Notes under the pieces: generated by a model
Told to the model about the DNA's origin: nothing
Database searches by the model: none
What the model saw: the letters and a program-made list of their open reading frames with translations, nothing else
Position numbers and translations under genes: made by a program
Assembly: GCA_030323885.1 (NCBI GenBank)
Contig: CM059193.1
Coordinates: 53,162,749-53,226,748 of the forward strand
Direction: 5' to 3'
Length of the DNA stretch: 64,000 bases
Source of the DNA: Branchipolynoe longqiensis
Lineage: Eukaryota; Annelida; Polychaeta; Phyllodocida; Polynoidae
In this document: piece after piece, positions 1 to 64,000 of the stretch
Position numbering within the stretch: the first letter of the stretch is position 1
Layout of the letters: every line of letters begins with the position of its first letter

Positions 1-92
1 CACTACCCACACCTACCTGTCTATGTGGTTACTTTCCTAGGTCAGTGCCGACTACTACAGTATATATATATATATGTTATTGACGTTCTTGC

Positions 93-424
93 CACCGGAC
101 AATTCCGGAAGCAAACCGGACACGTAATGGATGGGTACCAGACATGAACTGGAGAAAACGGACAAACTGGACACCAACCGGACACCAACGGATGGGTACC
201 GGACACGTACGGATAGGTACCGGACATGAACCGGACAAACCGGACACCAACCGGACACATCAGTCCGGCGGTGTCCAGTAGAAGTTTTGAGCATGTTCAA
301 AACTTGTACCGGACACCACTGGACACCACCAGACACTGCTGGATGGGTACCGGACATGTACCGAACATTGCCGTATATCACCGGACAGTGTCCGGTTCAT
401 GTCCAGTAAGGTGTGACTGGGCCT
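93..424. mobile_element. Family A palindrome-centred MITE, CCGGACAC type (left end lost)
   Basis: This is a non-coding stretch built from repeats of CCGGACAC, ACCGGACA and GGATGGGTACCGG. At 282-305 it has a near-perfect dyad: 9-bp arms AAGTTTTGA and TCAAAACTT around GCATGT. The right end, GTGTGACTGGGCCT, followed by TAA, matches the inverted-complement terminus GGCCCTGTCACAC with TAA target seen in other family A copies (14.3, 15.8, 57.6 kb). The left terminus is not visible; the left side grades into a short TA run, so the copy is probably 5' truncated or rearranged. No protein is encoded. Assignment to a PIF/Harbinger-like class is inference from the 3-bp target and TIR type. Confidence 0.6.
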
Positions 425-427
425 TAA

Positions 428-1290
428 CAGTCAGCTTAGTTCTTCGCACTGCCAAAGGCAAGGTTAATTGTTTAAATCTTCTATCAGACCTTTCCCATAG
501 AGTATGCTGTTGAGTAAACTGCCACCCAAAACTTTGATTCTTGCCACTCCCACCTAAATTGCAGGTTGAGGTGAAAATCCTGGGTCAGGCCTTTTCCACA
601 AAGCATGTTGCACGGTGAGTTGCTTCGAAAGCGAAATACTAGCTCTTATCACTGCAATCAAAGAGAGGGCAGGTTAGTAATTTAAATCCTATGTAAGGCC
701 CTTTCCGCATAGGATGCTGCACAGTGAGCTACTGCTGAAAACTTAACTTTCTGACTGCTGCCGTAACAAGCGAGGTTACATGTGAACTCTTCTATAAATA
801 AGACTTTTTTTTTCGCAGGGCAAGCTGTAAAGTGAACTACTATCCGAAATATTAGTGACTACTACTGCTGATAGAGGGCGGGTTGGTGGAGGAAATCCTC
901 TATAAGCCATTTTCGCAGAGCATGCTGCACAGTGTGCCACCGTCCACAGCGTAAGTTCCCACCACTGACGGCAGAGGGCGGGTTGGAGGAAATCCTCTAT
1001 AAGGCGGGTTGGTGGAGGAAATCCTCTATAAGCCATTTTCGCAGAGCATGCTGCACAGTGTGCCACCGTCCACAGCGTAAGTTCCCACCACTGACGGCAG
1101 AGGGCGGGTTGGAGGAAATCCTCTATAAGCCTTCCCGTCCTGATATGACTTTAGATGTTGCTAGGACGTAAAACAACAGCAAACAAACAAACAAACTATA
1201 AGCCCTCGACACAGAGCATGCTACACAGTGAGCCACCTTCCAGGAGGTTAGTTCCCACCACTGACGGCAGAGGGCGAGTCAGTGGAAGAA
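428..1290. repeat. Degenerate ~100-125 bp tandem repeat
   Basis: Seven imperfect units share an anchor GAGCATGCTGCACAGTG (near 500, 600, 711, 820, 917, 1044 and 1214) followed by GGGCGGGTTGGAGGAAATCCTCTATAAGCC-like sequence. Spacing is about 97-127 bp, widening to 170 bp where a SINE tail is inserted. The units near 917 and 1044 are nearly identical, so this part was duplicated recently; the left units are much older. No coding signal is visible. Confidence 0.65.
1132..1195 (+). mobile_element. 5'-truncated SINE tail with target-site duplication
   Basis: Only the 3' tail of the local SINE family is present: CCTGATATGACTTTAGATG, then GTTGCTAGGACGTAAAAC and a run of CAAA units. It is bracketed by a 9-bp direct repeat CTATAAGCC (1123-1131 and 1196-1204) that belongs to the host tandem repeat, which marks both ends of the insertion exactly. 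Confidence 0.85.
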
Positions 1291-1299
1291 ATAGTCTGT

Positions 1300-2088
1300 T
1301 TTTATTGGACAGTCAAACAAAAAGCAGACAATCAACACTAGGTGTCACTAGTTGACGCGCAATATTTACTTCCAGGCATGCGCCTCATATGAGGATACCG
1401 CGTCTGCGACGAACATATTATTAACTAGCGGATATTACCCCACTAGAATCATAATCATAATTTACACCCTACCCGGTTCTATGTGGGAGCCAAAAGGTCT
1501 CGAAATACTATTGTTACCCACTACACTCTATGGAAATGCTGCACTACTCTGCAGACTATTACAAAATGAACTCAAAACCCTCAAAATAACAGTGTGGAAG
1601 TAGGGAAGTGTGACTCTCTTCCTCTTGGTTCTGCTCTTGCTTCTCTCCTTGGTTTGTCCTTATTGGTTTCCTATATCACACTACCAGTACCCTTCTTTTA
1701 GTTTGATTGTATCGTTTCAGCCAGTTCTAGTTACAGACAAATCTGATCGGTCAGTCTTACCAGATAGAACATGCACATTATGTGGTCAACATCACTAGGC
1801 AATCTCATTGGTCAACCTCGCCTGTCAATCTAGAAAATGACAGAAATGTTTGAAAGCTGGATAGTCCGATTTAATGGTGTTTCTTCCGCTGCTGAGCTAC
1901 AGCATGAGTGATGGAGTCACTGTTTCTCGGCGAGCTCTGGGCTTAATTCCACTTGACGCCACCAGGGGTTGTCAAGTAGACTGGCATCAGGTGCAGGTTT
2001 ATTGTGTAGCGTGTTCAATGGCTGTGTCTTTTGACGCTGTTTTTATTATTGGTACCATTCAAAGTGGCACTGGTCACAAGTAGACGAA
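1300..2088. other. Unassigned non-coding stretch
   Basis: I see no gene, repeat unit or element boundary here. Short open frames are scattered on both strands and none shows a recognisable motif. Confidence 0.4.
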
Positions 2089-2089
2089 T

Positions 2090-2432
2090 GGATGCGGAGG
2101 CCAAATCAGTAGTGTGGCGCTTTGCATTACAAGGACTGCTTAATTCAGTATTAGGAGAATGTGACTGAGTGGGAGAGTGGGTCATGGTGGAGGTGGCCTT
2201 GTCTCCCAGTAGGGCTGCACTATAAAGTCGCCATCAGTGTGTATTGTCACACGTTGCTAAGAGTATAGGCTTTCTGTGCAGAAGGTCGGGAGTTCTAATC
2301 CAGGCCGAGTCAAGCCAATGCATTAAAAAAGTAGATACATGGTCTAGTATCCTAGTTTAAAGATCAGTATCAAGATCATGTGACTGAATGAGAAATCGGC
2401 ATATGATGCCGGTGGCTTCATCTCCCAGTATG
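2090..2432 (+). mobile_element. Two degenerate SINE pieces in tandem
   Basis: 2150-2250 matches the SINE body (GTGACTGAGTGGGA, then CTATAAAGTCGCCAT and GTATTGTCACA). 2260-2330 resembles the tRNA-derived head, with GAAGGTCGGGAGTTCTAATCC as a weakened B box followed by GAGTCAAGCCAATG. A second body piece follows at 2385-2430 (GTGACTGAATGAGA). The order suggests two old copies joined head to body. Divergence is high and no clear target duplication is visible. Confidence 0.6.
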
Positions 2433-2439
2433 TGGGGGG

Positions 2440-3410
2440 TGGAGAGGGGGGTGGGGGGGTAGGGGGGGGGGGTATATGTATATATCGTATAAATACTGTA
2501 CAATGCATATAGACGTATACACACACACTATATATACGTATATATGTTTATGTGTCTACATGTGAATACACATATGTGTAAGTATGAATGTATATATATA
2601 TATATATAATATATTAACAACCACACATATATAATATAATATAATATATTACATTATATATATATATAGATATATATATAAACGAGTATAATATATATAT
2701 ATAAATATATTTATATAATATATATATATATAGTAGTACATATATAATATATAATATATTATATATTATATATATAGTAATATATAATATATATATAAAG
2801 TATATATAATATATATATATAAATATATATAGAGATATATAGTATATAATAGGATATTATGATATATATAAATAAATAAATATTAATATATATAAAAACG
2901 GTTTATATATAATTAATAAATTATTAATAAATAAATATATATCAGTAGTACTATAAATTTAGAAATATTATTTAGGTATATAAATATTAATATATAAAGA
3001 AAATTTAATAATAATATATATAATTAATAAAATATATATTATACGTATATACTAATATAATTAAGATCAATTAATAGAAAACTACAGTAAAAAAAATTAT
3101 ATTAAAATTATAAATTATAGATAGAAAAAAGAAATATAAATATCCATTAGAAGTATTTACTATATTATTAGTAAAATATTAATATATATAATAAAAATAT
3201 ATATATACATATATATAATAATTATAATATTAAAAAAATCATAAAAAATTAATATATAAAAATTAATATATATCATATATATATTAGCTAGTAATATTGA
3301 AATATATAAAAAATTATAAAATAAAAAAATGATTTAAAAAAACTATAATATAATTTAGTAAAAATTGATATATATATATATATATATACAAAATATATAA
3401 CAAATTAATA
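2440..3410. repeat. G-run followed by ~900 bp of degenerate (TA)n
   Basis: A G-rich run (2430-2472) is followed by almost pure A/T sequence dominated by TATATA, grading into less regular AT-rich DNA until GCCGCCCGGGC at 3411. It is an aged AT microsatellite. No ORFs or hairpins of note apart from the TA dyads. Confidence 0.8.
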
Positions 3411-3485
3411 GCCGCCCGGGCACTAGTTATCGCTTCAGGTAGAACACCGCATCATGCAAAATGTAGTCATTTTTAGTGCCAATGA

Positions 3486-3675
3486 TTGAGTTAGTCTAGG
3501 CAGCTGTTGATTCCAATTTAAGGCAAGGAGAACAACATGGATGGACAACATCACTGAGTGGACAGCAATGAGCTATGCGGAATGCGTGAGAGGAACGAAT
3601 GACAGGAAGAGATAGAGGTCCATTGCAGCCAACCTTCTTCGAGAAGACGGCACCCATTGATGATTGATATATATA
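3486..3675 (+). pseudogene. LINE reverse-transcriptase polyprotein, extreme C-terminal fragment
   Basis: The + strand reads WMDNITEWT, then a stop where tryptophan is expected, then RSIAANLLREDGTH. This matches the C-terminal tail of the fragment at 28504-28762 (WFTNISQWTG and WRTIASNPRLEDGT). In LINEs of this kind the segment lies downstream of the reverse transcriptase, just before the 3' end. A (TGAT)-type tail follows (ATTGATGATTGAT), as in the second copy. The 5' part of the element is missing. It is an old dead-on-arrival insertion; the exact clade is not determined. Confidence 0.6.
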
Positions 3676-3679
3676 TATA

Positions 3680-3884
3680 ATGTGAAGTTGTGTAACTTCT
3701 GGAAACAATCAGCTTAGTCTAAACATTAATTCCCGTCATCTCCTGTATATGACAAGCAGGTTGTCGATTGCAAATTTGCACAGATTTGCAGTTCGCCTAA
3801 CAAAGTAACACCCTTTCTTGCGGTCCCCTTACGCTTGTTGTACCCGCTTAATTACCTCAGTGATTCAGCACATTAAACAAATAT
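3680..3884. other. Unassigned non-coding stretch
   Basis: Single-copy-looking sequence between the LINE tail and the next microsatellite. I see no feature in it. Confidence 0.4.
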
Positions 3885-3914
3885 AGTCGCACTGTATACA
3901 CATTTGTTGTGAAC

Positions 3915-4062
3915 AAACACACACATATATATATATATATACATATATAGATATAGGTATAGATATATACAAATATGTAGATATATGCACATATTTACAC
4001 ATATATACATATATGTACACATATATACATATATATATACACATATATATATACATATACAA
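3915..4062. repeat. Microsatellite (ACATATAT)n
   Basis: CACACACATATATATATA grades into ACATATATACATATATGTACAC repeats. Open frames rich in Tyr and Ile across it are repeat artefacts. Confidence 0.85.
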
Positions 4063-5604
4063 CTACTTCATTGATGTAGGGGAGATTCTTGCCAGAAAGT
4101 TTGACCAGGCTGTTGATAGTCAGAACACCAACACGGTCACCACTAATGATCAGACGTATGATTTGACTGAGATAACCCAGGAGCAAATCCTCAGAAAGGT
4201 CAATGCTGCATCAGCATATAAGTCATCTGGCATTAAAGACATCAGCTCAGTCCTAATGAAGGTTTCAATTACTGCACTTATAAATGAATTCACTCACCTG
4301 TATAACCTAGTGGTCACCATCGGTATTTTCCGGAAAGCTGGAAACTAGCTACAGTTTCACCCATCCCAAAGGCCAATAACCCAAGATACTGTAGTGAGCT
4401 ACGTCCAATATCTATTCTCCATCTACCTGGCTCATAGAACAAATAATACATGATGAGAAAAAAATAATTTTAGAGTCTTCCAATTACCTAATCACCCAAC
4501 AAAATAGATTTAGAAAAGACAGATCAACAACTAGGGCATTGGCCTCTCTTGTGGATGGGTTATTGCCCAACATGGACAAAGGTGAACTTACAATTGCAGT
4601 ATACCTCGACTTCAAAAAAGCTTTCGATACAATTGACCATGGAATACTATTGCAGAAAATCCAGAAAGCAGGACTGGGGAAGAAAACCTGTATATTCATG
4701 ACCAACTACTTAACTAATAGGAAACAATGCACAAAACTTAATGACACTGAGTCAAGGATCAGGACGATTAAAACTGAAGTTCTGCTGGGTTCAACCCTGG
4801 CCCCTTTCTGTTTTTAATCTTTGTAAATGATCTACCCCAAGTATCAGAGGATGCAACATTCACATTATTTGCAGATGATGCAGCACTCATAGTACACAAT
4901 AAAGATTTTCAAATAGCATTGGATTAGGTTCGGACAGTGCTGACCAGCGTTAACCTGTGGTGTAGTGAAAACAAACTATCCCTTAACACCAATAAAACTG
5001 AGTTTGTCATTTATGGCACCAAAGCAAGGAAGACACGAGCACCACCCATTACACTGCATATTGGTGGAACCCAAATTAAGGAGGCAAGTGCATACAAGTA
5101 CTTAGGAACAGTGATTGATTCTACCTTAAATTGGAATCAACAGCTGCCTAGACTAACTCAATCATTGGCACTAAAAGACTACAATCAGGAAGATGCGGAG
5201 CTTCATAAGCGAAAACACTGCCCTGCTGCTATATAAATCAACAGTTCTACCAATAATAGACTATAATGATATAATTTATGGATTGCTCACGAAGCAACAA
5301 CTAACTAAGCTACAAATGATCCAAAACAGGGTGTCAAGAACAATTTATTGGGGCAAAACACTAAGCGTAAAGGAAAAGCATGACAAAGCAAACCTAGATT
5401 ACCTAATGGCTAGAAGAGATTCACATCTCCTATCACTTATGTACAGAAGAGCCTGAGAGACCCAATATATAGACAACACAAAAAGGAATACTAGATGGGT
5501 TGATTCCACTCTACTCAAAGTCCCCAAGCCTTCCACAAACAAACTAATTAAGCACCACATTTACAGAAGGCAGCATCATGTGGAACAACTACCAGCCAGA
5601 CCAG
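4063..5604 (+). pseudogene. Jockey/CR1-group LINE reverse transcriptase, decayed
   Basis: Successive frames encode pieces of a non-LTR reverse transcriptase. 4070-4348 is an N-terminal segment ([15 protein letters not shown]). The region around 4400 gives RPISIL. 4539-4817 holds YLDFKKAFDTIDH, the motif with the first catalytic Asp, and an altered form of the usual PQGS-type turn (LLGSTLAP). About 4870 encodes FADDAA, the catalytic DD pair, intact. 4937-5236 has KTEFVIYG and YKYLGTVID, and 5193-5456 has the C-terminal YKSTVLPIIDY region. At least four frame changes or stops separate these pieces, so the copy is dead. The endonuclease domain is absent (5' truncated). The coding trace runs straight into the gypsy LTR at 5605 and resumes at 10427, showing that the LTR element landed inside this LINE. 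Confidence 0.85.
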
Positions 5605-5723
5605 TGTGAAAGGACGTATACAACACCTTGAGTCTTGTTATGTAACTGACTTTATTTACCTTAGTTCTCTCTGACGTCATCCGGTATTACATTGGGTGCG
5701 TTCGGGTAGTCACATATCTTACA
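5605..5723 (-). repeat. 3' LTR of the gypsy element
   Basis: Starts TGTGAAAG and ends ATATCTTACA on the + strand (TG...CA borders on both strands). It is nearly identical to 10306-10422 across CACCTTGAGTCTTGTTATG and GACGTCATCCGGTATTAC. For the minus-strand element this is the downstream LTR. Confidence 0.93.
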
Positions 5724-5735
5724 TCTCCCTTTCTC
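5724..5735 (-). promoter_or_regulatory. Polypurine tract
   Basis: On the minus strand GAGAAAGGGAGA lies immediately 5' of the downstream LTR, the position where plus-strand DNA synthesis is primed in LTR retrotransposons. Confidence 0.75.
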
Positions 5736-6485
5736 GATAATGATTGTTGACCAACAGATATTATCCCTATGTATCACCGTCCGCCCATACCACGTTATAT
5801 GATATGGTAACTGTATTCATTTGTTTACCCAGTGCGAACATAACATGACATCCCCTTTTGTACTTAGTTGCATACACATATATATATATATATATATAAA
5901 TCTTAGCCTACTACGTACGATACGCGAAATTGACTTTATTGAAACATGAAGTGCACACACACACTCTCGTTTAGCGTCGCTGATAAGAGTATGTCATTAC
6001 CATCATTTTATTATGATATGATATGGGTGTGTGTGTGTTCCTCTTCATAATTAATGCTAGACATTGAAAACACTAACGGTAACTTATGATAGATAACTCA
6101 CTTGATGTGTTCACGATGTGTTATACGGAATTCAATACACGTAGCGTCTCCACGTTTATCAAAACTCATCTATTTTTATCCCTTTGAACTACTTGCGTCC
6201 CTTCTTAGATTGACCAGTGGAACGGTGCGTCACGTGATATAAAGCACCAATGAACGGTGTACATAGCTCTATCACGATGTGGACGTGGTCATCTTGACCT
6301 AATGGGACGATGTTTTACGTATTACCTATTTGGCAACGATTCGTGGGTTTAACGGTTCTACCGTCTCAGTGAAACGTAAGGTAATTGTGTTTTTGTATGT
6401 GTTGTAAATTTCTCTATTGCTACGTTTATTTACTGCTCGATCTGGGGACACTTTATAGATGAATTTCCGATTTCTTCTCAATGTA

Positions 6486-7560
6486 TTACCGTGTTTCATT
6501 TCGTATACTGTAATCCCTCCTACTAGTGTTACTCGTGTCTACAATTTGACCTCTTTTCCAATCATTGTTTTGATCTCGGTACCTGGACTTTGTCTCCTTT
6601 TTGTAATACCGGTTGTTCCTTGCCCGCCTTTTTGTCAAAATATTTCTTTTGTGTCGTTTGTCTCCCTTCCATTTCATTTAGCTTCGATGTTTGTACTGTA
6701 GGTTTGAGTTGATTGTTTAACACTGGAAGCCGAGACCGTAATCGTCTCGACATCAATAGCTGAGCTGGCGATGCCCCTATCCTTCTAAAGTTGTGTTTCT
6801 ATAATTCAACATGCTATGTCAATGTCAGTATTATCCTTTGAAGCACATTCTTGATCATGCGCTTGCATGTCTGGGACATATCGTTCAGCTTGGCCGTTAC
6901 TTTGGGCGTGCACAGGATTCGTAACAGATCTGCGATAGGCCTCCGCAACAACTTAGCAAACACCATGAAAACTCACCAGCACGATTCACAATTGGGGGAC
7001 CATTGTCTGACACAACATATCACACGCCACACCTATAACCCATTATCTTGGAATCCATATATACCGATGGCAAAAGTTTGCTTAGAACACATAATAACAG
7101 CTTAACTTGTCGTTGCGAACAATTCAAATAATCTCAGGAAACTTAGAGTAATAGTCGACAAATGAGTTATGTAGTATTTTTCATCTAACATAGGAACAAG
7201 TCTATCCCCCAACTTTGCTCGCGGGACACTGCCACATCTGGTATAATCATGACTTCTCTAACAGCGCTTCTTTTAGACGGGCATGTTCCTAAATTGTTGG
7301 CGACAAACATTACACCGCAGGACAACGTTTTCATAATGTGCTCATTAATACCATGGCCAAAACACTGTGTCCCGAGCCAATGTTTACTCTTTCCACGCCC
7401 AATGGAGCCTCGTGTAGCCTCACCAACATCTCTTTATGCATGGATTTAGGTATAATGCTCTGTTCACCTCTTAACATCAGATCATCAGATGTGGTAATTT
7501 CATCCTTAAACCTAAAAATGCTTGAACATCGTGTCTAGTAACTTGTTATTTAATGGGCCA
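6486..7560 (-). pseudogene. Gypsy integrase remnant
   Basis: Minus-strand pieces in several frames match the retroviral-type integrase core. Near 7150-7230 is LDEKYY followed by a YYSKFPEI-like segment, the region of the first catalytic Asp. At about 6960-7030 there is a SDNGP-like stretch, the second Asp. At 6881-6910 is HAQSNGQAER, the block that precedes or contains the catalytic Glu region in gypsy integrases. 6562-6756 holds MMSRRLRSRLPVLN and LQKGDKVQVP, the C-terminal DNA-binding region typical of this family. A CNVC pair near 7300 may be the remains of the zinc-binding HHCC. Several frameshifts break the frame. It would have inserted the element cDNA into the host genome. Confidence 0.8.
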
Positions 7561-7591
7561 ACCCTGTATTGTTAGGTCGATCGTACCTTCA

Positions 7592-8136
7592 TTAGTGTTT
7601 TTGTCTAGTTTTGTTTAGAATTATAATGTCCTGGATGATATCAGCATTACTATCAACGGCTGCCACAGAAATGTCTTTGTCGTATAGGTCGTCCGGATTT
7701 ACATTGGACGTATGGGCTCTTGACAAGGTGTCTGCAAAAAACAAATCCGTACCCTTCAAATATGTCACTACAATGTCATATAATTTTGTAATCTCATCCG
7801 CATGCATTGCATGCGGGCGGACAACGAGTGTATCGGTTTTAGCATTATGGGCTACCAAAGGCTTGTGGATCTGTTACGACAGTAATTTCATTTCCATAAA
7901 TGTAGTCATGAAATTTATGACATCCGAAACATATGGCTAAGAGCTCCTTTTCGATACACGGCATAACTCACTTGAGTTTTGTCTAAAGCTTTGGACGCCA
8001 TAGCCACAGGCAAGTTGTTTTGAAAAAGTGTTGCACCTAAACCAAACTTTGATGCGTCAACCTGTAGCACAATATGTTCTTTACCGTTAAAAAATTTCAA
8101 AACAGGCGCAGTCATCAATAAATGTTTCAGTTTCAC
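7592..8136 (-). pseudogene. Gypsy RNase H remnant
   Basis: 8136-7915 encodes LQVDASKFGLGATLFQ, containing the first catalytic Asp of the gypsy RNase H (VDAS). After a frame change, 7858-7592 gives TYLKGTDLFFADTLSRA; the ADTLSRA block is the conserved end of this domain. The enzyme degrades the RNA strand during reverse transcription. The break lies around 7860-7915. Confidence 0.85.
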
Positions 8137-8169
8137 AAAAGCTTCTTCATGTCTTTCTTCCCAATGCCA

Positions 8170-8960
8170 ACATACGTTTTTTCTTTAATATTTCTCTTAA
8201 TGGCTTAGTTATGTTTGCCATGTTTGGTATAAATTTATTTACATAACCAATCATGCCCAAAAACCGTTGCAACGCCGGTTTTATCAGTGGGACTGGGCAT
8301 GTCCACAATGGCCTGGACCCTATCTTCGTTAGGTTTAATACCCTCTGAGGTAATTACATGACCTACGTAATTTACAGATTCTCTGCAAATTTTCGACTTC
8401 TTGGGGTTCAGTTTCAGGTTTACATGAGCTGCCCTTGCAATACCGCCTCTAAGCGTGTATTGTGTTCTTCTATTGTACTCCCGTGTATCAGAATGTCGTC
8501 GGTCACGACATGAACTCCAGGTAATCCCATCAGGATATTATTCATTTCCTGTATGAAGATGTCCCCAGCTGTCTTAATGCCAAATGGGAGTCGAGTAAAC
8601 CTAAATCTACCCCATGGGGTGTTGAAGGTACATAGCCTGGAACTGTTGTCGTCTAACTCAATTTGCAGTACCCGCTATTTGCGTCCAACACCGAAAAATA
8701 CCTGGCCCCATGTATAGTTGCAATTACTTCTTCCACTGTTCTAACTGGATAAGGGCCTCGTAGAATTGCTTTGTTTAAATTTGTGGGATCTAGACAAATT
8801 CTTAATTTATTAGGCTTACGTACAATAGTCATTGAATTCACCCAAGGAGTAGGCTCATCCTGTTTGACTATGACCCCTAACTCTAACATGCGTTTTTAAT
8901 TCTTTCTTTGCATCATCAATAATTGCCAGTGGGATTCGACGGGGAGGGTCAATGACAGGA
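8170..8960 (-). pseudogene. Gypsy reverse transcriptase remnant
   Basis: 8889-8653 encodes TPWVNSMTIVRKPN, LRICLDPTNLN and FSVLDANSGY; the last carries the first catalytic Asp. After a frameshift near 8655, 8650-8440 continues with TPWGRFRF, LPFGIKTAGDIFIQ and VTDDILIHG. The catalytic double Asp is present, with Thr in front where Val, Ile or Ala is usual. Further small frame changes follow toward 8170. The domain order protease-RT-RNase H-integrase on the same strand fixes the family as gypsy rather than copia. Confidence 0.88.
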
Positions 8961-9061
8961 ATGATACTTTCATCAATGTAAAATTTGGGTATTTACTTTA
9001 ATTAAACCGAGACCTTTTAAATACTGTTGAATATTTTCTTACCAATTCTTGTGCTGGCCTG

Positions 9062-9388
9062 TCACCTTCCACGGTATCTACGACGTTCAGAGCGTGCTAG
9101 CAATCCTAATTCTACACACGACTGTTTCCCTAGTATGGCACAACCGGCATCTGTGACTTGGAATTTTAACCTGTGACCATTGACATCCAGAGTAACCTCG
9201 CCTTGAGGTCGAATTCTTTGACCGCCGTATGTCACTAGATGACACCTGGAAGGGCTTAAACAAACATTACGCATTGTGTTGCACATCCTTAATGGTAAAA
9301 TATTCGCCTCCGACCCAGTGTCTAATTTGAATCGGATTACCTGTCCATGTACCTCAAATGATGAGTACCATAACTCACTGTTCATCAC
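9062..9388 (-). pseudogene. Gypsy aspartic protease
   Basis: The frame carries FKLDTGSEANILP, the catalytic Asp-Thr-Gly triad of retroviral-type proteases, near its N-terminus, and CAILGKQSCVELGL near its C-terminus, a typical ILG flap/core motif. It starts almost where gag ends (overlap of a few bases, different frame). The enzyme would cleave the gag-pol polyprotein. The frame itself is open, but its neighbours are broken. Confidence 0.85.
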
Positions 9389-10280
9389 AATGTGCCTACA
9401 AACAAGTCAACATCATCGTCGCTCTCCGATTTTGAATGAGATTGTTGATCAGTGTTGTCATTCGCGACGTCAATCTCGTACACAGGTGCGCCTCTCATCG
9501 AGTCACGTTGCACTCGACATACCTTGATGAAATGTCCGATCTTATGGCATCCCATGCACCTCTTTTCCCCGTGCTGGACACGTCCCCTTGGCATGGCCGT
9601 ATCCACAACGGCCACATTTGTTACTTGACTCCCGAGTTGCTGGTCGCCCTCGACTTGTTGTTTGGTGTAACCAAGGTGACGCGCCTCTTGATGTCCGTTC
9701 GCCTCCACTGTACCTTGTCATGACCGTGTCGACTGGTTGATCCTCCTTTGGCGTGACTTGAGCAGACTTATTTTCGCTTAACCGACATAGTTGAATGCAT
9801 TCTTCGACTGTGAGGTTGGGCGATTGTAACAGCTTGTTGCGTAACGTATTGTCTTTTACACCGCAGACAATCCTGTCACACAGTAACGATGATTCCAGTT
9901 GACCGTAGCAACAGTATTCGATCCTGTGTTTTAATTCCCTAATGTAGGAATCCATACATTCATGCGATTGGTTAAATGAGTTAAATTCGTACCGTACGAC
10001 GGTGATGTTTTGTCTTCCCCTCGCAATAATGCGTGAAGGCGGCTATGAGTGGGGCGATCTTGTCTCTTTCAGTGATTTCCGTCGTGAATGTTCTGTATAT
10101 TTTCTGTGCCTCTGCGCCTGCGACATGCAGAAATACGCAGCATTGCACTTTCTCCGCTTTCGATGAGATACCTGCTGCTATGGCGTAAATTTCATAGGAT
10201 TGCAACCATTGTCTCCAGTTGATTGCCATTTTCTCATCCAGGTTCAACGGACCTGGAGGTTTCAATCCGTGCAACGCCAT
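9385..10280 (-). pseudogene. Gypsy gag with CCHC zinc knuckles
   Basis: 10280-9981 opens with MALHGLKPPGPLNLD and contains NWRQWLQSYEIYAIA, a gag N-terminal segment common in invertebrate gypsy elements. 9955-9542 holds the capsid part and a first Cys-His knuckle (CGRCGYGHAKGTC). A second knuckle (CMGCHKIGHFIKVC, C-X2-C-X4-H-X4-C) lies in the overlapping frame 9708-9385. The two frameshifts (near 9970 and near 9570) break what was one gag. The start at 10280 lies about 26 bp inside the upstream LTR, consistent with gag as the first gene. Confidence 0.85.
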
Positions 10281-10287
10281 TGTTCTT

Positions 10288-10305
10288 CCTTACAATCTGA
10301 CACCA
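10288..10305 (-). promoter_or_regulatory. Primer-binding site
   Basis: Directly after the upstream LTR the minus strand reads TGGTGTCAGATTGTAAGG. The TGG start matches the complement of a tRNA CCA end, as expected for a minus-strand primer site. The donor tRNA is not certain; a leucine-type tRNA is one possibility. Confidence 0.7.
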
Positions 10306-10422
10306 TGTGAAAGACGTATCAACACCTTGAGTCTTGTTATGTAACTGACTTTATTTACCTTAGTTCTCTCTGACGTCATCCGGTATTACATTGGGTGCGT
10401 TCGGGTAGTCACATATCTTACA
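10306..10422 (-). repeat. 5' LTR of the gypsy element
   Basis: Near-identical copy of 5605-5723, with TG...CA borders. It is flanked outside by CCAG and inside by the primer-binding site. Confidence 0.93.
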
Positions 10423-10426
10423 CCAG

Positions 10427-11066
10427 GGCAGCATCCTCTTATCTAGAATCTAAAAACTCACTAAGAGTACATTGGATTGGGCATGCCCTTATGCAGTTAC
10501 ATTAAAGTACCATAAGTGGCAGACCACCGAACCCTCAGCCTCAGTTCTCCCCCCCCCCCCCTTTTTTTTAATTTGTTGCTGTTCCTCTGTTATTTCCAGT
10601 CAACCATATATAATGACAGAGACAGTCGAAATAAAAATGTAAAAGTTGAGACCTAAATGCACTGGGATTGGTCCCATTGCGTCACTGGTCATAGCTGGTC
10701 CAGTGTATTATTAATAACCATAATTCATAAACTCACATATCTAACTACACTAGAGTTACACTAGAATATTTCTAACAAACTGACACTTATATACCACTTG
10801 CCCAACTGCAACTGAACATTAAAACTTACTACAACTTTACCAACTGAATACAGGAGATAACTTCTACTTACATTCTAAATACTATGTAAATACTCATATT
10901 GATCTGACTAATATTGATCTAGTTATATGACACTACTCTTACCATATTGCTATGGAACTTTTGGGTCACAGAATTTCATTGTGCTACATGCTGTCAATTG
11001 TGTATTCAACAGTTATTGTATACCTTATTCTATATACCTTTTGTGTAAATAAAGCTGAATTGAAAA
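10427..11066 (+). mobile_element. 3' part of the interrupted Jockey/CR1-group LINE
   Basis: Sequence resumes after the gypsy insertion with the last coding traces of the LINE (GGCAGCATCC onward) and then a 3' untranslated region with a C/T homopolymer. It ends at about 11060 in GTAAATAAAGCTGAATTG, where AATAAA would be its polyadenylation signal. The junction with 5604 is clean apart from the duplicated CCAG. Confidence 0.75.
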
Positions 11067-11099
11067 ATGGCTAAAAATGTGCTTTGGCACTTACAAAAG

Positions 11100-11365
11100 A
11101 CTTATTCAGCAGAATAAACATATTTACCACCAAAAACAAATATATACACATTGCACAAATATGCACAAATATACAAAATATAATATAAAGGCATATGTAG
11201 GCATACACACATATATACACATATTCATATATATACAGAAATGCATACATAATATACTATATACATATATATATAATAGTATTAATACATTACCACTTAT
11301 ATCCACATACACATATATATATATATAACCATATATACCTATATATGTGTATTTACTACGCATGT
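11100..11365. repeat. Microsatellite (ACATATAT)n
   Basis: Imperfect CACATATATAC and ATACATATAT repeats; no coding signal. Confidence 0.85.
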
Positions 11366-11587
11366 ATATATGTTGCAGAATCCGATTATTTTATGTTTCC
11401 GCTATACCTTTTGATAAATATGTTAAGGTGATTGTTGTAATACACCTTATTTTAGTTAGAAAGGATATGGGCTAAGTATGGTTAACTTTGGAAGTATTTG
11501 AAGTGAAAACTTGCCAACTCAATGTAGTCATGGAAACTCTCGACACTATCGGCTTCGGCTGTAACCGGTTCAATGCAATTGACTTTA

Positions 11588-12176
11588 AGCTCCTGTCACA
11601 CCTCCCCAGATTGAGGAAACGGATAGAGTCGGACAAAAATATTCTAGTCCTGTGTGATTCAGATGTGAAATGTATCGATTATGTAACGGATGGTAACAGA
11701 CGGGTAACAGATGGTAATGGATGGGTAACAGACAGTAACAGACGGTAATGGTGGATAACATATCTAACAATCAATAGACAATTCAATATACAAAAAGAAC
11801 TATAACGAACAGCAATGGATGCGTAATGGATATGTAAAGGATGGGAATGTATGGTAATAGTGGTAATGGATGGTAATGGATGGTAATGGACAGGAACGGA
11901 TGGGAACGGACAGGTAATGGAAGAAACCGACGGGAACGGACGGGGAACAGATGGGGAATGGACGGTAATGGATAATAACCACATACGTCAGTCCAGCGCA
12001 ATCCATTACAAGTTTTGTGCATGCTCAAAACTTGTAACGGATCGGGCCGGATATCAAAGGGATATCAATGGATATCAATGGATATGCAATGGACACACAC
12101 CGGACTTTGTCAGATATCAACAGACTTTGTTTGGTTTCTTTTCGTTTCCCCAATCCGGTGATGTGTGGCAGAGTCT
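11588..12176. mobile_element. Family A palindrome-centred MITE, TAACGGAT type
   Basis: The ends form 34-bp imperfect TIRs: left AGCTCCTGTCACACCTCCCC, right the inverse of AGACTCTGCCACACATCACC, both continuing into GATTG(A/G)GGAAACG. Flanks are TAA-like on both sides (11586-11588, 12178-12180). The inside is written in GGTAACAGAC, GGTAATGGAT and GGATATCAATGG repeats. At 12006-12037 there is a perfect 12-bp-arm dyad (TTACAAGTTTTG ... CAAAACTTGTAA), the shared family A centre. It encodes no protein. Confidence 0.8.
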
Positions 12177-12203
12177 CTAAATTCCCTTGTATTCAGCAAC
12201 GCA

Positions 12204-14205
12204 CGTTTACTTAATAAGTGCCCCCCATATGTAAGTTGGATATGGAGGAGCACATCCAGGGTTTACTTAATAAGTGCCCCCGTATGTAAGTTGGATATGG
12301 AGGAGCACATCCAGGGTTTACTTAATAAGTGCCCCCGTATGTAAGTTGGATATGGAGGAGCACATCCAGGGTTTACTTACTAAGTGCCCCCCTATGTAAG
12401 TTGGATATGGAGGAGCACATCCAGGGTTTACTTAATAAGTGCCCCCATATGTAAGTTGGATATGGAGGAGCACATCCAGGGTTTACTTAATAAGTGCCCC
12501 CGTATGTAAGTTGGATATGGAGGAGCACATCCAGGGTTTACTTAATAAGTGCCCCCGTATGTAAGTTGGATATGGAGGAGCACATCCAGGGTTTACTTAA
12601 TAAGTGCCCCCCGTATGTAAGTTGGATATGGAGGAGAGCACATCCAGGGTTTACTTAATAAGTGCCCCCGTATGTAAGTTGGATATGGAGGAGCACATCC
12701 AGGGTTTACTTAATAAGTGCCCCCGTATGTAAGTTGGATATGGAGGAGCACATCCAGGGTTTACTTAATAAGTGCCCCCGTATGTAAGTTGGATATGGAG
12801 GAGCACATCCAGGGTTTACTTAATAAGTGCCCCCTGTATGTAAGTTGGATATGGAGGAGCACATCCAGGGTTTACTTAATAAGTGCCCCCCTATGTAAGT
12901 TGGATATGGAGGAGCACATCCAGGGTTTACTTAATAAGTGCCCCCGTATGTAAGTTGGATATGGAGGAGCACATCCAGGGTTTACTTAATAAGTGCCCCC
13001 GTATGTAAGTTGGATATGGAGGAGCACATCCAGGGTTTACTTAATAAGTGCCCCCGTATGTAAGTTGGATATGGAGGAGCACATCCAGGGTTTACTTAAT
13101 AAGTGCCCCCGTATGTAAGTTGGATATGGAGGAGCACATCCAGGGTTTACTTACTAAGTGCCCCCCGTATGTAAGTTGGATATGGAGGAGCACATCCAGG
13201 GTTTACTTACTAAGTGCCCCCCTATGTAAGTTGGATATGGAGGAGCACATCCAGGGTTTACTTAATAAGTGCCCCCGTATGTAAGTTGGATATGGAGGAG
13301 CACATCCAGGGTTTACTTACTAAGTGCCCCCTGTATGTAAGTTGGATATGGAGGAGCACATCCAGGGTTTACTTAATAAGTGCCCCCGTATGTAAGTTGG
13401 ATATGGAGGAGCACATCCAGGGTTTACTTAATAAGTGCCCCCCATATGTAAGTTGGATATGGAGGAGCACATCCAGGGTTTACTTAATAAGTGCCCCCGT
13501 ATGTAAGTTGGATATGGAGGAGCACATCCAGGGTTTACTTAATAAGTGCCCCCGTATGTAAGTTGGATATGGAGGAGCACATCCAGGGTTTACTTAATAA
13601 GTGCCCCCGTATGTAAGTTGGATATGGAGGAGCACATCCAGGGTTTACTTAATAAGTGCCCCCGTATGTAAGTTGGATATGGAGGAGCACATCCAGGGTT
13701 TACTTAATAAGTGCCCCCTGTATGTAAGTTGGATATGGAGGAGCACATCCAGGGTTTACTTAATAAGTGCCCCCGTATGTAAGTTGGATATGGAGGAGCA
13801 CATCCAGGGTTTACCTAATAAGTGCCCCCCATATGTAAGTTGGATATGGAGGAGCACATCCAGGGTTTACTTAATAAGTGCCCCCGTATGTAAGTTGGAT
13901 ATGGAGGAGCACATCCAGGGTTTACTTAATAAGTGCCCCCGTATGTAAGTTGGATATGGAGGAGCACATCCAGGGTTTACTTAATAAGTGCCCCCGTATG
14001 TAAGTTGGATATGGAGGAGCACATCCACGGTTTACTTAATAAGTGCCCCCTGTATGTAAGTTGGATATGGAGGAGCACATCCAGGGTTTACTTAATAAGT
14101 GCCCCCATATCTAAGTTGGATATGGAGGAGCACATCCAGGGTTTACTTAAAAAGTGCCCCCGTATGTAAGTTGGATATGGAGGAGCACATCCAGGGTTTA
14201 CTTAA
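12204..14205 (+). repeat. 55-bp satellite array, about 36 copies
   Basis: The unit runs GTTTACTTAATAAGTGCCCC, CGTATGTAAGTTGGATATGG, AGGAGCACATCCAGG. Copies are almost identical; variants are mainly in the C run (5-6 C, sometimes CT) and TTAATAA versus TTACTAA. Because 55 is not a multiple of 3 the frame rotates, giving short open frames that repeat with a 165-bp period; these are not genes. The right edge passes into TTAAAGTTGCATGGTCCGAT. Low divergence means recent amplification or homogenisation. Confidence 0.97.
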
Positions 14206-14282
14206 AGTTGCATGGTCCGATGAAATATAATTTTGTCAAAATTAAAACAACTCCTTACATTTGATCCTATATATCCAACTTA

Positions 14283-14951
14283 TGGGGCTGTCACACTACG
14301 ACGTAACGACGTCAACGTAGGGAGAACGTGAAGAACGTTGAACTTCTCGGCATAGTATGCAAATTTGGGCAGAAGTTGAACGTGGATGCAGCGTAGTGGA
14401 CGAGAGAGTAACGTCAGTAAAGTGTAGTGATACCGTCGTTCGATGAGAGAGGTGAACGTAATGACGCTGACGGAACGCTATGAACGTTATTCCATCGTCA
14501 GAAGAACGTTACGTGACATTAGCTACGTCATGAGACGTTGAACGTACGTTGAATGCACGTTCTCCTGACGTTCTCCTGACGTTGTCCTGACGTTCCCATT
14601 ACGCCCCGTGGGCATTTGCACTTGGTTTAATGGGGGTCAACGTAGTGGAACGTAGTTGAACGTAGTGAGGAGCGTTGGAATAACGTCCGTTTAACGTCAT
14701 TGACGTTCGCTGAACGTGAACAGAACGTACGGCGAACGTAAACCCTTACGTTCGACCTACGTCGAAACTTTTGAACATGTCCAAAACCTCGACGTATCTC
14801 GACGTAACACGACGTAATGTGACGTAGCTTGACGTCACTCTAACGTCATTATGACGTCATCATAACGTAATCCAACGTACATCAACGTAATGACGAAATA
14901 TCACCACGTTAGGCTCACGTTGGCTCATTACGTCGTAGTGTGACAGGGGTA
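14283..14951. mobile_element. Family A palindrome-centred MITE, ACGT type
   Basis: TIRs are TGGGGCTGTCACACTACGAC and the inverse of TACCCCTGTCACACTACGAC. Target duplication TTA is at 14280-14282 and 14952-14954. The interior is dense in AACGT, TGACGT and GACGTT words and holds the family centre near 14765-14789 (AACTTTTGAACATGTCC...). No protein is encoded. It is of the same subtype as the copy at 15765-16508. Confidence 0.9.
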
Positions 14952-15134
14952 TTAGATAGTGGTGTATTAGCTAATGATTTGGGACATCATATACAGAATA
15001 ACCAGTGAATTTATAAGCTCATCCCTTCAGACACTCACTTTGAAACACCCATTATGCAGGGAGGGCATTAACCAACTAGGCCAATCTCGTGACCTCATTA
15101 GCCTCCCCCCAACCAAGTAGGCCTACTGTGCAGG

Positions 15135-15761
15135 GCCATAGAGGGGAAGGGGATATGAGGTGGATGTGTCTGTGTGTGTATGTGTCTGTGTGTTTCTTGA
15201 CCTGACTTTACAGAGACTCAGAGACAGACATACACACATATATACACAGACATACACACACAGACACCCATAGATAGGCACACACAGACAGACATGCACA
15301 GACAGCACACACATACACAGAAACACACAGACATGCACACACCCGACATACACAGACACACATACACCCAACCTGACTTTGCAGAGAGAGAGCCACACAC
15401 ACACATACAGACACACACAGACAGACATACACACAGACAGACATAGACACACAGACATACACACATAGATATACACATAAACACATGGACACACACATAC
15501 AGCCACACACATACACACAGACATACACACATACATATACACACATACACACACATATATACACACATACACACACAGACATTAGCACACATACATATAC
15601 ACACATACAGACACACATAGATAGACACACACAGACAGACATGCATAGACAGCACACACAGACACAGAAACACACAGACATGTACAAACCCAACATACAG
15701 AGACACACATACACCCGAGCTGACTTTGCAGAGAGAGAGACACACACCCAGACAGAGACAC
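15135..15761. repeat. AC/AG-rich microsatellite with embedded anchor units
   Basis: CACACATACAGACA repeats are broken by recurring non-simple blocks such as CTGACTTTGCAGAGAGAG (near 15191, 15368 and 15718) and GACATGCA(C/T)AGACAGCAC. The blocks show it is a higher-order array and not plain (AC)n. Cys/Val-rich open frames on the minus strand are artefacts. Confidence 0.85.
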
Positions 15762-15764
15762 TTA

Positions 15765-16508
15765 TGGCCCTGTCACACTACGACGTGACTACGTCAGCGT
15801 AGGCAGAACGTGAAAATAATTATATTACGTCGACGTTATGGGCGTAATATGCAAATTGTGGACGTGAGCGTAACGTGAAAGTAACGTTGGTGTACGTCGT
15901 GACCTTAGCTGTAACGTGACAACGTTAGGGGGGAGGGGTAATTGGCGATGTGACTGGGCGTTAGTGTGACGTGAGCGTAACGTCGCCGTAACGGGTGCGA
16001 CGTGGACGTAACGTGACCGTAACGCCACCGTAACGTGACCGTAACGTGACCGTAACGTGACCGTAACGTGACCGTAACGTGACCGTAACCGTGACCGTAA
16101 CGTGACCGTAACGTGACCGTAACGTGACCGTAACGTGCAAAACGCTGCCCACACGTTGCTCCCACCCGGGCCGTCGGTCTGACGTGACATAATGTGACTC
16201 TAACGTCATTTACGCTGCTATAACGATCGCGGAACGTCTACCTAGCGTCATTGTCACGTCATCCCGACGTAACAGCTTCACGTCGAGATACGTCAAAAGT
16301 TTTGAACAGGTTCAAAACCTTGACACGCGCCGACATAACACGACGTAACATGACGTAGCTCGACGTCACTCTAACATCATTATGACGTCATCATAACGTA
16401 ACCCAACGTACGGCAACCCAACGTACGGCAACGTAATGACGAAAAATCGTCACGTTAGGCTCACGTTAGGCTCACGTTGGCTCGTTACGTCGTAGTGTGA
16501 CAGGGGTA
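15765..16508. mobile_element. Family A palindrome-centred MITE, ACGT type
   Basis: TIRs TGGCCCTGTCACACTACGAC / TACCCCTGTCACACTACGAC; target TTA at 15762-15764 and 16509-16511. The interior contains at least nine tandem ACCGTAACGTG units (16010-16135) plus TGACGT words. The central dyad is at 16298-16320 (GTTTTGAACAGGTTCAAAAC). It sits inside the AC-rich microsatellite, which resumes on the other side. Confidence 0.92.
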
Positions 16509-16511
16509 TTA

Positions 16512-17384
16512 GACAGCCGCACACAGACAGAAGCAGGCACACACATACATGCACACACATACATACACACATACAGACATACACAGGCAGACACAGACAT
16601 ACAAACCCATACACACATACACACACAAACATTCACACAAACATACACACAGACATGCACACACATATATATACACAGACACAGACAGACACACATATAT
16701 AGACACACATTCAGACAGCACACACAGACACAGAAATACACATACATGCACACACCTGACATACACAGATACACATACACCCGACCTGACTTTGCAGAGA
16801 GAGAGACACACACAGACAGAAACACATAGACAGATGCACACATACAGAGGCAGACACACACATACATACACACAGATATACACACATACAGACACACACA
16901 TACATACACACATACACATTACCACACATACATATTCACACAGACACACACAGACAGACACACACAGACAGACACACATAGATAGACAGACATGCATATA
17001 CAGCACACACAAACACACATACATGCACACATCTGACATACCCAGACACACATACACCCGACCTGACTTTGCAGAGAGAGAGACACACACACAGAGACAC
17101 ATAGACAGACACACACAGAGAGAGGCAGACACACACACATACATACACACATACATACACACATACATACACACACATACACACAGACAGACACACACAT
17201 ACATACACACATGCACAGAAACATACAGACAGAGACAGACACACACAGACACATATACACATACATACCCACACATACACAGAAACAGAAACACACAGAT
17301 AGACACACACAGACAGACACACACACAGATACATACAGACATACATAGACATACAGACACGAGCAGACAACAGACACACATTAT
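16512..17384. repeat. AC/AG-rich microsatellite, continuation of the 15.1-kb array
   Basis: Same composition and the same anchor CTGACTTTGCAGAGAGAG (near 16785 and 17060). It is on the same strand as the array before the MITE, so the MITE split one array. Confidence 0.85.
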
Positions 17385-17941
17385 ATTTGGTTAAAAACCC
17401 TAGTGCCATGGGCCTATGGCACTAATCCATTCCCATAATGTTACCAACCCAAACAGAAATACCTACCTACAGTCCTGTAAGGTTCCAGGTCATCTCACAT
17501 CACGTGGTCACCGCGAGATGACCATCTGGGTCATAGCCACAGGACTTTTGGCAAGCTTGTCGAAATTATTGTTGGTTCTTTCAGCTCATATTACTTCAAA
17601 ACTAATCACCTTTAATCAAAATCACCCCGGACTAATGATTAGTAGCTTGTAACGATCAATTTGATATATTTATCTAAAAAATAAGACAAACATTCAAATG
17701 CCATTGGACCATGCAACTTTAATAAGTGCCTCCCATATAAGTTGGATATGGAGGAGCACGTCCAGGAAACCATGTCGATTTCACCAAATTCATGCTTCCA
17801 TTGGACTATGCAGCCGTAGGATGCTCGCTCCTCAATGGCAGAAATGCGGGTTAGATTTCCGTTTTGTGCATGATGTTTCACTTTGTCTGCAACACAGCCA
17901 TGAGGCCATCATGAAATGTGCCCACAGATAGTAACAGTAAA
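17385..17941. other. Mostly single-copy stretch with one stray 55-bp satellite unit
   Basis: 17401-17424 is a perfect hairpin (TAGTGCCAT, GGGCCT, ATGGCACTA). 17718-17767 is a single diverged 55-bp satellite unit (AATAAGTGCCTCCCATATAA onward), preceded by CCATTGGACCATGCAACTTT. No gene is recognisable. Confidence 0.6.
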
Positions 17942-17943
17942 GG

Positions 17944-18250
17944 TTGCTTGGTTGGTTTTACGCCCTAGCAACATCTAAGGTCATATCAGGACAGGTACTG
18001 ATTGTGACAGTGTGCACTCGTGGCGACTTTAATGTGTTGCCCCACAGGGAGACCAGGCCACCAGCACCATGATCTGATATCCCACTCAGCCACATTATCC
18101 TGACACTGAGCCAACCAGTCCTTGCCCTAACCTAATAATGCCGAGCACCTGGCTAGGATGCAACAAGTACCAATGTTTAAGTTATTGGTTTGACTCGATC
18201 ATGGTTCGAACCAGTGGGTTCGAATCCCATGATCTCATTCGGCCATCCCA
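17944..18250 (-). mobile_element. SINE, tRNA-derived, near full length
   Basis: Reverse complement of the family consensus: tail TTGCTAGGGCGTAAAACCAA at the left; body with ATAATGTGGCTGAGTGGGAT; then GAGTCAAACCAATAAC; and at the right a duplicated B-box-like GGTTCGAA(C/T)C and an A-box remnant GGATGGCCGAATGAG. The B-box region is duplicated (two copies of TTCGAACC within 20 bp). Confidence 0.85.
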
Positions 18251-18620
18251 TTTGGTATAACACTAATAGTCAATCACAATGACAATCACAATGTATACAC
18301 TATTCCTCTGCCTTTATCAACGAACAGATCCTCCACATCACTTCATTTAACACAAGATTCCGGGGGGAATTATTATAATAAAATCGCAATTTATTTGGGG
18401 GAAGGATGGAAGTGACACGGCACAAACTAAGTAAGCCCTCACAAACAACGCATTATTATTTTATTTTGTTTATTCATGTTGGTGTTGCACTACTTATTCA
18501 TAGCTGTATAAAATACTTGGTGTAATTAGACGTGAGAGAGGTGGAACCTGCTGACATGGGTGGCCACTTTGTAGGCTAATAGGGCATGCAGTACACCGGG
18601 GGACGTGTACGTAGGAAGTC
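18251..18620. other. Unassigned non-coding stretch
   Basis: No repeat or coding signal recognised. Confidence 0.35.
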
Positions 18621-18621
18621 T

Positions 18622-19403
18622 AATGCTAAGATTCCTTACACGCGGTATGCGGAATGCAGCATGCGGCATGCGGTATGCGAATGGGAAGATTCCTTCTACG
18701 CGGTATGCGGCATGCGGCATGCGGCACACGACTGGCTATATTTAAAAAATAAAAATAAACAAGTATACTCCATACTGCACTGTATATGGCCTAATATGGC
18801 ATCTATATCTATGTAACTCTTGGTACCTCACATGGAGGTTCTTACCTTTATAATTACCAAATTATAGATAAGTATTCATATTTTTGTGGCTCTGGTAGCA
18901 TTTTTACCAACCAGAACCCCCACCACCACCACTACCATATGTTTCCACTCAGAAGCCTTGTGCGTGACCGTTCCGTAATGCTCAGTCGCCTCTCCTAGTG
19001 TTAAACTAATGGACACATCAGACTCAGGTTTCTATTCACACCCTGGGTGCCGCATACCACATGCCGCACCGATCGCTACAGGGACCGATCGAGTTGTCGC
19101 ATTCGCATTCGCATTCGCATACCGCGTGTAAGGGTTGTAGTCCATTGAGTTCAAGGCGTTTCGATTTTTTTGCCGCATTCGTAATGCTCAGTCGCCTCTC
19201 CTAGTGTTAAACTAATGGACACATCAGACTCAGGTTTCTATTCACACCCTGGGTGCCGCATACCGCATGCCGCACCGATCGCTGCAGGGACCGATCGAGT
19301 TGTCGCATTCGCATTCGCATTCGCATTCGCATTCGCATACCGCGTGTAAGGGTTGTAGTCCATTGAGTTCAAGGCGTTTCGATTTTTTGCCGGAATCCTA
19401 GCT
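18622..19403. mobile_element. Family B MITE, ATGCGG/ATGCGA type, with internal duplication
   Basis: The left end TGCTAAGATTCCTTACACGC mirrors the right end GGAATCCTAGCT. The interior is made of GCATGCGGCATGCGG and CGCATTCGCATTCG words. A ~206-bp block (TCCGTAATGCTCAGTCGCC to CGATTTTTTTGCCGCATTCG) is present twice in tandem (18974-19179 and 19180-19395). Each copy carries the family B centre CCGATCGCTACAGGGACCGA. No protein. Confidence 0.75.
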
Positions 19404-19688
19404 TTACCGTGCATAACATCTGTGGAGGGATCGGTATAGAGAGGTTTGTGTGTATTTGTGGCGGTACTCATTTTGAACTGGGCATTATTAATGACTGCTG
19501 CACTGCGGTGTTTACGGTATCGGACCAGTACTGACCCCCACTGTGCAGCTCCTACCCGACGCACCTACCACAACTCACACTCATGTTCCTGATATGGCCT
19601 AGGGTCTAAGTCACTAGGCATTACCGTAATGTCACCGAATAGTGGCCGTCAAAAGACACCAAGGTTTGCCGTCCGTGTAACTTTGCCG
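19404..19688. other. Unassigned non-coding stretch
   Basis: Nothing recognised between the family B copy and the start of the 75-bp satellite. Confidence 0.35.
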
Positions 19689-19807
19689 CAGTATTATTAC
19701 ACAATGCATATCACAGTAAATAAGTTTGTAACTAAGTGTCGCGTGTGACGAATTGCAGAGTGTGCAGACTATTAAATGATGCATATCACAGTAAATAAGT
19801 GTGTAAG
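19689..19807. repeat. 75-bp satellite, left part
   Basis: About 1.6 units of the satellite described at 20416-21727, cut off by the family B insertion at 19811. Confidence 0.9.
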
Positions 19808-19810
19808 TAA

Positions 19811-20415
19811 AGCTGAGATTCCTTCTACGTGGTATGCGGTATGCGGCATGCGAATGGGAAGATTCCTTCTACGCGGTATGCGGCATGCGGCATGCGGCAC
19901 ATGACTGGCTATATTTAAAAAATATAAATAAACAAGTATACTCCTTACTGCACTGTATATGACCAAATATTGGATTTATATCTATGTACTTTTTCGTAGG
20001 TCACATGGGGGTTCCTACCTTTATTATAACCAAATTATAGATAAGTATTCATATTTCTGTGCATATGGTAGCATTTTTAGCTTTCCCCTAACCGTATGTC
20101 TCCCGGTGCCCAGCTCACCATGTGTTTCCAATTAGCACCCCTCTGTGAGACTGTTCCGTAATGCTCAGTCGCCTCTCCTGGTGTTAAACTAATGGACACA
20201 TCAGACTCAGGTTTCAATTCGCACCCAGCTTGACGCATACCGCATGCCGCACCGATCGCTACAGGGACCGATTGAGTTGTCGCATTCGCATTCGCATTCG
20301 CATACCACATGTAAGGGTTGCAGCCCATTGACTTCAAGGCATTTTGATTATTTGCCGCATTCGCATTCGCATTCGCATACCGCATACCGCATACCGCGTG
20401 TAAGGAATCCTAGCT
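19811..20415. mobile_element. Family B MITE inserted in the 75-bp satellite
   Basis: Inserted between two satellite halves with a clean 3-bp duplication TAA (19808-19810, 20416-20418). Ends are AGCTGAGATTCCTTCTACG and CGTGTAAGGAATCCTAGCT, an inverted repeat. The interior shows GTATGCGGCATGCGAATGGG words, the shared block CAGTCGCCTCTCC...TAATGGACACATCAGACTC, and the centre CCGATCGCTACAGGGACCGA. Length is 605 bp and no protein is encoded. Confidence 0.92.
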
Positions 20416-21727
20416 TAAGTGTTGCGTGTGACGAATTGCAGAGTGTGCAGACTATTACATGATGCATATCACAGTAAATAATTGTGTAACTAAGTGTCGC
20501 GTGTCATGAGTTGCAGAGTGTGCAGACTATTACATGATGCATATCACAGTAAATAAGTTTGTAACTAAGTGTCGTGTGTGACGAATTGCAGAGTGTGCAG
20601 ACTATTACATGACGCATATCACAGTAAATAAGTGTGTACCTAAGTGTCATGTGTGATGAATTGCAGAGTGTGCAGACTATTACATGATGCATATCACAGT
20701 AAATAAGTGTGTAACTAAGTGTCGCATGTGATGAATTGCAGAGTGTGCAGACTATTACATGATGCATATCACAGTAAATAAGTGTGTAACTAAGTGTCGC
20801 GTGTGACGAATTGCAGAGTGTGCAGACTATTACATGATGCATATCACAGTAAATAAGTGTGTAACTAAGTGTCACGTGTGACGAATTGCAGAGTTTGAAG
20901 ACTATTACATGATACATATCACAGTAAATAAGTGTGTAACTAAGTGTCGCATGTGACAAATTGCAGAGTGTGCAGATTATTACATGATACATATCACATT
21001 AAATAATGGTGTGACTAAGTGTCGCATGTGATGAATTGCAGATTGTGTAGAATATTACATTATGCATATCACAGTAAATAATGGTGTAACTAAGTGTCGT
21101 GTGTGATGAATTGCAGAGTGTGCAGATTATTACATTATGCATACCACAGTAAATTATGGTGTAACTAAGTGCTACATGTGATGAATTGCAGTGTGTGCAG
21201 ATTATTACATTATGCATATCACAGTAGATAAGTGTGTAACTAAGTGTAGCATGTGATGAATTGCAGAGTGTGCCGACTATTACATAATGCATCACATTAA
21301 ATAATGGTGTGACTAAGTGTCGCATGTGATGAATTGCAGATTGTGTAGAATATTACATTATGCATATCACAGTAAATAAGTGTGTAAGTAAGTGTTGTGT
21401 GTGATGAATTGCAGAGTGTGCAGACTATTACATGATGCATATCACAGTAAATAATGGTGTAACTAAGTGTCGCGTGTGATGATTTGCAGAGTGTGCAGAC
21501 TATTACATGATGCATATCATAGTAAATAATGGTGTAACTAAGTGTCGCGTGTGATGAATTGCAGAGTGTGCAGATTATTACAGTATGCATATCACAGTAA
21601 ATAAGTGTGCAACTAAGTGTTGCATGTGATGAATTGCAGAGTGTGCAGATTATTACATTATGCATATCACAGTAAATAATGCTGTAACTAAGTGTTGTGT
21701 GTGATGAATTGCAGAGTGTGCAGATTG
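20416..21727. repeat. 75-bp satellite array
   Basis: Unit: TAAGTGTCGCGTGTGATGAA, TTGCAGAGTGTGCAGACTAT, TACATGATGCATATCACAGT, AAATAAGTGTGTAAC. Copies vary by 5-15%, most often AAATAATGGTGTAAC for the last part. Since 75 is a multiple of 3 the reading frame persists, producing open frames with a 25-residue repeat on the minus strand; these are not convincing genes. Confidence 0.95.
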
Positions 21728-21917
21728 GTCGTAATGCTCGCATTGCGTTTGATTCGTGGCAGGGGAGGAGGACCCCCCCCCCTCTCTATCCCTCCCCTGC
21801 CGCGACCTTTGGGTCGCTGACATAACACCCCTCCCCCCTCCCTCGGCCCTTATAACCGGCAGCCCTTGCTGCTCCTAGCCACTCGCCTCCTCTCACCCTC
21901 CTGGCCCGGACATAATT
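21728..21917. other. 190-bp GC-rich insertion in the 75-bp satellite
   Basis: The satellite stops within CAGATTGGTCG and resumes at GATAAATTGCAGAG. The insert has an inverted pair GGCAGGGGAGG / CCTCCCCTGCC around a C run, then CCCTTATAACCGGCAGC and CT-rich sequence. I see no TIRs or target duplication that would place it in a known class. Confidence 0.7.
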
Positions 21918-22546
21918 TTGATAAATTGCAGAGTGTGCAGACTATTACATGATGCATATCACAGTAAATAAGTGTGTAAGTAAGTGTCGCATGTGATGAA
22001 TTGCAGAGTGTGCAGACTATTACATGATGCATATCACAGTAAATAAGTGTGTAAATAAGTGTCACATGTGATGAATTGCAGAGTGTGCAGACTATTACAT
22101 AATGCATATCACAGTAAATAATGGTGTAACTAAGTGTTGTGTGTGATGAATTGCAGAGTGTGCAGACTATTACATGATGCATATCACAGTATATAAGTGT
22201 GTAAGTAAGTGTTGCGTGTGACGAATTGCAGAGTGTGCAGACTATTAGATGATGCATATCACAGTAAATAAGTGTGTAAGTAAGTGTTGCATGTGACGAA
22301 GTGCAGAGTGTGCAGACTATTACATGATGCATATCACAGTATATAAGTGTGTAACTAAGTGTTGCGTGTGATGAATTGCAGAGTGTGCAGACTATTACAT
22401 GATGCATATCACAGTAAATAATGGTGTAACTAAGTGTCACACATGATGAATTCCAGAGTGTGCAGACTATTACATCATGCATATCAAGTAAATAATGGTG
22501 TAACTAAGTGTCGCGTGTGACGAATTGCAGAGTGTGAAGACTATTA
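21918..22546. repeat. 75-bp satellite array, continued
   Basis: Same unit and orientation as at 20416-21727; ends in GACTATTA where a family A MITE is inserted. Confidence 0.95.
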
Positions 22547-25094
22547 TGGGGCTGTCACACTACAACGTTTCTAGCCGGCGACCGATCAACGTGTAGTGAT
22601 TTTGGGCGATAATATGTGAAACATCAGGACGCGCCAATGGCGCGTTACGGGGGCGTTGGTACATTTCGCAACGCGTCGGTACACTATCTTTGACGCTGAT
22701 GGTCGGCGCAAAACGCCGGCGCACGCTCGTAGTCGCCCAAGGTTTTAAGCATGTCAAAAACAACCCAACGACCGGCAGCGCGCGCAAATATATGGGTAAG
22801 GACGTTAGGCGCGCTTCGCGATGCGTTGGACGCGCCGGAATAACGTTATGGGAATGCGAGGAAGACGGCGCGCGCGCGGGAGGGTCGTTGCTCACACGTT
22901 GCTGTGTGTGTGTCTCTGTGTGTGTCTCTGGGTGTGTCTGTGTGTGTCTGTGTGTGTGTCTCTGTCTGTGTCTCTGTCTGTGTCTCTGTGTCTGTCTCTG
23001 TATGTGTATCTGTGTATGTCTCTGTATGTGTCTCTGTCTGTGTCTCTGTGTGTGTCTCTGTGTCTGTCTCTGAATGTGTCTCTGTGTCTCTGTGTATGTC
23101 TCTGTATGTGTCTCTGTCTGTGTCTCTGTCTGTGTCTCTGTGTCTGTCTCTGTATGTGTCTCTGTGTCTCTGTGTATGTCTCTGTATGTGTCTCTCTCTG
23201 TGTCTCTGTGTGTGTCTCTCTCTGTGTCTCTGTGTCTCTGTGTCTGTCTCTGTATGTGTCTCTGTGTATGTCTCTGTATGTGTCTCTGTCTGTGCCTCTG
23301 TGTGTGTCTCTGTCTGTGTCTCTGTGTCTGTCTCTGTATGTGTCTCTGTGTCTCTGTGTATGTCTCTGTATGTGTCTCTGTCTGTGTCTCTGTGTGTATC
23401 TCTGTCTCTGTCTCTGTGTCGGTCTCTGTATCTGTCTCTGTGTATGTCTCTGTATGTGTCTCTGTGTGTGTCTCTGTCTGTGTCTCTGTGTCTGTCTCTG
23501 TATGTGTCTCTGTGTCTCTGTGTATGTCTCTGTATGTGTCTCTGTCTGTGTCTCTGTGTGTGTCTCTGTCTGTGTCTCTGTGTCTGTCTCTGTATGTGTC
23601 TATGTGTCTGTGTGTATGTCTCTGTATGTGTCTCTGTATGTGTCTCTGTGTGTGTCTGTCTGTGTCTCTGTGTCTGTCTCTGTATGTGTCTCTGTGTCTC
23701 TGTGTATGTCTCTGTATGTGTCTCTGTCTGTGTCTCTGTCTGTGTGTCTGTCTCTGTATCTGTTTGTGTCTCTGTCTGTGTCTCTGTATGTGTATTTGTA
23801 TTTGTCTCTGTATGTGTCTCTGTCTGTGTCTATGTTTGTGTATGTGTCTCTGTATGTGTATATGTATGTGTCTCTGTCTGTGTCTCTGTCTGTGTCTCTG
23901 TATGTGTCTCTGTCTGTGTCTATGTATGTGTCTCTGTGTGTGTCTCTGGGTCTGTGTCTCTGTGTCTCTGTGTGTCTGAGTCTGTGTGTGTGTCTCTGTG
24001 TCTGTGTGTGTCTCTGTGTCTCTGTGTGTCTGAGTCTATGTGTGTGTCTCTGTGTCTCGGTGTGTGTCTCTGTGTCTCTGTGTGTCTGAGTCTCTGTGTG
24101 TGTCTCTGTGTCTCGGTGTGTGTCTCTGTGTCTCTGTGTATCTGTGTGTGTGTCTATGTGTGTCTATGTCTCTGTGTCTCAGAGAGAGAGAGAAACAGAG
24201 ACAGAGACACAGACAGAGACACATACAGAGACACATGCAGAGACACATACAGAGACACACACAGAGACACACAGAGACACACACAGAGACACACACAGAG
24301 ACACACACAGAGACACAGGCAGAGACACAGACAGAGACACACACAGAGACACACACAGAGACAGACAGAGACACAGACAGAGACACAGACAGAGACACAG
24401 ACAGAGAGACATACAGAGACCCATACAGAGACACAGACACAGAGACACAGACAGAGACACATACACAGAGACACAGACACAGACACAGACACAGACACAG
24501 ACACAGACAGACAGAGAGACATACAGAGACCCAGACAGAGACACAGACCCAGAGACACAGACAGAGACACATACACAGAGACACAGACAGAAACACAGAC
24601 AGAGACACAGACAGAGACACAGACAGAGACACACACAGAGACACACACAGAGACACACACAGAGACACACACAGAGACAGAGACACACACAGAGAGACAT
24701 ACAGAGACCCAGACAGAGACACAGACACAGAGAGACATACACAGAGACACAGACAGAGACAGACACAGAGACACAGACAGAGACAGACACAGAGACACAG
24801 AGAGAGACACAGACAGAGACACAGAGAGAGACACATACACAGAGACACATACAGAGACACATACAGAGACACACACAGAGACACAGACAGAGACACAGAC
24901 AGAGACACAGACAGAGACACAGACACAGCGGGCCGATATACGTTACCGCAACGTTGGCCGCGCGCTACCAACACGCTGTGGGAACGTCCAATTTCCCCAT
25001 ATTTCCCCTAAATCTTTAACGTTTCTCGACGCGCAAGATAGTACTTTCAACGCTGACGGGTCGCCGGGAGAAACATCATAGTGTGACAGCCCCA
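22547..25094. mobile_element. Family A MITE, GCGCGT type, swollen by an inverted microsatellite
   Basis: Inserted in the satellite motif GACTATTACATGATG with TTA duplicated (22544-22546, 25095-25097). TIRs TGGGGCTGTCACACTA on both ends. The interior is GCGCG-rich; the centre near 22740-22763 is GGTTTTAAGCATGTCAAAAA. Without the 22902-24929 microsatellite the element is about 520 bp, close to the 602-bp relative at 40087-40688, which has matching flanks (GGGAGGGTCGTTGCTCACACG before, and CGCGCAAGATAGT...GACGGGTCGCCG after). Confidence 0.93.
22902..24929. repeat. 2-kb strand-switching microsatellite (TGTGTCTC)n / (GAGACACA)n
   Basis: About 1.28 kb of TGTGTCTCTGTATGTCTCTG-type sequence is followed, at about 24180, by 0.75 kb of its complement (ACAGAGACACAGACAGAGAC). 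The two halves form a large imperfect inverted repeat with no spacer (CTCTGTGTCTCAGAGAGAGAG at the switch). The long open frames here, up to 725 codons rich in Cys/Val or Thr/Arg, come only from the repeat. Confidence 0.95.
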
Positions 25095-25175
25095 TTACAT
25101 GATGCATATCACAATAAATAAGTGTGTAACTAAGTGTCGCGTGTGATGAATTGCAGAGTGTGGAGACTGGTCTTC
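25095..25175. repeat. 75-bp satellite, right edge
   Basis: The last unit after the MITE; decays after GCAGAGTGTGGAGACTGGTC. Confidence 0.9.
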
Positions 25176-25920
25176 TCGTCACAATTTACCCACGCAGCCA
25201 ATAAGAAGAGAAGAGGAGTGAAATTTAACAATATTTATTGGAGAACATAACCTGCAGGCAGGTCGGGCATCAGAGCGTGGAGAGCATGATCGGTATTGTG
25301 TATCATGGTATCATGAACAACAAGAGTAAATATCAGTCTGAGGATAACAATTCATAATAGGATAATAACGAGCAATGTGTAATATCGAACCTAGTCATCA
25401 AATGAGGAACATAACAGGCAATCAGTAAGGAAGGCAATCATATCAGTAAATCAACTAAGTAAATCATCATTAGTTGAGAACAAATTAGTGAGAATAAAGA
25501 ACGGAGAAAGAGAATAGGCAGACAAGAGAAGAAACATCAGCCCTCAACCCAACAAAGATCCAAGGGCTGATGGGATGGAGGAAATCACCGAAGACCCAGT
25601 AAATGCCGAGAGCGCAGAGCTAGTCCAGGGACCCACCTCCCTTAGCGCAGCAGTAGGCATTCCTGCACCGATGCAGGCCTGTACCGCGCCGTTCCTAACA
25701 CGAGATCCAGCCTGAATAAAGCTGCGGAGGCAAGAGAGAGAACTCTAGTTAAGCGTGAGACTGTTAGCGGAGACCCATCAGGTAACAAGAAAGCAGGAGA
25801 AGAATCAGAGGGGTTAAAGCAAAACTTGTACCTAGACCAAGCTGCAACAGGGCAGCATGGGGAGGCAGGAAGGAAAGGGAGAAGATAGACAAGGGGAGGT
25901 TGGGCTCTAGACCTAGTTTT
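25176..25920. other. Unassigned non-coding stretch
   Basis: No recognisable coding or repeat signal. It may hold the missing end of the DIRS-like fragment at 27.2-29.0 kb, but I see no matching motif. Confidence 0.35.
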
Positions 25921-25924
25921 AGAG

Positions 25925-27155
25925 GACTTTATACAGACATAAAGTGCAGTATTAGTAACAAAACCACTCTACATAGTATTTATCAATTTCACTAAGGCAT
26001 TTGATACAGTCAGGAGGACCGGGCTATGGCAGTTACTGAGGAAGTATGGATGTCCAGAGAAGTTCACAACTATGATCGAGGCTGTACATACAGGAATGAT
26101 GGCGAATGTTAGTGTTGGAGGGGAAGTCTCGGAATCATTTGGGGTTACCAATGGGGTCAAGCAAGGTTGTGTACTGGCCCCATGCTCTTCTCCATCTTCC
26201 TATCAGCAATGCTCAATGAGGCTTTCCAAGGCATGGGGGATGGCAACTAAATACAGTCCAGACAGAGCGCTGACCTATTCAATGTTGCACACTTCAGAGT
26301 AAAGACCAAGACTACTTGGATACTGGTGAGAGAGCTGCTATTCGCAGATGACAGTGCACTGGTTGGCCACTCTGCTGAAGAGATCCAGAAAATAGTGGAC
26401 ACTTTCTCCGATGCATCAAAGAAGTTTGGCCTGAAGATTAACATCAAGAAGACGGAGGTGCTGTACCAACCCAACTCTACAAGAACCCGCAGGAGGATAT
26501 CTTGGTTGACAGAAACAAGCTGAACTCCATTCCGGAATTCACCTACCTCGGAAGCACTATATCAAGTGATGGACGCATTGATGCAGAAATACAGAGGAGG
26601 ATGGCCAAGGCTAGCACATCTTTTGGTCGACTACGCCAGAGACTCTGGAACAACCACCATGTGTCCATTCGGGTGAAAGGCAAGATCTACCGTGCAATCG
26701 TGCTATCCACCCTACTATACGGAGCCGAGGCCTGGACAGTGTACAGACGACAGGTGAAAAAGTTGCATGCCTTCATGATGCGACATCTGCGTTCAATCAT
26801 GAGGCTAACCTGGAAGGACAAAGTGACAAATAAGGAAATACTTGAACGGGTGGGGTTGCCCTCTATGGAAGATCTTTTGACCAAAAATAATCTCCGGTGG
26901 ACTGGACACCTCATGAGGATATCATCAGACAGGCTACCAAAGCAGATCTTCTACTCTCAACTGTCTTCTGGTTACAGAAAGAGAGGGTGCCCTCATCTCC
27001 TGTTCAAGGATACCATCAAGAGAAACCTGAAGCTGAGAGACATTAAGACTGACTCATGGAAATCACTCTCACAGCAGAGAGCTAAATGCAGAGCGAGAGT
27101 CAAGTAATGAAAGCAGTCTTTGTCGCATTGCGACCGACAGCATGATGATGATGAT
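25925..27155 (+). pseudogene. LINE reverse transcriptase, 5'-truncated and frameshifted
   Basis: Frame pieces give VFINFTKAFDTV near 25975-26010 (the RT block A; the usual first Asp is replaced by Asn), GVTNGVKQGCVLAP at 26140-26180, and LLFADDSALVGHS at 26335-26373 with the catalytic DD intact. They continue with KKFGLKINIKKTEVLYQP, then EFTYLGSTIS and LLYGAEAW at 26535-26735, and a C-terminal RWTGHLMR segment. Frame changes lie near 26180, 26270 and 26490. The end is followed by ATGATGATGATGATGATGAT, a short-repeat tail. The set of motifs is that of the RTE/Proto2-like or related LINEs that carry a long C-terminal extension; the clade is uncertain. No endonuclease is left. Confidence 0.88.
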
Positions 27156-27159
27156 GATG

Positions 27160-28960
27160 ATTAGTCAAAAGAAAATCAGACGCTCGGAGAGTAAAATAGA
27201 TAATGAGAAGCGCGGTGACAAATAGGAAAGCCTGGTCACCATGAGAGGAGAGATAAACAATAACGGATTTGAGTTCATATGGAGACAAAGGGGAAGCTCG
27301 AGTCGGTGTATGGAGGGAGGTCTTAGCTATCCCTTTCTTAAGGATTGAAACCGGGTATGAACCGAAGGGCTGTGCATCACCACCCAAGACCTCGATACAG
27401 GTCTTTGCACCACTCAGGTAGTTTGCAATTGCACCTAGGGACTTAAGACATGACCAAAGATAGACCGTGTAGGATAACACGTCATAAACGGTTGGCTTCA
27501 ATGGGTCCACCTGGTGCTGTGAGCAGAAACCTCTTGTATGCCTGCAGGTGCAGCGCTTTATTCGCCCAGGTCCCTCTGGCTTAGGAAGCATAGAATGCGT
27601 TGACTAGCTTGAGATGTTGGGTTAGGGTGTAAACTGGAAGATAGAGGCATACAAATTACTATCTTCCAGTGTTGGAAACCAGTTGTGTTCGATTAGAGAG
27701 AAAAATAAAAAGATGTTAAAGAAAACAGGACAGGGATCGATTTTAGGTTGTGACTGTTACAAACGGCCAAAGCTGCCGTTTTAACTGCTAGATTATGTGG
27801 TGACCTGCTTAAGTTATCTGCTAAGACAAGGGATTTCCGCTCCTTATGAATAACCGTAATGTGACAGCTTATAGTGGCTGAAATTAGCCAAATCTGCCTT
27901 GCGAAAGCACAAAGCCCAGAATCCCTTCTTGCACCTGAGTCGAAGACTTGTTGTGAAACTCGATTATCTGTGTTGATTATGACATTAAAATTACGGGGGT
28001 CATTAGGAAGGAGAAACATTAATGCTGGGATAAGATTGAAGGCTTCTAGCTGATTCATAAATTTTAGTCTCTATATTACTTCAGGTGGGTATTTATTCTT
28101 GTGCGTAGAATGCTATTGGTGAGAACGCACCTCCGGCCTCAAGGGTGGAGTCACACTCTATAATACAGTCTGTCAGTGAGTCGAGCGGAAGGAGAACTAC
28201 TTTAAGGGAGGCAGCAAATTTCAAGAACCAGTCAATGTCCTTTAGAATTTAAGCAGAAAAAGGGTGCTGGCCAGAATTAGGGGAAGCTCTTATTGCTGCA
28301 AGTATATGGTTCATACAAGTCCTGGCAGGTTTTACACATTTTTCAATATGTTGCAACTTTCCTGCTATACTCTGGAGCTACCTCTTCAAAGCTAACTGTT
28401 TCTCTTTCCAGGCCCGGCAGTCATCCAGGACCTCGAATAATTTTTCAGCTTGAATTGTTACAGTAAGGTTATGAGCATCAATAAGAAAACCTAACCAAAT
28501 TAGCTTGTTTGCCACTATACAGACAAAGAAACTTATTTATTTTGGCCACATCATTCGTCAGAGTTCAATATACCATACATTGTTGGAAGGGAAGGTGAAT
28601 GGCAGCAGAGGGAGAGGGAGACCAAGAACATCATGGTTTACAAATATTTCACAGTGGACAGGCTTGAATTATTCACAGTCTATCAGAACAGCACAACATC
28701 GGGACAAGTGGAGAACCATTGCATCCAACCCTCGACTAGAGGATGGAACTATTGATTGATTGAACCAAATTAGTTTATGGACTGGAGGGGTACATTCTTT
28801 TTTTTGGTTTTATTTGGAGCAAGGACTAGGTCTAGATGACATGTGATGTCAATGACAACTTGGTAAGCCTCAAGTGCTCCGGATTTTGACTTTCTACAGA
28901 TGGCTATTACAATTTTAATTGGTCAGTCTTCTTAAAGAATTAAGGGAGATCTAGATAAAT
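27160..28960 (-). pseudogene. DIRS-like retroelement fragment (RT, RNase H, tyrosine recombinase N-part)
   Basis: Read on the minus strand. 28925-28774 and 28492-28440 give RT C-terminal traces (KLIWLGFLIDAHN split by a LINE insertion). 28180-28100 shows ECDSTLEAGGAFSP, the DIRS-type RNase H start. 28058-27693 has NTDNRVSQQVF, LCAFARQIW and VLADNLSRS, the later RNase H blocks. 27591-27165 has AIANYLSGAKTCIEVLG and KGIAKTSLHTPTRASPLSP, the core-binding part of a tyrosine recombinase, ending at FTLRASDFL near the first catalytic Arg. The catalytic C-terminal half is missing, apparently cut off where the LINE at 25.9-27.15 kb lies. Stops and frameshifts make it inactive. Confidence 0.8.
28504..28762 (+). 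mobile_element. LINE 3'-end insertion with 11-bp target duplication
   Basis: Flanked by AACCAAATTAG (28493-28503 and 28763-28773). Encodes YFGHIIRQSS, GRGRPRTSW and KWRTIASNPRLEDGTID, the C-terminal end of a LINE polyprotein, followed by a (TTGA)n tail. It is extreme 5' truncation, as is common in target-primed reverse transcription. It splits the RT of the DIRS-like fragment. Confidence 0.9.
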
Positions 28961-28989
28961 AAAGATAGCATTGAAATGGCCCCCAACCT

Positions 28990-29380
28990 GGCAACGGTGA
29001 ATTAGTTCTAATTATCGTCAATTAAGCTGATGTTAACAGAAGAAGAAAAGCAACCCATTACTTTGTCCCCTATTAAGATATTTCAAATATTACAATATAA
29101 TTAAGGTTATCTCAGCAAGGTGTATTGAAAGAGCTTGAATTTATACCATTTGTTGTGTTTGAAATTTTGTACTGATAGTGGGTGGAGGGGGGGTGAAATG
29201 AAAAAACCTTGGGCAACTCAACATTTAGATGACCGGGTGAAGACTGGGTCATAGCTGGCAATGTCGGAACATTTCTTAGTCAGTGCTGCTCCTTGTGATC
29301 GAGCGACTGCCTAAGCTTGTAAGCAAGCTGGTGTCAGTCACTGCCAACATCACATCAGCTATTCAGTAGAGCCAGTAGTA
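28990..29380. other. Unassigned non-coding stretch
   Basis: No feature recognised. Confidence 0.35.
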
Positions 29381-29384
29381 ACAC

Positions 29385-29876
29385 ACAAACAGGCATAATA
29401 AAACAACAGCACAGTGAGTTTTATTGCTTCCAGTCAAAGTCTGCTAGTTAGGAGCGTAACTAATCACTGCTCAGATCAAAAACCTGTTAAATATGAGTGA
29501 CTTAATAATGACAGAGTGCTAAAATGAAGAAAATGAGCTGGTGAGCGGCAGTGACTGTCACCGCAGTATACAGGGGTGAGCAAACAATAATAAAACACAT
29601 CATAATGAAATTTCCAGTGGTTCATATCAAATTCTGTTATTTATGACTATTTGTCACTCAGGTCGGATTCTGATATTTCTGGGCATGACTATACTGAGAC
29701 TCCTAAAATTGATGAGAAATGAACCGGGGAGCAGCAGTCACTTTCACCGAGATAAACAGATGCGAGCAAACGTCAATAAACAATAGATATAATGAACTTC
29801 CACTGCTTCATGTCAAGTTCCATTATTTATGACTATTGACAGCTACAGTGACATTCTGTTATTTATGAGCATGAGT
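29385..29876. repeat. Diverged ~180-200 bp tandem repeat, about 2.7 units
   Basis: Units share GAGC(G/A)GCAGTCAC...CACCG, then GAGCAAAC(A/G)(A/T)CAATAA, CCA(G/C)TG(G/C)TTCAT and TCAA(A/G)TTC(T/C)(G/A)TTATTTATGACTATT. They lead directly into the B2 repeat of the Ngaro-like element, and parts of the unit (ATTTATGA) resemble B2. Confidence 0.55.
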
Positions 29877-29960
29877 ATTATTTATATTCTTGCGGATAGA
29901 CAATGACACACACAGATAATAGTTGGATGAGAATATCTCTGGCTGAACCTCGACAGGCCC
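29877..29960 (-). repeat. Split direct repeat B2
   Basis: 84 bp, almost identical to 30213-30296 (ATTATTTATATTCTTGCGGA to CTGAACCTCGACAGGCCC). Confidence 0.92.
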
Positions 29961-29997
29961 CTCCGTTTATTAACATAGCTTAAAGAATAACAATATA

Positions 29998-30175
29998 AAG
30001 TCAAATTTCTGGCCAAATGGATACCTGATAGTGACCGCGCCACCCGAAGTCGCCTCACCCGGGCAGCTTGCACCTGATTGGATGCTCTCCTGTGGCACGA
30101 GGTGCCCCAGCTGGGTGAGTACAGGTGGCACAGGACCCACCAGCCCTACGCGGGCAGGTGATATTAAAGCCCTGC
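29998..30175 (-). repeat. Split direct repeat A2
   Basis: 178 bp, matches A1 (34661-34839) from AAGTCAAATTTC to TTAAAGCCCTGCA. Confidence 0.93.
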
Positions 30176-30212
30176 AGCCTAAATAATATGGGCATAACTC
30201 GTTATACAATAC

Positions 30213-30296
30213 ATTATTTATATTCTTGCGGATAGACAATGACACACACAGATAATAGTTGGATGAGAATATCTCTGGCTGAACCTCGAAAGGCCC
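30213..30296 (-). repeat. Split direct repeat B1
   Basis: Copy of B2; differs at one position near the end (CGAAAGG versus CGACAGG). Confidence 0.92.
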
Positions 30297-30316
30297 AAAC
30301 CCTCCCAAACTAGAGA

Positions 30317-31326
30317 TTACCTAGGCCCTCCCGACAACATAGCAGCTACCCTGAAGTCAGAGGCCAGTTCCATAGGTGCCTGTAGGTATTCGAACACTGC
30401 ATCTGATTTCCAGTCCCCCCTTTCCTTTATTTCTAATATGGATGCTCCACACCTTCTAAGAAAAGTAGCAACCCCTCTGCGCATGCTATGGGTCGTAAAA
30501 GCCCCCGGCTGTAGACCCGCCCACCCACAAAGCAATTTCAGCGACCCCAGATAGAAGCTGTATGGCATCGGGATTGAACCCCCCCCCCCTTGGGGATCCT
30601 GAATGCTTGGCCCTGTGGTGGCAAGGCCATATCTGCAAAGTGCCTGCGTACCCAGTATATGGCACACAGTGACGGGTTCACTACATGTGAAACGGGAATT
30701 AAGTGTGTTCTCTCACGATACTGTTTTGTTTTTGATTTCCTTTTCCTGATCATCATCCCTCACCTGTAGAAGGTGAAGTCCGCTCTGAGTAAGGATGAGT
30801 CAGAGTCCGATACGTGACACTTCCTTAGTAGTGCCCGAAATGACAGTAGGATGGCTGCGCGCAGTGCCACATGGCCGGGTGTTAGCCGCATTATGGAGAA
30901 CAGTTTTAACAATTGGTGTGGCAATAGGGAGGGCGCCTGCTTGGGCGCGTCCCCCAGTGACTTTCTAATGCCCGACATGCACTTCCGCACCCGATGGTTT
31001 TTGTAGTCTATCTGGGAACAACCTAGCTCTTTTAGATGATTGTTTAAGGTGCTCAGATATTGTTTTATCGAGCTATAACACATACGCCGAGCCAGATACG
31101 ACATGTACATACAAACTTGATCAGAACGACACGGATACGGCGATATCATCCACGCAAATACCTCGCAAAATTCCAGGTAGGCTTTAACCTGGACCGAGTG
31201 TGTTAGCTTGGTGGCATCCGTGTAGTGTGCGTCCTCGAACTCACCACACTCCCTCCACAGCCTCGACCAGTCTGAATCAACAATTAAATAGATCATGGCA
31301 GCAAAGGGCCCGAGCTGCATCCACAT
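30317..31326 (-). pseudogene. Ngaro-like tyrosine recombinase
   Basis: 31326-30760 carries the core-binding half (YLARRMCYSSIKQYLSTLN, VRKCMSGIRKSL) and the first catalytic Arg region (LLSFRALLRKCHV). An in-frame TGA at 30762-30760 interrupts it; the same frame continues to about 30590 with KSKTKQYRERTHLIPV. A frameshift in a C/G homopolymer (about 30579-30589) moves the rest to the frame ending at 30317. That part has HSMRRGVATFL (His and second Arg), KERGDWKSDAVFEYL (the His/Trp position and the Tyr nucleophile) and a short tail. All catalytic positions are visible. The start overlaps the RNase H end by about 50 bp in another frame. The enzyme would integrate the circular cDNA. Confidence 0.9.
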
Positions 31327-33475
31327 CCCTCACTCGAGCTATACTTTTGAAATTATGCAGCCTACTTAGGCTGTCGCATATTACATTATCCCTGGTGTTA
31401 ATGTAGACTGACTGCACATTGAAGTTATGTTGGATAGAGCTCCAGAATATTAGGTGTAACCATGCCATTGTTGTCTTGTTTCTGCTTCTACCTGAGTTTA
31501 AAGCTGCCCTAACCTGCGTGTTGTCAGTGACGAATTTGACAGTCTTATTCTCCCATAGGTTTCCCCATTTGCGAACCCCCGCGAGTATTGGCCACAATTC
31601 CAGCACATTGATGTTGTCCGTTTTACAACCGACATTTTTCACTCCCTCAAAATGGTGGCCTAGCCAGGTTTGCAATGTTTTCACTCCCCCCAGCTGGAAG
31701 GCTCCTGCAAGCCAGTCACTGCCATGCGTTGCCCCGAACCTAAATAACAAAGCATCACTGTATACGGATATGCATGGTAGGTGTGGTTGAATGATTTTTG
31801 CTTTGCCATTAAACTTGGCGCCAAAATCAAGCCACCATTGCAGGTCCAGCCTGAAGTCTTTGTTTAGCCTTACTTTATGATCCCTGCTGCGCACCGAGGC
31901 GATTAGGTCATACACCCTGCGTGAAAAGGTACGAACCCCATGGACTATTTCAAAGCAGTGCACTAGCACCCCCACGAGGCTCTCTAGCTCACGTTTTGTT
32001 GCTTTTCTGCACCACAGGAAGAGCCTTAGCTGTTCCTGTAGCTTTACTAGTTTATCTGGGGGGAGTCTTCATTCCATGTTGACCGAATCCACCTCTATTC
32101 CTAGGAACCTGGCTATCTCTTTCGGATAGATTAATTTTTTTAAACTCACATAGAAACCGATCCGGCGCAGGATCCCCACCAGTAGCAGCTGACCCTCCCT
32201 GCATTCTAACTCTGTCCTAGCGACGTCGCAAAAATCATCTAAGTAATTAACGCACTCTGGGTGCCCCTCGCGTACCATGCACCTAACTATAAAATCGCTA
32301 ATTTTCGAAAATACATAAGGGCTGCTGCTAAGAGCCATACATAGGCGGTTGTCCCGCAAAAAGACTGTTTCCCCCGCAAATTCCGATGCTAGGCCCTGAC
32401 GCTCTCTGCATCCCGGATGATGATATGTATTACTAATGTCAGCGGTGGCACAGTAATCCCCCTCCTGCAAAATAGATGTTACAGACTCCACCGAGTTATA
32501 ACTAAAATTAGCCCAACAACCTTCCTTGCTGTCATTTACACAGTTTCCTGTTGGGCTCGAACAGTCTACAATAGCCCAGAAGTCATCGTTACCTTTAGGG
32601 ACACTACTTAGAGCATGTATACACATACAGGGTTCATCAACAATTGTCAAAAGTTCTTCATCAATTTCAAGCTGTAACTTGCCCGACATGGCCACCCCTA
32701 TCTCACCTTTAGTGATAGAACCATAGTTTTCCTTATGATAGGTGCTGTCACATTCACTATCAATGACTCTGAAACCGAAACAAACCCCCCGGAGAATATA
32801 GTTCCAGTCCGGATCTACATCCCCGCGGCAGAAGCATTCAGCATATACACGACATGGTTTTATTTGTGCATGAACACCACCGATCAAATAGATACAACTA
32901 CAATAACCATCTATGCAATCTTAAAAAATAGCTATGAAACATTCGGACCGAGTGTGCGTGCCATCTCGGTCGAGAGCCAACAAGGTAAACTTCAACCCCG
33001 TCCTGTCCTTATTAGGGTCACGGCCCACCACCCGCAACCAGTCCTCATTGTGTTCCTTTAGTTGTGGGTGATTGACGCCAAAGGACCCTGAGGTGCGGCC
33101 ACCTTGGGCACCGTCACTGTGCCGCATTTTACGGATCCCCGCATTGTTGCTTGCGCTGTGTTGGGCAGCCTCAGTCATGAGGTCCCTGCCAATTTGAAAC
33201 TCGCTGGTTTCACCACGATCACAAGGCCCCCCCCCCCCCCCGGTTTGGGGGGTGGGGGAGGATTCCCCGCAACGGTCATGAGACGACATCAAATGCTCGG
33301 TGCAGGTGCCGAGGCCCTCCCCCGCACTAATCCCCGCCTCAGAAGTAGCCGTTGGGCCGATGCCGTGGCCGACACCCAAATTGCTGTCATCACACACCTT
33401 GGGCGACATGCGGGCCTGGCTTGTATTGGTAGCAGCTTGACGCGGACAGCTCCCCCCTATGAGATCGCTGTCCAC
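31277..33475 (-). pseudogene. Ngaro-like reverse transcriptase-RNase H, one frame with two in-frame stops
   Basis: The whole span stays in one frame. Stops are TAA at 32923-32921 and TGA at 32071-32069. The N-terminal third (33475-32924) is Gly/Ser-rich then WLRVVGRDPNKDRTGLKFTL. The RT (32887-32072) has WAIVDCSSPTGNCVND, GDYCATADISNTYHH (first catalytic Asp) and ECVNYLDDFCDVA with the catalytic YLDD. The RNase H (31975-31277) has VYSDALLFRFGA, INVLELWPILAGV, VKFVTDNTQVRAALNSG and YINTRDNVICDSLSRL, all expected blocks. It copies element RNA into DNA. Loss of function needs only the stops, so this is a young copy. Confidence 0.92.
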
Positions 33476-33514
33476 ACTCCCTACCCCACGCCCGCAGTAG
33501 CTCAGCGGTTCAAG

Positions 33515-34651
33515 TCAATACTTTTTGTTTGGACAAGCGTCTACTATGTGATTTTTACTTTTGCATGACAAACAATGATGGTCCCACTCGCATTTGTCCC
33601 GCACACAACCAGCTTTATTGTAATTATGGCCAAAGCACACCCCTTTCACCTTAGTCGCGCCATTCCTTACGGTGTCGATGTGATGGTTTGCCATGCCACC
33701 CCGACTTTTAGTGGTTACTGTTTTATGTGAGCGTGAGTTATCCATATTGAAGTGCAATAGTGACAAACCGTTGTCCCCCATTTTGAAAGCTCTAACTCCC
33801 TTCTCCTTCGCTTTCTCCCGCACTGCTGCATCGTAGCCCCTGTAGGCTTCTTCGGTGTAATTGTTAGTGGTAGAGTGCATGGTCATGTATGCTAGATGTC
33901 CCATGTAACCCTTTAGTTCCTCCACATCCATATTTGCTTTGGTTGATCCCTTGATGCCCCACAATCAACCGGCGTACAGCAACTCGTTAAACGTAAGTCA
34001 TCTCACGTTCTTTTTCCCTTTTGTGTAACGAGCAAGGGAGAACTTGCTTTTCTTTTTCTTCCTACGTCTCCTATGATCCCAGCTGCTATCCCTGTCAGCC
34101 GATTCCGATGAGTCCGTGGATGACGATGATGATGAGGACGGGTTGGCTGGACTGTTGTCCGAATCACTACTCGTCACGTCCTCCTTTTTGCTGGATTTCT
34201 TTTCCTTCCTTTTCATCTTTTTTCCCTTCGGCGCTTTTGTGGGCATCCACGTTGCGCGTTCCTCCGCTGCGATTTCCTTTTCCAATGTGGCCTTCAATTC
34301 GGCCTTCCTATGCGAAAGCACTCGAGCTTCCACCATCCTTCTCAACTCCAGTTCCTCCGCATCCGGCTCCACTTTCATCGGCACTATCATATGTGCAGGC
34401 TGTTTTACCTCCCCCATGCCCGACAGTGACATTTTTAGCATACTATCAGCCGTGCCTTCATCCGTAGTCTCAGTAACTAACTGATATTCCTCTGCCAGCT
34501 CAGCCTTCACCGTTCTACAACCAACCTTAGCCTTCACCACCTTGCATTTACTTCCATGAGGCGGTTCATGCTCATCCCTACACGCCTCGCAATTATCCAG
34601 TCCCATGACTGTGTTTTGCGGCGACGTGCGTAAGGGGAGCTCGCGGTGCAC
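33515..34651 (-). pseudogene. Ngaro-like gag with Cys/His motif, two in-frame stops
   Basis: One frame from 34651 to 33515, broken by TGA at 34000-33998 and again near 33967. The N-terminal part has a CEACRDEHEPPHGSKC stretch, a long charged helix-prone region (EELELRRMVEARVLSHRKAE), a Lys-rich segment and a serine run with SSDSDNSP. The C-terminal part has CFGHNYNKAGCVRDKCEWDH followed by HCLSCKSKNHIVDAC, the CCCH plus Cys/His arrangement found in gag of DIRS/Ngaro elements. Probably the RNA-packaging structural protein. The first codon is taken at 34651 because A1 ends at 34661. Confidence 0.85.
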
Positions 34652-34660
34652 GTATGCACC

Positions 34661-34839
34661 AAGTCAAATTTCCGGCCGAATGGATAGCTGATAGCGACCG
34701 CACCGCCCGAAGTCGCCTCACCCGGGCAGCTTGCACCTGATTGGATGCTCTCCTGTGGCACGGGGCGCCCCAGCCGGGTGAGTACAGGCGGCACAGCACC
34801 CACCAGCCCTACGCGGGCAGGTGATATTAAAGCCCTGCA
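34661..34839 (-). repeat. Split direct repeat A1
   Basis: 179 bp; partner of A2. It lies directly upstream of gag and should contain the promoter of the element. Confidence 0.92.
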
Positions 34840-35127
34840 TCCTTAAGCTATGCAACTTTAAGCGAATGTTGTGTGACAGCGAATGTTAGTGTTAGCGTTG
34901 CTGTAGACTTCCTTATGTGTAATAGCTAATATGGATTATCGTCAAAGGAGAAGTGCTGCTACTTAGCGAGGGAAGACCCTAATGAGGCACGCCCTAGATA
35001 GTTACATCCCCGCGCCCCCTAAAGACCACATCATTTAACAAATATTTATCTCAAAATGGATCATCTGGAAGGTGGCCAGATACAGGAATAATAATATAAT
35101 GACTATACGAGTCCCTTTCTTATTTAT
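34840..35127. other. Unassigned non-coding stretch
   Basis: CTATGCAACTTTAAGCGAAT at 34849 recalls the motif bordering the 55-bp satellite (GCATGGTCC/ GCAACTTTAA). Otherwise nothing recognised. Confidence 0.35.
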
Positions 35128-35380
35128 TCGTTGGTTGGTTGTTGGGGTTTTATGTCCTGGCAACACTTAAGATCATATGATGACAGGTACCGACTTGGGA
35201 CAGTGCCTCTCATGGCAATGTTATAGTGCTGCCCCACTTGGAAATCAGGCCACCAGCACCATGACCCAATATCCCACTCAGTCACATTATCCTGACACTG
35301 AGCTAACCTGTCCTTGCCCTATCATATTCATCCTGAGTGCCAAGCTAGGAAGTGACCAATATCAATTTTGTAAGTCGTTG
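35128..35380 (-). mobile_element. SINE, 3' and body part, split by a solo LTR
   Basis: Reverse complement of the SINE: tail CCAACAACCAACCAAC, CCAGGACATAAAACCCC, body GATAATGTGACTGAGTGGGA, then GACTTACAAAATTGATATTGG. The head continues after the insertion at 35917-35966. Confidence 0.9.
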
Positions 35381-35916
35381 TGTAAAATATTCTGATTTAA
35401 TGCATTGGTGGGGGAATGCAAATGTTCTATTATTGATCAGGTATACGTGACCAGGTATACGTATACGTGACCAGGTTCATGTATGTGTATATGTAGGTGC
35501 TGGTGGTTCTTGATTGAGAGGTAAATAGACATAGTGGTGCTGGCAGGACTGTGTGTAAGGGGCACTCAGAGCCTACCCCCTCCCCCCTCTGCTAGTCAGG
35601 ATCACCACACTCAGGCTCAAGGCAGGTGGTGGCCAGGGGAGCCACACAGCTTGGTGGTGGTGGGCAGATCACTGGTAACCACGGGGACCAGGAATGCTGG
35701 ATCCCTATTGGTAGAGCTAAGAATGCTTGTTTCTCATTGGGAGAATAGGGTGGGGTGATACTCAACAATGAACCCATGTAACCATATAAATAATAAACCA
35801 GAGGGCTTGACTCTCTCTCTCTTCTTTCACACTTTATCCTCTTCCTTTCTCTTTGCCTGTATTGATTTCACTATAGCCTGCCTACACAACCACAGATTCG
35901 AGCAGTAGACTTTACA
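35381..35916. mobile_element. Solo LTR (536 bp) inside a SINE
   Basis: Borders TGTAAA ... TTTACA form a 6-bp inverted repeat starting TG and ending CA. A 4-bp duplication GTTG flanks it (35377-35380, 35917-35920). The SINE sequence reads through when the insert and one GTTG are removed. A TATA box (TATAAATA, 35785-35792) overlaps AATAAA (35792-35797) on the + strand, suggesting U3-R order on +. No internal retroelement genes are present, so this is the product of LTR-LTR recombination. Confidence 0.9.
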
Positions 35917-35966
35917 GTTGGTTTGACTCGACCGGGAATCGAACTCCCTATCTCACACGCCCAGTG
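35917..35966 (-). mobile_element. SINE head, other side of the solo LTR
   Basis: GTTGGTTTGACTCGACCGGG AATCGAACTCCC is the reverse complement of the B box and linker; it is truncated before the A box. Confidence 0.85.
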
Positions 35967-35989
35967 TTTCTTATTTGTATTCTCAGAAT

Positions 35990-36270
35990 GAATTAAATAG
36001 ACCATATATATATATATATATATGTATATGTATAAGTAGCTATATATATGTAATATATGTGGGATCTGTAATTTATTAAATGAATAAAAATAACAAATGT
36101 AGGCCTACTCACATATAAATATATTATTATTCCTGTATGTTATGTGATTATAAGTAACAAAAGTACTCACATATGTGTCGTGTAATTGGCCATCTATCAG
36201 TGAAATACGTGAGTATCTGTGTTATTTATATTCACCTTACAAATGATAAACATGACAATTATTATGTGAA
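35990..36270. repeat. (TA)n run and dispersed AT-rich repeat
   Basis: A TATATA run at 36005-36060 is followed by a block around AAAGTACTCACATATGTG, GGCCATCTATCAGTGAAAT and ACGTGAGTATCTGTGTTAT. Similar blocks recur at 39426-39515 and 41015-41040, so this is a small dispersed repeat of unknown class. Confidence 0.55.
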
Positions 36271-36960
36271 TTTTATTTATTTATTTATTTTTTTGTGACA
36301 AGTTTTTTATTCTGCCCATAACGTATAAGCTCCCGTGAGGGTGCTTGTTTTCAACGCTGGACAGCTGTGGTACTGGATTGGTCTGGTCCCGCACTCAGGA
36401 GTCTTTACCTGATCTTGCTCGGGCCATCCTTTGCGGTTTTGGGTGTTAGTAGTTTCTATATTATTTTTTTTAATAATTTTCAAGTTTTTTCCTAACCTGT
36501 ATATGATAACTTAGCCTACTATGTACATCTACGCAGATGACATACAGGCCTGTGGGAGAGGATCCCATCCCATTGTGGTTTGTTACAGCATCCTTTCACC
36601 CATGCCCTGTCCTTAGATTGTACACCAGTGTGCCAGAACTCCCCTGGTCCCTTCAGGACTGCGACTAGGTGGGATGGCTGTGTTGTATGGTTAGCCATTT
36701 CGTATTTCAGGGTGATTCGGATGCATGACCGTGGCCTGCCTGGTTCTGCTTTGGTTTGTGCCAGTACACATACCCAGACGGATTGCGCCCTATGGTGATA
36801 GTCATTTCGAATTCCTTAGTACTTAGTAGGGCTAGTTTCCGTATTTGTAATATATACCATCTTTTCTGGCTGGTCTTTTGCTTTTTGTGCCAGAACACAG
36901 CAAGCAGTGACTGTGCCCAAGATCAGGGGAGATTTTGTTTCTTCAGTAGGTGGTTGTGTA

Positions 36961-38273
36961 TTATGTTTTCTTTAAGGACCTTTTATAGTGGTCCATGCTT
37001 TTGATTGCCCGTTGTTGTGTGGGTTGATTGTTCCAGGCATGTGCCGCCATGGCAAATACACTTCTCTCATAAATGTTGGTGTTACTTATTGCTGTCAGTA
37101 GCACTGGGGCTGCCATTTGCCTGGTGTCCCTACGGGGGATTGCTGTGTAGCCTGGTTTTGTGGTGTAATGGTGTGCCAGTATTTTGAGGTGGGTTTCCCT
37201 TCTACTTGTTAGTGGTGTTGCATTGCATTTTTTGTGTAATTCGATTGTGGGATATCTTTTGTTCACCTGAAGGCATACTTTGAGGGCTCTATTTTGTAGC
37301 ACCTGTAGTTTGTTTAATAGTTTTGTATTTCCTCCCATATATACTACATCGCCATAGTCAAAGTAGGGGAGGAACATGCCTTTATATATTTTAATTGCCA
37401 TGCTTTCAGTCATGTAGTATCTCAGTTTAGCCAGTAGGCATATTTTATGGTTTACTTTTTTGATAGTATTTGTTATGCAGAGGTCATAATTTAGGTGTCT
37501 GTCTAGATCCACTCCCAGATATCGGTAGTTGTCTACTTGTTCTAGTTTGGTGTTTCCCAGAAGACACTTTATTTTCTCATTACTTGTTAGCCTGGTACCA
37601 AATAGTACTGTTTTTGACTTGCTGTTGTTTATGGTTATCCTATTTAGTTGGCACCACTCGATTAGTTTTGTTGGTGTTAGATTCAGTTTCATTTCTATTT
37701 CTTCGGTTGTTTTGCCTGCAGCATATACCACAGTGTCATCTGCATATAGTTGGATGTTTTCAATTTCTAGCCAGTTGTTTAGATCGTTAATATATATGAG
37801 GAAGAGAAGTGGCCCCAGGACTGACCCTTGGGGTACTCCGCAAATCCAATGAATCCATTTACTGTGGTGCATTGCTTTCTGTTTTCTAGATAGCTCGCTA
37901 GCCATTTTCCTGTTACTCCCGTTATTCCCATTTGGGTTAGTTTGCTCCTTAGGATAGGGTGGTCCACCGTGTCAAACGCTTTGCTGAAGTCTATGAACAC
38001 TGCACCCACTAGGTTCTTTTTATTGATACTGTTTGCAATATCAGTTATTAAGTTAGCAATTGTTTTTATTGTCGAGTGGTATTTTCTGAAACCGCCCTGT
38101 TTACTGTTTAATATTGTGTGTTCGTTTAGGTGGTCCATAATATGTCTATGCATTATTTTTTCTATTAGTTTACCAGGCAGTGGGAGTATGGAGATCGGTC
38201 TATAGTTTCCCAGTACCTGTTTATCCCCTCCTTTATGGAGCGGTGTTACTTTGGCTAGTTTCCAGCAGTCCAC
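36961..38273 (-). pseudogene. LINE reverse transcriptase
   Basis: 38273-37850 has LHKGGDKQVLGNYRPISILP, VFIDFSKAFDTVDHPIL (first catalytic Asp) and SYLENRKQCTTVNG. A frameshift near 37860-37900 leads to the frame 37905-36961 with GVPQGSVLGPLLFLIYINDL, LYADDTVVYA (catalytic DD), NNSKSKTVLFG and NYRYLGVDLD. The C-terminal part has AHAWNNQPTQQRAIKS near its end. Upstream of 38273 the same frame continues toward 38420 past an in-frame TAG at about 38298, so the true N-terminus of this domain lies further up. Confidence 0.92.
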
Positions 38274-38476
38274 ATAAGTACCTTCTGTGAACTATTTGTT
38301 GTATAGCTCACATATAACATCTGGGATGCATCCGAATGCATCTTTCAATACTATACTTGAGGTATTTTCAATGCCCGAAGGCTTGTTGCAATCAATTGAT
38401 TTTATGAGCTCACTTATCTCTTTTATTGTGGTTGTGCAATCTCCAATGTCTGTGTTTAATTGTTGCGCTTTCGTGG

Positions 38477-39429
38477 TCAGTTTGTGTTGAATTGTTTGGA
38501 TAGTTTATTGCCTATGGTTGAAAAATGTTTGTTCATTATATTAGCAGTATCGTTGTTGCTGATTTCCACCCCCTCGTTGTTGTAAAGGGTAATCCATTCT
38601 TTATTTTTATTATTTGGTATTAGTATTTTCACATTGTTCCAGAATTTGTGTGAGTTTTTTCCCCATTGCTGGTCTTGTTTGACAATGTACCGTCTTTTGG
38701 CTTTTCTCACTGATTTCTGGCTACGATTTCTTGCTTTGTGGTAGTTTTCTATGTCTAGTAGTCGCTCGCTTGCTTTGGCTAATTTGCCTGTTTATATTTG
38801 TCCATAATTAGGTTGATTAATTCTGGGGTTACCCATGGGTCTTGATTGTTTTTGATTTTAAGTTTTTTTATTGGGCAGGTAGTGTCCAGATGCTTTCTGA
38901 CTTCCCCAATGATATAGTTCCATTGGTCATTTACACCTATCTCAGTTGGAAATGGCAATTTAATTTTCTCTTTCAGATGAGTTTCTAGTACCTCTTTTGT
39001 GTAGTTTTTGTATGATCTACCCATACGGGGAGTAGTTTTGTTTTTTGTTTTTATTTTCTTTCTAGTAACATATATCAATTCATGATCGCTAATGCCCCAG
39101 TTTCTTGTTCCTGAGGTGTGGGTATGATTTGAGTCTGTTATTATTAGGTCTATTATCGAGCTGTTTTCTCCTAGCCTTGTAAGCTCACTCATTTTTTGCT
39201 TTAATCCTCTGCCTTTGATTAAGTTCTCTAGTGAGTGTTTGTTTTTGTTGTTTGTTTTGTAGTTTATGTTGAAATCCCCTAGTAAGAATATCTCCGCCTT
39301 CGTCAGTTTCGACACACTTTCTAGGGATGTCTCCAGTTGTGCGATGAAATCTTCGATGTTTCCATTTGGCGGTCTATATAGACTCCCTAAAGCTATATTA
39401 GCTTGTTTTTCATTTTTTATGATTAACAA
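38477..39429 (-). pseudogene. LINE endonuclease C-terminus and linker
   Basis: 39429-38779 carries LGSLYRPPNGN, IFLLGDFNINYK (the GDFN block of apurinic-type endonucleases), SSIIDLIITDSN and WGISDHELIYV (the SDH block with the catalytic His). 38710-38477 gives a linker (RRYIVKQDQQWGKNSHKFW) before the RT. The N-terminal catalytic blocks are missing because of 5' truncation. This enzyme nicks target DNA to prime reverse transcription. Confidence 0.88.
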
Positions 39430-39518
39430 AAGTATTCACATATATATATAATATTATTCCTGTAAATGGTCATCTATCAGCTAAATATGTTACTACCTGT
39501 GTTAGGTATATTTACATA

Positions 39519-39869
39519 ATACACCGGACGCGATGGCCGAATCAGTTGAGCGCAGGCCTCCCGCGTGGGAGATCGGGAGTTTGATTCCCAGTCAAGTCAA
39601 GCCAATGATGTACAAAATTGACATTTGCGGCTTTCTACCTTGGTGCTCGGCATTGATGCTCGGCATTGATGCTGTATGATAGGGCAACGACTAGACTAGC
39701 TCAGTGTCAGGATAATGTGATGGATTGGGATATTGGGTCATGGTGCTGGTGGCTTATTTCCCAGTGGGACAGCACTATAAAGTTGTGAGTGTGCACTGTC
39801 ACAAGTCGATACTCGTCCTGATATGACCTTAGATGTTGTCAGGATGTTAAATTCCAACAACTAACCAAC
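39519..39869 (+). mobile_element. SINE, full length with 12-bp target duplication
   Basis: Flanked by TATATTTACATA (39507-39518, 39870-39881). Head: CCGGACGCGATGGCCGAATC (A box) and GGGAGTTTGATTCCCAGTC (B box), of Ser/Leu tRNA-like form. Body: GTGTCAGGATAATGTGATGG, GCACTATAAAGTTGTGAGTG. Tail: GTCCTGATATGACCTTAGATG then CCAACAACTAACCAAC. A 15-bp TGCTCGGCATTGATG block is doubled in this copy. Best reference copy for the family in this window. Confidence 0.95.
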
Positions 39870-39933
39870 TATATTTACATACTAAATTATGTATATAATA
39901 AATGATATAGCCCATGTATATAATAAATGATAT

Positions 39934-40083
39934 AGCACACGTTGACCGCGCGTGGATAATGCGCCGCGCTGACGCCGATCTTTTTCCCCAAACCGACGAA
40001 AAGTTGGACGTTTCTCGACGCGCAAGATTTTATTTTCAACGCTGACGGGTCGCCGGGAGAAGCGTCGTAGTGTGACAGGGCCT
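39934..40083. mobile_element. Family A MITE, right part only
   Basis: Matches the last ~150 bp of the neighbouring full copy (CACACGTTGACCGCGCG to GTGTGACAGGGCCT), including GACGGGTCGCCGGGAGAAGC. Its left part is absent. Confidence 0.88.
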
Positions 40084-40086
40084 TTA

Positions 40087-40688
40087 TGGCCCTGTCACAC
40101 TCCGACGCTTCTTACCGGCGACCCGTCGACGTGTGTTGTTTTGGGGCGATAATTAGTGAAATGTCGAGACGCGCTGGGGGCGCGTTATGCGCGCGTCGGT
40201 ACACGTCGGTACACTTTCCTTGACGTCGATGGTTGGCGGACAACGTCGGCGCGCGTTATTGGTCGCTGAGCGTTTTGAACATGTCAAAAACTTCCAGCGA
40301 CCGGCAACGCGCGGGAGTAAATGGGTAAGAACGCTAGGAGGACGTTAGGCGCGCGTCGCGCTGCGTTGGACGCGCCGGAATAACATTATGGGAACGCTAG
40401 GAAGACGGCGCGCGCGCGCGGGAGGGTCATTGCTCACGCGTTGCGCAAACTGGGCCATTTTTGTTTTACGCCCTAGCAACATTTAAGGTTAAATGAAGAC
40501 GTCGCGCCAAGCTTTTTTTTTTTTTCCCCCAGCGCGTCGACACACGTTTGCCGCGCGCGTATAATGCGCCGCCCTGACGCCGATCTTTTCCCCCAAACCG
40601 CCGAAAAGTTTGACGTTTCACGACGCGCAAGATAGTCCTTTCAACGCTGACGGGTCGCCGAGAGAAGCGTTGTAGTGTGACAGGCCCA
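40087..40688. mobile_element. Family A palindrome-centred MITE, GCGCGT type
   Basis: TIRs TGGCCCTGTCACACTCCGAC / TGGGCCTGTCACACTACAAC; target TTA at 40084-40086 and 40689-40691. Centre GTTTTGAACATGTCAAAAAC at 40272-40291. The rest is GCGCGTCGG, GGCGCGTTA words. A SINE-tail-like piece (TTTTACGCCCTAGCAACATT) lies at 40463-40495. No protein is encoded. Confidence 0.92.
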
Positions 40689-40691
40689 TTA

Positions 40692-41031
40692 GTTAGCTAA
40701 CTTTGGATTATGCCTAAACCCAGACTGTACTGACATACCGCTGCCTAGAAAATTAACTAAAACCATGCCTACATTCAAATGCACACACTGAATGCATAAA
40801 CCGAGGAGATAAACCACAAACTCTTAATTAGCTGAAAGTAATAACAATATTTTATTGCCTTAAGATTGTTCTCGTAATTAAATGGTGTAAATGACTGAAG
40901 TTAAGCAGGGCCGGAAGACCAGTGCCTCGGCACTGAATTGTTTTTTATGCAGATGAATATAAATAATGTTTACCAAAAAAGTGCTGTATATGCTACCAAG
41001 TAACATACGCAATATAGTAAATATGTGAGTA
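40692..41031. other. Unassigned non-coding stretch
   Basis: No gene recognised; the last ~20 bp (AAATATGTGAGTACC) match the small dispersed repeat seen at 36.2 and 39.5 kb. Confidence 0.35.
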
Positions 41032-41039
41032 CCTTTGTT

Positions 41040-41096
41040 ATCCCCGTCCATATATGACCTTAGATGTTGCTAAGACGTAAAGGAACAACAAACAAA
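41040..41096 (+). mobile_element. 5'-truncated SINE tail with 8-bp target duplication
   Basis: ATCCCCGTCCATATATGACC to ACAACAAACAAA, flanked by CCTTTGTT (41032-41039, 41097-41104). Confidence 0.85.
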
Positions 41097-41130
41097 CCTT
41101 TGTTCTTTATAGTTGGGGTTTACCTGCTAG

Positions 41131-41416
41131 TGCCCGACGCGGTGGTCGAATTGGTAAAGTGCATTGTTCCCTTGTGGAAGGTTGGGAGATTGAATCCCGG
41201 TCGAGTCAAACCAACGACTTATAAAATTGATACTTGTTACACATTATCCTGATACTAAAGAAGCCAGTCCTAACCATCTCCCAGTAGTACCAAGCGCTGG
41301 GCTAGGTAGCGACAAGTATCAATTTGGTAAGTCATTGGATTACCTCGGCTGGGGTTCAGATCCATGACCTTCTGCATGGGAAGCCAGCGCTCTTACTGCT
41401 TTGGCAACCCGTCCAG
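41131..41416. mobile_element. Two SINE heads in inverted orientation
   Basis: 41131-41238 is a + strand head (CCCGACGCGGTGGTCGAATT, GATTGAATCCCGGTCGAGTC). 41240-41416 is a minus-strand head and body start (TCAATTTGGTAAGTCATTGG, GGTTCAGATCC, GGCAACCCGTCCAG). The 5' ends point outward, so the pair makes a ~105-bp-arm inverted repeat that could fold as a hairpin. Confidence 0.85.
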
Positions 41417-41940
41417 TTGTGGTGGGTGGTACACGCAACCAGTGTTATTCCGCAAAAAAAAAACACGAACATGACAAATGGGCAATTCTCTCGGTAATGA
41501 ACTTGCATAGATAATTGGGGTTATATACGTGTAAGTGGAAATATATATATAATTAGTGAACCTGCCTATTATCGCCCATGACAATTCAGGGCGTGGTACG
41601 TGGCAGGTTAACCTTAGCACACACCCAGGCGTCGAGAGTTAAAGCTGCATAATCCGATAAAAACATTTAAAAGCAAAACACATTTTTGGAACCAAACGAT
41701 TTACCGAGATGTAATCCTTTATATTCACCTTAGGTACTGGTGCACTTATTGTGTATTTGTTGCTGCATATGTGTGATTGTAAGCATGAAATGGATTATAG
41801 ATGAACTAAGCAGGTTTATTAACTTGTCAAAGTTATATATACATACATGCACAGGGAAGGTTCAACGATCATACAACATGAAGCTTGTCCAGGATCCAGG
41901 TCACAGACATCGGTGTTGTTCGAGTGATTAAGATGGAAAT
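41417..41940. other. Unassigned non-coding stretch
   Basis: AGCTGCATAATCCGATAAAA at 41643 resembles the right border of the 55-bp satellite (AGTTGCATGGTCCGATGAAA). No other feature recognised. Confidence 0.35.
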
Positions 41941-41944
41941 ATTG

Positions 41945-42020
41945 CACCAAGAGCAGGATTCGAACCCACACTTCTTATCATGCTGGGACTAGCATGCTAA
42001 CCATTACACTACCTAGTGCT
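41945..42020 (-). tRNA. tRNA-like pseudogene or tRNA-derived repeat head
   Basis: On the minus strand TAGTGTAATGGTTAGCATG is a good A box/D arm and GGGTTCGAATCCTGC a good B box/T arm. The anticodon arm does not fold with a regular 7-base loop (CATGCT, AGTCCC, AGCATG) and the acceptor stem pairs only with a 2-base slip, so a working tRNA is unlikely. It differs from the main SINE head. Confidence 0.4.
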
Positions 42021-42109
42021 CTCTGATGCAGTCATCCTAACCACGCCTTCCTATTTGTGTGGCTCATTGTCTGAGAGATCAGTGCAGACTACTGAAGGAT
42101 CATTCTGCC

Positions 42110-42322
42110 TTATATTATATAATACTACATATCTTATATATTCTATGTATATTATATATATTATATGTATATTACATATATATGATACATATTATATATA
42201 TATGATATATATTATATATTATATATATATATTATATATATATTATATATATTATATATATTATATATGTTATATATATTATATATATTATATATATATT
42301 ATATATATCAGATATACTATGT
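42110..42322. repeat. (TA)n microsatellite
   Basis: TATATTATATATAT repeats with variants, grading into TGTATTGTGTGTATT at 42340-42420. Confidence 0.9.
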
Positions 42323-42431
42323 AAAATATATGTATATTATGTATTGTGTGTATTGTGTGTATTGTGTTATTGTGTATATTGCGTTGTTGCATGTATTCTG
42401 TGTATTGCGTGTATTCCATATATTATATATT

Positions 42432-42521
42432 GTAAGTCATTGGTTTGATTCGACCAGGAATCGAACTGCCCACCTTCCACATGGGAAGCCTGCACTCTAC
42501 CAAATCGGCAACCGTGTCCAG
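42432..42521 (-). mobile_element. SINE head fragment
   Basis: GTAAGTCATTGGTTTGATTC, GACCAGGAATCGAACTGCCC, then CCAAATCGGCAACCGTGTCC: B and A boxes on the minus strand. No body or tail. Confidence 0.85.
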
Positions 42522-43304
42522 TTTTAATACTAGTCGATAACACAATAGATATTGCATTTATTACTGAAATCCCAGGGAATATGCTCTTTCATTTCAAGGC
42601 AATCAAATTGTGAATAGGAAGCAACATTCGATCAAAAACAATAGACTACATCACGGTTCCAGCGGTGCAGTGCATTGTGGGATGCATCAGAGCAAAACAA
42701 ACCCGCGAGAAGCACATGGCACATGCTAATACACTGGGTGCAGCTATGTAATGTGCTAGTTTTAGCTCATCTCAGCTCTTGTTTGAAACATAGAATACCA
42801 ACTAAAAAAATACATACAATAAATTAAGATATTAATCTTTTATCCAGCATTTATATTCTATGGTTAATGACATATATAGAAATAGAAAATGAGTAGCGTT
42901 AATCAGATATTGGTTACATATTTCTTTGAAACAAGTTTTTGTTAACATTTTAATATTTAGAACAAGAATTACTTCTGACTAATCAATGGTGATGTAAACA
43001 TCAGCCTGTAAAGTGACTGAAATTGTATGTTTCTTATCTCAAAATGCTTAATTATGGAGAGTTGTATCTTAAACATATTCATTATATTATTATATTGCAT
43101 CCTTCCATCCATGTTTGTGCCAAATTGTTATGATTTTCTATTTATTTTGAATAAAATGCCAGTTTTGCCCTATGCATATCGGTAAATTCAATGGCAGTAC
43201 GCCTTTGCTTTGCTCCCGGCGCCGTTTTCAGCGCATGCGCAGTCAGAACCGTGATGTAGTCTATTTCGCCATTGAGTAGAGTAGTGTTGGTATATATGAG
43301 GGGT
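42522..43304. other. Unassigned stretch upstream of the arrestin-like exon
   Basis: Looks single copy; contains CATGCGCAGTCAGAACC at 43233 but no open frame with a recognisable domain. Presumably intron of the gene whose exon lies at 43581. Confidence 0.4.
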
Positions 43305-43462
43305 TGAGGCGCAAATCCGTGTAAACGCCAATGAACAAATTAAGATAAGCATTGGTGTCAAATCCTCAAAAGGTTCATTGTTTACGTTCATATTGTTTTG
43401 TTCATTGCTCCATAACCTTTTCCCCACAAGCAAAGTGGAATTAGTTAGAATTAAAATTACTT
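43305..43462. repeat. ~155-bp block also present at the window's right end
   Basis: GAGGCGCAAATCC, CAATGAACAAATTAAGATAA, CATTGGTGTCAAATCC, TTTGTTCATTGCT and AAGTGGAATTAGTTAGAATT match, in the same order and strand, 63843-64000 (GGCGCAAAACC ... AAGTGGAATTAGTGAGAATT). Confidence 0.75.
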
Positions 43463-43580
43463 TCATGTGAAAAATCTTTTATTTTAATTAAAATTTTGGA
43501 TTGACGTTCAGTGTTTTGGGCCTGAACTGCTTGATATGATGAGAATGCACCGCTAAGTGACCTGTTTTGTGTCGATACAG

Positions 43581-43715
43581 ATCTGCGGGTTTGGTTCAGC
43601 GGACGTGCTGTAGTACACTGGATGGTGCACAAGGGCAGCGGCAACACTCGACGCACGGTACACTACAAGGCGGACGAAGTCTACATCGACCACGTCAACA
43701 TCCTCTTTGGCTCAC
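43581..43715 (+). CDS. Internal exon of an alpha-arrestin (arrestin domain-containing protein)
   Basis: A 135-bp phase 1-1 exon. The acceptor is a pyrimidine-rich tract ending TGTCGATACAG; the donor is CAC|GTAAGT. The frame encodes LRVWFSGRAVVHWMVHKG followed by RRTVHYKADEVYIDHVNILF. The WFSG.A.VHW block and the Y.A.E.Y......LFG block match the N-terminal arrestin fold of ARRDC-type alpha-arrestins (adaptors that link membrane cargo to ubiquitin ligases); this assignment is from recognised pattern, not a search. Codon use (GTC, ATC, CTC, AAC) is GC-biased, unlike the surrounding DNA. Flanking exons are not visible: downstream is a 3-kb minisatellite, upstream 1 kb without another coding block. 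A lone exon of a processed or broken paralogue cannot be excluded, but perfect splice signals argue for a functional exon. Confidence 0.75.
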
Positions 43716-43737
43716 GTAAGTCTCCCTTACAAATTAC

Positions 43738-45133
43738 AGCAGCACAGCAGTGTAGCAGTCCAGCAGTCCAGAGTCCATTAGTCCAGCAGTCCAGCAGTAC
43801 AACAGTACAGCAGTACAGCAGTCCAGCATTACAACAGTCCAGCAGTACAGCAGTCCAACAATACAGAAGTACAGCAGTACAGCAGTGTAGCAGTGTAGCA
43901 GTCCAGGAGTCCAACAGTACAGCAGTACAGAAGTAGAGCAGTACAGAAGTACAGCAGTACAGCAGTACAGCATTACAGCAGTGCAGCAGTACAGCACTAC
44001 AGCATTACAGCAGTGTAGCAGTACAGCAGTACAGCAGTACAGCAGTACAGCATTCCAACAGTACAGCAGTACAGAAGTACAGCAGTACAGCAGTCCAAAA
44101 GTACAGCAGTCCAACAGTACAGCAGTACAGCACAACAGCAGTGCAGCAGTACAGCAGTGCAGCAGAACAGCAGTACAGCAGAACAGCAGAACAGCAGTAC
44201 AGCAGTCCAGCAGTAAAGCAGTACAGCAGTGTAGCAGTACAGAAGTCCAGCAGTACAGCAGAATAGCAGTACAGCAGCCCAGCAGTACAGCAGTACAGCA
44301 GTACAGCAGAACAGCATTAAAGCAGTACAGCAGTGCAGCAGTACAGCAGTGCAGCAGTGCAGCAGTACAGCAGTGCAGCAGTGCAGCAGTACAGCAGTGC
44401 AGCAGTACAGCAGTACAGCAGTCCAGCAGTACAGCAGTGCAGCAGGACAGCAGTCCAGCATTACAGCAGTGCAGCAGTACAGCAGTACAGCAGTCCAGCA
44501 TTACAGCAGGAGGGCAGTACAGCAGTGCAGCAGTACAGCAGTGCCGCAGTACAGCAGTGTAGCAGTACAGCAGTGCAGCAGTCCAGCAGTCCAGCAGTGC
44601 AGCAGTACAGCAGTGCAGCAGTACAGCAGGACAGCAGTGCATCAGTACAGCAGTGTAGCAGTACAGCAGTACAGCAGTCCAGCAGTCCAGCAGTGCAGCA
44701 GTACAGCAGTGCAGCAGTACAGCAGTGTAGCAGTACAGCAGTCCAGCAGTCCAGCAGTGCAGCAGTACAGCAGTGCAGCAGTACAGCAGTACAGCAGTGC
44801 AGCAGTGCAGCAGTCCAGCAGTCCAGCAGTGCAGCACTACAGCAGTCCAGCAGTGCAACAGTACAGCAGTACAGCAGTACAGCAGTACAGCAGTGCAGCA
44901 GTACAGCAGTGCAGCAGTACAGCAGTACAGCAGTCCAGCATTACAGCAGTACAGCAGTACAGCAGTACAGCAGTACAGCAGTACAGCAGTACAGCAGTAC
45001 AGCAGTACAGCAGTACAGCAGTGCAGCAGTGCAGCAGTACAGCAGTGCAGCAGTACAGCAGTACAGCAGTGCCGCAGTACACCAGTACAGCAGTGTAGCA
45101 GTACACTAGTACAGCAGTCCAGCATTACAGCAG
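43738..45133. repeat. Octamer minisatellite (ACAGCAGT)n, first block
   Basis: About 175 copies of an 8-bp unit ACAGCAGT with first-base variants (GCAGCAGT, CCAGCAGT) and GTGTAGCAGT insertions. As 8 is not a multiple of 3, all frames read the same 24-bp cycle and none meets a regular stop, so all six frames stay open over long spans; none is a gene. It starts 22 bp inside the intron downstream of the arrestin-like exon. Confidence 0.97.
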
Positions 45134-45261
45134 TAAGATAACACCAACACTACAACTTGCCAGCATTGAAAACAAGCCTGGGTACCCGGGCTTATATGCT
45201 ATGGACAGTATAAATACAGCCTCAATAAAAAAAATAAAAAAAATAAAAAATAAAAAAAGCA
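45134..45261. other. Non-repeat spacer within the octamer array
   Basis: AGATAACACCAACACTACAA, a GGGTACCCGGGCTTATATG stretch, then AATAAAAAAAATAAAAAAAA. The A-rich end suggests a retroposed fragment, on weak evidence. Confidence 0.5.
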
Positions 45262-46760
45262 GTGCAGCAGTGCAGCAGTACAGCAGTACAGCAGTCCAGC
45301 ATTACAACAGTCCAGCAGTACAGCAGTGCAGCAGTGCAGCAGTCCAGCAGAACAGCAGTACAGCAGTACAGCAGTCAGCATTACAGCAGTACAGCAGTAC
45401 AGCAGTACAGCAGTACAGCAGTACAGCAGTACAGCAGTACAGCAGTGCAGCAGTACAGCAGTACAGCAGTACAGCAGTACAGCAGTACAGCAGTACAGCA
45501 GTGCAGCAGTCCAGCAGTACAGCAGTGTAGCAGTACAGCAGTACAGCAGTACAGCAGTACAGCAGCACAGGATTCCAGCATTACAGCAGTACAGCAGTCC
45601 AGCAGTACAGCAGTACAGCAGTGCAGCAGTGTAGCAATACAGCATTACAGCAGTGCAGCAGTACAGCAGTACATCAGTGCAGCAGTCCAGCAGTCCAGCA
45701 GTCCAGCAGTCCAGCAGTACTGCTGTGCAGTAGTACAGCAGTACAGCAGTACAGCATTACAGCAGTGTAGCATTACAGCATTACAGCAGTGCAGCAGTAC
45801 AGCAGTACATCAGTGCAGCAGTCCAGCAGTCCAGCAGTACTGCTGTGCAGCAGTACAGCAGTACAGCAGTGCAGCAGTGTAGCATTACAGCATGACAGCA
45901 GTGCAGCAGTACAGCAGTACAGCAGTGCAGCAGTACAGCAGTACAGCAGAACAGCAGTGCAGCAGTACAGCAGTGCAGCAAGTGCAGCAGTACAGCAGTG
46001 CAGCAGTGCAGCAATACAGCAGTCCAGCATTACAGCAGTGCAGCAGTACAGCAGTACAGCATTACAGCAGTGCAGCAGTACAGCAGTGCAGCAGTACAGC
46101 CGTACAGCAGTACACCAGTACAGCAGTGTAGCAGTACAGGAGTACAGCACTCCAGCATTACAGCAGTACAGCAGTGCAGCAGTGCAGCAGTACAGCAGTC
46201 CAGCATTGCAGCAGTCCAGCAGTACAGCAGTGCAGCAGTCAGCATTACCGCAGTCCAGCAGTACAGCAGTACAGCAGTACAGCAGTGTAGCAGTACAGGA
46301 GTACAGCACTCCAGCATTACAGCAGTACAGCAGTGCAGCAGTGCAACAGTACAGCAGTCCAGCATTGCAGCAGTCCAGCAGTACAGCAGTGCAGCAGTCC
46401 AGCAGAACAGCAGTACAGCAGTCAGCATTACAGCAGTCCAGCAGTACAGCAGTACAGCAGTGTAGCAGTACAGCAGTACAGCAGTACAGCAGTACAGCAG
46501 TACAGCAGTGCAGCAGTGCAGCAGTCCAGCAGTACAGCAGTGTAGCAGTACAGAAGTACAGCAGTACAGCAGTACAGCAGTGCAGCAGTCCAGCAGTACA
46601 GCAGTACAGCAGTACAGCAGTGCAGCAGTACAGCAGTACAGCAGTGCAGCAGTACAGCAGTCCAGCAGTACAGCAGTACAGCAGTGTAGCAGTACAGCAG
46701 TACAGCAGTGTACAGCAGTACAGCAGTACAGCAGTACAGCAGTACAGCAGTACAGCAGTC
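45262..46760. repeat. Octamer minisatellite (ACAGCAGT)n, second block
   Basis: Same unit and strand as the first block, with local higher-order duplications, e.g. the block around GTAGCAGTACAGGAGTACAG at 46127 and 46288, about 160 bp apart. Confidence 0.97.
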
Positions 46761-47865
46761 CTGATACCATCAACCTCACCATGCCTACACGTGCATGTGG
46801 GATTTCGCCTGGGGAGGTCAGTGCGCACATACTACACAAGGAACTACAGCTGCATGCAAATATGCCCAGTATATCAAATGATCCAATCACTTTGCAGCAA
46901 TTTTTCTTCGGTTTTGGGGGGGGGGGTATTTTTTCACTTTTAAACTTTTAAAAATAAATATTGTACATACGATAATTATCTGCTGACAAGATCTAAGTGT
47001 ATGAATTCCTAGAGAAAACCTTTTGGTAAGCATTCACACAACACACTGTTGATCAGAGCCGTCCATTCAATAACAACAGAATTCGTTCAGTTGCGGCTGA
47101 TCATTGCGATTGAATTGGTGAGTTGGACTGGACTTGTGAAATGGATATTCTGAAGAAACTTGATATTTATAGAGGGCCAAGGACTGATCAATCCATTATA
47201 GAAAGCACTTATTTTCTGCACATTGTAGCTCGTGTAAAGGTGGATCAATCTCATATAGTCTCATATATAATGGATTATTCCAACATGGTCTAATAGTAAT
47301 ACATAGAAAAAACAATAGTTTGGGTCTTTTTTGTTCAATTTCGTGAAATTCGTCCGTCAAAAGCAATGAATTGGTATCGCTGGAAAGGTTAGAAGTGGCA
47401 TTGCAGAAATGTCAAGCCACACCGTATTTTCCTGAAGGCACTACTCCCCACCACCTCCACACCCACACCCCACCCCTCCATGCCTTCCTTTGTTAAGACA
47501 TTGTTGCTCGCTTGGTGAACATTGACTCCCATGGGTAGTGTATCAAGGAAGATAGCCTCGTTTTAGTCAAAGTGGACCTTTAGGCAAATCTGGTGCACCA
47601 ATTAAATGGCTATCAGCCACATTTGGTGTTTCATTTAAGAGTAATTAAGGATTTAATTTACATTAAAGCAAAAGGATTTTTATGTCTTGCATCTCATATC
47701 ATGGTGGTTTTGTTCAACTGGCAAATAATATTTAATTCATTAAAGAAAGCACCTGCTGGTGTTATACTCATGTGATCAGCGAGAAAATCTGGTGATTGTG
47801 TCCTAGCAAAATACCACTTATATGTGACAACTGTAGCCTCAGGGCATTGCCCAGAATCAGTGCAT
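46761..47865. other. Unassigned stretch after the octamer array
   Basis: No exon of an arrestin or any other domain is recognisable; a G run at 46917-46926 and AT-rich DNA. Presumably intronic or intergenic. Confidence 0.4.
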
Positions 47866-47869
47866 GCAT

Positions 47870-48175
47870 ACTGTGTGCTGTGTGTCTGTCACTGAACCAC
47901 TGGTCAGCCCTCCCTGACAAGACCGGAGAGCATGCTCCTCCCCCCACCCCCCACCTCCCATGCGCACAGTGTGCTGGGAAGCAACAGAGGCCCCCCCCCC
48001 CCTCCTCTGCTTGCAAACAAGGGTGGGAGGGGGTTACCATGGTTACAGATTAAGACAGGGTGTGGGTGACCGAAGTTAGCACAGATGAGGGGGTTGAAAA
48101 ACCCACATGCAGGAAGTGATATTTTATTTACTTACAATATTTGTTACTGTTAGGACAATTTGGTGGTGAATGATG
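47870..48175. repeat. Block X, inverted copy at 55255-55590
   Basis: CCATGGTTACAGATTAAGAC AGGGTGTG and GGACAATTTGGTGGTGAATG ATGGGG recur in reverse complement at 55440-55470 and 55255-55290. Both copies adjoin a TACA/TGTA microsatellite and lie just before a family B start. Confidence 0.75.
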
Positions 48176-48179
48176 GGGC

Positions 48180-48330
48180 ATACACATACATACATGCACA
48201 TACATGCATGCATGCATACACATGTATGCATACATACATGTATGCATAAACATCCATACATACATCAATACATATCCATACATCCACATCCATACATCCA
48301 ACCAAACATCCATCCAACCTATATACTTAC
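48180..48330. repeat. Microsatellite (ACATACATGC)n
   Basis: TACATACATGCACATACATG and CATCCATACATC repeats. Confidence 0.85.
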
Positions 48331-48337
48331 ATACATC

Positions 48338-49046
48338 TAAAGGGCGCATTCCTTACACGCGTAATGCGAATGCGAATGCGAATGCGAATGCGACAAAAAA
48401 TCGAAACGCCTTGAAACCTATGAGCTACATTCCTTACATGCGTAATGCGAATGCGAATGCGAATGCGAATGCATTTTCCCGATCGGTCCATGTAGCGATC
48501 GGTGCATAATGCGTCAAGCTGGTGCGAATAGAAAAGCATCAGTCGCATTTGTCCATTGATATAAGGCTGGAGGAGGTGACTGATAATTACGGACAGCCGG
48601 GACAAGGTAGTGCGAATAGAAAAGCATCAGCCGCATTTGTCCATTGATATAAGGCTGGAGGAGGCGACTGATAATTACGGACAGCCGGGGGAAGGACGGT
48701 TGTAGAAGACGGTTGTAGAAGATTGGCAGCAAAGACTCTTTTAAACCCTGTAACTACACCAGCAAAGGGTAGCCCCCCAGTCTTTAGCCCTGTATCTACA
48801 CTCTCTCTTAAATCCAAGCAGACACGGGAGACATAGTGTCGAGTGCCTTAAATTTGGCCTACATGTCGGATATGTAAAATGCTACCAGATGCTACCAGAT
48901 GCTTTAAAAATAAATGAATGATAGATAGCCACAAGTACTTTTGATATACTTCACTGCATGCTGCATGCCGCATGCCGCATAACGCATAACGCGTGTAAGG
49001 AATGATGGCATTCGCATACCGCATAACGCATAACGCATAACGCATT
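48338..49046. mobile_element. Family B MITE, left part (interrupted)
   Basis: Starts AAAGGGCGCATTCCTTACAC then GTAATGCGAATGCGAATGCG, centre CCGATCGGTCCATGTAGCGA, and the block CAGTCGCATTTGTCCATTGA ... GGAGGAGG(T/C)GACTGATAATTACGG, which is doubled in tandem (about 48524-48683). Breaks at CGCATT (49046), where the 3.8-kb element begins; its right end is at 53271-53304. Confidence 0.8.
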
Positions 49047-52000
49047 GTTCGTAATGCTGAAGCATTACGGGTAATTTGGCGGCAAATACAGCTATAAAAG
49101 CGACTGCTAGCTGCGAACATTTCACTTTCCCCACGGGAGCCACGAGGACAACAACTGCCTTAAATTGTTTGACGGTCGACGGAGCCAGGAGCCGGCGAAT
49201 CGGGCCGGATCGCCGGCACGACTTGAATTCTCCGGTGGTTGACCGAGCTAGGAGCCGGCAACATCCACCCCAGTTGCCGTGAAGACACCCCAGCGATTGA
49301 CGAAGCAAAGAGCCGTGACACGCGCCCCGGTTCGCCCGTACGACATTAAATTCTATGACGATCGGCGGAGCCAGGAGCCGGCGACACAGCCCCAACAAGG
49401 GACACACCCACTGCCACGCCCACAAATCTCCAAGACGAGCATATCCGGCCAACGACGAAGCAAGGGGCCGGCAACACGCGCGCCGGGTCGCCGGGCCAGT
49501 TCTCCGGCGATCGACGGAGCGGGGGGCCGGCAACACGCACGCCAGTTCGCCGGGATGCATTAAATTCTCCGGCGAGCATCGCAGCCACGAGCCTGAGCAA
49601 GGAGCCGCAACACGCATGCCGGTTCGCCGGGACAATACTACATTTCTCCGACCATTGACAAAGCAAGGAGCCGGCACCACGGGTGCCAGTCCGCTGGGAC
49701 AATACTAAATTCTCCGGCGGTCGACGGGGGAAGGAACCGGCAACACGGGCACCAGTCCGCCGGGACAACGCTAAATTCTCTGCTGACCGACGAAGCCAGG
49801 AGCCGGCAACACATACCCTGCACGACGTTAAAAAAAAAAAATTAAAAAAAATTCTCTGGCGATCGACATTGACATGAGTAAACTCTCGCACATGGACTAC
49901 TACAATGACAACGAGATCCTACACCAGTGTGTCACAGCCAGTGATAGTACACCAACGGTTGAGGGCGCTGCCATCATGCACTCACATGCGTGCTTGATAA
50001 ACAACTCCTGCAGCCCAAGCCAAGCACAACTATGACACTGACAGCGAGAGCATCCACTGACATTAACGGTACAGTGGCTGTGACCAGAGCATGTGAGGCA
50101 TCACTCCAACAACCAGCAGCCCAGCCTAGGAAACCAAATGGGCTCCTTAACATCGACCGCCAAGACTAACCTCATTCAAGTCGAACACTGGACCGGTGCA
50201 GAAACATCACAACAGCTCTGACTCTATAACTATCATATGTAGCGTAAGAAACAGTAAGCAGCTTCGACTCTACTATCGCACAACTCGGAGTCAGCCGATG
50301 CAAGACAGAAACACGATGGTCGGAATCATGCTCTTTGACACCACTACAACAACAACGAGATCTTATCACATGCTGTCACAGCCAGTGACAGTACACCAAC
50401 GATTGAGGCTGACGCCGAGCATTCACAGACACGCGTGATCGAATCGGCAAAACCCAAACCTGGGTCTCTCTCTCACTCGGAGGATAACTTAACTGGACGC
50501 AGCTACACCTTGATGTATCGGCCTTCATAATGATGGATGGCGTTTCCCTCCAACCCTGAGCCCTACTCGATGCACTATGTCTTGGCCTGTCCATGGTGGG
50601 CTACCTGGCACCAGGTGTCATCACTCTGCACAGCCTTCGAAGGGGCTGTGCACAAACCCATGCCAAACTTGGGCCATCCTTGACAACATAAAACACCTTG
50701 GCAACTGACTTCGCCTATATACCAGGGCTGCCGCTTCAGCCTCCCGCAAGCATTACACTAGTGGCAACTGCCAGTCGAAGACCTTGGCACCACAGAATCG
50801 TCACGACTATACCATCTACATAAATAACATAAATCTACCTCACAATAAGTCGTCGGCATGAGTGCAGGCCATGACTCAATACTCTTTACATCCTCACGTG
50901 ATGTGCCAACAAGGGACACGACCACTGCAATGCCCACAAACATACAATATGGGCATACGGCGACCCCTTAAGTCTTCGAGCTGGTAACACATGCACCATT
51001 TCGGCAGGACAAACTACACTGATGGCAACTGCCAATAAAAGACCTTGGCACCACAGGATCATCATAACTTTACCACCTACATTTATAACACAAATCTACT
51101 TCACAATAAGTCTTCACCATGAGCCTGGGCCGACACCCAAAAATCTGTGTGTGATCATGTGATGTGCCAACAAGGGACACGCTCACCACCACATCCACAG
51201 GTCTGCAACACGTGCATACGGTGACAATTAATTCTTCGAACTGCCAACACATGCACCAGTTTGCCGGGACGATGCTAAATAACAGTAAGCAACGCCCAAA
51301 TATAACATAATTCTACCTCACAATAAGTCTTCAGTATGAGTGCAGGCCATGACTCAATACTCTGTGCATGATCACATGATGTGATCAAGAAGGAACACGA
51401 CCACTGCCACGCCCACAAATCTACAACACGGGCATACAGCGACACTTTAAGACTATGAGCCGGTTCAGCATCAAATGAAGCATCTACCTCACGATAAGTC
51501 TTCGGCACGAGCCCAGGCCATGACTCAATACTCTGTCCATGCTCAAGTGATGCGCCCAACAAGTGGCACGACCGATGCCACGCCCATAAAACCTACAACA
51601 CAGCATATGGCGATACATTGAGTCTTCGAGCCGGTAACACGTGCACCATTTCGCCAGGACAATAAGTCCTCAGCACGAGTGCAGGCCATGACTCTATAAT
51701 CTGTCCACGCTCACGTGATGTGCCAACAAGGGACAAGACCACTGCCACGCCCACTTCATGATTCAATAATCCGTGCGTGACTTTGTGATGTGCCAACAAG
51801 GGACATGTCCACTGCCATGACCACAGACCTACAACATGGGCAAACGGTGACACTTAAATTCTTTGAGCCGCCAACACATGTGCCGGTCTGCCGGGACGAC
51901 ATTAAATTCTCCGGTGATCGACGAAGCGAACAGAACAAGAACGATGTAACTATGCACTGCTAGATGTACTCAGCGGGATGCACTGTGACCCTGCGGTAGG

Positions 52001-52884
52001 ACATCTGTTTGAGGCGCTTACGACAGACAATGAGCTGCTGAGAGTGCAGGTTACCTTTGGCGACTTAGTAACCACAGTTCCGTAACCTATTCAAAAAGTA
52101 AATTATCTGCCCCTTTTCTCACAGGTTACTACGCTCTACAGCTCTGATGCCTCATGGATCTACTGAGGCAGGGACTGTTAACAAACACATTGAGAAATAA
52201 ACAGGGCAAATCAACGAAATACATAATACATAAAGGTCACCTGCCCCTCCATGGCTCTACCCAGTACGACACTATCTCCTCCAGATTGGACTTCAGTGCC
52301 CAAACACCCTGAGCAAAAAGACTTCAACCCTCACACAATGGACTCAACATGCACATCTGGACCTCGAGGACATCCTGGAGCTCTTCTGCCCCACAGAACA
52401 TTCCGATCGTCAGAGCGACTCTCTGGTGCTGTATGGCTCCTAATGCCACCACCACTGGTCCGGACTACCACTGACCGGGATTCATCACGACTGATGGGTC
52501 ACCAATCACGGTCAAAGTGCTGGACAATTTCCTCAGACATGCCCTGTCCGCGGTGGGCCACAAACGACAGCAGCCTCCACACTATATAGGCTCTCCAGGG
52601 GAGGCGTCCACACATGTTCGAACCATGGAGTCCCCCTACAGGACATTAAGACACTCGGTCACTGGACCTCTGATGCCCGCACGTCTACCTCCCCAGAGTT
52701 CTAACACTTATCTTCCCAGAACTCCTATTATTCAGCTACAGCCACGCTATCATCCTTACTTGGTTATAAGCGTGCCTAAGCCTCATTTGACATTACATAA
52801 CTAACTAAGAGACTGTACTGATGACAAGAGCTAAAATTGTAATAAAAAAGGCATACTATATTCGCTGTGTTTGTTTTGCTAATT
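49047..52884 (+). mobile_element. 3.8-kb TATA-bearing element of unknown class, inserted in a family B MITE
   Basis: The left terminus has an 18-bp palindrome GTAATGCTGAAGCATTAC (49051-49068), followed by a TATA box (TATAAAA, 49093-49099). The right end has AATAAA-type signal and GTTTGTTTTGCTAATT. Both ends recur exactly in the shorter copy 52885-53270, which defines the borders. The interior is non-coding: 49150-49860 is a run of ~60-80 bp units (AAATTCTCCGGCGATCGACG, AGCCGGCAACACGC, GTTCGCCGGGAC), 49880-50430 has a ~450-bp duplication (ACAACGAGATC...GTCACAGCCAGTGA), and 50890-51910 holds ~7 diverged ~150-250 bp units (CAACAAGGGACACGACCACT, GAGTGCAGGCCATGACTC). TATA box plus polyA signal suggest a non-autonomous retroelement, but the ends do not start TG or end CA, so the class is open. 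Confidence 0.6.
49093..49099 (+). promoter_or_regulatory. TATA box of the 3.8-kb element
   Basis: GCTATAAAAGCGACTGCTAG; the same TATA context is kept in the short copy at 53037-53043 (GCTATAAAAGTGACTGCTAG), so the promoter region is conserved between the two copies. Confidence 0.55.
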
Positions 52885-53270
52885 GTTCGTAATGCTGAAG
52901 CATTACGGGTAATTTGGCGGCAAATACAGCCAAGCGCTAGTAACTAAGGTCACTTCCGCCATATATCGCCCAGTAAACAAGGCGACTGCGGCTCCACTGG
53001 TGTCATATTTCTGAACTAAATTACCACGTCTTCGGCTATAAAAGTGACTGCTAGCTGCGAACATTTCACTTTCGACACGGGAGCCACGAGGACAACAACT
53101 GCCTTAAATTGCCATCCCACCCACCCCACAATGAGAAGGGGATATAGGGTTATAAGCGTGCCTAAGCCTCATTTGACATTACATAACTAACTAAGAGACT
53201 GTACTGATGACAAGAGCTAAAATTGTAATAAAAAAGGCATACTATATTCGCTGTGTTTGTTTTGCTAATT
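52885..53270 (+). mobile_element. Internally deleted copy of the 3.8-kb element, in direct tandem
   Basis: Begins directly after the first copy with GTTCGTAATGCTGAAGC and ends GTTTTGCTAATT. It keeps about 225 bp of the left end (with an extra ~110 bp, CAAGCGCTAGTAACTAAGG onward, missing from the first copy) and about 120 bp of the right end (from TTATAAGCGTGCC), with only ~40 bp (CCATCCCACCCACCCC...) between. Contains TATAAAA at 53037-53043 and AATAAA at 53227-53232. Confidence 0.75.
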
Positions 53271-53304
53271 ACGCTTAACGCGTGTAAGGAATGCCAGCTT
53301 TAGC
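53271..53304. mobile_element. Family B MITE, right end
   Basis: ACGCTTAACGCGTGTAAGGA ATGCCAGCTTTA completes the TIR of the copy that starts at 48338. Confidence 0.75.
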
Positions 53305-53748
53305 CAACACCCACCCTGGTATGAGGGTGTGTGTGTGGAGGGTCAAATACTGAGGCAGAGGACCTGGAACACGTGTGATGGCCACCCTTACACACAATCA
53401 GTAGGAGGAGTGTGTGTGAGGGGGGCGAGCTGGGGGGTAGAGGGGTGACGGTTGTTAGAACTAGAAGCAGCCTGAAGCGGGCACTTGGTGCTTCCTCTGG
53501 TGCTCTACTGCTCCACCCCTCACCCCCTGCCCCTCAATCCACACACACTGACACTGACACCAGAATCCCCCCCTCCCCCCCTACACATGCCCCTCCACAC
53601 ACCAATGCCTCACCCACTATGCCCCTCCCCTTACAAATCATACAGTTTTGCGGGCTGAGGAAGAAATACTCCCCCCCCTGTACTCCCCCCCCCCCACACA
53701 CACACACTTCTACTGATTGTGTGTCAGGGGTGGCCATCACAGGAGTTC
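53305..53748. other. Unassigned stretch with C-rich runs
   Basis: Several C/A homopolymer-rich segments (CCCCCCCTCCCCCCC, CACACACACAC). No gene recognised. Confidence 0.4.
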
Positions 53749-54217
53749 CCGGTGTGGCGGTTTCAGCATGTTCCCATGCTCAGATGTGTACCTCGCTTCT
53801 GCGCATGCGTCAGAATCTAATAAACATGGCCGTAATCGATTAACACTACCCGGGCGACTCGGGTCATCCCAGTCGTCAGAATTTCAAATAGAACATGGCG
53901 AGTGTAGTCGACAAATACACGTGCCGTGTGCAGAAAAAGAATAACTTAGATTAATTAAATGGAAATATAGGTAAACTAGGCCATCATAAAATACTTTAAA
54001 TCCTATTTTGCTGTAATTTTTATCGGTTATTAAAAAAAGAAAAAAAATTGTCCACCCTAGCGCGGAGAAGCGTATTCGATTATTCGACCCGAGTTTGTAG
54101 GATGTGCGCATGCGCCAATAAGTGTCTCGGGTGATCCGAGTTGATGCGAAATCCGCGCATGCACAGAAGCAACGGGACACGGCTGAGCACGGGAACACGC
54201 TGAAACCGCCACACCGG
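53749..54217. mobile_element. Family C MITE, copy 1
   Basis: ~65-bp TIRs: CCGGTGTGGCGGTTTCAGC ... and the inverse at the right (GCTGAAACCGCCACACCGG). Subterminal CTTCTGCGCATGCG is repeated at both ends. The middle is AT-rich (TTAATTAAATGGAAATATAG, TTATCGGTTATTAAAAAAAG). No protein, and no clear target duplication. Confidence 0.85.
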
Positions 54218-54289
54218 TGCTCTGCCATACTGCTTTGACCGTCCACACACACACACTCCTACCAGAGTGAGTGTTAAGTAGTTGCAGGC

Positions 54290-54478
54290 TTAGTTACATG
54301 TAAACACAAGCTAAACACGGAAATATGTACATACACATATACATAAATATAGAGATATATATGCATATATGTTATTATGTATGTATATATGTGTGTGCAT
54401 GTATGTGTCTGCTTGTGTATATGCATGTACGTACATATGTATGTATGCATGCATGCATATATGGATAGTGATAATCCC
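54290..54478. repeat. Microsatellite (ATGTATGTAT)n
   Basis: ATACACATATACATAAATAT passing into GTATGTATATGTGTGTGC and GCATGCATGCATATATGG. Confidence 0.85.
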
Positions 54479-54574
54479 ATTGTTGCATTAATAAGCTCTG
54501 GAGTTCATGACTCCTTCCCCGCCCGCTCACGGGAAGGGGATGGGGGGTTGGGGGTGGGGTCCGGCAGGCGCCTC

Positions 54575-55064
54575 GCCGGTGTGGTGGTTTCAGCGGGTTC
54601 CCGTGCTCAGAGGTGTCCCTCGCTTCTGCGCTGCTTCTGCGCATGCGCGGATTTCGCATCAACTCGGGTCACCTGAGCCACTTATTGGCGCATGCGCATA
54701 TCCTACAAACTCGGGTCGAATAATCGAATACGCTTCTCCGCGCTCGGGTGGACAATCTTTTTTTTTTTTTTTAATAACCGATAAAAATACAGCAAAATAG
54801 GATTTAAAGTATTTTATGATGGCCCAGTTTACTTATATTTCCATTTAATTAATCTAAGTTATTCTTTTTATGCACATGGCACGTGTATTTGTCGACTCCA
54901 CTCGCCGTGTTCTATTTGAATTTCTGACGACTGGGATGACCCGAGTCGCCCGGGTCGTGTTAATCGATTACGGCCCGTTGATGCGAAATCCGCGCATGCG
55001 CAGAAGCAGCGCAGAAGCGAGGGACACCTCTGAGCACGGGAACCCGCTGAAACCACCACACCGG
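54575..55064. mobile_element. Family C MITE, copy 2 (inverted relative to copy 1)
   Basis: CCGGTGTGGTGGTTTCAGCG ... CGCTGAAACCACCACACCGG. Internal order is the reverse complement of copy 1 (ACAATC(T)n ATAACCGATAAAAAT here; the inverse there). Inner TIR has a small CGCTGCTTCTG duplication. Confidence 0.88.
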
Positions 55065-55109
55065 GCCCCTGCGCGGGGCGCAACACGCCACTCGCTCAGA
55101 AGTTTTTTT

Positions 55110-55254
55110 TTAATTGTATGTATACATATATACATGTATACACATACACACATATATACATGCATATATGTATGTATATGTATGTATATGTATGTATATG
55201 TATGCATGTGTGTATGCATGTATGCATGTATGTATGCATGCATGCATACATGCA
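55110..55254. repeat. Microsatellite (ATGTATGTAT)n
   Basis: TATACATATATACATGTATA then GTATGTATATGTATGCATG and GCATGCATGC. Confidence 0.85.
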
Positions 55255-55590
55255 CACCTCGACCCCATCATTCACAACCAAATTGTCCTAATAAATATTA
55301 TAATTAAATAAAATACCACTTGTTCTTCACCAACTTCCTTTTCCTGTGCATCGCGTGAATATGGCATATGGACTATGCTGCTGATACAGCGTAAATCAAT
55401 CAATTATCCTGTGCTAACCTTGGTCACTCACACCCTGTCCTAATCACTAACCATGGTAACCCCCACCCACCCCTGTTTGCAAGCACCAGGGGGCCCCTCT
55501 GCTGCACACTGTCCACTCTATGGGTGGGGAGGGAGGGGTGGGGGTGGGGCATGTGGTTTGGTGCGGAGGCCTGACCAGGGTTCAGTCAGG
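55255..55590. repeat. Block X, inverted copy of 47870-48175
   Basis: CATCATTCACAACCAAATTG TCCTAA and CACCCTGTCCTAATCACTAA CCATGGTAACC are the reverse complement of the block near 48 kb. Confidence 0.75.
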
Positions 55591-55693
55591 GAGATACCGA
55601 CACACAGCGTGAACACACACAGACACGAGGTGGATGCCCAGGCATCTGATCCCATTACCCGCCCCCCCCCCACACACACACCCACACACACAC

Positions 55694-56020
55694 TAAAGGC
55701 TGCATTCCATATACGCGTAATGCATAATGCGAATGCGAATGCGAATGCGACAAAAACTCGAAACGCCTTGAAACCTATGAGCTACATTCCATATACGCGT
55801 AATGCGTAATGCGAATGCGAATGCGAATAAAATCCATTATCCCGATCGCTCCATGTAGCGATCGGTGCGTAATGCGTAATGGTGCTGCGAATAGAAAAGC
55901 ATCAGTCGCATTTGTCCATTGATATAAGGCTGGAGGAGGCGACTGATAATTACGGACAGCCATGTAGGTTTATGCGGCGGACCTGTTAGGAAGCAGTCTT
56001 CATATTTGGGACGGTCCTAA
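55694..56020. mobile_element. Family B MITE end, left arm of the 5-kb structure
   Basis: CATTCCATATACGCGTAATG, CCGATCGCTCCATGTAGCGA centre, then TAATTACGGACAGCCATGTA GG and GGGACGGTCCTAACATCC. Confidence 0.85.
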
Positions 56021-56021
56021 C

Positions 56022-56497
56022 ATCCCTCTCTGTGTGTCTCTCTGTGTGTGTATCTGTGTCTCTGTGTGTGTGTCTCTGTGTCTGTGTCTGTGTGTGTCTG
56101 TGTGTGTGTCTCTGTGTGTGTGTCTCTGTGTCTGTGTGTGTGTCTGTGTGTGTCTGTGTGTGTGTCTCTGTGTTGTGTCTCTGTGTGTGTATCTGTGTGT
56201 GTCTGTGTGTGTCTGTGTGTGTGTCTGTGTGTGTGTCTCTGTGTTGTGTCTCTGTGTCTGTGTGTGTCTCTGTGTGTGTATGTGTGTGTGTCTCTGTGTG
56301 TGTGTCTCTGTGTCTGTGTGTGTCTGTGTGTGTCTGTGTGTGTGTCTGTGTGTGTGTGTCTCTGTGTGTGTGTCTCTGTGTTGTGTCTCTGTGTCTCTGT
56401 GTGTGTCTCTGTGTGTGTATCTGTGTGTGTCTGTGTGTGTGTCTGTGTGTGTGTCCGTCTCTGTGTGTGTCTCTGTGTTGTGTCTCTGTGTCTGCGA
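56022..56497. repeat. Microsatellite (TGTGTCTC)n
   Basis: TCTGTGTGTGTCTCTGTG units; long Cys/Val-rich open frames here are artefacts. Confidence 0.95.
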
Positions 56498-56588
56498 ACA
56501 GAAAAGCATCAGTCGCATTTGTCCATTGATATAAGGCTGGAGGAGGCGACTGATAATTACGGACAGCCATGTAGGTTTATGCGGCGGA
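56498..56588. repeat. Family B internal block, copy embedded in the microsatellite
   Basis: CAGAAAAGCATCAGTCGCAT to AGGTTTATGCGGCGGA; the same ~90-bp block is at 55895-55985 and 56993-57085. Confidence 0.9.
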
Positions 56589-56992
56589 TCTGTGTGTGTG
56601 TCTGTGTGTGTGTGTCTCTGTGTCTGTGTGTGTGTCTGTGTGTGTGTCTGTGTGTGTGTCTCTGTGCTGTGTCTCTGTTTGTATCTGTGTGTGTCTGTGT
56701 GTGTGTATGTGTGTGTGTGTGTGTGTGTCTCTGTGTTGTGTCTCTGTGTCTGTGTGTGTGTCTCTGTGTGTGTCTGTGTGTGTGTCTGTGTGTGTGTCTC
56801 TGTGTATGTGTGTGTCTGTGTGTGTGTCTGTGTGTGTCTGTGTGTGTGTGTCTCTGTGTGTGTGTCTCTGTGTTGTGTCTCTGTGTCTCTGTGTCTGTCT
56901 CTGTGTGTGTATCTGTGTGTGTCTGTGTGTGTGGCTCTGTGTGTGTGTCTCTGTGTGTGCTTCTCTGTGTTGTGTCTCTGTGTCTGCGAACA
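56589..56992. repeat. Microsatellite (TGTGTCTC)n
   Basis: As at 56022-56497; block plus array forms a ~495-bp higher-order unit repeated twice. Confidence 0.95.
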
Positions 56993-57165
56993 GAAAAGCA
57001 TCAGTCGCATTTGTCCATTGATATAAGGCTGGAGGAGGCGACTGATAATTACGGACAGCCATGTAGGTTTATGCTGTGGACCTGGTAGGAAGCAGTCTTC
57101 ATATTTGGGACGGTCCTAACATCCCTCGAAGCAAGCTAAACTGAGCCATGTTTGGACCATCCCAT
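56993..57165. repeat. Family B internal block, third copy
   Basis: Ends with AGTCTTCATATTTGGGACGG and AAGCAAGCTAAACTGAGCC; the same tail is found inverted at 60135-60215. Confidence 0.88.
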
Positions 57166-57592
57166 TCTCTGTGCATGTGTCTGTGTGTGTGTGTATCTGT
57201 GTCTGTGTGTGTGTCTGTGTGTGTGTCCCTGTGTGTGTGTCTCTGTGTGTGTCTCTGTGTTGTGTCTCTGTGTCTCTGAGTCTATGTGTGTGTGTCTCTG
57301 TGTTGTATCTGTGTGTGTATCTGTGTGTGTCTCTGTGTGTGTGTCTCTGGGTGTGTCTCTGTGTTGTGTCTCTGTGTCTCTGTGTGTGTCTGTGTCTTTG
57401 TGTCTCTGTTGCTGTGTGTGTGTCTGTGTGTATTTCTGTGTCTGTGTGTGTGTCTCTGTGTGTATGTCTCTGTGTCTGTGTGTGTCTCTGTGTGTGTCTG
57501 TGTATGTGTGTCTCACAGACAGAGACACACACAGAGACACGGAGACACAGACACACACATAGAGACACACACAGAGACACAGAGTTACACAC
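57166..57592. repeat. Microsatellite with strand switch at ~57515
   Basis: TGTGTGTCTC units up to GTATGTGTGTCTCACAGACA, then GAGACACACACAGAG. The switch makes a local hairpin-capable inverted repeat. Confidence 0.93.
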
Positions 57593-57635
57593 ACTTTTTA
57601 TATACTTTGTATATACTTCACTGCATAGCGCATAA

Positions 57636-58464
57636 AGGCCCTGTCACACTACGACGTTTCTCACCAACGTGCTTCGACGCGTGCCGACGGGTTGGGTTTT
57701 TGTTCAACACGTCGGTCCACCGGCGCGTTGCCGGCGCGTTACCGGCGCGTCGGTACATAGCAACGTGTGAATGGACACGTCGGCGCGCGTCGGGGCGCGT
57801 CGGGGCGCGTCGAGGTTTTGTGCATGCACAAAACTTTGGACGCGCGGCGACGCGCGCCAACGGGTTGGAGGGCGCGTTACGGACGCGTTAGCAACACGTC
57901 GACACGCGTTGGCGGCGCGCCGGCCGTACGCTGGCAGGACGTTGATCAACGTTGGTTAACGTTGGCTTTTTTCCCCCCAAAATGGGAGCGTTCCGTCGGC
58001 GCGTTGGGAAAGTCCCATCGACATGTTGTGGGCATGCCATTGGCGTTGCTCCAGCGTTTCTCGGCGCGTTGGACGTGTTGCCGGCGCGCCTGGATGCGTT
58101 GGCCGCGCGCTGTGGACGCGCTGCGGGCGCGTCCTAACGTGTTGCTGGCGGGTATGTACGGGTTCACGCAATAGCTAACACGATACCAATGCGCTGCCTC
58201 CACGCCGTAAACGCGCCGACAACGCGCCGACAGCGCGCCGACAACACGCCAATAACACGCTACCGACACGCTACATACATCCTAATAACACGCTACTAAC
58301 GCGCCAATAACACGCCAATAATGCGCCTCCAACCCGCCACTAACACGCTGCGCCGCGTCAAACTTTCTCCCAAAGCGCTGAAAAGTTTGACGTTTCTCGA
58401 CGGGTTGCAAATATTTTGTGCGTTGCCGGCGCGCCGGCGGAAGCGTCGTAGTGTGACAGGGCCT
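57636..58464. mobile_element. Family A palindrome-centred MITE, GCGCGT type, at the centre of the 5-kb structure
   Basis: TIRs AGGCCCTGTCACACTACGAC on both ends; target TAA at 57633-57635 and 58465-58467. The centre is a perfect 20-bp palindrome GTTTTGTGCATGCACAAAAC (57815-57834). Words GGCGCGTTGCC, CGTCGGGGCGCG and CTAATAACACGC. No protein. Confidence 0.93.
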
Positions 58465-58680
58465 TAACGCATAACGCAATACGCATTACGCGTATATGGA
58501 ATGATGGCATTCGCATAACGCATAACGCATTATGCATTACGCATTACGCATTAAGGGCGCATTCCATATACGCGTAATGCGTAATGCGTTATGCGTTACG
58601 CGTTATGCGTTATGCGAATGCCAGCATTCCATATACGCGTAATGCGTAATGCGTTATGCGTTATGCGTTATGCAGTGAAG
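58465..58680. mobile_element. Family B ends at the centre of the 5-kb structure
   Basis: AACGCATAACGCAATACGCA, CGCGTATATGGAATGATGGC, then TTAAGGGCGCATTCCATATA and GTAATGCGTTATGCG words: at least two opposed B termini. Confidence 0.75.
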
Positions 58681-58689
58681 TATATAAAA

Positions 58690-60132
58690 AGTGTGTGTGA
58701 CTATGTGTCTCTGTGTGTGTCTCTATGTGTGTGTCTGTGTCTCCGTGTCTCTGTGTGTGTCTCTGTGTGTGTGACTCTGTGTGTCTGTGTGTGTGTGACT
58801 CTGTGTCTCTGTGCATGTCCCTATGTGTGTGTCTGTGTCTCCGTGTCTCTGTGTGTGTCTCTGTGTGTGACTCTGTGTGTGTGACTCTGTGTCTCTGTGT
58901 GTGTCTCTATGTGTGTCTCTGTGTCTCTGACAAAGAGACACACACAGACACATATACACACAGAGACACACACAGAGACACACACAGAGACACACACAGA
59001 CACAGATACACACACAGAGACACACACAGAGACACAACACAGAGACACACACAGAGACACACACACAGACACACACACAGAGACACACACAGAGACAGAG
59101 ACACACACAGAGACACATATACACACACAGAGACACACACAGAGACACAACACAGAGACACAACACAGAGACACACACACAGACACACACAGAGACACAC
59201 ACAGAGACATACACAGAGACACACACACACAGACACACACACAGAAACACAGAGACACACACAGAGACACAGAGATACACACACAGACACACACACAGCA
59301 ACAGAGACACAAAGACACAGACACACAGAGACACTACACAGAGACACACACACAGAGACACACACAGAGACAGACACACAGACACACACAGAGACACACA
59401 CAGACACAGATACACACACAGAGACACACACACAGACACACAGACAGAATACAGAGACACACACACAGACACACACATACACACACAGACACACACACAG
59501 ACACAGAGACACACACAGACACACACACAGACACACACAGACACACACAGACACAGAGACACACACACAGACACAGATACACACAGAGACACACACAGAG
59601 ACACACACACAGACACAGAGACACACCACAGAGACACACACAGAGACACACACACAGACACACACAGAGACACACACCCACACAGACATACACACAGACA
59701 CAGAGACACACACACAGAGACACAGAGACACAGAGACACACACACAGACACACACACAGACACACACACACAGAAACACAGAGATACACACAGAGACACA
59801 GAGATACATACACAGACACAGACACACACACAGCAACAGAGACACAAAGACACAGAGACACAGACACACACAGAGACACAGAGACACAACACAGAGACAC
59901 ACACACAGAGACACACACAGAGACAGACACACACAGAGACACACACAGAGACACAAACAGAGACACACATAGACACAGATACACACACATAGACACACAC
60001 ACACAGACACAGAGACACAACACAGAGACACACACACAGACACACACACACAGACACACACAGACACACAAACAGAGACATGCATATAGACACAGATACA
60101 CACACAGAGACACACACACAGACACACACAGA
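58690..60132. repeat. Microsatellite with strand switch at ~58930
   Basis: 240 bp of TGTGTCTC units then 1.2 kb of the complement (GACACACACAGAGACACACA). Mirrors the left arm arrays. Open frames over 400 codons are artefacts. Confidence 0.95.
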
Positions 60133-60727
60133 GAATGGGACGGTCCAAACATGGCTCAGTTTAGCTTGCTTAGAGGGATGTTAGGACCGTCCCAAATATG
60201 AAGACTGCTTCCTCACAGGTCCGCCCCATAAACCTACATGTTTGCACCAGCTGTCCGTAATTATCAGTCGCCTCCTCCAGCCTTATATCAATGGACAAAT
60301 GCGACTGATGCTATTCTGTTCGCACCACCTTGTCCCGGCTGTCCGTAATTATCAGTCGCCTCCTCCAACCCTATATCAATGGACAAATGCGACTGATGCT
60401 TTTCTATCCGCCACATCTTTTACGCATTACGCATTACGCACCGATCGCTACAGGGACCGATCGGGATAATGAATTTCTGACGCATTCGCATTCGCATTAC
60501 GCATTACGCGTGTATGGAATGTAGCTCATAGGTTTCAAGGCGTTTCGATTTTTTGTCGCATTCGCATTCGCATTCGCATTACGCATTACGCGTATATGGA
60601 ATGCGCCCTTTACCCATTACGCGTATATGGAATGCGCCCTTTACGCGTATATGGAATGATGGCATTCGCATAACGCATAACGCATTACGCATTACGCATT
60701 ACGCGTATATGGAATGCGCCCTTTACA
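60133..60727. mobile_element. Family B MITE end, right arm of the 5-kb structure
   Basis: Reverse complement of 55694-56020 with the CAGTCGCCTCCTCCA block doubled (60260-60400), centre CCGATCGCTACAGGGACCGA at 60439-60458, and three copies of the terminus CGCGTATATGGAATGCGCCC near the end. Confidence 0.85.
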
Positions 60728-61188
60728 CTGACACCAGCTTCTAGCTTCCCTACCGTACACACGCCCCTTCTCCCGGACATCGCTCCCTCCTCCCTCCCCC
60801 CCCCCCCCATCTGATCCCCACCAGATATTTGTGGGTGGATGAGGGGGAAGAAGGGGGGGGGGGTGTAATTAGGCAGGCCAACCACTACACTCTCACATCA
60901 CTCCGCCATACAAACTGGATATATGCTTGGAGTTATTCCATACTGAATTACATCAGCGGAATATATTGTACCAATAGACTCTCATGTCAGGTGTTTGCCC
61001 ATCCTGGTTATTACTTCCCCCTCTTTCTCTCCAAGATGGCAGGATCGGTACTATCCAAGCCTTCATACTTAGCTAACTGTTCCAAGGGAGGGGTGTTTTT
61101 GTGTATTTCTTTCTTGTTGTAAATGCTATTTTATTCAGTGAATAAAGTTATTTTTTCAGCGCTAGAGCATTGGTCTTCCAGCCATAAT
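60728..61188. other. Unassigned stretch with a polyadenylation-type signal
   Basis: C and G runs at 60780-60865; GTGAATAAAGTTATTTTTTC near 61140 could be a transcript end, but no linked open frame is convincing. Confidence 0.35.
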
Positions 61189-61189
61189 G

Positions 61190-61401
61190 TAGCCAGGTGC
61201 ACAGCATTACTAGGATAGGGCAAGGACTGGTTGGCTCAGTTTCAGGATAATGTGACTGAGTGGGATATCAGGTCATGATGCCAACGGCCTGGTCTCCGAG
61301 TGGGATTGAGTTGCCATGAGTGTACACTGTTACAAGTCGCTGCCCGTCCTGATATGACCTTAAATGTTACCAGGATGTAAATCTCCAACAACCAACCAAC
61401 A
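61190..61401 (+). mobile_element. SINE, 5'-truncated
   Basis: AGGATAGGGCAAGGACTGGT, GATAATGTGACTGAGTGGGA, CCTGATATGACCTTAAATG and the CCAACAACCAACCAAC tail. Confidence 0.88.
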
Positions 61402-61742
61402 GTATATAATAAGTACTCTCCCAATTAATATTCCCATAATTCAATGTCCCTTTACAAAGCCTAGCTTGGAATAAAGTTTTATTCAGTTGTGGGGATGTGA
61501 TGCTGGTTATTGCTTAAGTTGATGGAGGTGTCACGTGTTAGGTAATGGGTTCAAGGCCAAGGGGTTGTGGGGTTATAGTTCTGAGAGTCACTCATGCTCA
61601 ACCGTAGTCATCCAAATCGCAGTGTCGTGGTGTGGGCTGGTGGGCGGATTCTGAAGTCCTTGTCCAAACCTCACGGGTTCAAAGTGGGGGTGGCGGCTTG
61701 CATTCATCAGTCGTTGGTCAGTCACTGTTCACTTCGGGCCTC
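61402..61742. other. Unassigned non-coding stretch
   Basis: No feature recognised. Confidence 0.35.
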
Positions 61743-61744
61743 GG

Positions 61745-62015
61745 GGGAGTTCGGTTCTCGGTGGAGTCAAACCAATGACTTTAAAAATTGATACTTGTCG
61801 CTTCCTAGGCAGGCGCTTGGCATTAACAGGATAGGGCAAGGACTGGTTAGCTCAGTGTCAGGATAATGTGACTGAGTAAAATATTGGGGCATGGTGCCAG
61901 TGGCCTGATTTGCAAGTGGGGCAACACTATAAAGTCGCCATGAGTGTGCACTGTCACAAGTCGGTACCCGTCCTGATATGACCTTAGATGTTGCCAGGAT
62001 GTCAAACTCCAACAA
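61745..62015 (+). mobile_element. SINE, lacking the A box
   Basis: GTTCGGTTCTCGGTGGAGTC (B-box end and linker), AAACCAATGACTTTAAAAAT, full body and GACCTTAGATGTTGCCAGGA tail; ends CTCCAACAAC. Confidence 0.88.
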
Positions 62016-62139
62016 CTGTTGACTTGTGTATGTGTAAGATGGTGTTTCAGGCTGTGTGTGATGGTTGTGCAATGGGAACGGAAGGCTGACTTTAGTAATA
62101 AAAACTGTATCCACCACACTGCCTTCGGCTTAATGCGTA

Positions 62140-62230
62140 CTTACAGATATATAGAGATTTATAGAGATAATGCGAGATATATAGAGATATATAGAGAAAC
62201 ATAGAGAAATATAAATAAATATTGAGATAT
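62140..62230. repeat. Microsatellite (GATATATA)n
   Basis: AGATATATAGAGATATATAG units; similar sequence continues at 62410-62550 and 63175-63265 between the MITEs. Confidence 0.8.
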
Positions 62231-62231
62231 A

Positions 62232-62407
62232 CAGTAAAACCTGCCTAACCGACCACCTCCACAAATCGACCAATCCCATGTATCGATCGCTTTATTTGGG
62301 TCCCAACAATACCATTGTAACCATATTAACTCCCTGAACTGACCACATCCCTAAATCGACCACTTAAAGTCAATCCCAAGGTCCGTCGATTTAGAGAGGT
62401 TTTACTG
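62232..62407. mobile_element. Family D small MITE (TA target, Tc1/mariner-pogo-like ends), copy 1
   Basis: CAGTAAAACCTGCCTAACCG ... GATTTAGAGAGGTTTTACTG with TA on both sides (62230-62231, 62408-62409). 176 bp. CAGT...ACTG ends with TA target are typical of Tc1/mariner/pogo-derived MITEs. Confidence 0.88.
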
Positions 62408-62553
62408 TATAGATATATAGAAATGCATAAAGATACATGAAAATATATTGAGATACATAGAGATCTATGAAGATACATAGTGATATGTTGAGATACATAG
62501 AGATCAACAGGGATATAGAGCGATAAAAATACAGAGAGCTATAGACAGACTTA

Positions 62554-63173
62554 AGCCCCGGTCACATACACGTTAGTGGAAATAGTTATCTGTAGATAGA
62601 TTAATGTGGGTGAAACGTGCTGTCACTACGTTCAACTACGTTAAGGTATGGCAGGTTTTGGTTGATCACCCACCTAATAGCATGGATAAATACGTTATGG
62701 CATGGATCCCGGTACGCTACAGTACGGATCCCGGTACATCCAACTATGTTGAACTACGTTGAACTACGTTGAACTACCCTCCACTATGTCCAACTATGTT
62801 CAACTTCGTCCACTAACGGTAATGTGACCATGACAGAATGGCCAAGGTTTGGTGTGGGTCAAAGTAGCTAGGGTATGTTAGAGTATGCTAGAGTATGCTA
62901 GAGTACATTAAGAAGTATGCTAGAGTATGGTAGAGTACGCTAGATTATGTTACCATCATGGAGGCTACGTCTGCCTCAAACGAACCTCTCTTTTGAACAT
63001 GTCCAAAGCTTAAATCGGAACTCACAGCTCACACACGTTCTTATCACGTTCTCACCACGGAGAAGTACAGATGCCTGTATGTTGCACTACGTTCAACTAC
63101 GTTCAACTACTTTCAACTACGTTAGCCTCAACTACGTTCAACTACGTCCACTAATGTGTATGTGACCAGGCCT
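62554..63173. mobile_element. Family A palindrome-centred MITE, CTACGTTGAA type
   Basis: Ends AGCCCCGGTCACATACACG and CGTGTATGTGACCAGGCCT-like inverse; flanks TTA (62551-62553) and TCA (63174-63176). Words TTGAACTACG, GTATGCTAGA and GGATCCCGGTAC. Centre CTTTTGAACATGTCCAAAGC at 62990-63009. The terminus differs from the other copies (GGTCACATAC versus TGTCACACTAC), so it is an outlying subfamily. Confidence 0.82.
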
Positions 63174-63266
63174 TCAGAGAGATATACAGAGACATAGAGA
63201 AATATAGGGAGGTATAGAGATATGTACAGATCTGGGGAAATAGGTATGTAGATATCTAGATATAGA

Positions 63267-63444
63267 CAGTAAAACCTCTCTAAATCGACTGACCTTGGGA
63301 CCAACTTTAACTGGTTGATTTAGGGAGGTGGTCGGTTTAGGGAGTTAGAATATGGTTACAATGGTATTGTTGGGACCCAAATAAAGCGATCGATATACGG
63401 GAGTGGTCAATTTGTGGAGGTGGTCGGTTAGGGAGGGTTTACTG
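63267..63444. mobile_element. Family D small MITE, copy 2 (inverted)
   Basis: CAGTAAAACCTCTCTAAATC ... GGGAGGGTTTACTG. Internal CAATGGTATTGTTGGGACCC is the reverse complement of copy 1 (GGGTCCCAACAATACCATTG). Confidence 0.88.
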
Positions 63445-63842
63445 TACATACTATATAGACATGCATAGATATACAGATACAGATATATATTGATATGCAT
63501 GGATATATATATATACTTAATAATTTTTACTCTGATTACATCCCATTCAATTTTGAAGTGTTGCTGTGAATTGACTTAGTTGAACTTTTGTAGCTCTGAT
63601 TCCTAGATCTCGATTATTATTGCGTTGCATTAGCAACATTGGGCCTAATCAGATAGAATAGCAAGCATGGATTTAAAATAAGACAGAAAGTCAGCTCGCC
63701 TTTTTTTTCTTTTTTTCTTGTTTTTTTAACTATTGATTCTTCAAATACATTTTTTCTTTGATTAGAGAAATAGGTTCATGTAATATATGCCTGGATTACA
63801 TTACTTTGTGAAGACAGGAAAACCGTATAGCTATGAAGAGTT
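63445..63842. other. Unassigned non-coding stretch
   Basis: Short TATA run at 63500-63515 and T runs at 63700-63730. No gene recognised. Confidence 0.35.
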
Positions 63843-64000
63843 AAGGCGCAAAACCCAGAAAAAGCCAATCCAAAAGTTGAGATAAATATTGGAATCAAAC
63901 CTTGAAAAAGCTGGTGATTTATTTACATTCCTACTTTTTGTTCATTGCTTCATGATCAGGTAATCACAAGAAAAGTGGAATTAGTGAGAATTAAAATTAT
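63843..64000. repeat. Block shared with the DNA upstream of the arrestin-like exon
   Basis: Same order and strand as 43305-43462, cut by the window end 120 bp before the place where the exon lies in the first copy. Confidence 0.75.

Follow-up and report, generated by a model that had tools for sequence, protein, structure and literature searches.

How can a non-coding transposon acquire a new site for the protein that mobilises it and yet not lose all of its copies at once? This question is raised by a 64-kb stretch of the Branchipolynoe longqiensis genome (hereafter the window), in which eight elements and one end fragment, all at the positions given in an earlier note on this DNA, keep similar ends and, in all eight elements, an internal dyad, whereas their remaining sequence is made up of short words particular to each copy or subtype. 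With tens of thousands of copies, interchangeable words, a fixed helical spacing, and two conserved landmarks, one can directly measure how the code changes, how far its spacing is constrained, and how words turn over.

The elements and their relatives in the genome

The coordinates, ends, and words described in the earlier note were borne out (Table 1), apart from corrections to the dyad position, the TIR grouping, the ends, and one microsatellite. A single TIR type had been assumed for all copies; the core is similar, but the TIRs fall into three clades, designated X, A, and I. The proposed TTA/TAA target holds for five copies, which have a clean target-site duplication (TSD), and not for the 11588 and 62554 copies, which have no matching duplication. 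The empty site of the 22547 copy can be seen in the host 75-bp satellite, 17 units of which have a single TTA at that place. GCGCGT words had been thought to run through this copy, but most of its interior is in fact a microsatellite. Five of the window elements overlap open frames, ten in all, and none of these frames has a Pfam match.

Table 1. Elements of the window and their dyads (positions in the window; TSDs as left/right)
Feature	Position	Strand	Details
A-clade element	93..424	.	word CCGGACAC/AACGG; left end lost, with its TIR; right TIR AGGCCCAGTCACACC adjoins TAA
Dyad of 93-424 element	284..303	.	117 bp from right tip
A-clade element	11588..12176	.	word TAATGGATGG/TAACGGAT; ends imperfect
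Dyad of 11588 element	12012..12031	.	141 bp from right tip; centres a 60-bp palindrome (83%)
X-clade element	14283..14951	.	ACGT words; TSD TTA/TTA
Dyad of 14283 element	14768..14787	.	160 bp from right tip, counting from CCTGTC
X-clade element	15765..16508	.	AACGTGACCGT word, 11-bp array; TSD TTA/TTA
Dyad of 15765 element	16299..16318	.	186 bp from right tip, off-lattice
X-clade element	22547..25094	.	GCGCGT words at ends; interior 22905-24925 a TGTGTCTC/AGACAG microsatellite; TSD TTA/TTA, empty site in satellite
Dyad of 22547 element	22742..22761	.	191 bp from left tip
X-clade right-end fragment	39934..40083	.	without dyad region
X-clade element	40087..40688	.	GCGCGT words; TSD TTA/TTA; 10/11 phasing weak
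Dyad of 40087 element	40272..40291	.	181 bp from left tip
X-clade element	57636..58464	.	CGCGCCGAC(AA) word; TSD TAA/TAA
Dyad variant GTTTTGTGCATGCACAAAAC of 57636 element	57815..57834	.	175 bp from left tip, off-lattice
I-clade element	62554..63173	.	CGGTCACATACACGTTAGTGG-like TIR; AACTACGTTG word, 10-bp register
Dyad of 62554 element	62990..63009	.	159 bp from right tip (160 with a one-base TIR offset)

A genome-wide count over 1.85 Gb gives 24,310 dyads (7 for the reversed control), and 30,256, 20,477, and 9,517 TIR tips for the three clades (controls 0, 2, and 7), together about 60,000. When complete copies of clades X and I were chosen by their tip alone, 49 of 57 were found to have the dyad (38/42 in X and 11/15 in I), so that it persists genome-wide and is not missing from most of the copies sampled. 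The 101 elements chosen at 250–1000 bp are 266–949 bp long (median 644), and TTA or TAA adjoins 69 of 77 tips, each checked on one side only. In viral contigs, 47 stretches have the dyad pattern, none of them flanked by such tips, and the tips themselves have no match there.

Being short, apparently non-coding, and present in high copy number, with TIRs and TSDs, the elements fit the description of MITEs. The 3-bp TWA TSD of the PIF/Harbinger superfamily is seen in the five window copies with TTA/TTA or TAA/TAA. PIF/Harbinger TIRs are short and usually begin with A or G; here they are also short, and the first base of the element is A (AGGCCC) or T (TGGGGC, TACCCC). We conclude that the elements are very probably non-autonomous PIF/Harbinger-like transposons. 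The earlier note knew of no described family with this pattern, but the anatomy points to this superfamily. In the literature searched, mainly outside subscription papers, no description of the anatomy was found. In the text of published papers, the tip or dyad strings occur in four papers, which appear from their titles to be unrelated.

The earlier note also suggested a search for an autonomous element with the same ends. No such element turned up among 11 DDE_Tnp_4 loci, read over 4–9 kb each and drawn from 150 scored matches among 5155 candidates: nine loci of 5–6 kb were searched for the X, A, and I tips, and another two copies from one of these families for an X-like tip. One candidate, L130, looked right at first: next to its transposase exon there is an X-type tip of ~48 bp. 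This tip is internal, however (read as an intron), and L130 has ends of its own, AGCTGCGAACACAC / AGGTGCGGACAGAC. In another, L131, an X MITE adjoins the transposase and does not form the ends of L131 itself. The same genome does contain an autonomous relative, with a TAA duplication, a DDE_Tnp_4 domain (E 4e-38), and a second gene with MADF in two frames (1.5e-6 and 7.8e-7) and BESS (2.8e-10). Its ends are rich in words, and the top lag is 11 on both sides, narrowly on the right.

Spacing of the words and position of the dyad

The most regular feature of the elements, which the earlier note missed, is the spacing of their words at 10–11 bp. In the lag spectrum of the window elements, repeats reach 9.3 times the expected level at lag 10 and 11.7 times at lag 11, as against 1.5 times at lag 9 and 0.9 times at lag 12, with harmonics at 20–22, 30–34, 40–45, and 50–56. 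Adjacent same-strand words in seven window elements are spaced by 10 or 11 bp in 104 of 161 cases, by 9 bp in 8, and by 12 bp in 1. The phasing is strong in the window elements labelled A, B, C, D, H, and I, all of which are recovered by a blind phasing scan, and weak in the subtype formed by the 22547 and 40087 copies. The peak lag is 10 or 11 in 99 of the 101 elements, across many different words and in all three TIR clades, and both lags are common inside single elements. Of the tandem arrays in the window, 25 of 28 within elements have the lattice period, compared with 17 of 70 outside them. Unphased amplifications also occur, such as TTGGTTGTT at lag 8 in L048 and the microsatellite in the 22547 copy. 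What is new here is a spacing that is nearly always 10 or 11 bp whatever the word. As the helix turns once in about this distance, the words may be docking sites aligned on one face of the DNA.

It had been claimed that every copy that includes the relevant region has the dyad, and a GTTTTGAACATGTTCAAAAC-like dyad is indeed present in all eight window elements. Allowing up to 5 mismatches, exactly 8 sites are found in the 64 kb, every one inside a listed element; allowing up to 3, there are 6 sites in the window against 0.01 expected. The dyad is not central, however, as had been supposed: its relative position ranges from 0.08 to 0.74, and its usual distance is 110–210 bp from one tip. In two clade X elements, L141 and L149, neither tip is within 300 bp of the sole dyad-like site. 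The possibility that the dyad consists of two TIR tips back to back is not supported, because within-element alignments of tip arm to dyad arm ranked from 5% to 95% of all windows.

The dyad could instead be the site of a host transcription factor that drives transcription or chromatin opening and has nothing to do with transposition. Its core resembles the p53-family half-site RRRCWWGYYY, which fits 10 of 32 distinct dyads. The other 22 misfit, and few columns of the dyad vary less than its outer TTTT and AAA; we regard this explanation as very improbable, the least likely of those considered here.

Despite the unrelated words, the dyad-to-tip distances of the three clades share one common lattice of ~10 bp. 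The best period among all those tried, from 4 to 25, is 10.1, and an equally good fit arose in 1 of 2000 jittered sets. Within 1.5 bp of the lattice lie 96 of 116 arms, or 59 of 79 without the 160-bp arms. This commonest near-arm length (37 of 116 arms) is mostly inherited within one clade, and much of the lattice is therefore shared descent. In an earlier test of clade X alone, the naive p was 0.0015 for 28 arms other than 160 and 0.39 for 18 unique values. Two window dyads are off-lattice (Table 1), and the dyad arm of one of them, in the 15765 element, has extra duplicated pieces of 26 bp in total.

The helical phasing would also suit a chromatin or DNA-shape device, in which phased CpG- and A/T-containing words either bend the DNA or fix the place of a nucleosome, with the dyad about one nucleosome repeat from the tip. 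T-run and CG-containing words do alternate in the main arm, which measures near 165 bp with the tip and has a CpG observed/expected ratio of 2.1. Against this, the arm lengths are spread over the wide range of 69–257 bp, and the uniformity of the word letters within an element appears to go well beyond what bending or nucleosome positioning would need. We consider such a device highly improbable.

Turnover of the words and a possible binding platform

Among 13 subtype representatives compared with shuffled controls, the identity between subtypes is 78% in the TIR tip and 77% in the dyad, against 44% in the interior, where shuffled interiors give 41%; the contrast between fixed and free parts drawn in the earlier note is therefore real. 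The interiors do not align as diverged homologues between TIR clades (39.6%, under the shuffled mean), although 18% of all pairs score above the 95th percentile of the shuffled controls. The arms of clade X have common anchors, for example a T-run ~48 bp inside.

That the interior is rewritten also finds support, in length variants that change by the gain and loss of whole words. These variants are mostly whole-word deletions, with 16 deletions of 10–12 bp in the main cluster of near arms, and L051, L109, and others have amplified private words that are present in 0–3 copies in most siblings. It should be mentioned that slippage between repeats, without selection, also yields whole-word indels. 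The parallel replacement of words in place, with the spacers kept, is not supported: between L113 and the main subtype, the identity is 0.38 at offset 0, no better than at offsets -11 and +31.

The rewriting had been attributed to hairpin or foldback replication, in which the dyad is the folding point of the single strand and words are carried from arm to arm by template switching. Such a process would account for the 60-bp palindromes centred on the dyad in two window copies, and for strong single-strand folding, which was found in four of five elements (z -6.2, -1.1, -7.3, -8.6, and -3.5 against shuffles, one element folding no better). However, inverted words alone would produce such folding. 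The arms beside the dyad pair well at a fixed register in 3 of 8 window copies and not in the other 5, and compensatory symmetry in the dyad is not significant: complementary double changes number 7, where column shuffles give 4.3 (maximum 11). The indels are explained by ordinary slippage. We find hairpin replication highly improbable.

We give roughly even odds (about 0.5) to the reading that the whole body of the element is a helix-phased platform for binding. In its favour are the 10/11 spacing in three clades, the shared lattice of distances, the whole-word deletions, the target duplications, and the autonomous relative; against it are the weakly phased subtype, the unphased amplifications, the unique-value result for clade X, the absence of compensatory symmetry above chance, and the distant dyad-like sites of L141 and L149. 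Cleavage and transposase action would take place at the outer TIR tip (WGGSCCTGTCACAC and relatives). Each word would be recognised by a second, DNA-binding protein (Myb/SANT or MADF-like), copies of which, bound one helical turn apart, would stack along the same side of the helix. The dyad may be a symmetric site for a dimer in the same register, ~11–20 turns from one tip. The loss, gain, or amplification of a whole word, that is, of one turn, would leave copies working because the register survives, and the letters could drift to a new word as the specificity of the partner protein changes, the word presumably following the protein and selection acting on the spacing.

A more tentative proposal is that the lineage conserves its helical register and not its sequence, any word being acceptable that recurs at each turn, with the dyad whole turns from the tip. 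If this is true, an entire recognition code could be replaced from one subfamily to the next while a rapidly evolving partner of the MADF type shifts its specificity. If the register is selected, it would also offer a sequence-independent signature for protein-binding arrays in repeats that have diverged beyond alignment.

Neutral inheritance of the 10/11-bp unit is a serious rival, even though we think it rather unlikely. All subtypes would have inherited an ancestral minisatellite array, slippage and unequal exchange would have homogenised the private words, and both the lattice and the helical spacing would be by-products, with the phase unselected. The predominance of whole-word deletions among the length variants, the amplification of words scarce in most siblings, and the descent of the 160-bp near arm mostly within one clade are all in its favour. 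Against it, the interiors of the three clades are unalignable, yet the lag remains at 10 or 11 without moving to 9 or 12, and these two lags coexist in single elements. Moreover, most of the remaining window arrays have other periods; other units are also amplified, and the unit length is therefore not mechanically fixed.

Comparison with known systems

MITEs of Porphyromonas and the T2-MITE of Xenopus reportedly carry tandem repeats or minisatellites, as the present elements do; among MITEs with internal tandem repeats, we know of no lattice common to families with different words. PIF/Harbinger and Tourist-like MITEs resemble the present elements in their TWA/TAA target duplication, short TIRs, and high-copy derivatives, and the consulted sections of these accounts make no mention of helix-phased words, an internal dyad, or private subtype words (PMC4482050, PMC2836001). 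The DDE_Tnp_4 and MADF-BESS frames of the relative in the present genome add to the likeness.

As excerpts of one study describe, the Myb-like protein in the case of Harbinger3_DR reads a subterminal motif of 9 bp, and the evolution of MADF proteins is rapid (PMC9710019). A short subterminal motif for a second protein is also what we propose for the present words; unlike the Harbinger3_DR motif in those excerpts, the word is repeated tens of times per element and its letters vary by subtype. For one PIF/harbinger-derived MADF protein, an excerpted report places ChIP signal at a promoter fragment with TIR sequence, where EMSA found no bound motif (PMC11893794). This EMSA result, as excerpted, counts against reading the words as a binding platform.

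Other transposons share single features with these elements, as far as the sections consulted go. In coral CMITEs, an internal region is more conserved between families than the TIRs are, but these are piggyBac-like with a 60-bp internal consensus, and phased words are unmentioned in those sections (PMC2872659). The SIRCs of Arabidopsis, short direct repeats with diverse spacers, are thought to derive from MITE interiors; their repeats are 10–29 bp long (mode 13), and the same sections leave a dyad and a helical lattice unmentioned (PMC10342631). In Galileo, the consulted part of the account proposes that repeated internal sites, namely multiple THAP sites in long repetitive TIRs, raise binding specificity; this element belongs to the P superfamily, and its three sites lie at ~70, 561–577, and 701–718 bp, and not one per helical turn (PMC3688188).

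Ends, target sites and a persistent dyad

The earlier note described MITEs whose ends and palindrome are kept while each interior is written in its own repeated word; this observation is confirmed, and we add to it a helical phasing of the words and a common lattice of distances from the palindrome (dyad) to the outer TIR end (tip). All nine listed copies, named here by their start, were read and their ends laid out. Clean 3-bp duplications bear out the TTA/TAA target in five copies, TTA in 14283, 15765, 22547 and 40087 and TAA in 57636. The host of the 22547 copy is a 75-bp satellite, 17 units of which read GACTATTACAT, and these units, having a single TTA where two flank the element, are a direct empty site. 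Instead of one common TIR, as first proposed, there are three clades, X (CCTGTCACACTACGACG), A (CCAGTCASACCTYACCGGA), and I (CGGTCACATACACGTTAGTGG). As claimed, the dyad occurs in every copy spanning its region (eight sites, one per such element) and nowhere outside the listed elements in the 64 kb (scan with ≤5 mismatches); it is not central, however, its relative position in the window copies being 0.08–0.74.

In the 1.85-Gb genome, in which the window lies within contig C8 of the assembly, the dyad has 24,310 matches against 7 for the reversed pattern (≤2 mismatches). The two tips have 15,081 and 15,175 matches in clade X (controls 0 and 0; ≤1 mismatch), 10,218 and 10,259 in A (controls 1 and 1; ≤2 mismatches), and 4,781 and 4,736 in I (controls 4 and 3; ≤2 mismatches). 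Far from being missing from most copies chosen by tip alone, the dyad (two references, ≤5 mismatches) was present in 20 of 22 X elements of a first batch (30 loci minus 6 without a partner tip in range and 2 duplicates), 18 of 20 of a second, and 11 of 15 I elements (20 loci minus 5 unpaired), and reversed and shuffled dyads had 0 matches within these same elements.

Among 13 representatives, obtained by clustering at 72%, ends and dyad are kept and the interior is replaced: mean pairwise identity is 78% for the 12-bp tip and 77% for the dyad versus 44% for the aligned interior (mononucleotide-shuffled interiors, 41%). The first two figures are raised, since arms, the stretches between tip and dyad, were recognised via both; dyad persistence is not an artefact of this choice, because tip-only sampling in X and I also shows it. 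Between clades, interiors do not align as diverged homologues (39.6% identity), although 18% of all pairs lie above the shuffles' 95th percentile.

Word spacing, distance lattice and turnover

Within the window elements, 4-mers recur at 9.3 times the dinucleotide-shuffle expectation at lag 10 (z 34) and 11.7 times at lag 11 (z 47), and at 1.5 and 0.9 times at lags 9 and 12, with harmonics reaching about lag 67. In seven of these elements, 104 of 161 adjacent same-strand word spacings are 10 or 11 bp, eight are 9 bp, and one is 12 bp. A blind phasing scan of the window recovered elements A, B, C, D, H, and I (93, 11588, 14283, 15765, 57636, 62554), together with some A/T-rich or simple-repeat arrays; elements E and G (22547, 40087) were not recovered. 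In a set of 101 elements of 250–1000 bp from genome and window, mixing tip-sampled and dyad-sampled copies, the top lag in the range 6–15 is 10 in 26 and 11 in 73 (together 99), the exceptions being the 40087 copy, at 6 (tied with 10), and locus L068, at 13. Their words are diverse (AACGTCA, AACGTGA, CCGGACA, ACCTATG, CGCGCCG, TAGTTGA, TAATGGA, and others). Of 28 tandem arrays inside elements, 25 have the lattice period, versus 17 of 70 outside; an element may contribute several arrays.

For the lattice, 116 arms (77 X, 24 A, 15 I) were reduced to 29 clusters at 80% identity, each cluster contributing a single value for any given distance (50 values ≤215 bp). The best period from 4 to 25 is 10.1 (R 0.52; pooled clades), a fit equalled by 1 of 2000 jittered sets in the range 8–13. 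Arms lie within 1.5 bp of 160 + 10.1n in 96 of 116 cases, or 59 of 79 when 160-bp arms are left out, where chance gives about 30%. Distances of 117–120, 129–131, and 139–141 bp are found in all three clades, and 149–150, 160, 171, and 189 bp in X and I; off the lattice are 113, 133, 134, 155, 156, 174, 175, and 186 bp. One A subtype has distances of 69–79 bp, and in two loci (L141, L149) the sole dyad-like site is >300 bp from either tip. These distances bear on the main rival explanation, a neutral 10/11-bp minisatellite from a common ancestor, which we regard as less likely than a binding platform but as a serious alternative. Common ancestry of the 160-bp arm contributes to the signal, and in an earlier test restricted to clade X, the naive p was 0.0015 over the 28 arms not of 160 bp and rose to 0.39 over the 18 unique values; the strength of the lattice therefore depends on pooling clades.

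Fifty X near arms were aligned, four of which (186–257 bp) represent other subtypes, far arms, or duplications and were not counted. The main cluster has 16 deletions of 10, 11, or 12 bp, small indels (5 bp in L067; 3 and 1 in L068; 3, 1, and 2 in L083; 1 in L048), and length-neutral +1/−1 pairs in eight arms, several from one subfamily. Beyond the dyad, private amplified words occur in elements whose near arms are similar: L051 has CGTTCCACT 21 times, a word found in nine of 40 siblings and at most three times in any, and an 11-bp GTCACGTTACG array is common to L109, L071, L081, L136, and the 15765 copy. The sibling comparison thus shows local amplification of a sibling-held word, in which phase is not always kept; the TTGGTTGTT/TTGGTTGGT arrays of L048 and L088 are not cleanly phased. 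CpG is enriched in X near arms (observed/expected 2.1, majority arm). Of the 807 substitutions in the 50 arms, 274 are CpG transitions; words therefore decay through CpG loss.

An autonomous relative and a possible function

An assignment of the elements to PIF/Harbinger-like MITEs, albeit of unusual build, is very probable. A TWA target duplication is stated to mark PIF/Harbinger (PMC4482050), and mPing is reported to be mobilised by two proteins with TAA duplications (PMC2836001); here, TTA or TAA adjoins 69 of 77 tips. Of 5155 DDE_Tnp_4 candidates in the genome, 150 are scored matches. At 11 such loci, with 4–9 kb examined at each, none had X, A, or I tips as its own ends. One DDE_Tnp_4 family, whose copies on contigs C8, C18, and C4 are 97–99% alike, represents an autonomous relative. 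The copy on C8 is flanked by a TAA duplication and ends in AGCTGCGAACACAC and AGGTGCGGACAGAC (the left located as a 22/30 match to the right); it has frames for DDE_Tnp_4, for the two halves of a MADF domain (two frames), and for a BESS motif (a third). GCGCGTGCGTC is abundant at its ends, where the top lag is 11 on the left as well as on the right, the margin on the right being just 10 versus 9.

Published work describes a Myb-like protein of Harbinger3_DR that binds a 9-bp subterminal motif, and fast evolution of MADF proteins (both PMC9710019); a PIF/harbinger-derived MADF protein is reported at a TIR-containing promoter by ChIP, but with no bound motif there (PMC11893794). By analogy, the words may be sites of a Myb-like or MADF-type partner protein, and the likeliest function of the elements is that of a phased binding platform (probability about 0.5).

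Each of the three copies of the relative contains, next to its transposase exon, an internal X-type tip (about 48 bp) preceded by TAA. YqaJ-type exonuclease ORFs adjoin DDE_Tnp_4 genes in three loci (L123:3762-4547, L125:109-1458, L132:3611-4675), and a SAP-domain ORF does so at L124:4132-4779.

Other repeats

Features located in the window and on contig C8
Feature	Position	Strand	Remarks
75-bp satellite	20416-22546		target of the 22547 element, source of the empty site
55-bp satellite	12205-14205		36 copies, 97% matches; between elements 11588 and 14283
Run of frames	30760-34663	minus	one weakly phage-integrase-like, under Pfam cut-off
Decayed non-LTR retrotransposon	36961-39435		RVT_1, Exo_endo_phos_2
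6-7-bp-word family sites	48340-48472, 49013-49045, 58467-58673, 60556-60704		
Autonomous Harbinger-like element (L133+L130; further copies L134, L135)	G000:C8:76167603-76173116		DDE_Tnp_4 + MADF-BESS frames

The family of 6-7-bp words (AATGCG, GCATTAC/GCGTAAT) around ATTACGCGTATATGGAATGCG, partly palindromic, may represent another type of word-filled element whose period differs. On either side of the I-clade element (62554) lies a copy of a further repeat, the two being in inverted orientation (ACAGTAAAACCT...TTTAGGGAG; 62234-62410, 63270-63448), and AGATATATAG-type 10-bp arrays lie near it (62145-62231, 62411-62505, 63176-63230). L118 and L127 contain long TGTGTCTC/AGACAG-like microsatellites whose translated lead-in is the same, and a microsatellite of this kind also occurs in the 22547 copy (22905-24925), as if expansion had been seeded at one internal spot.
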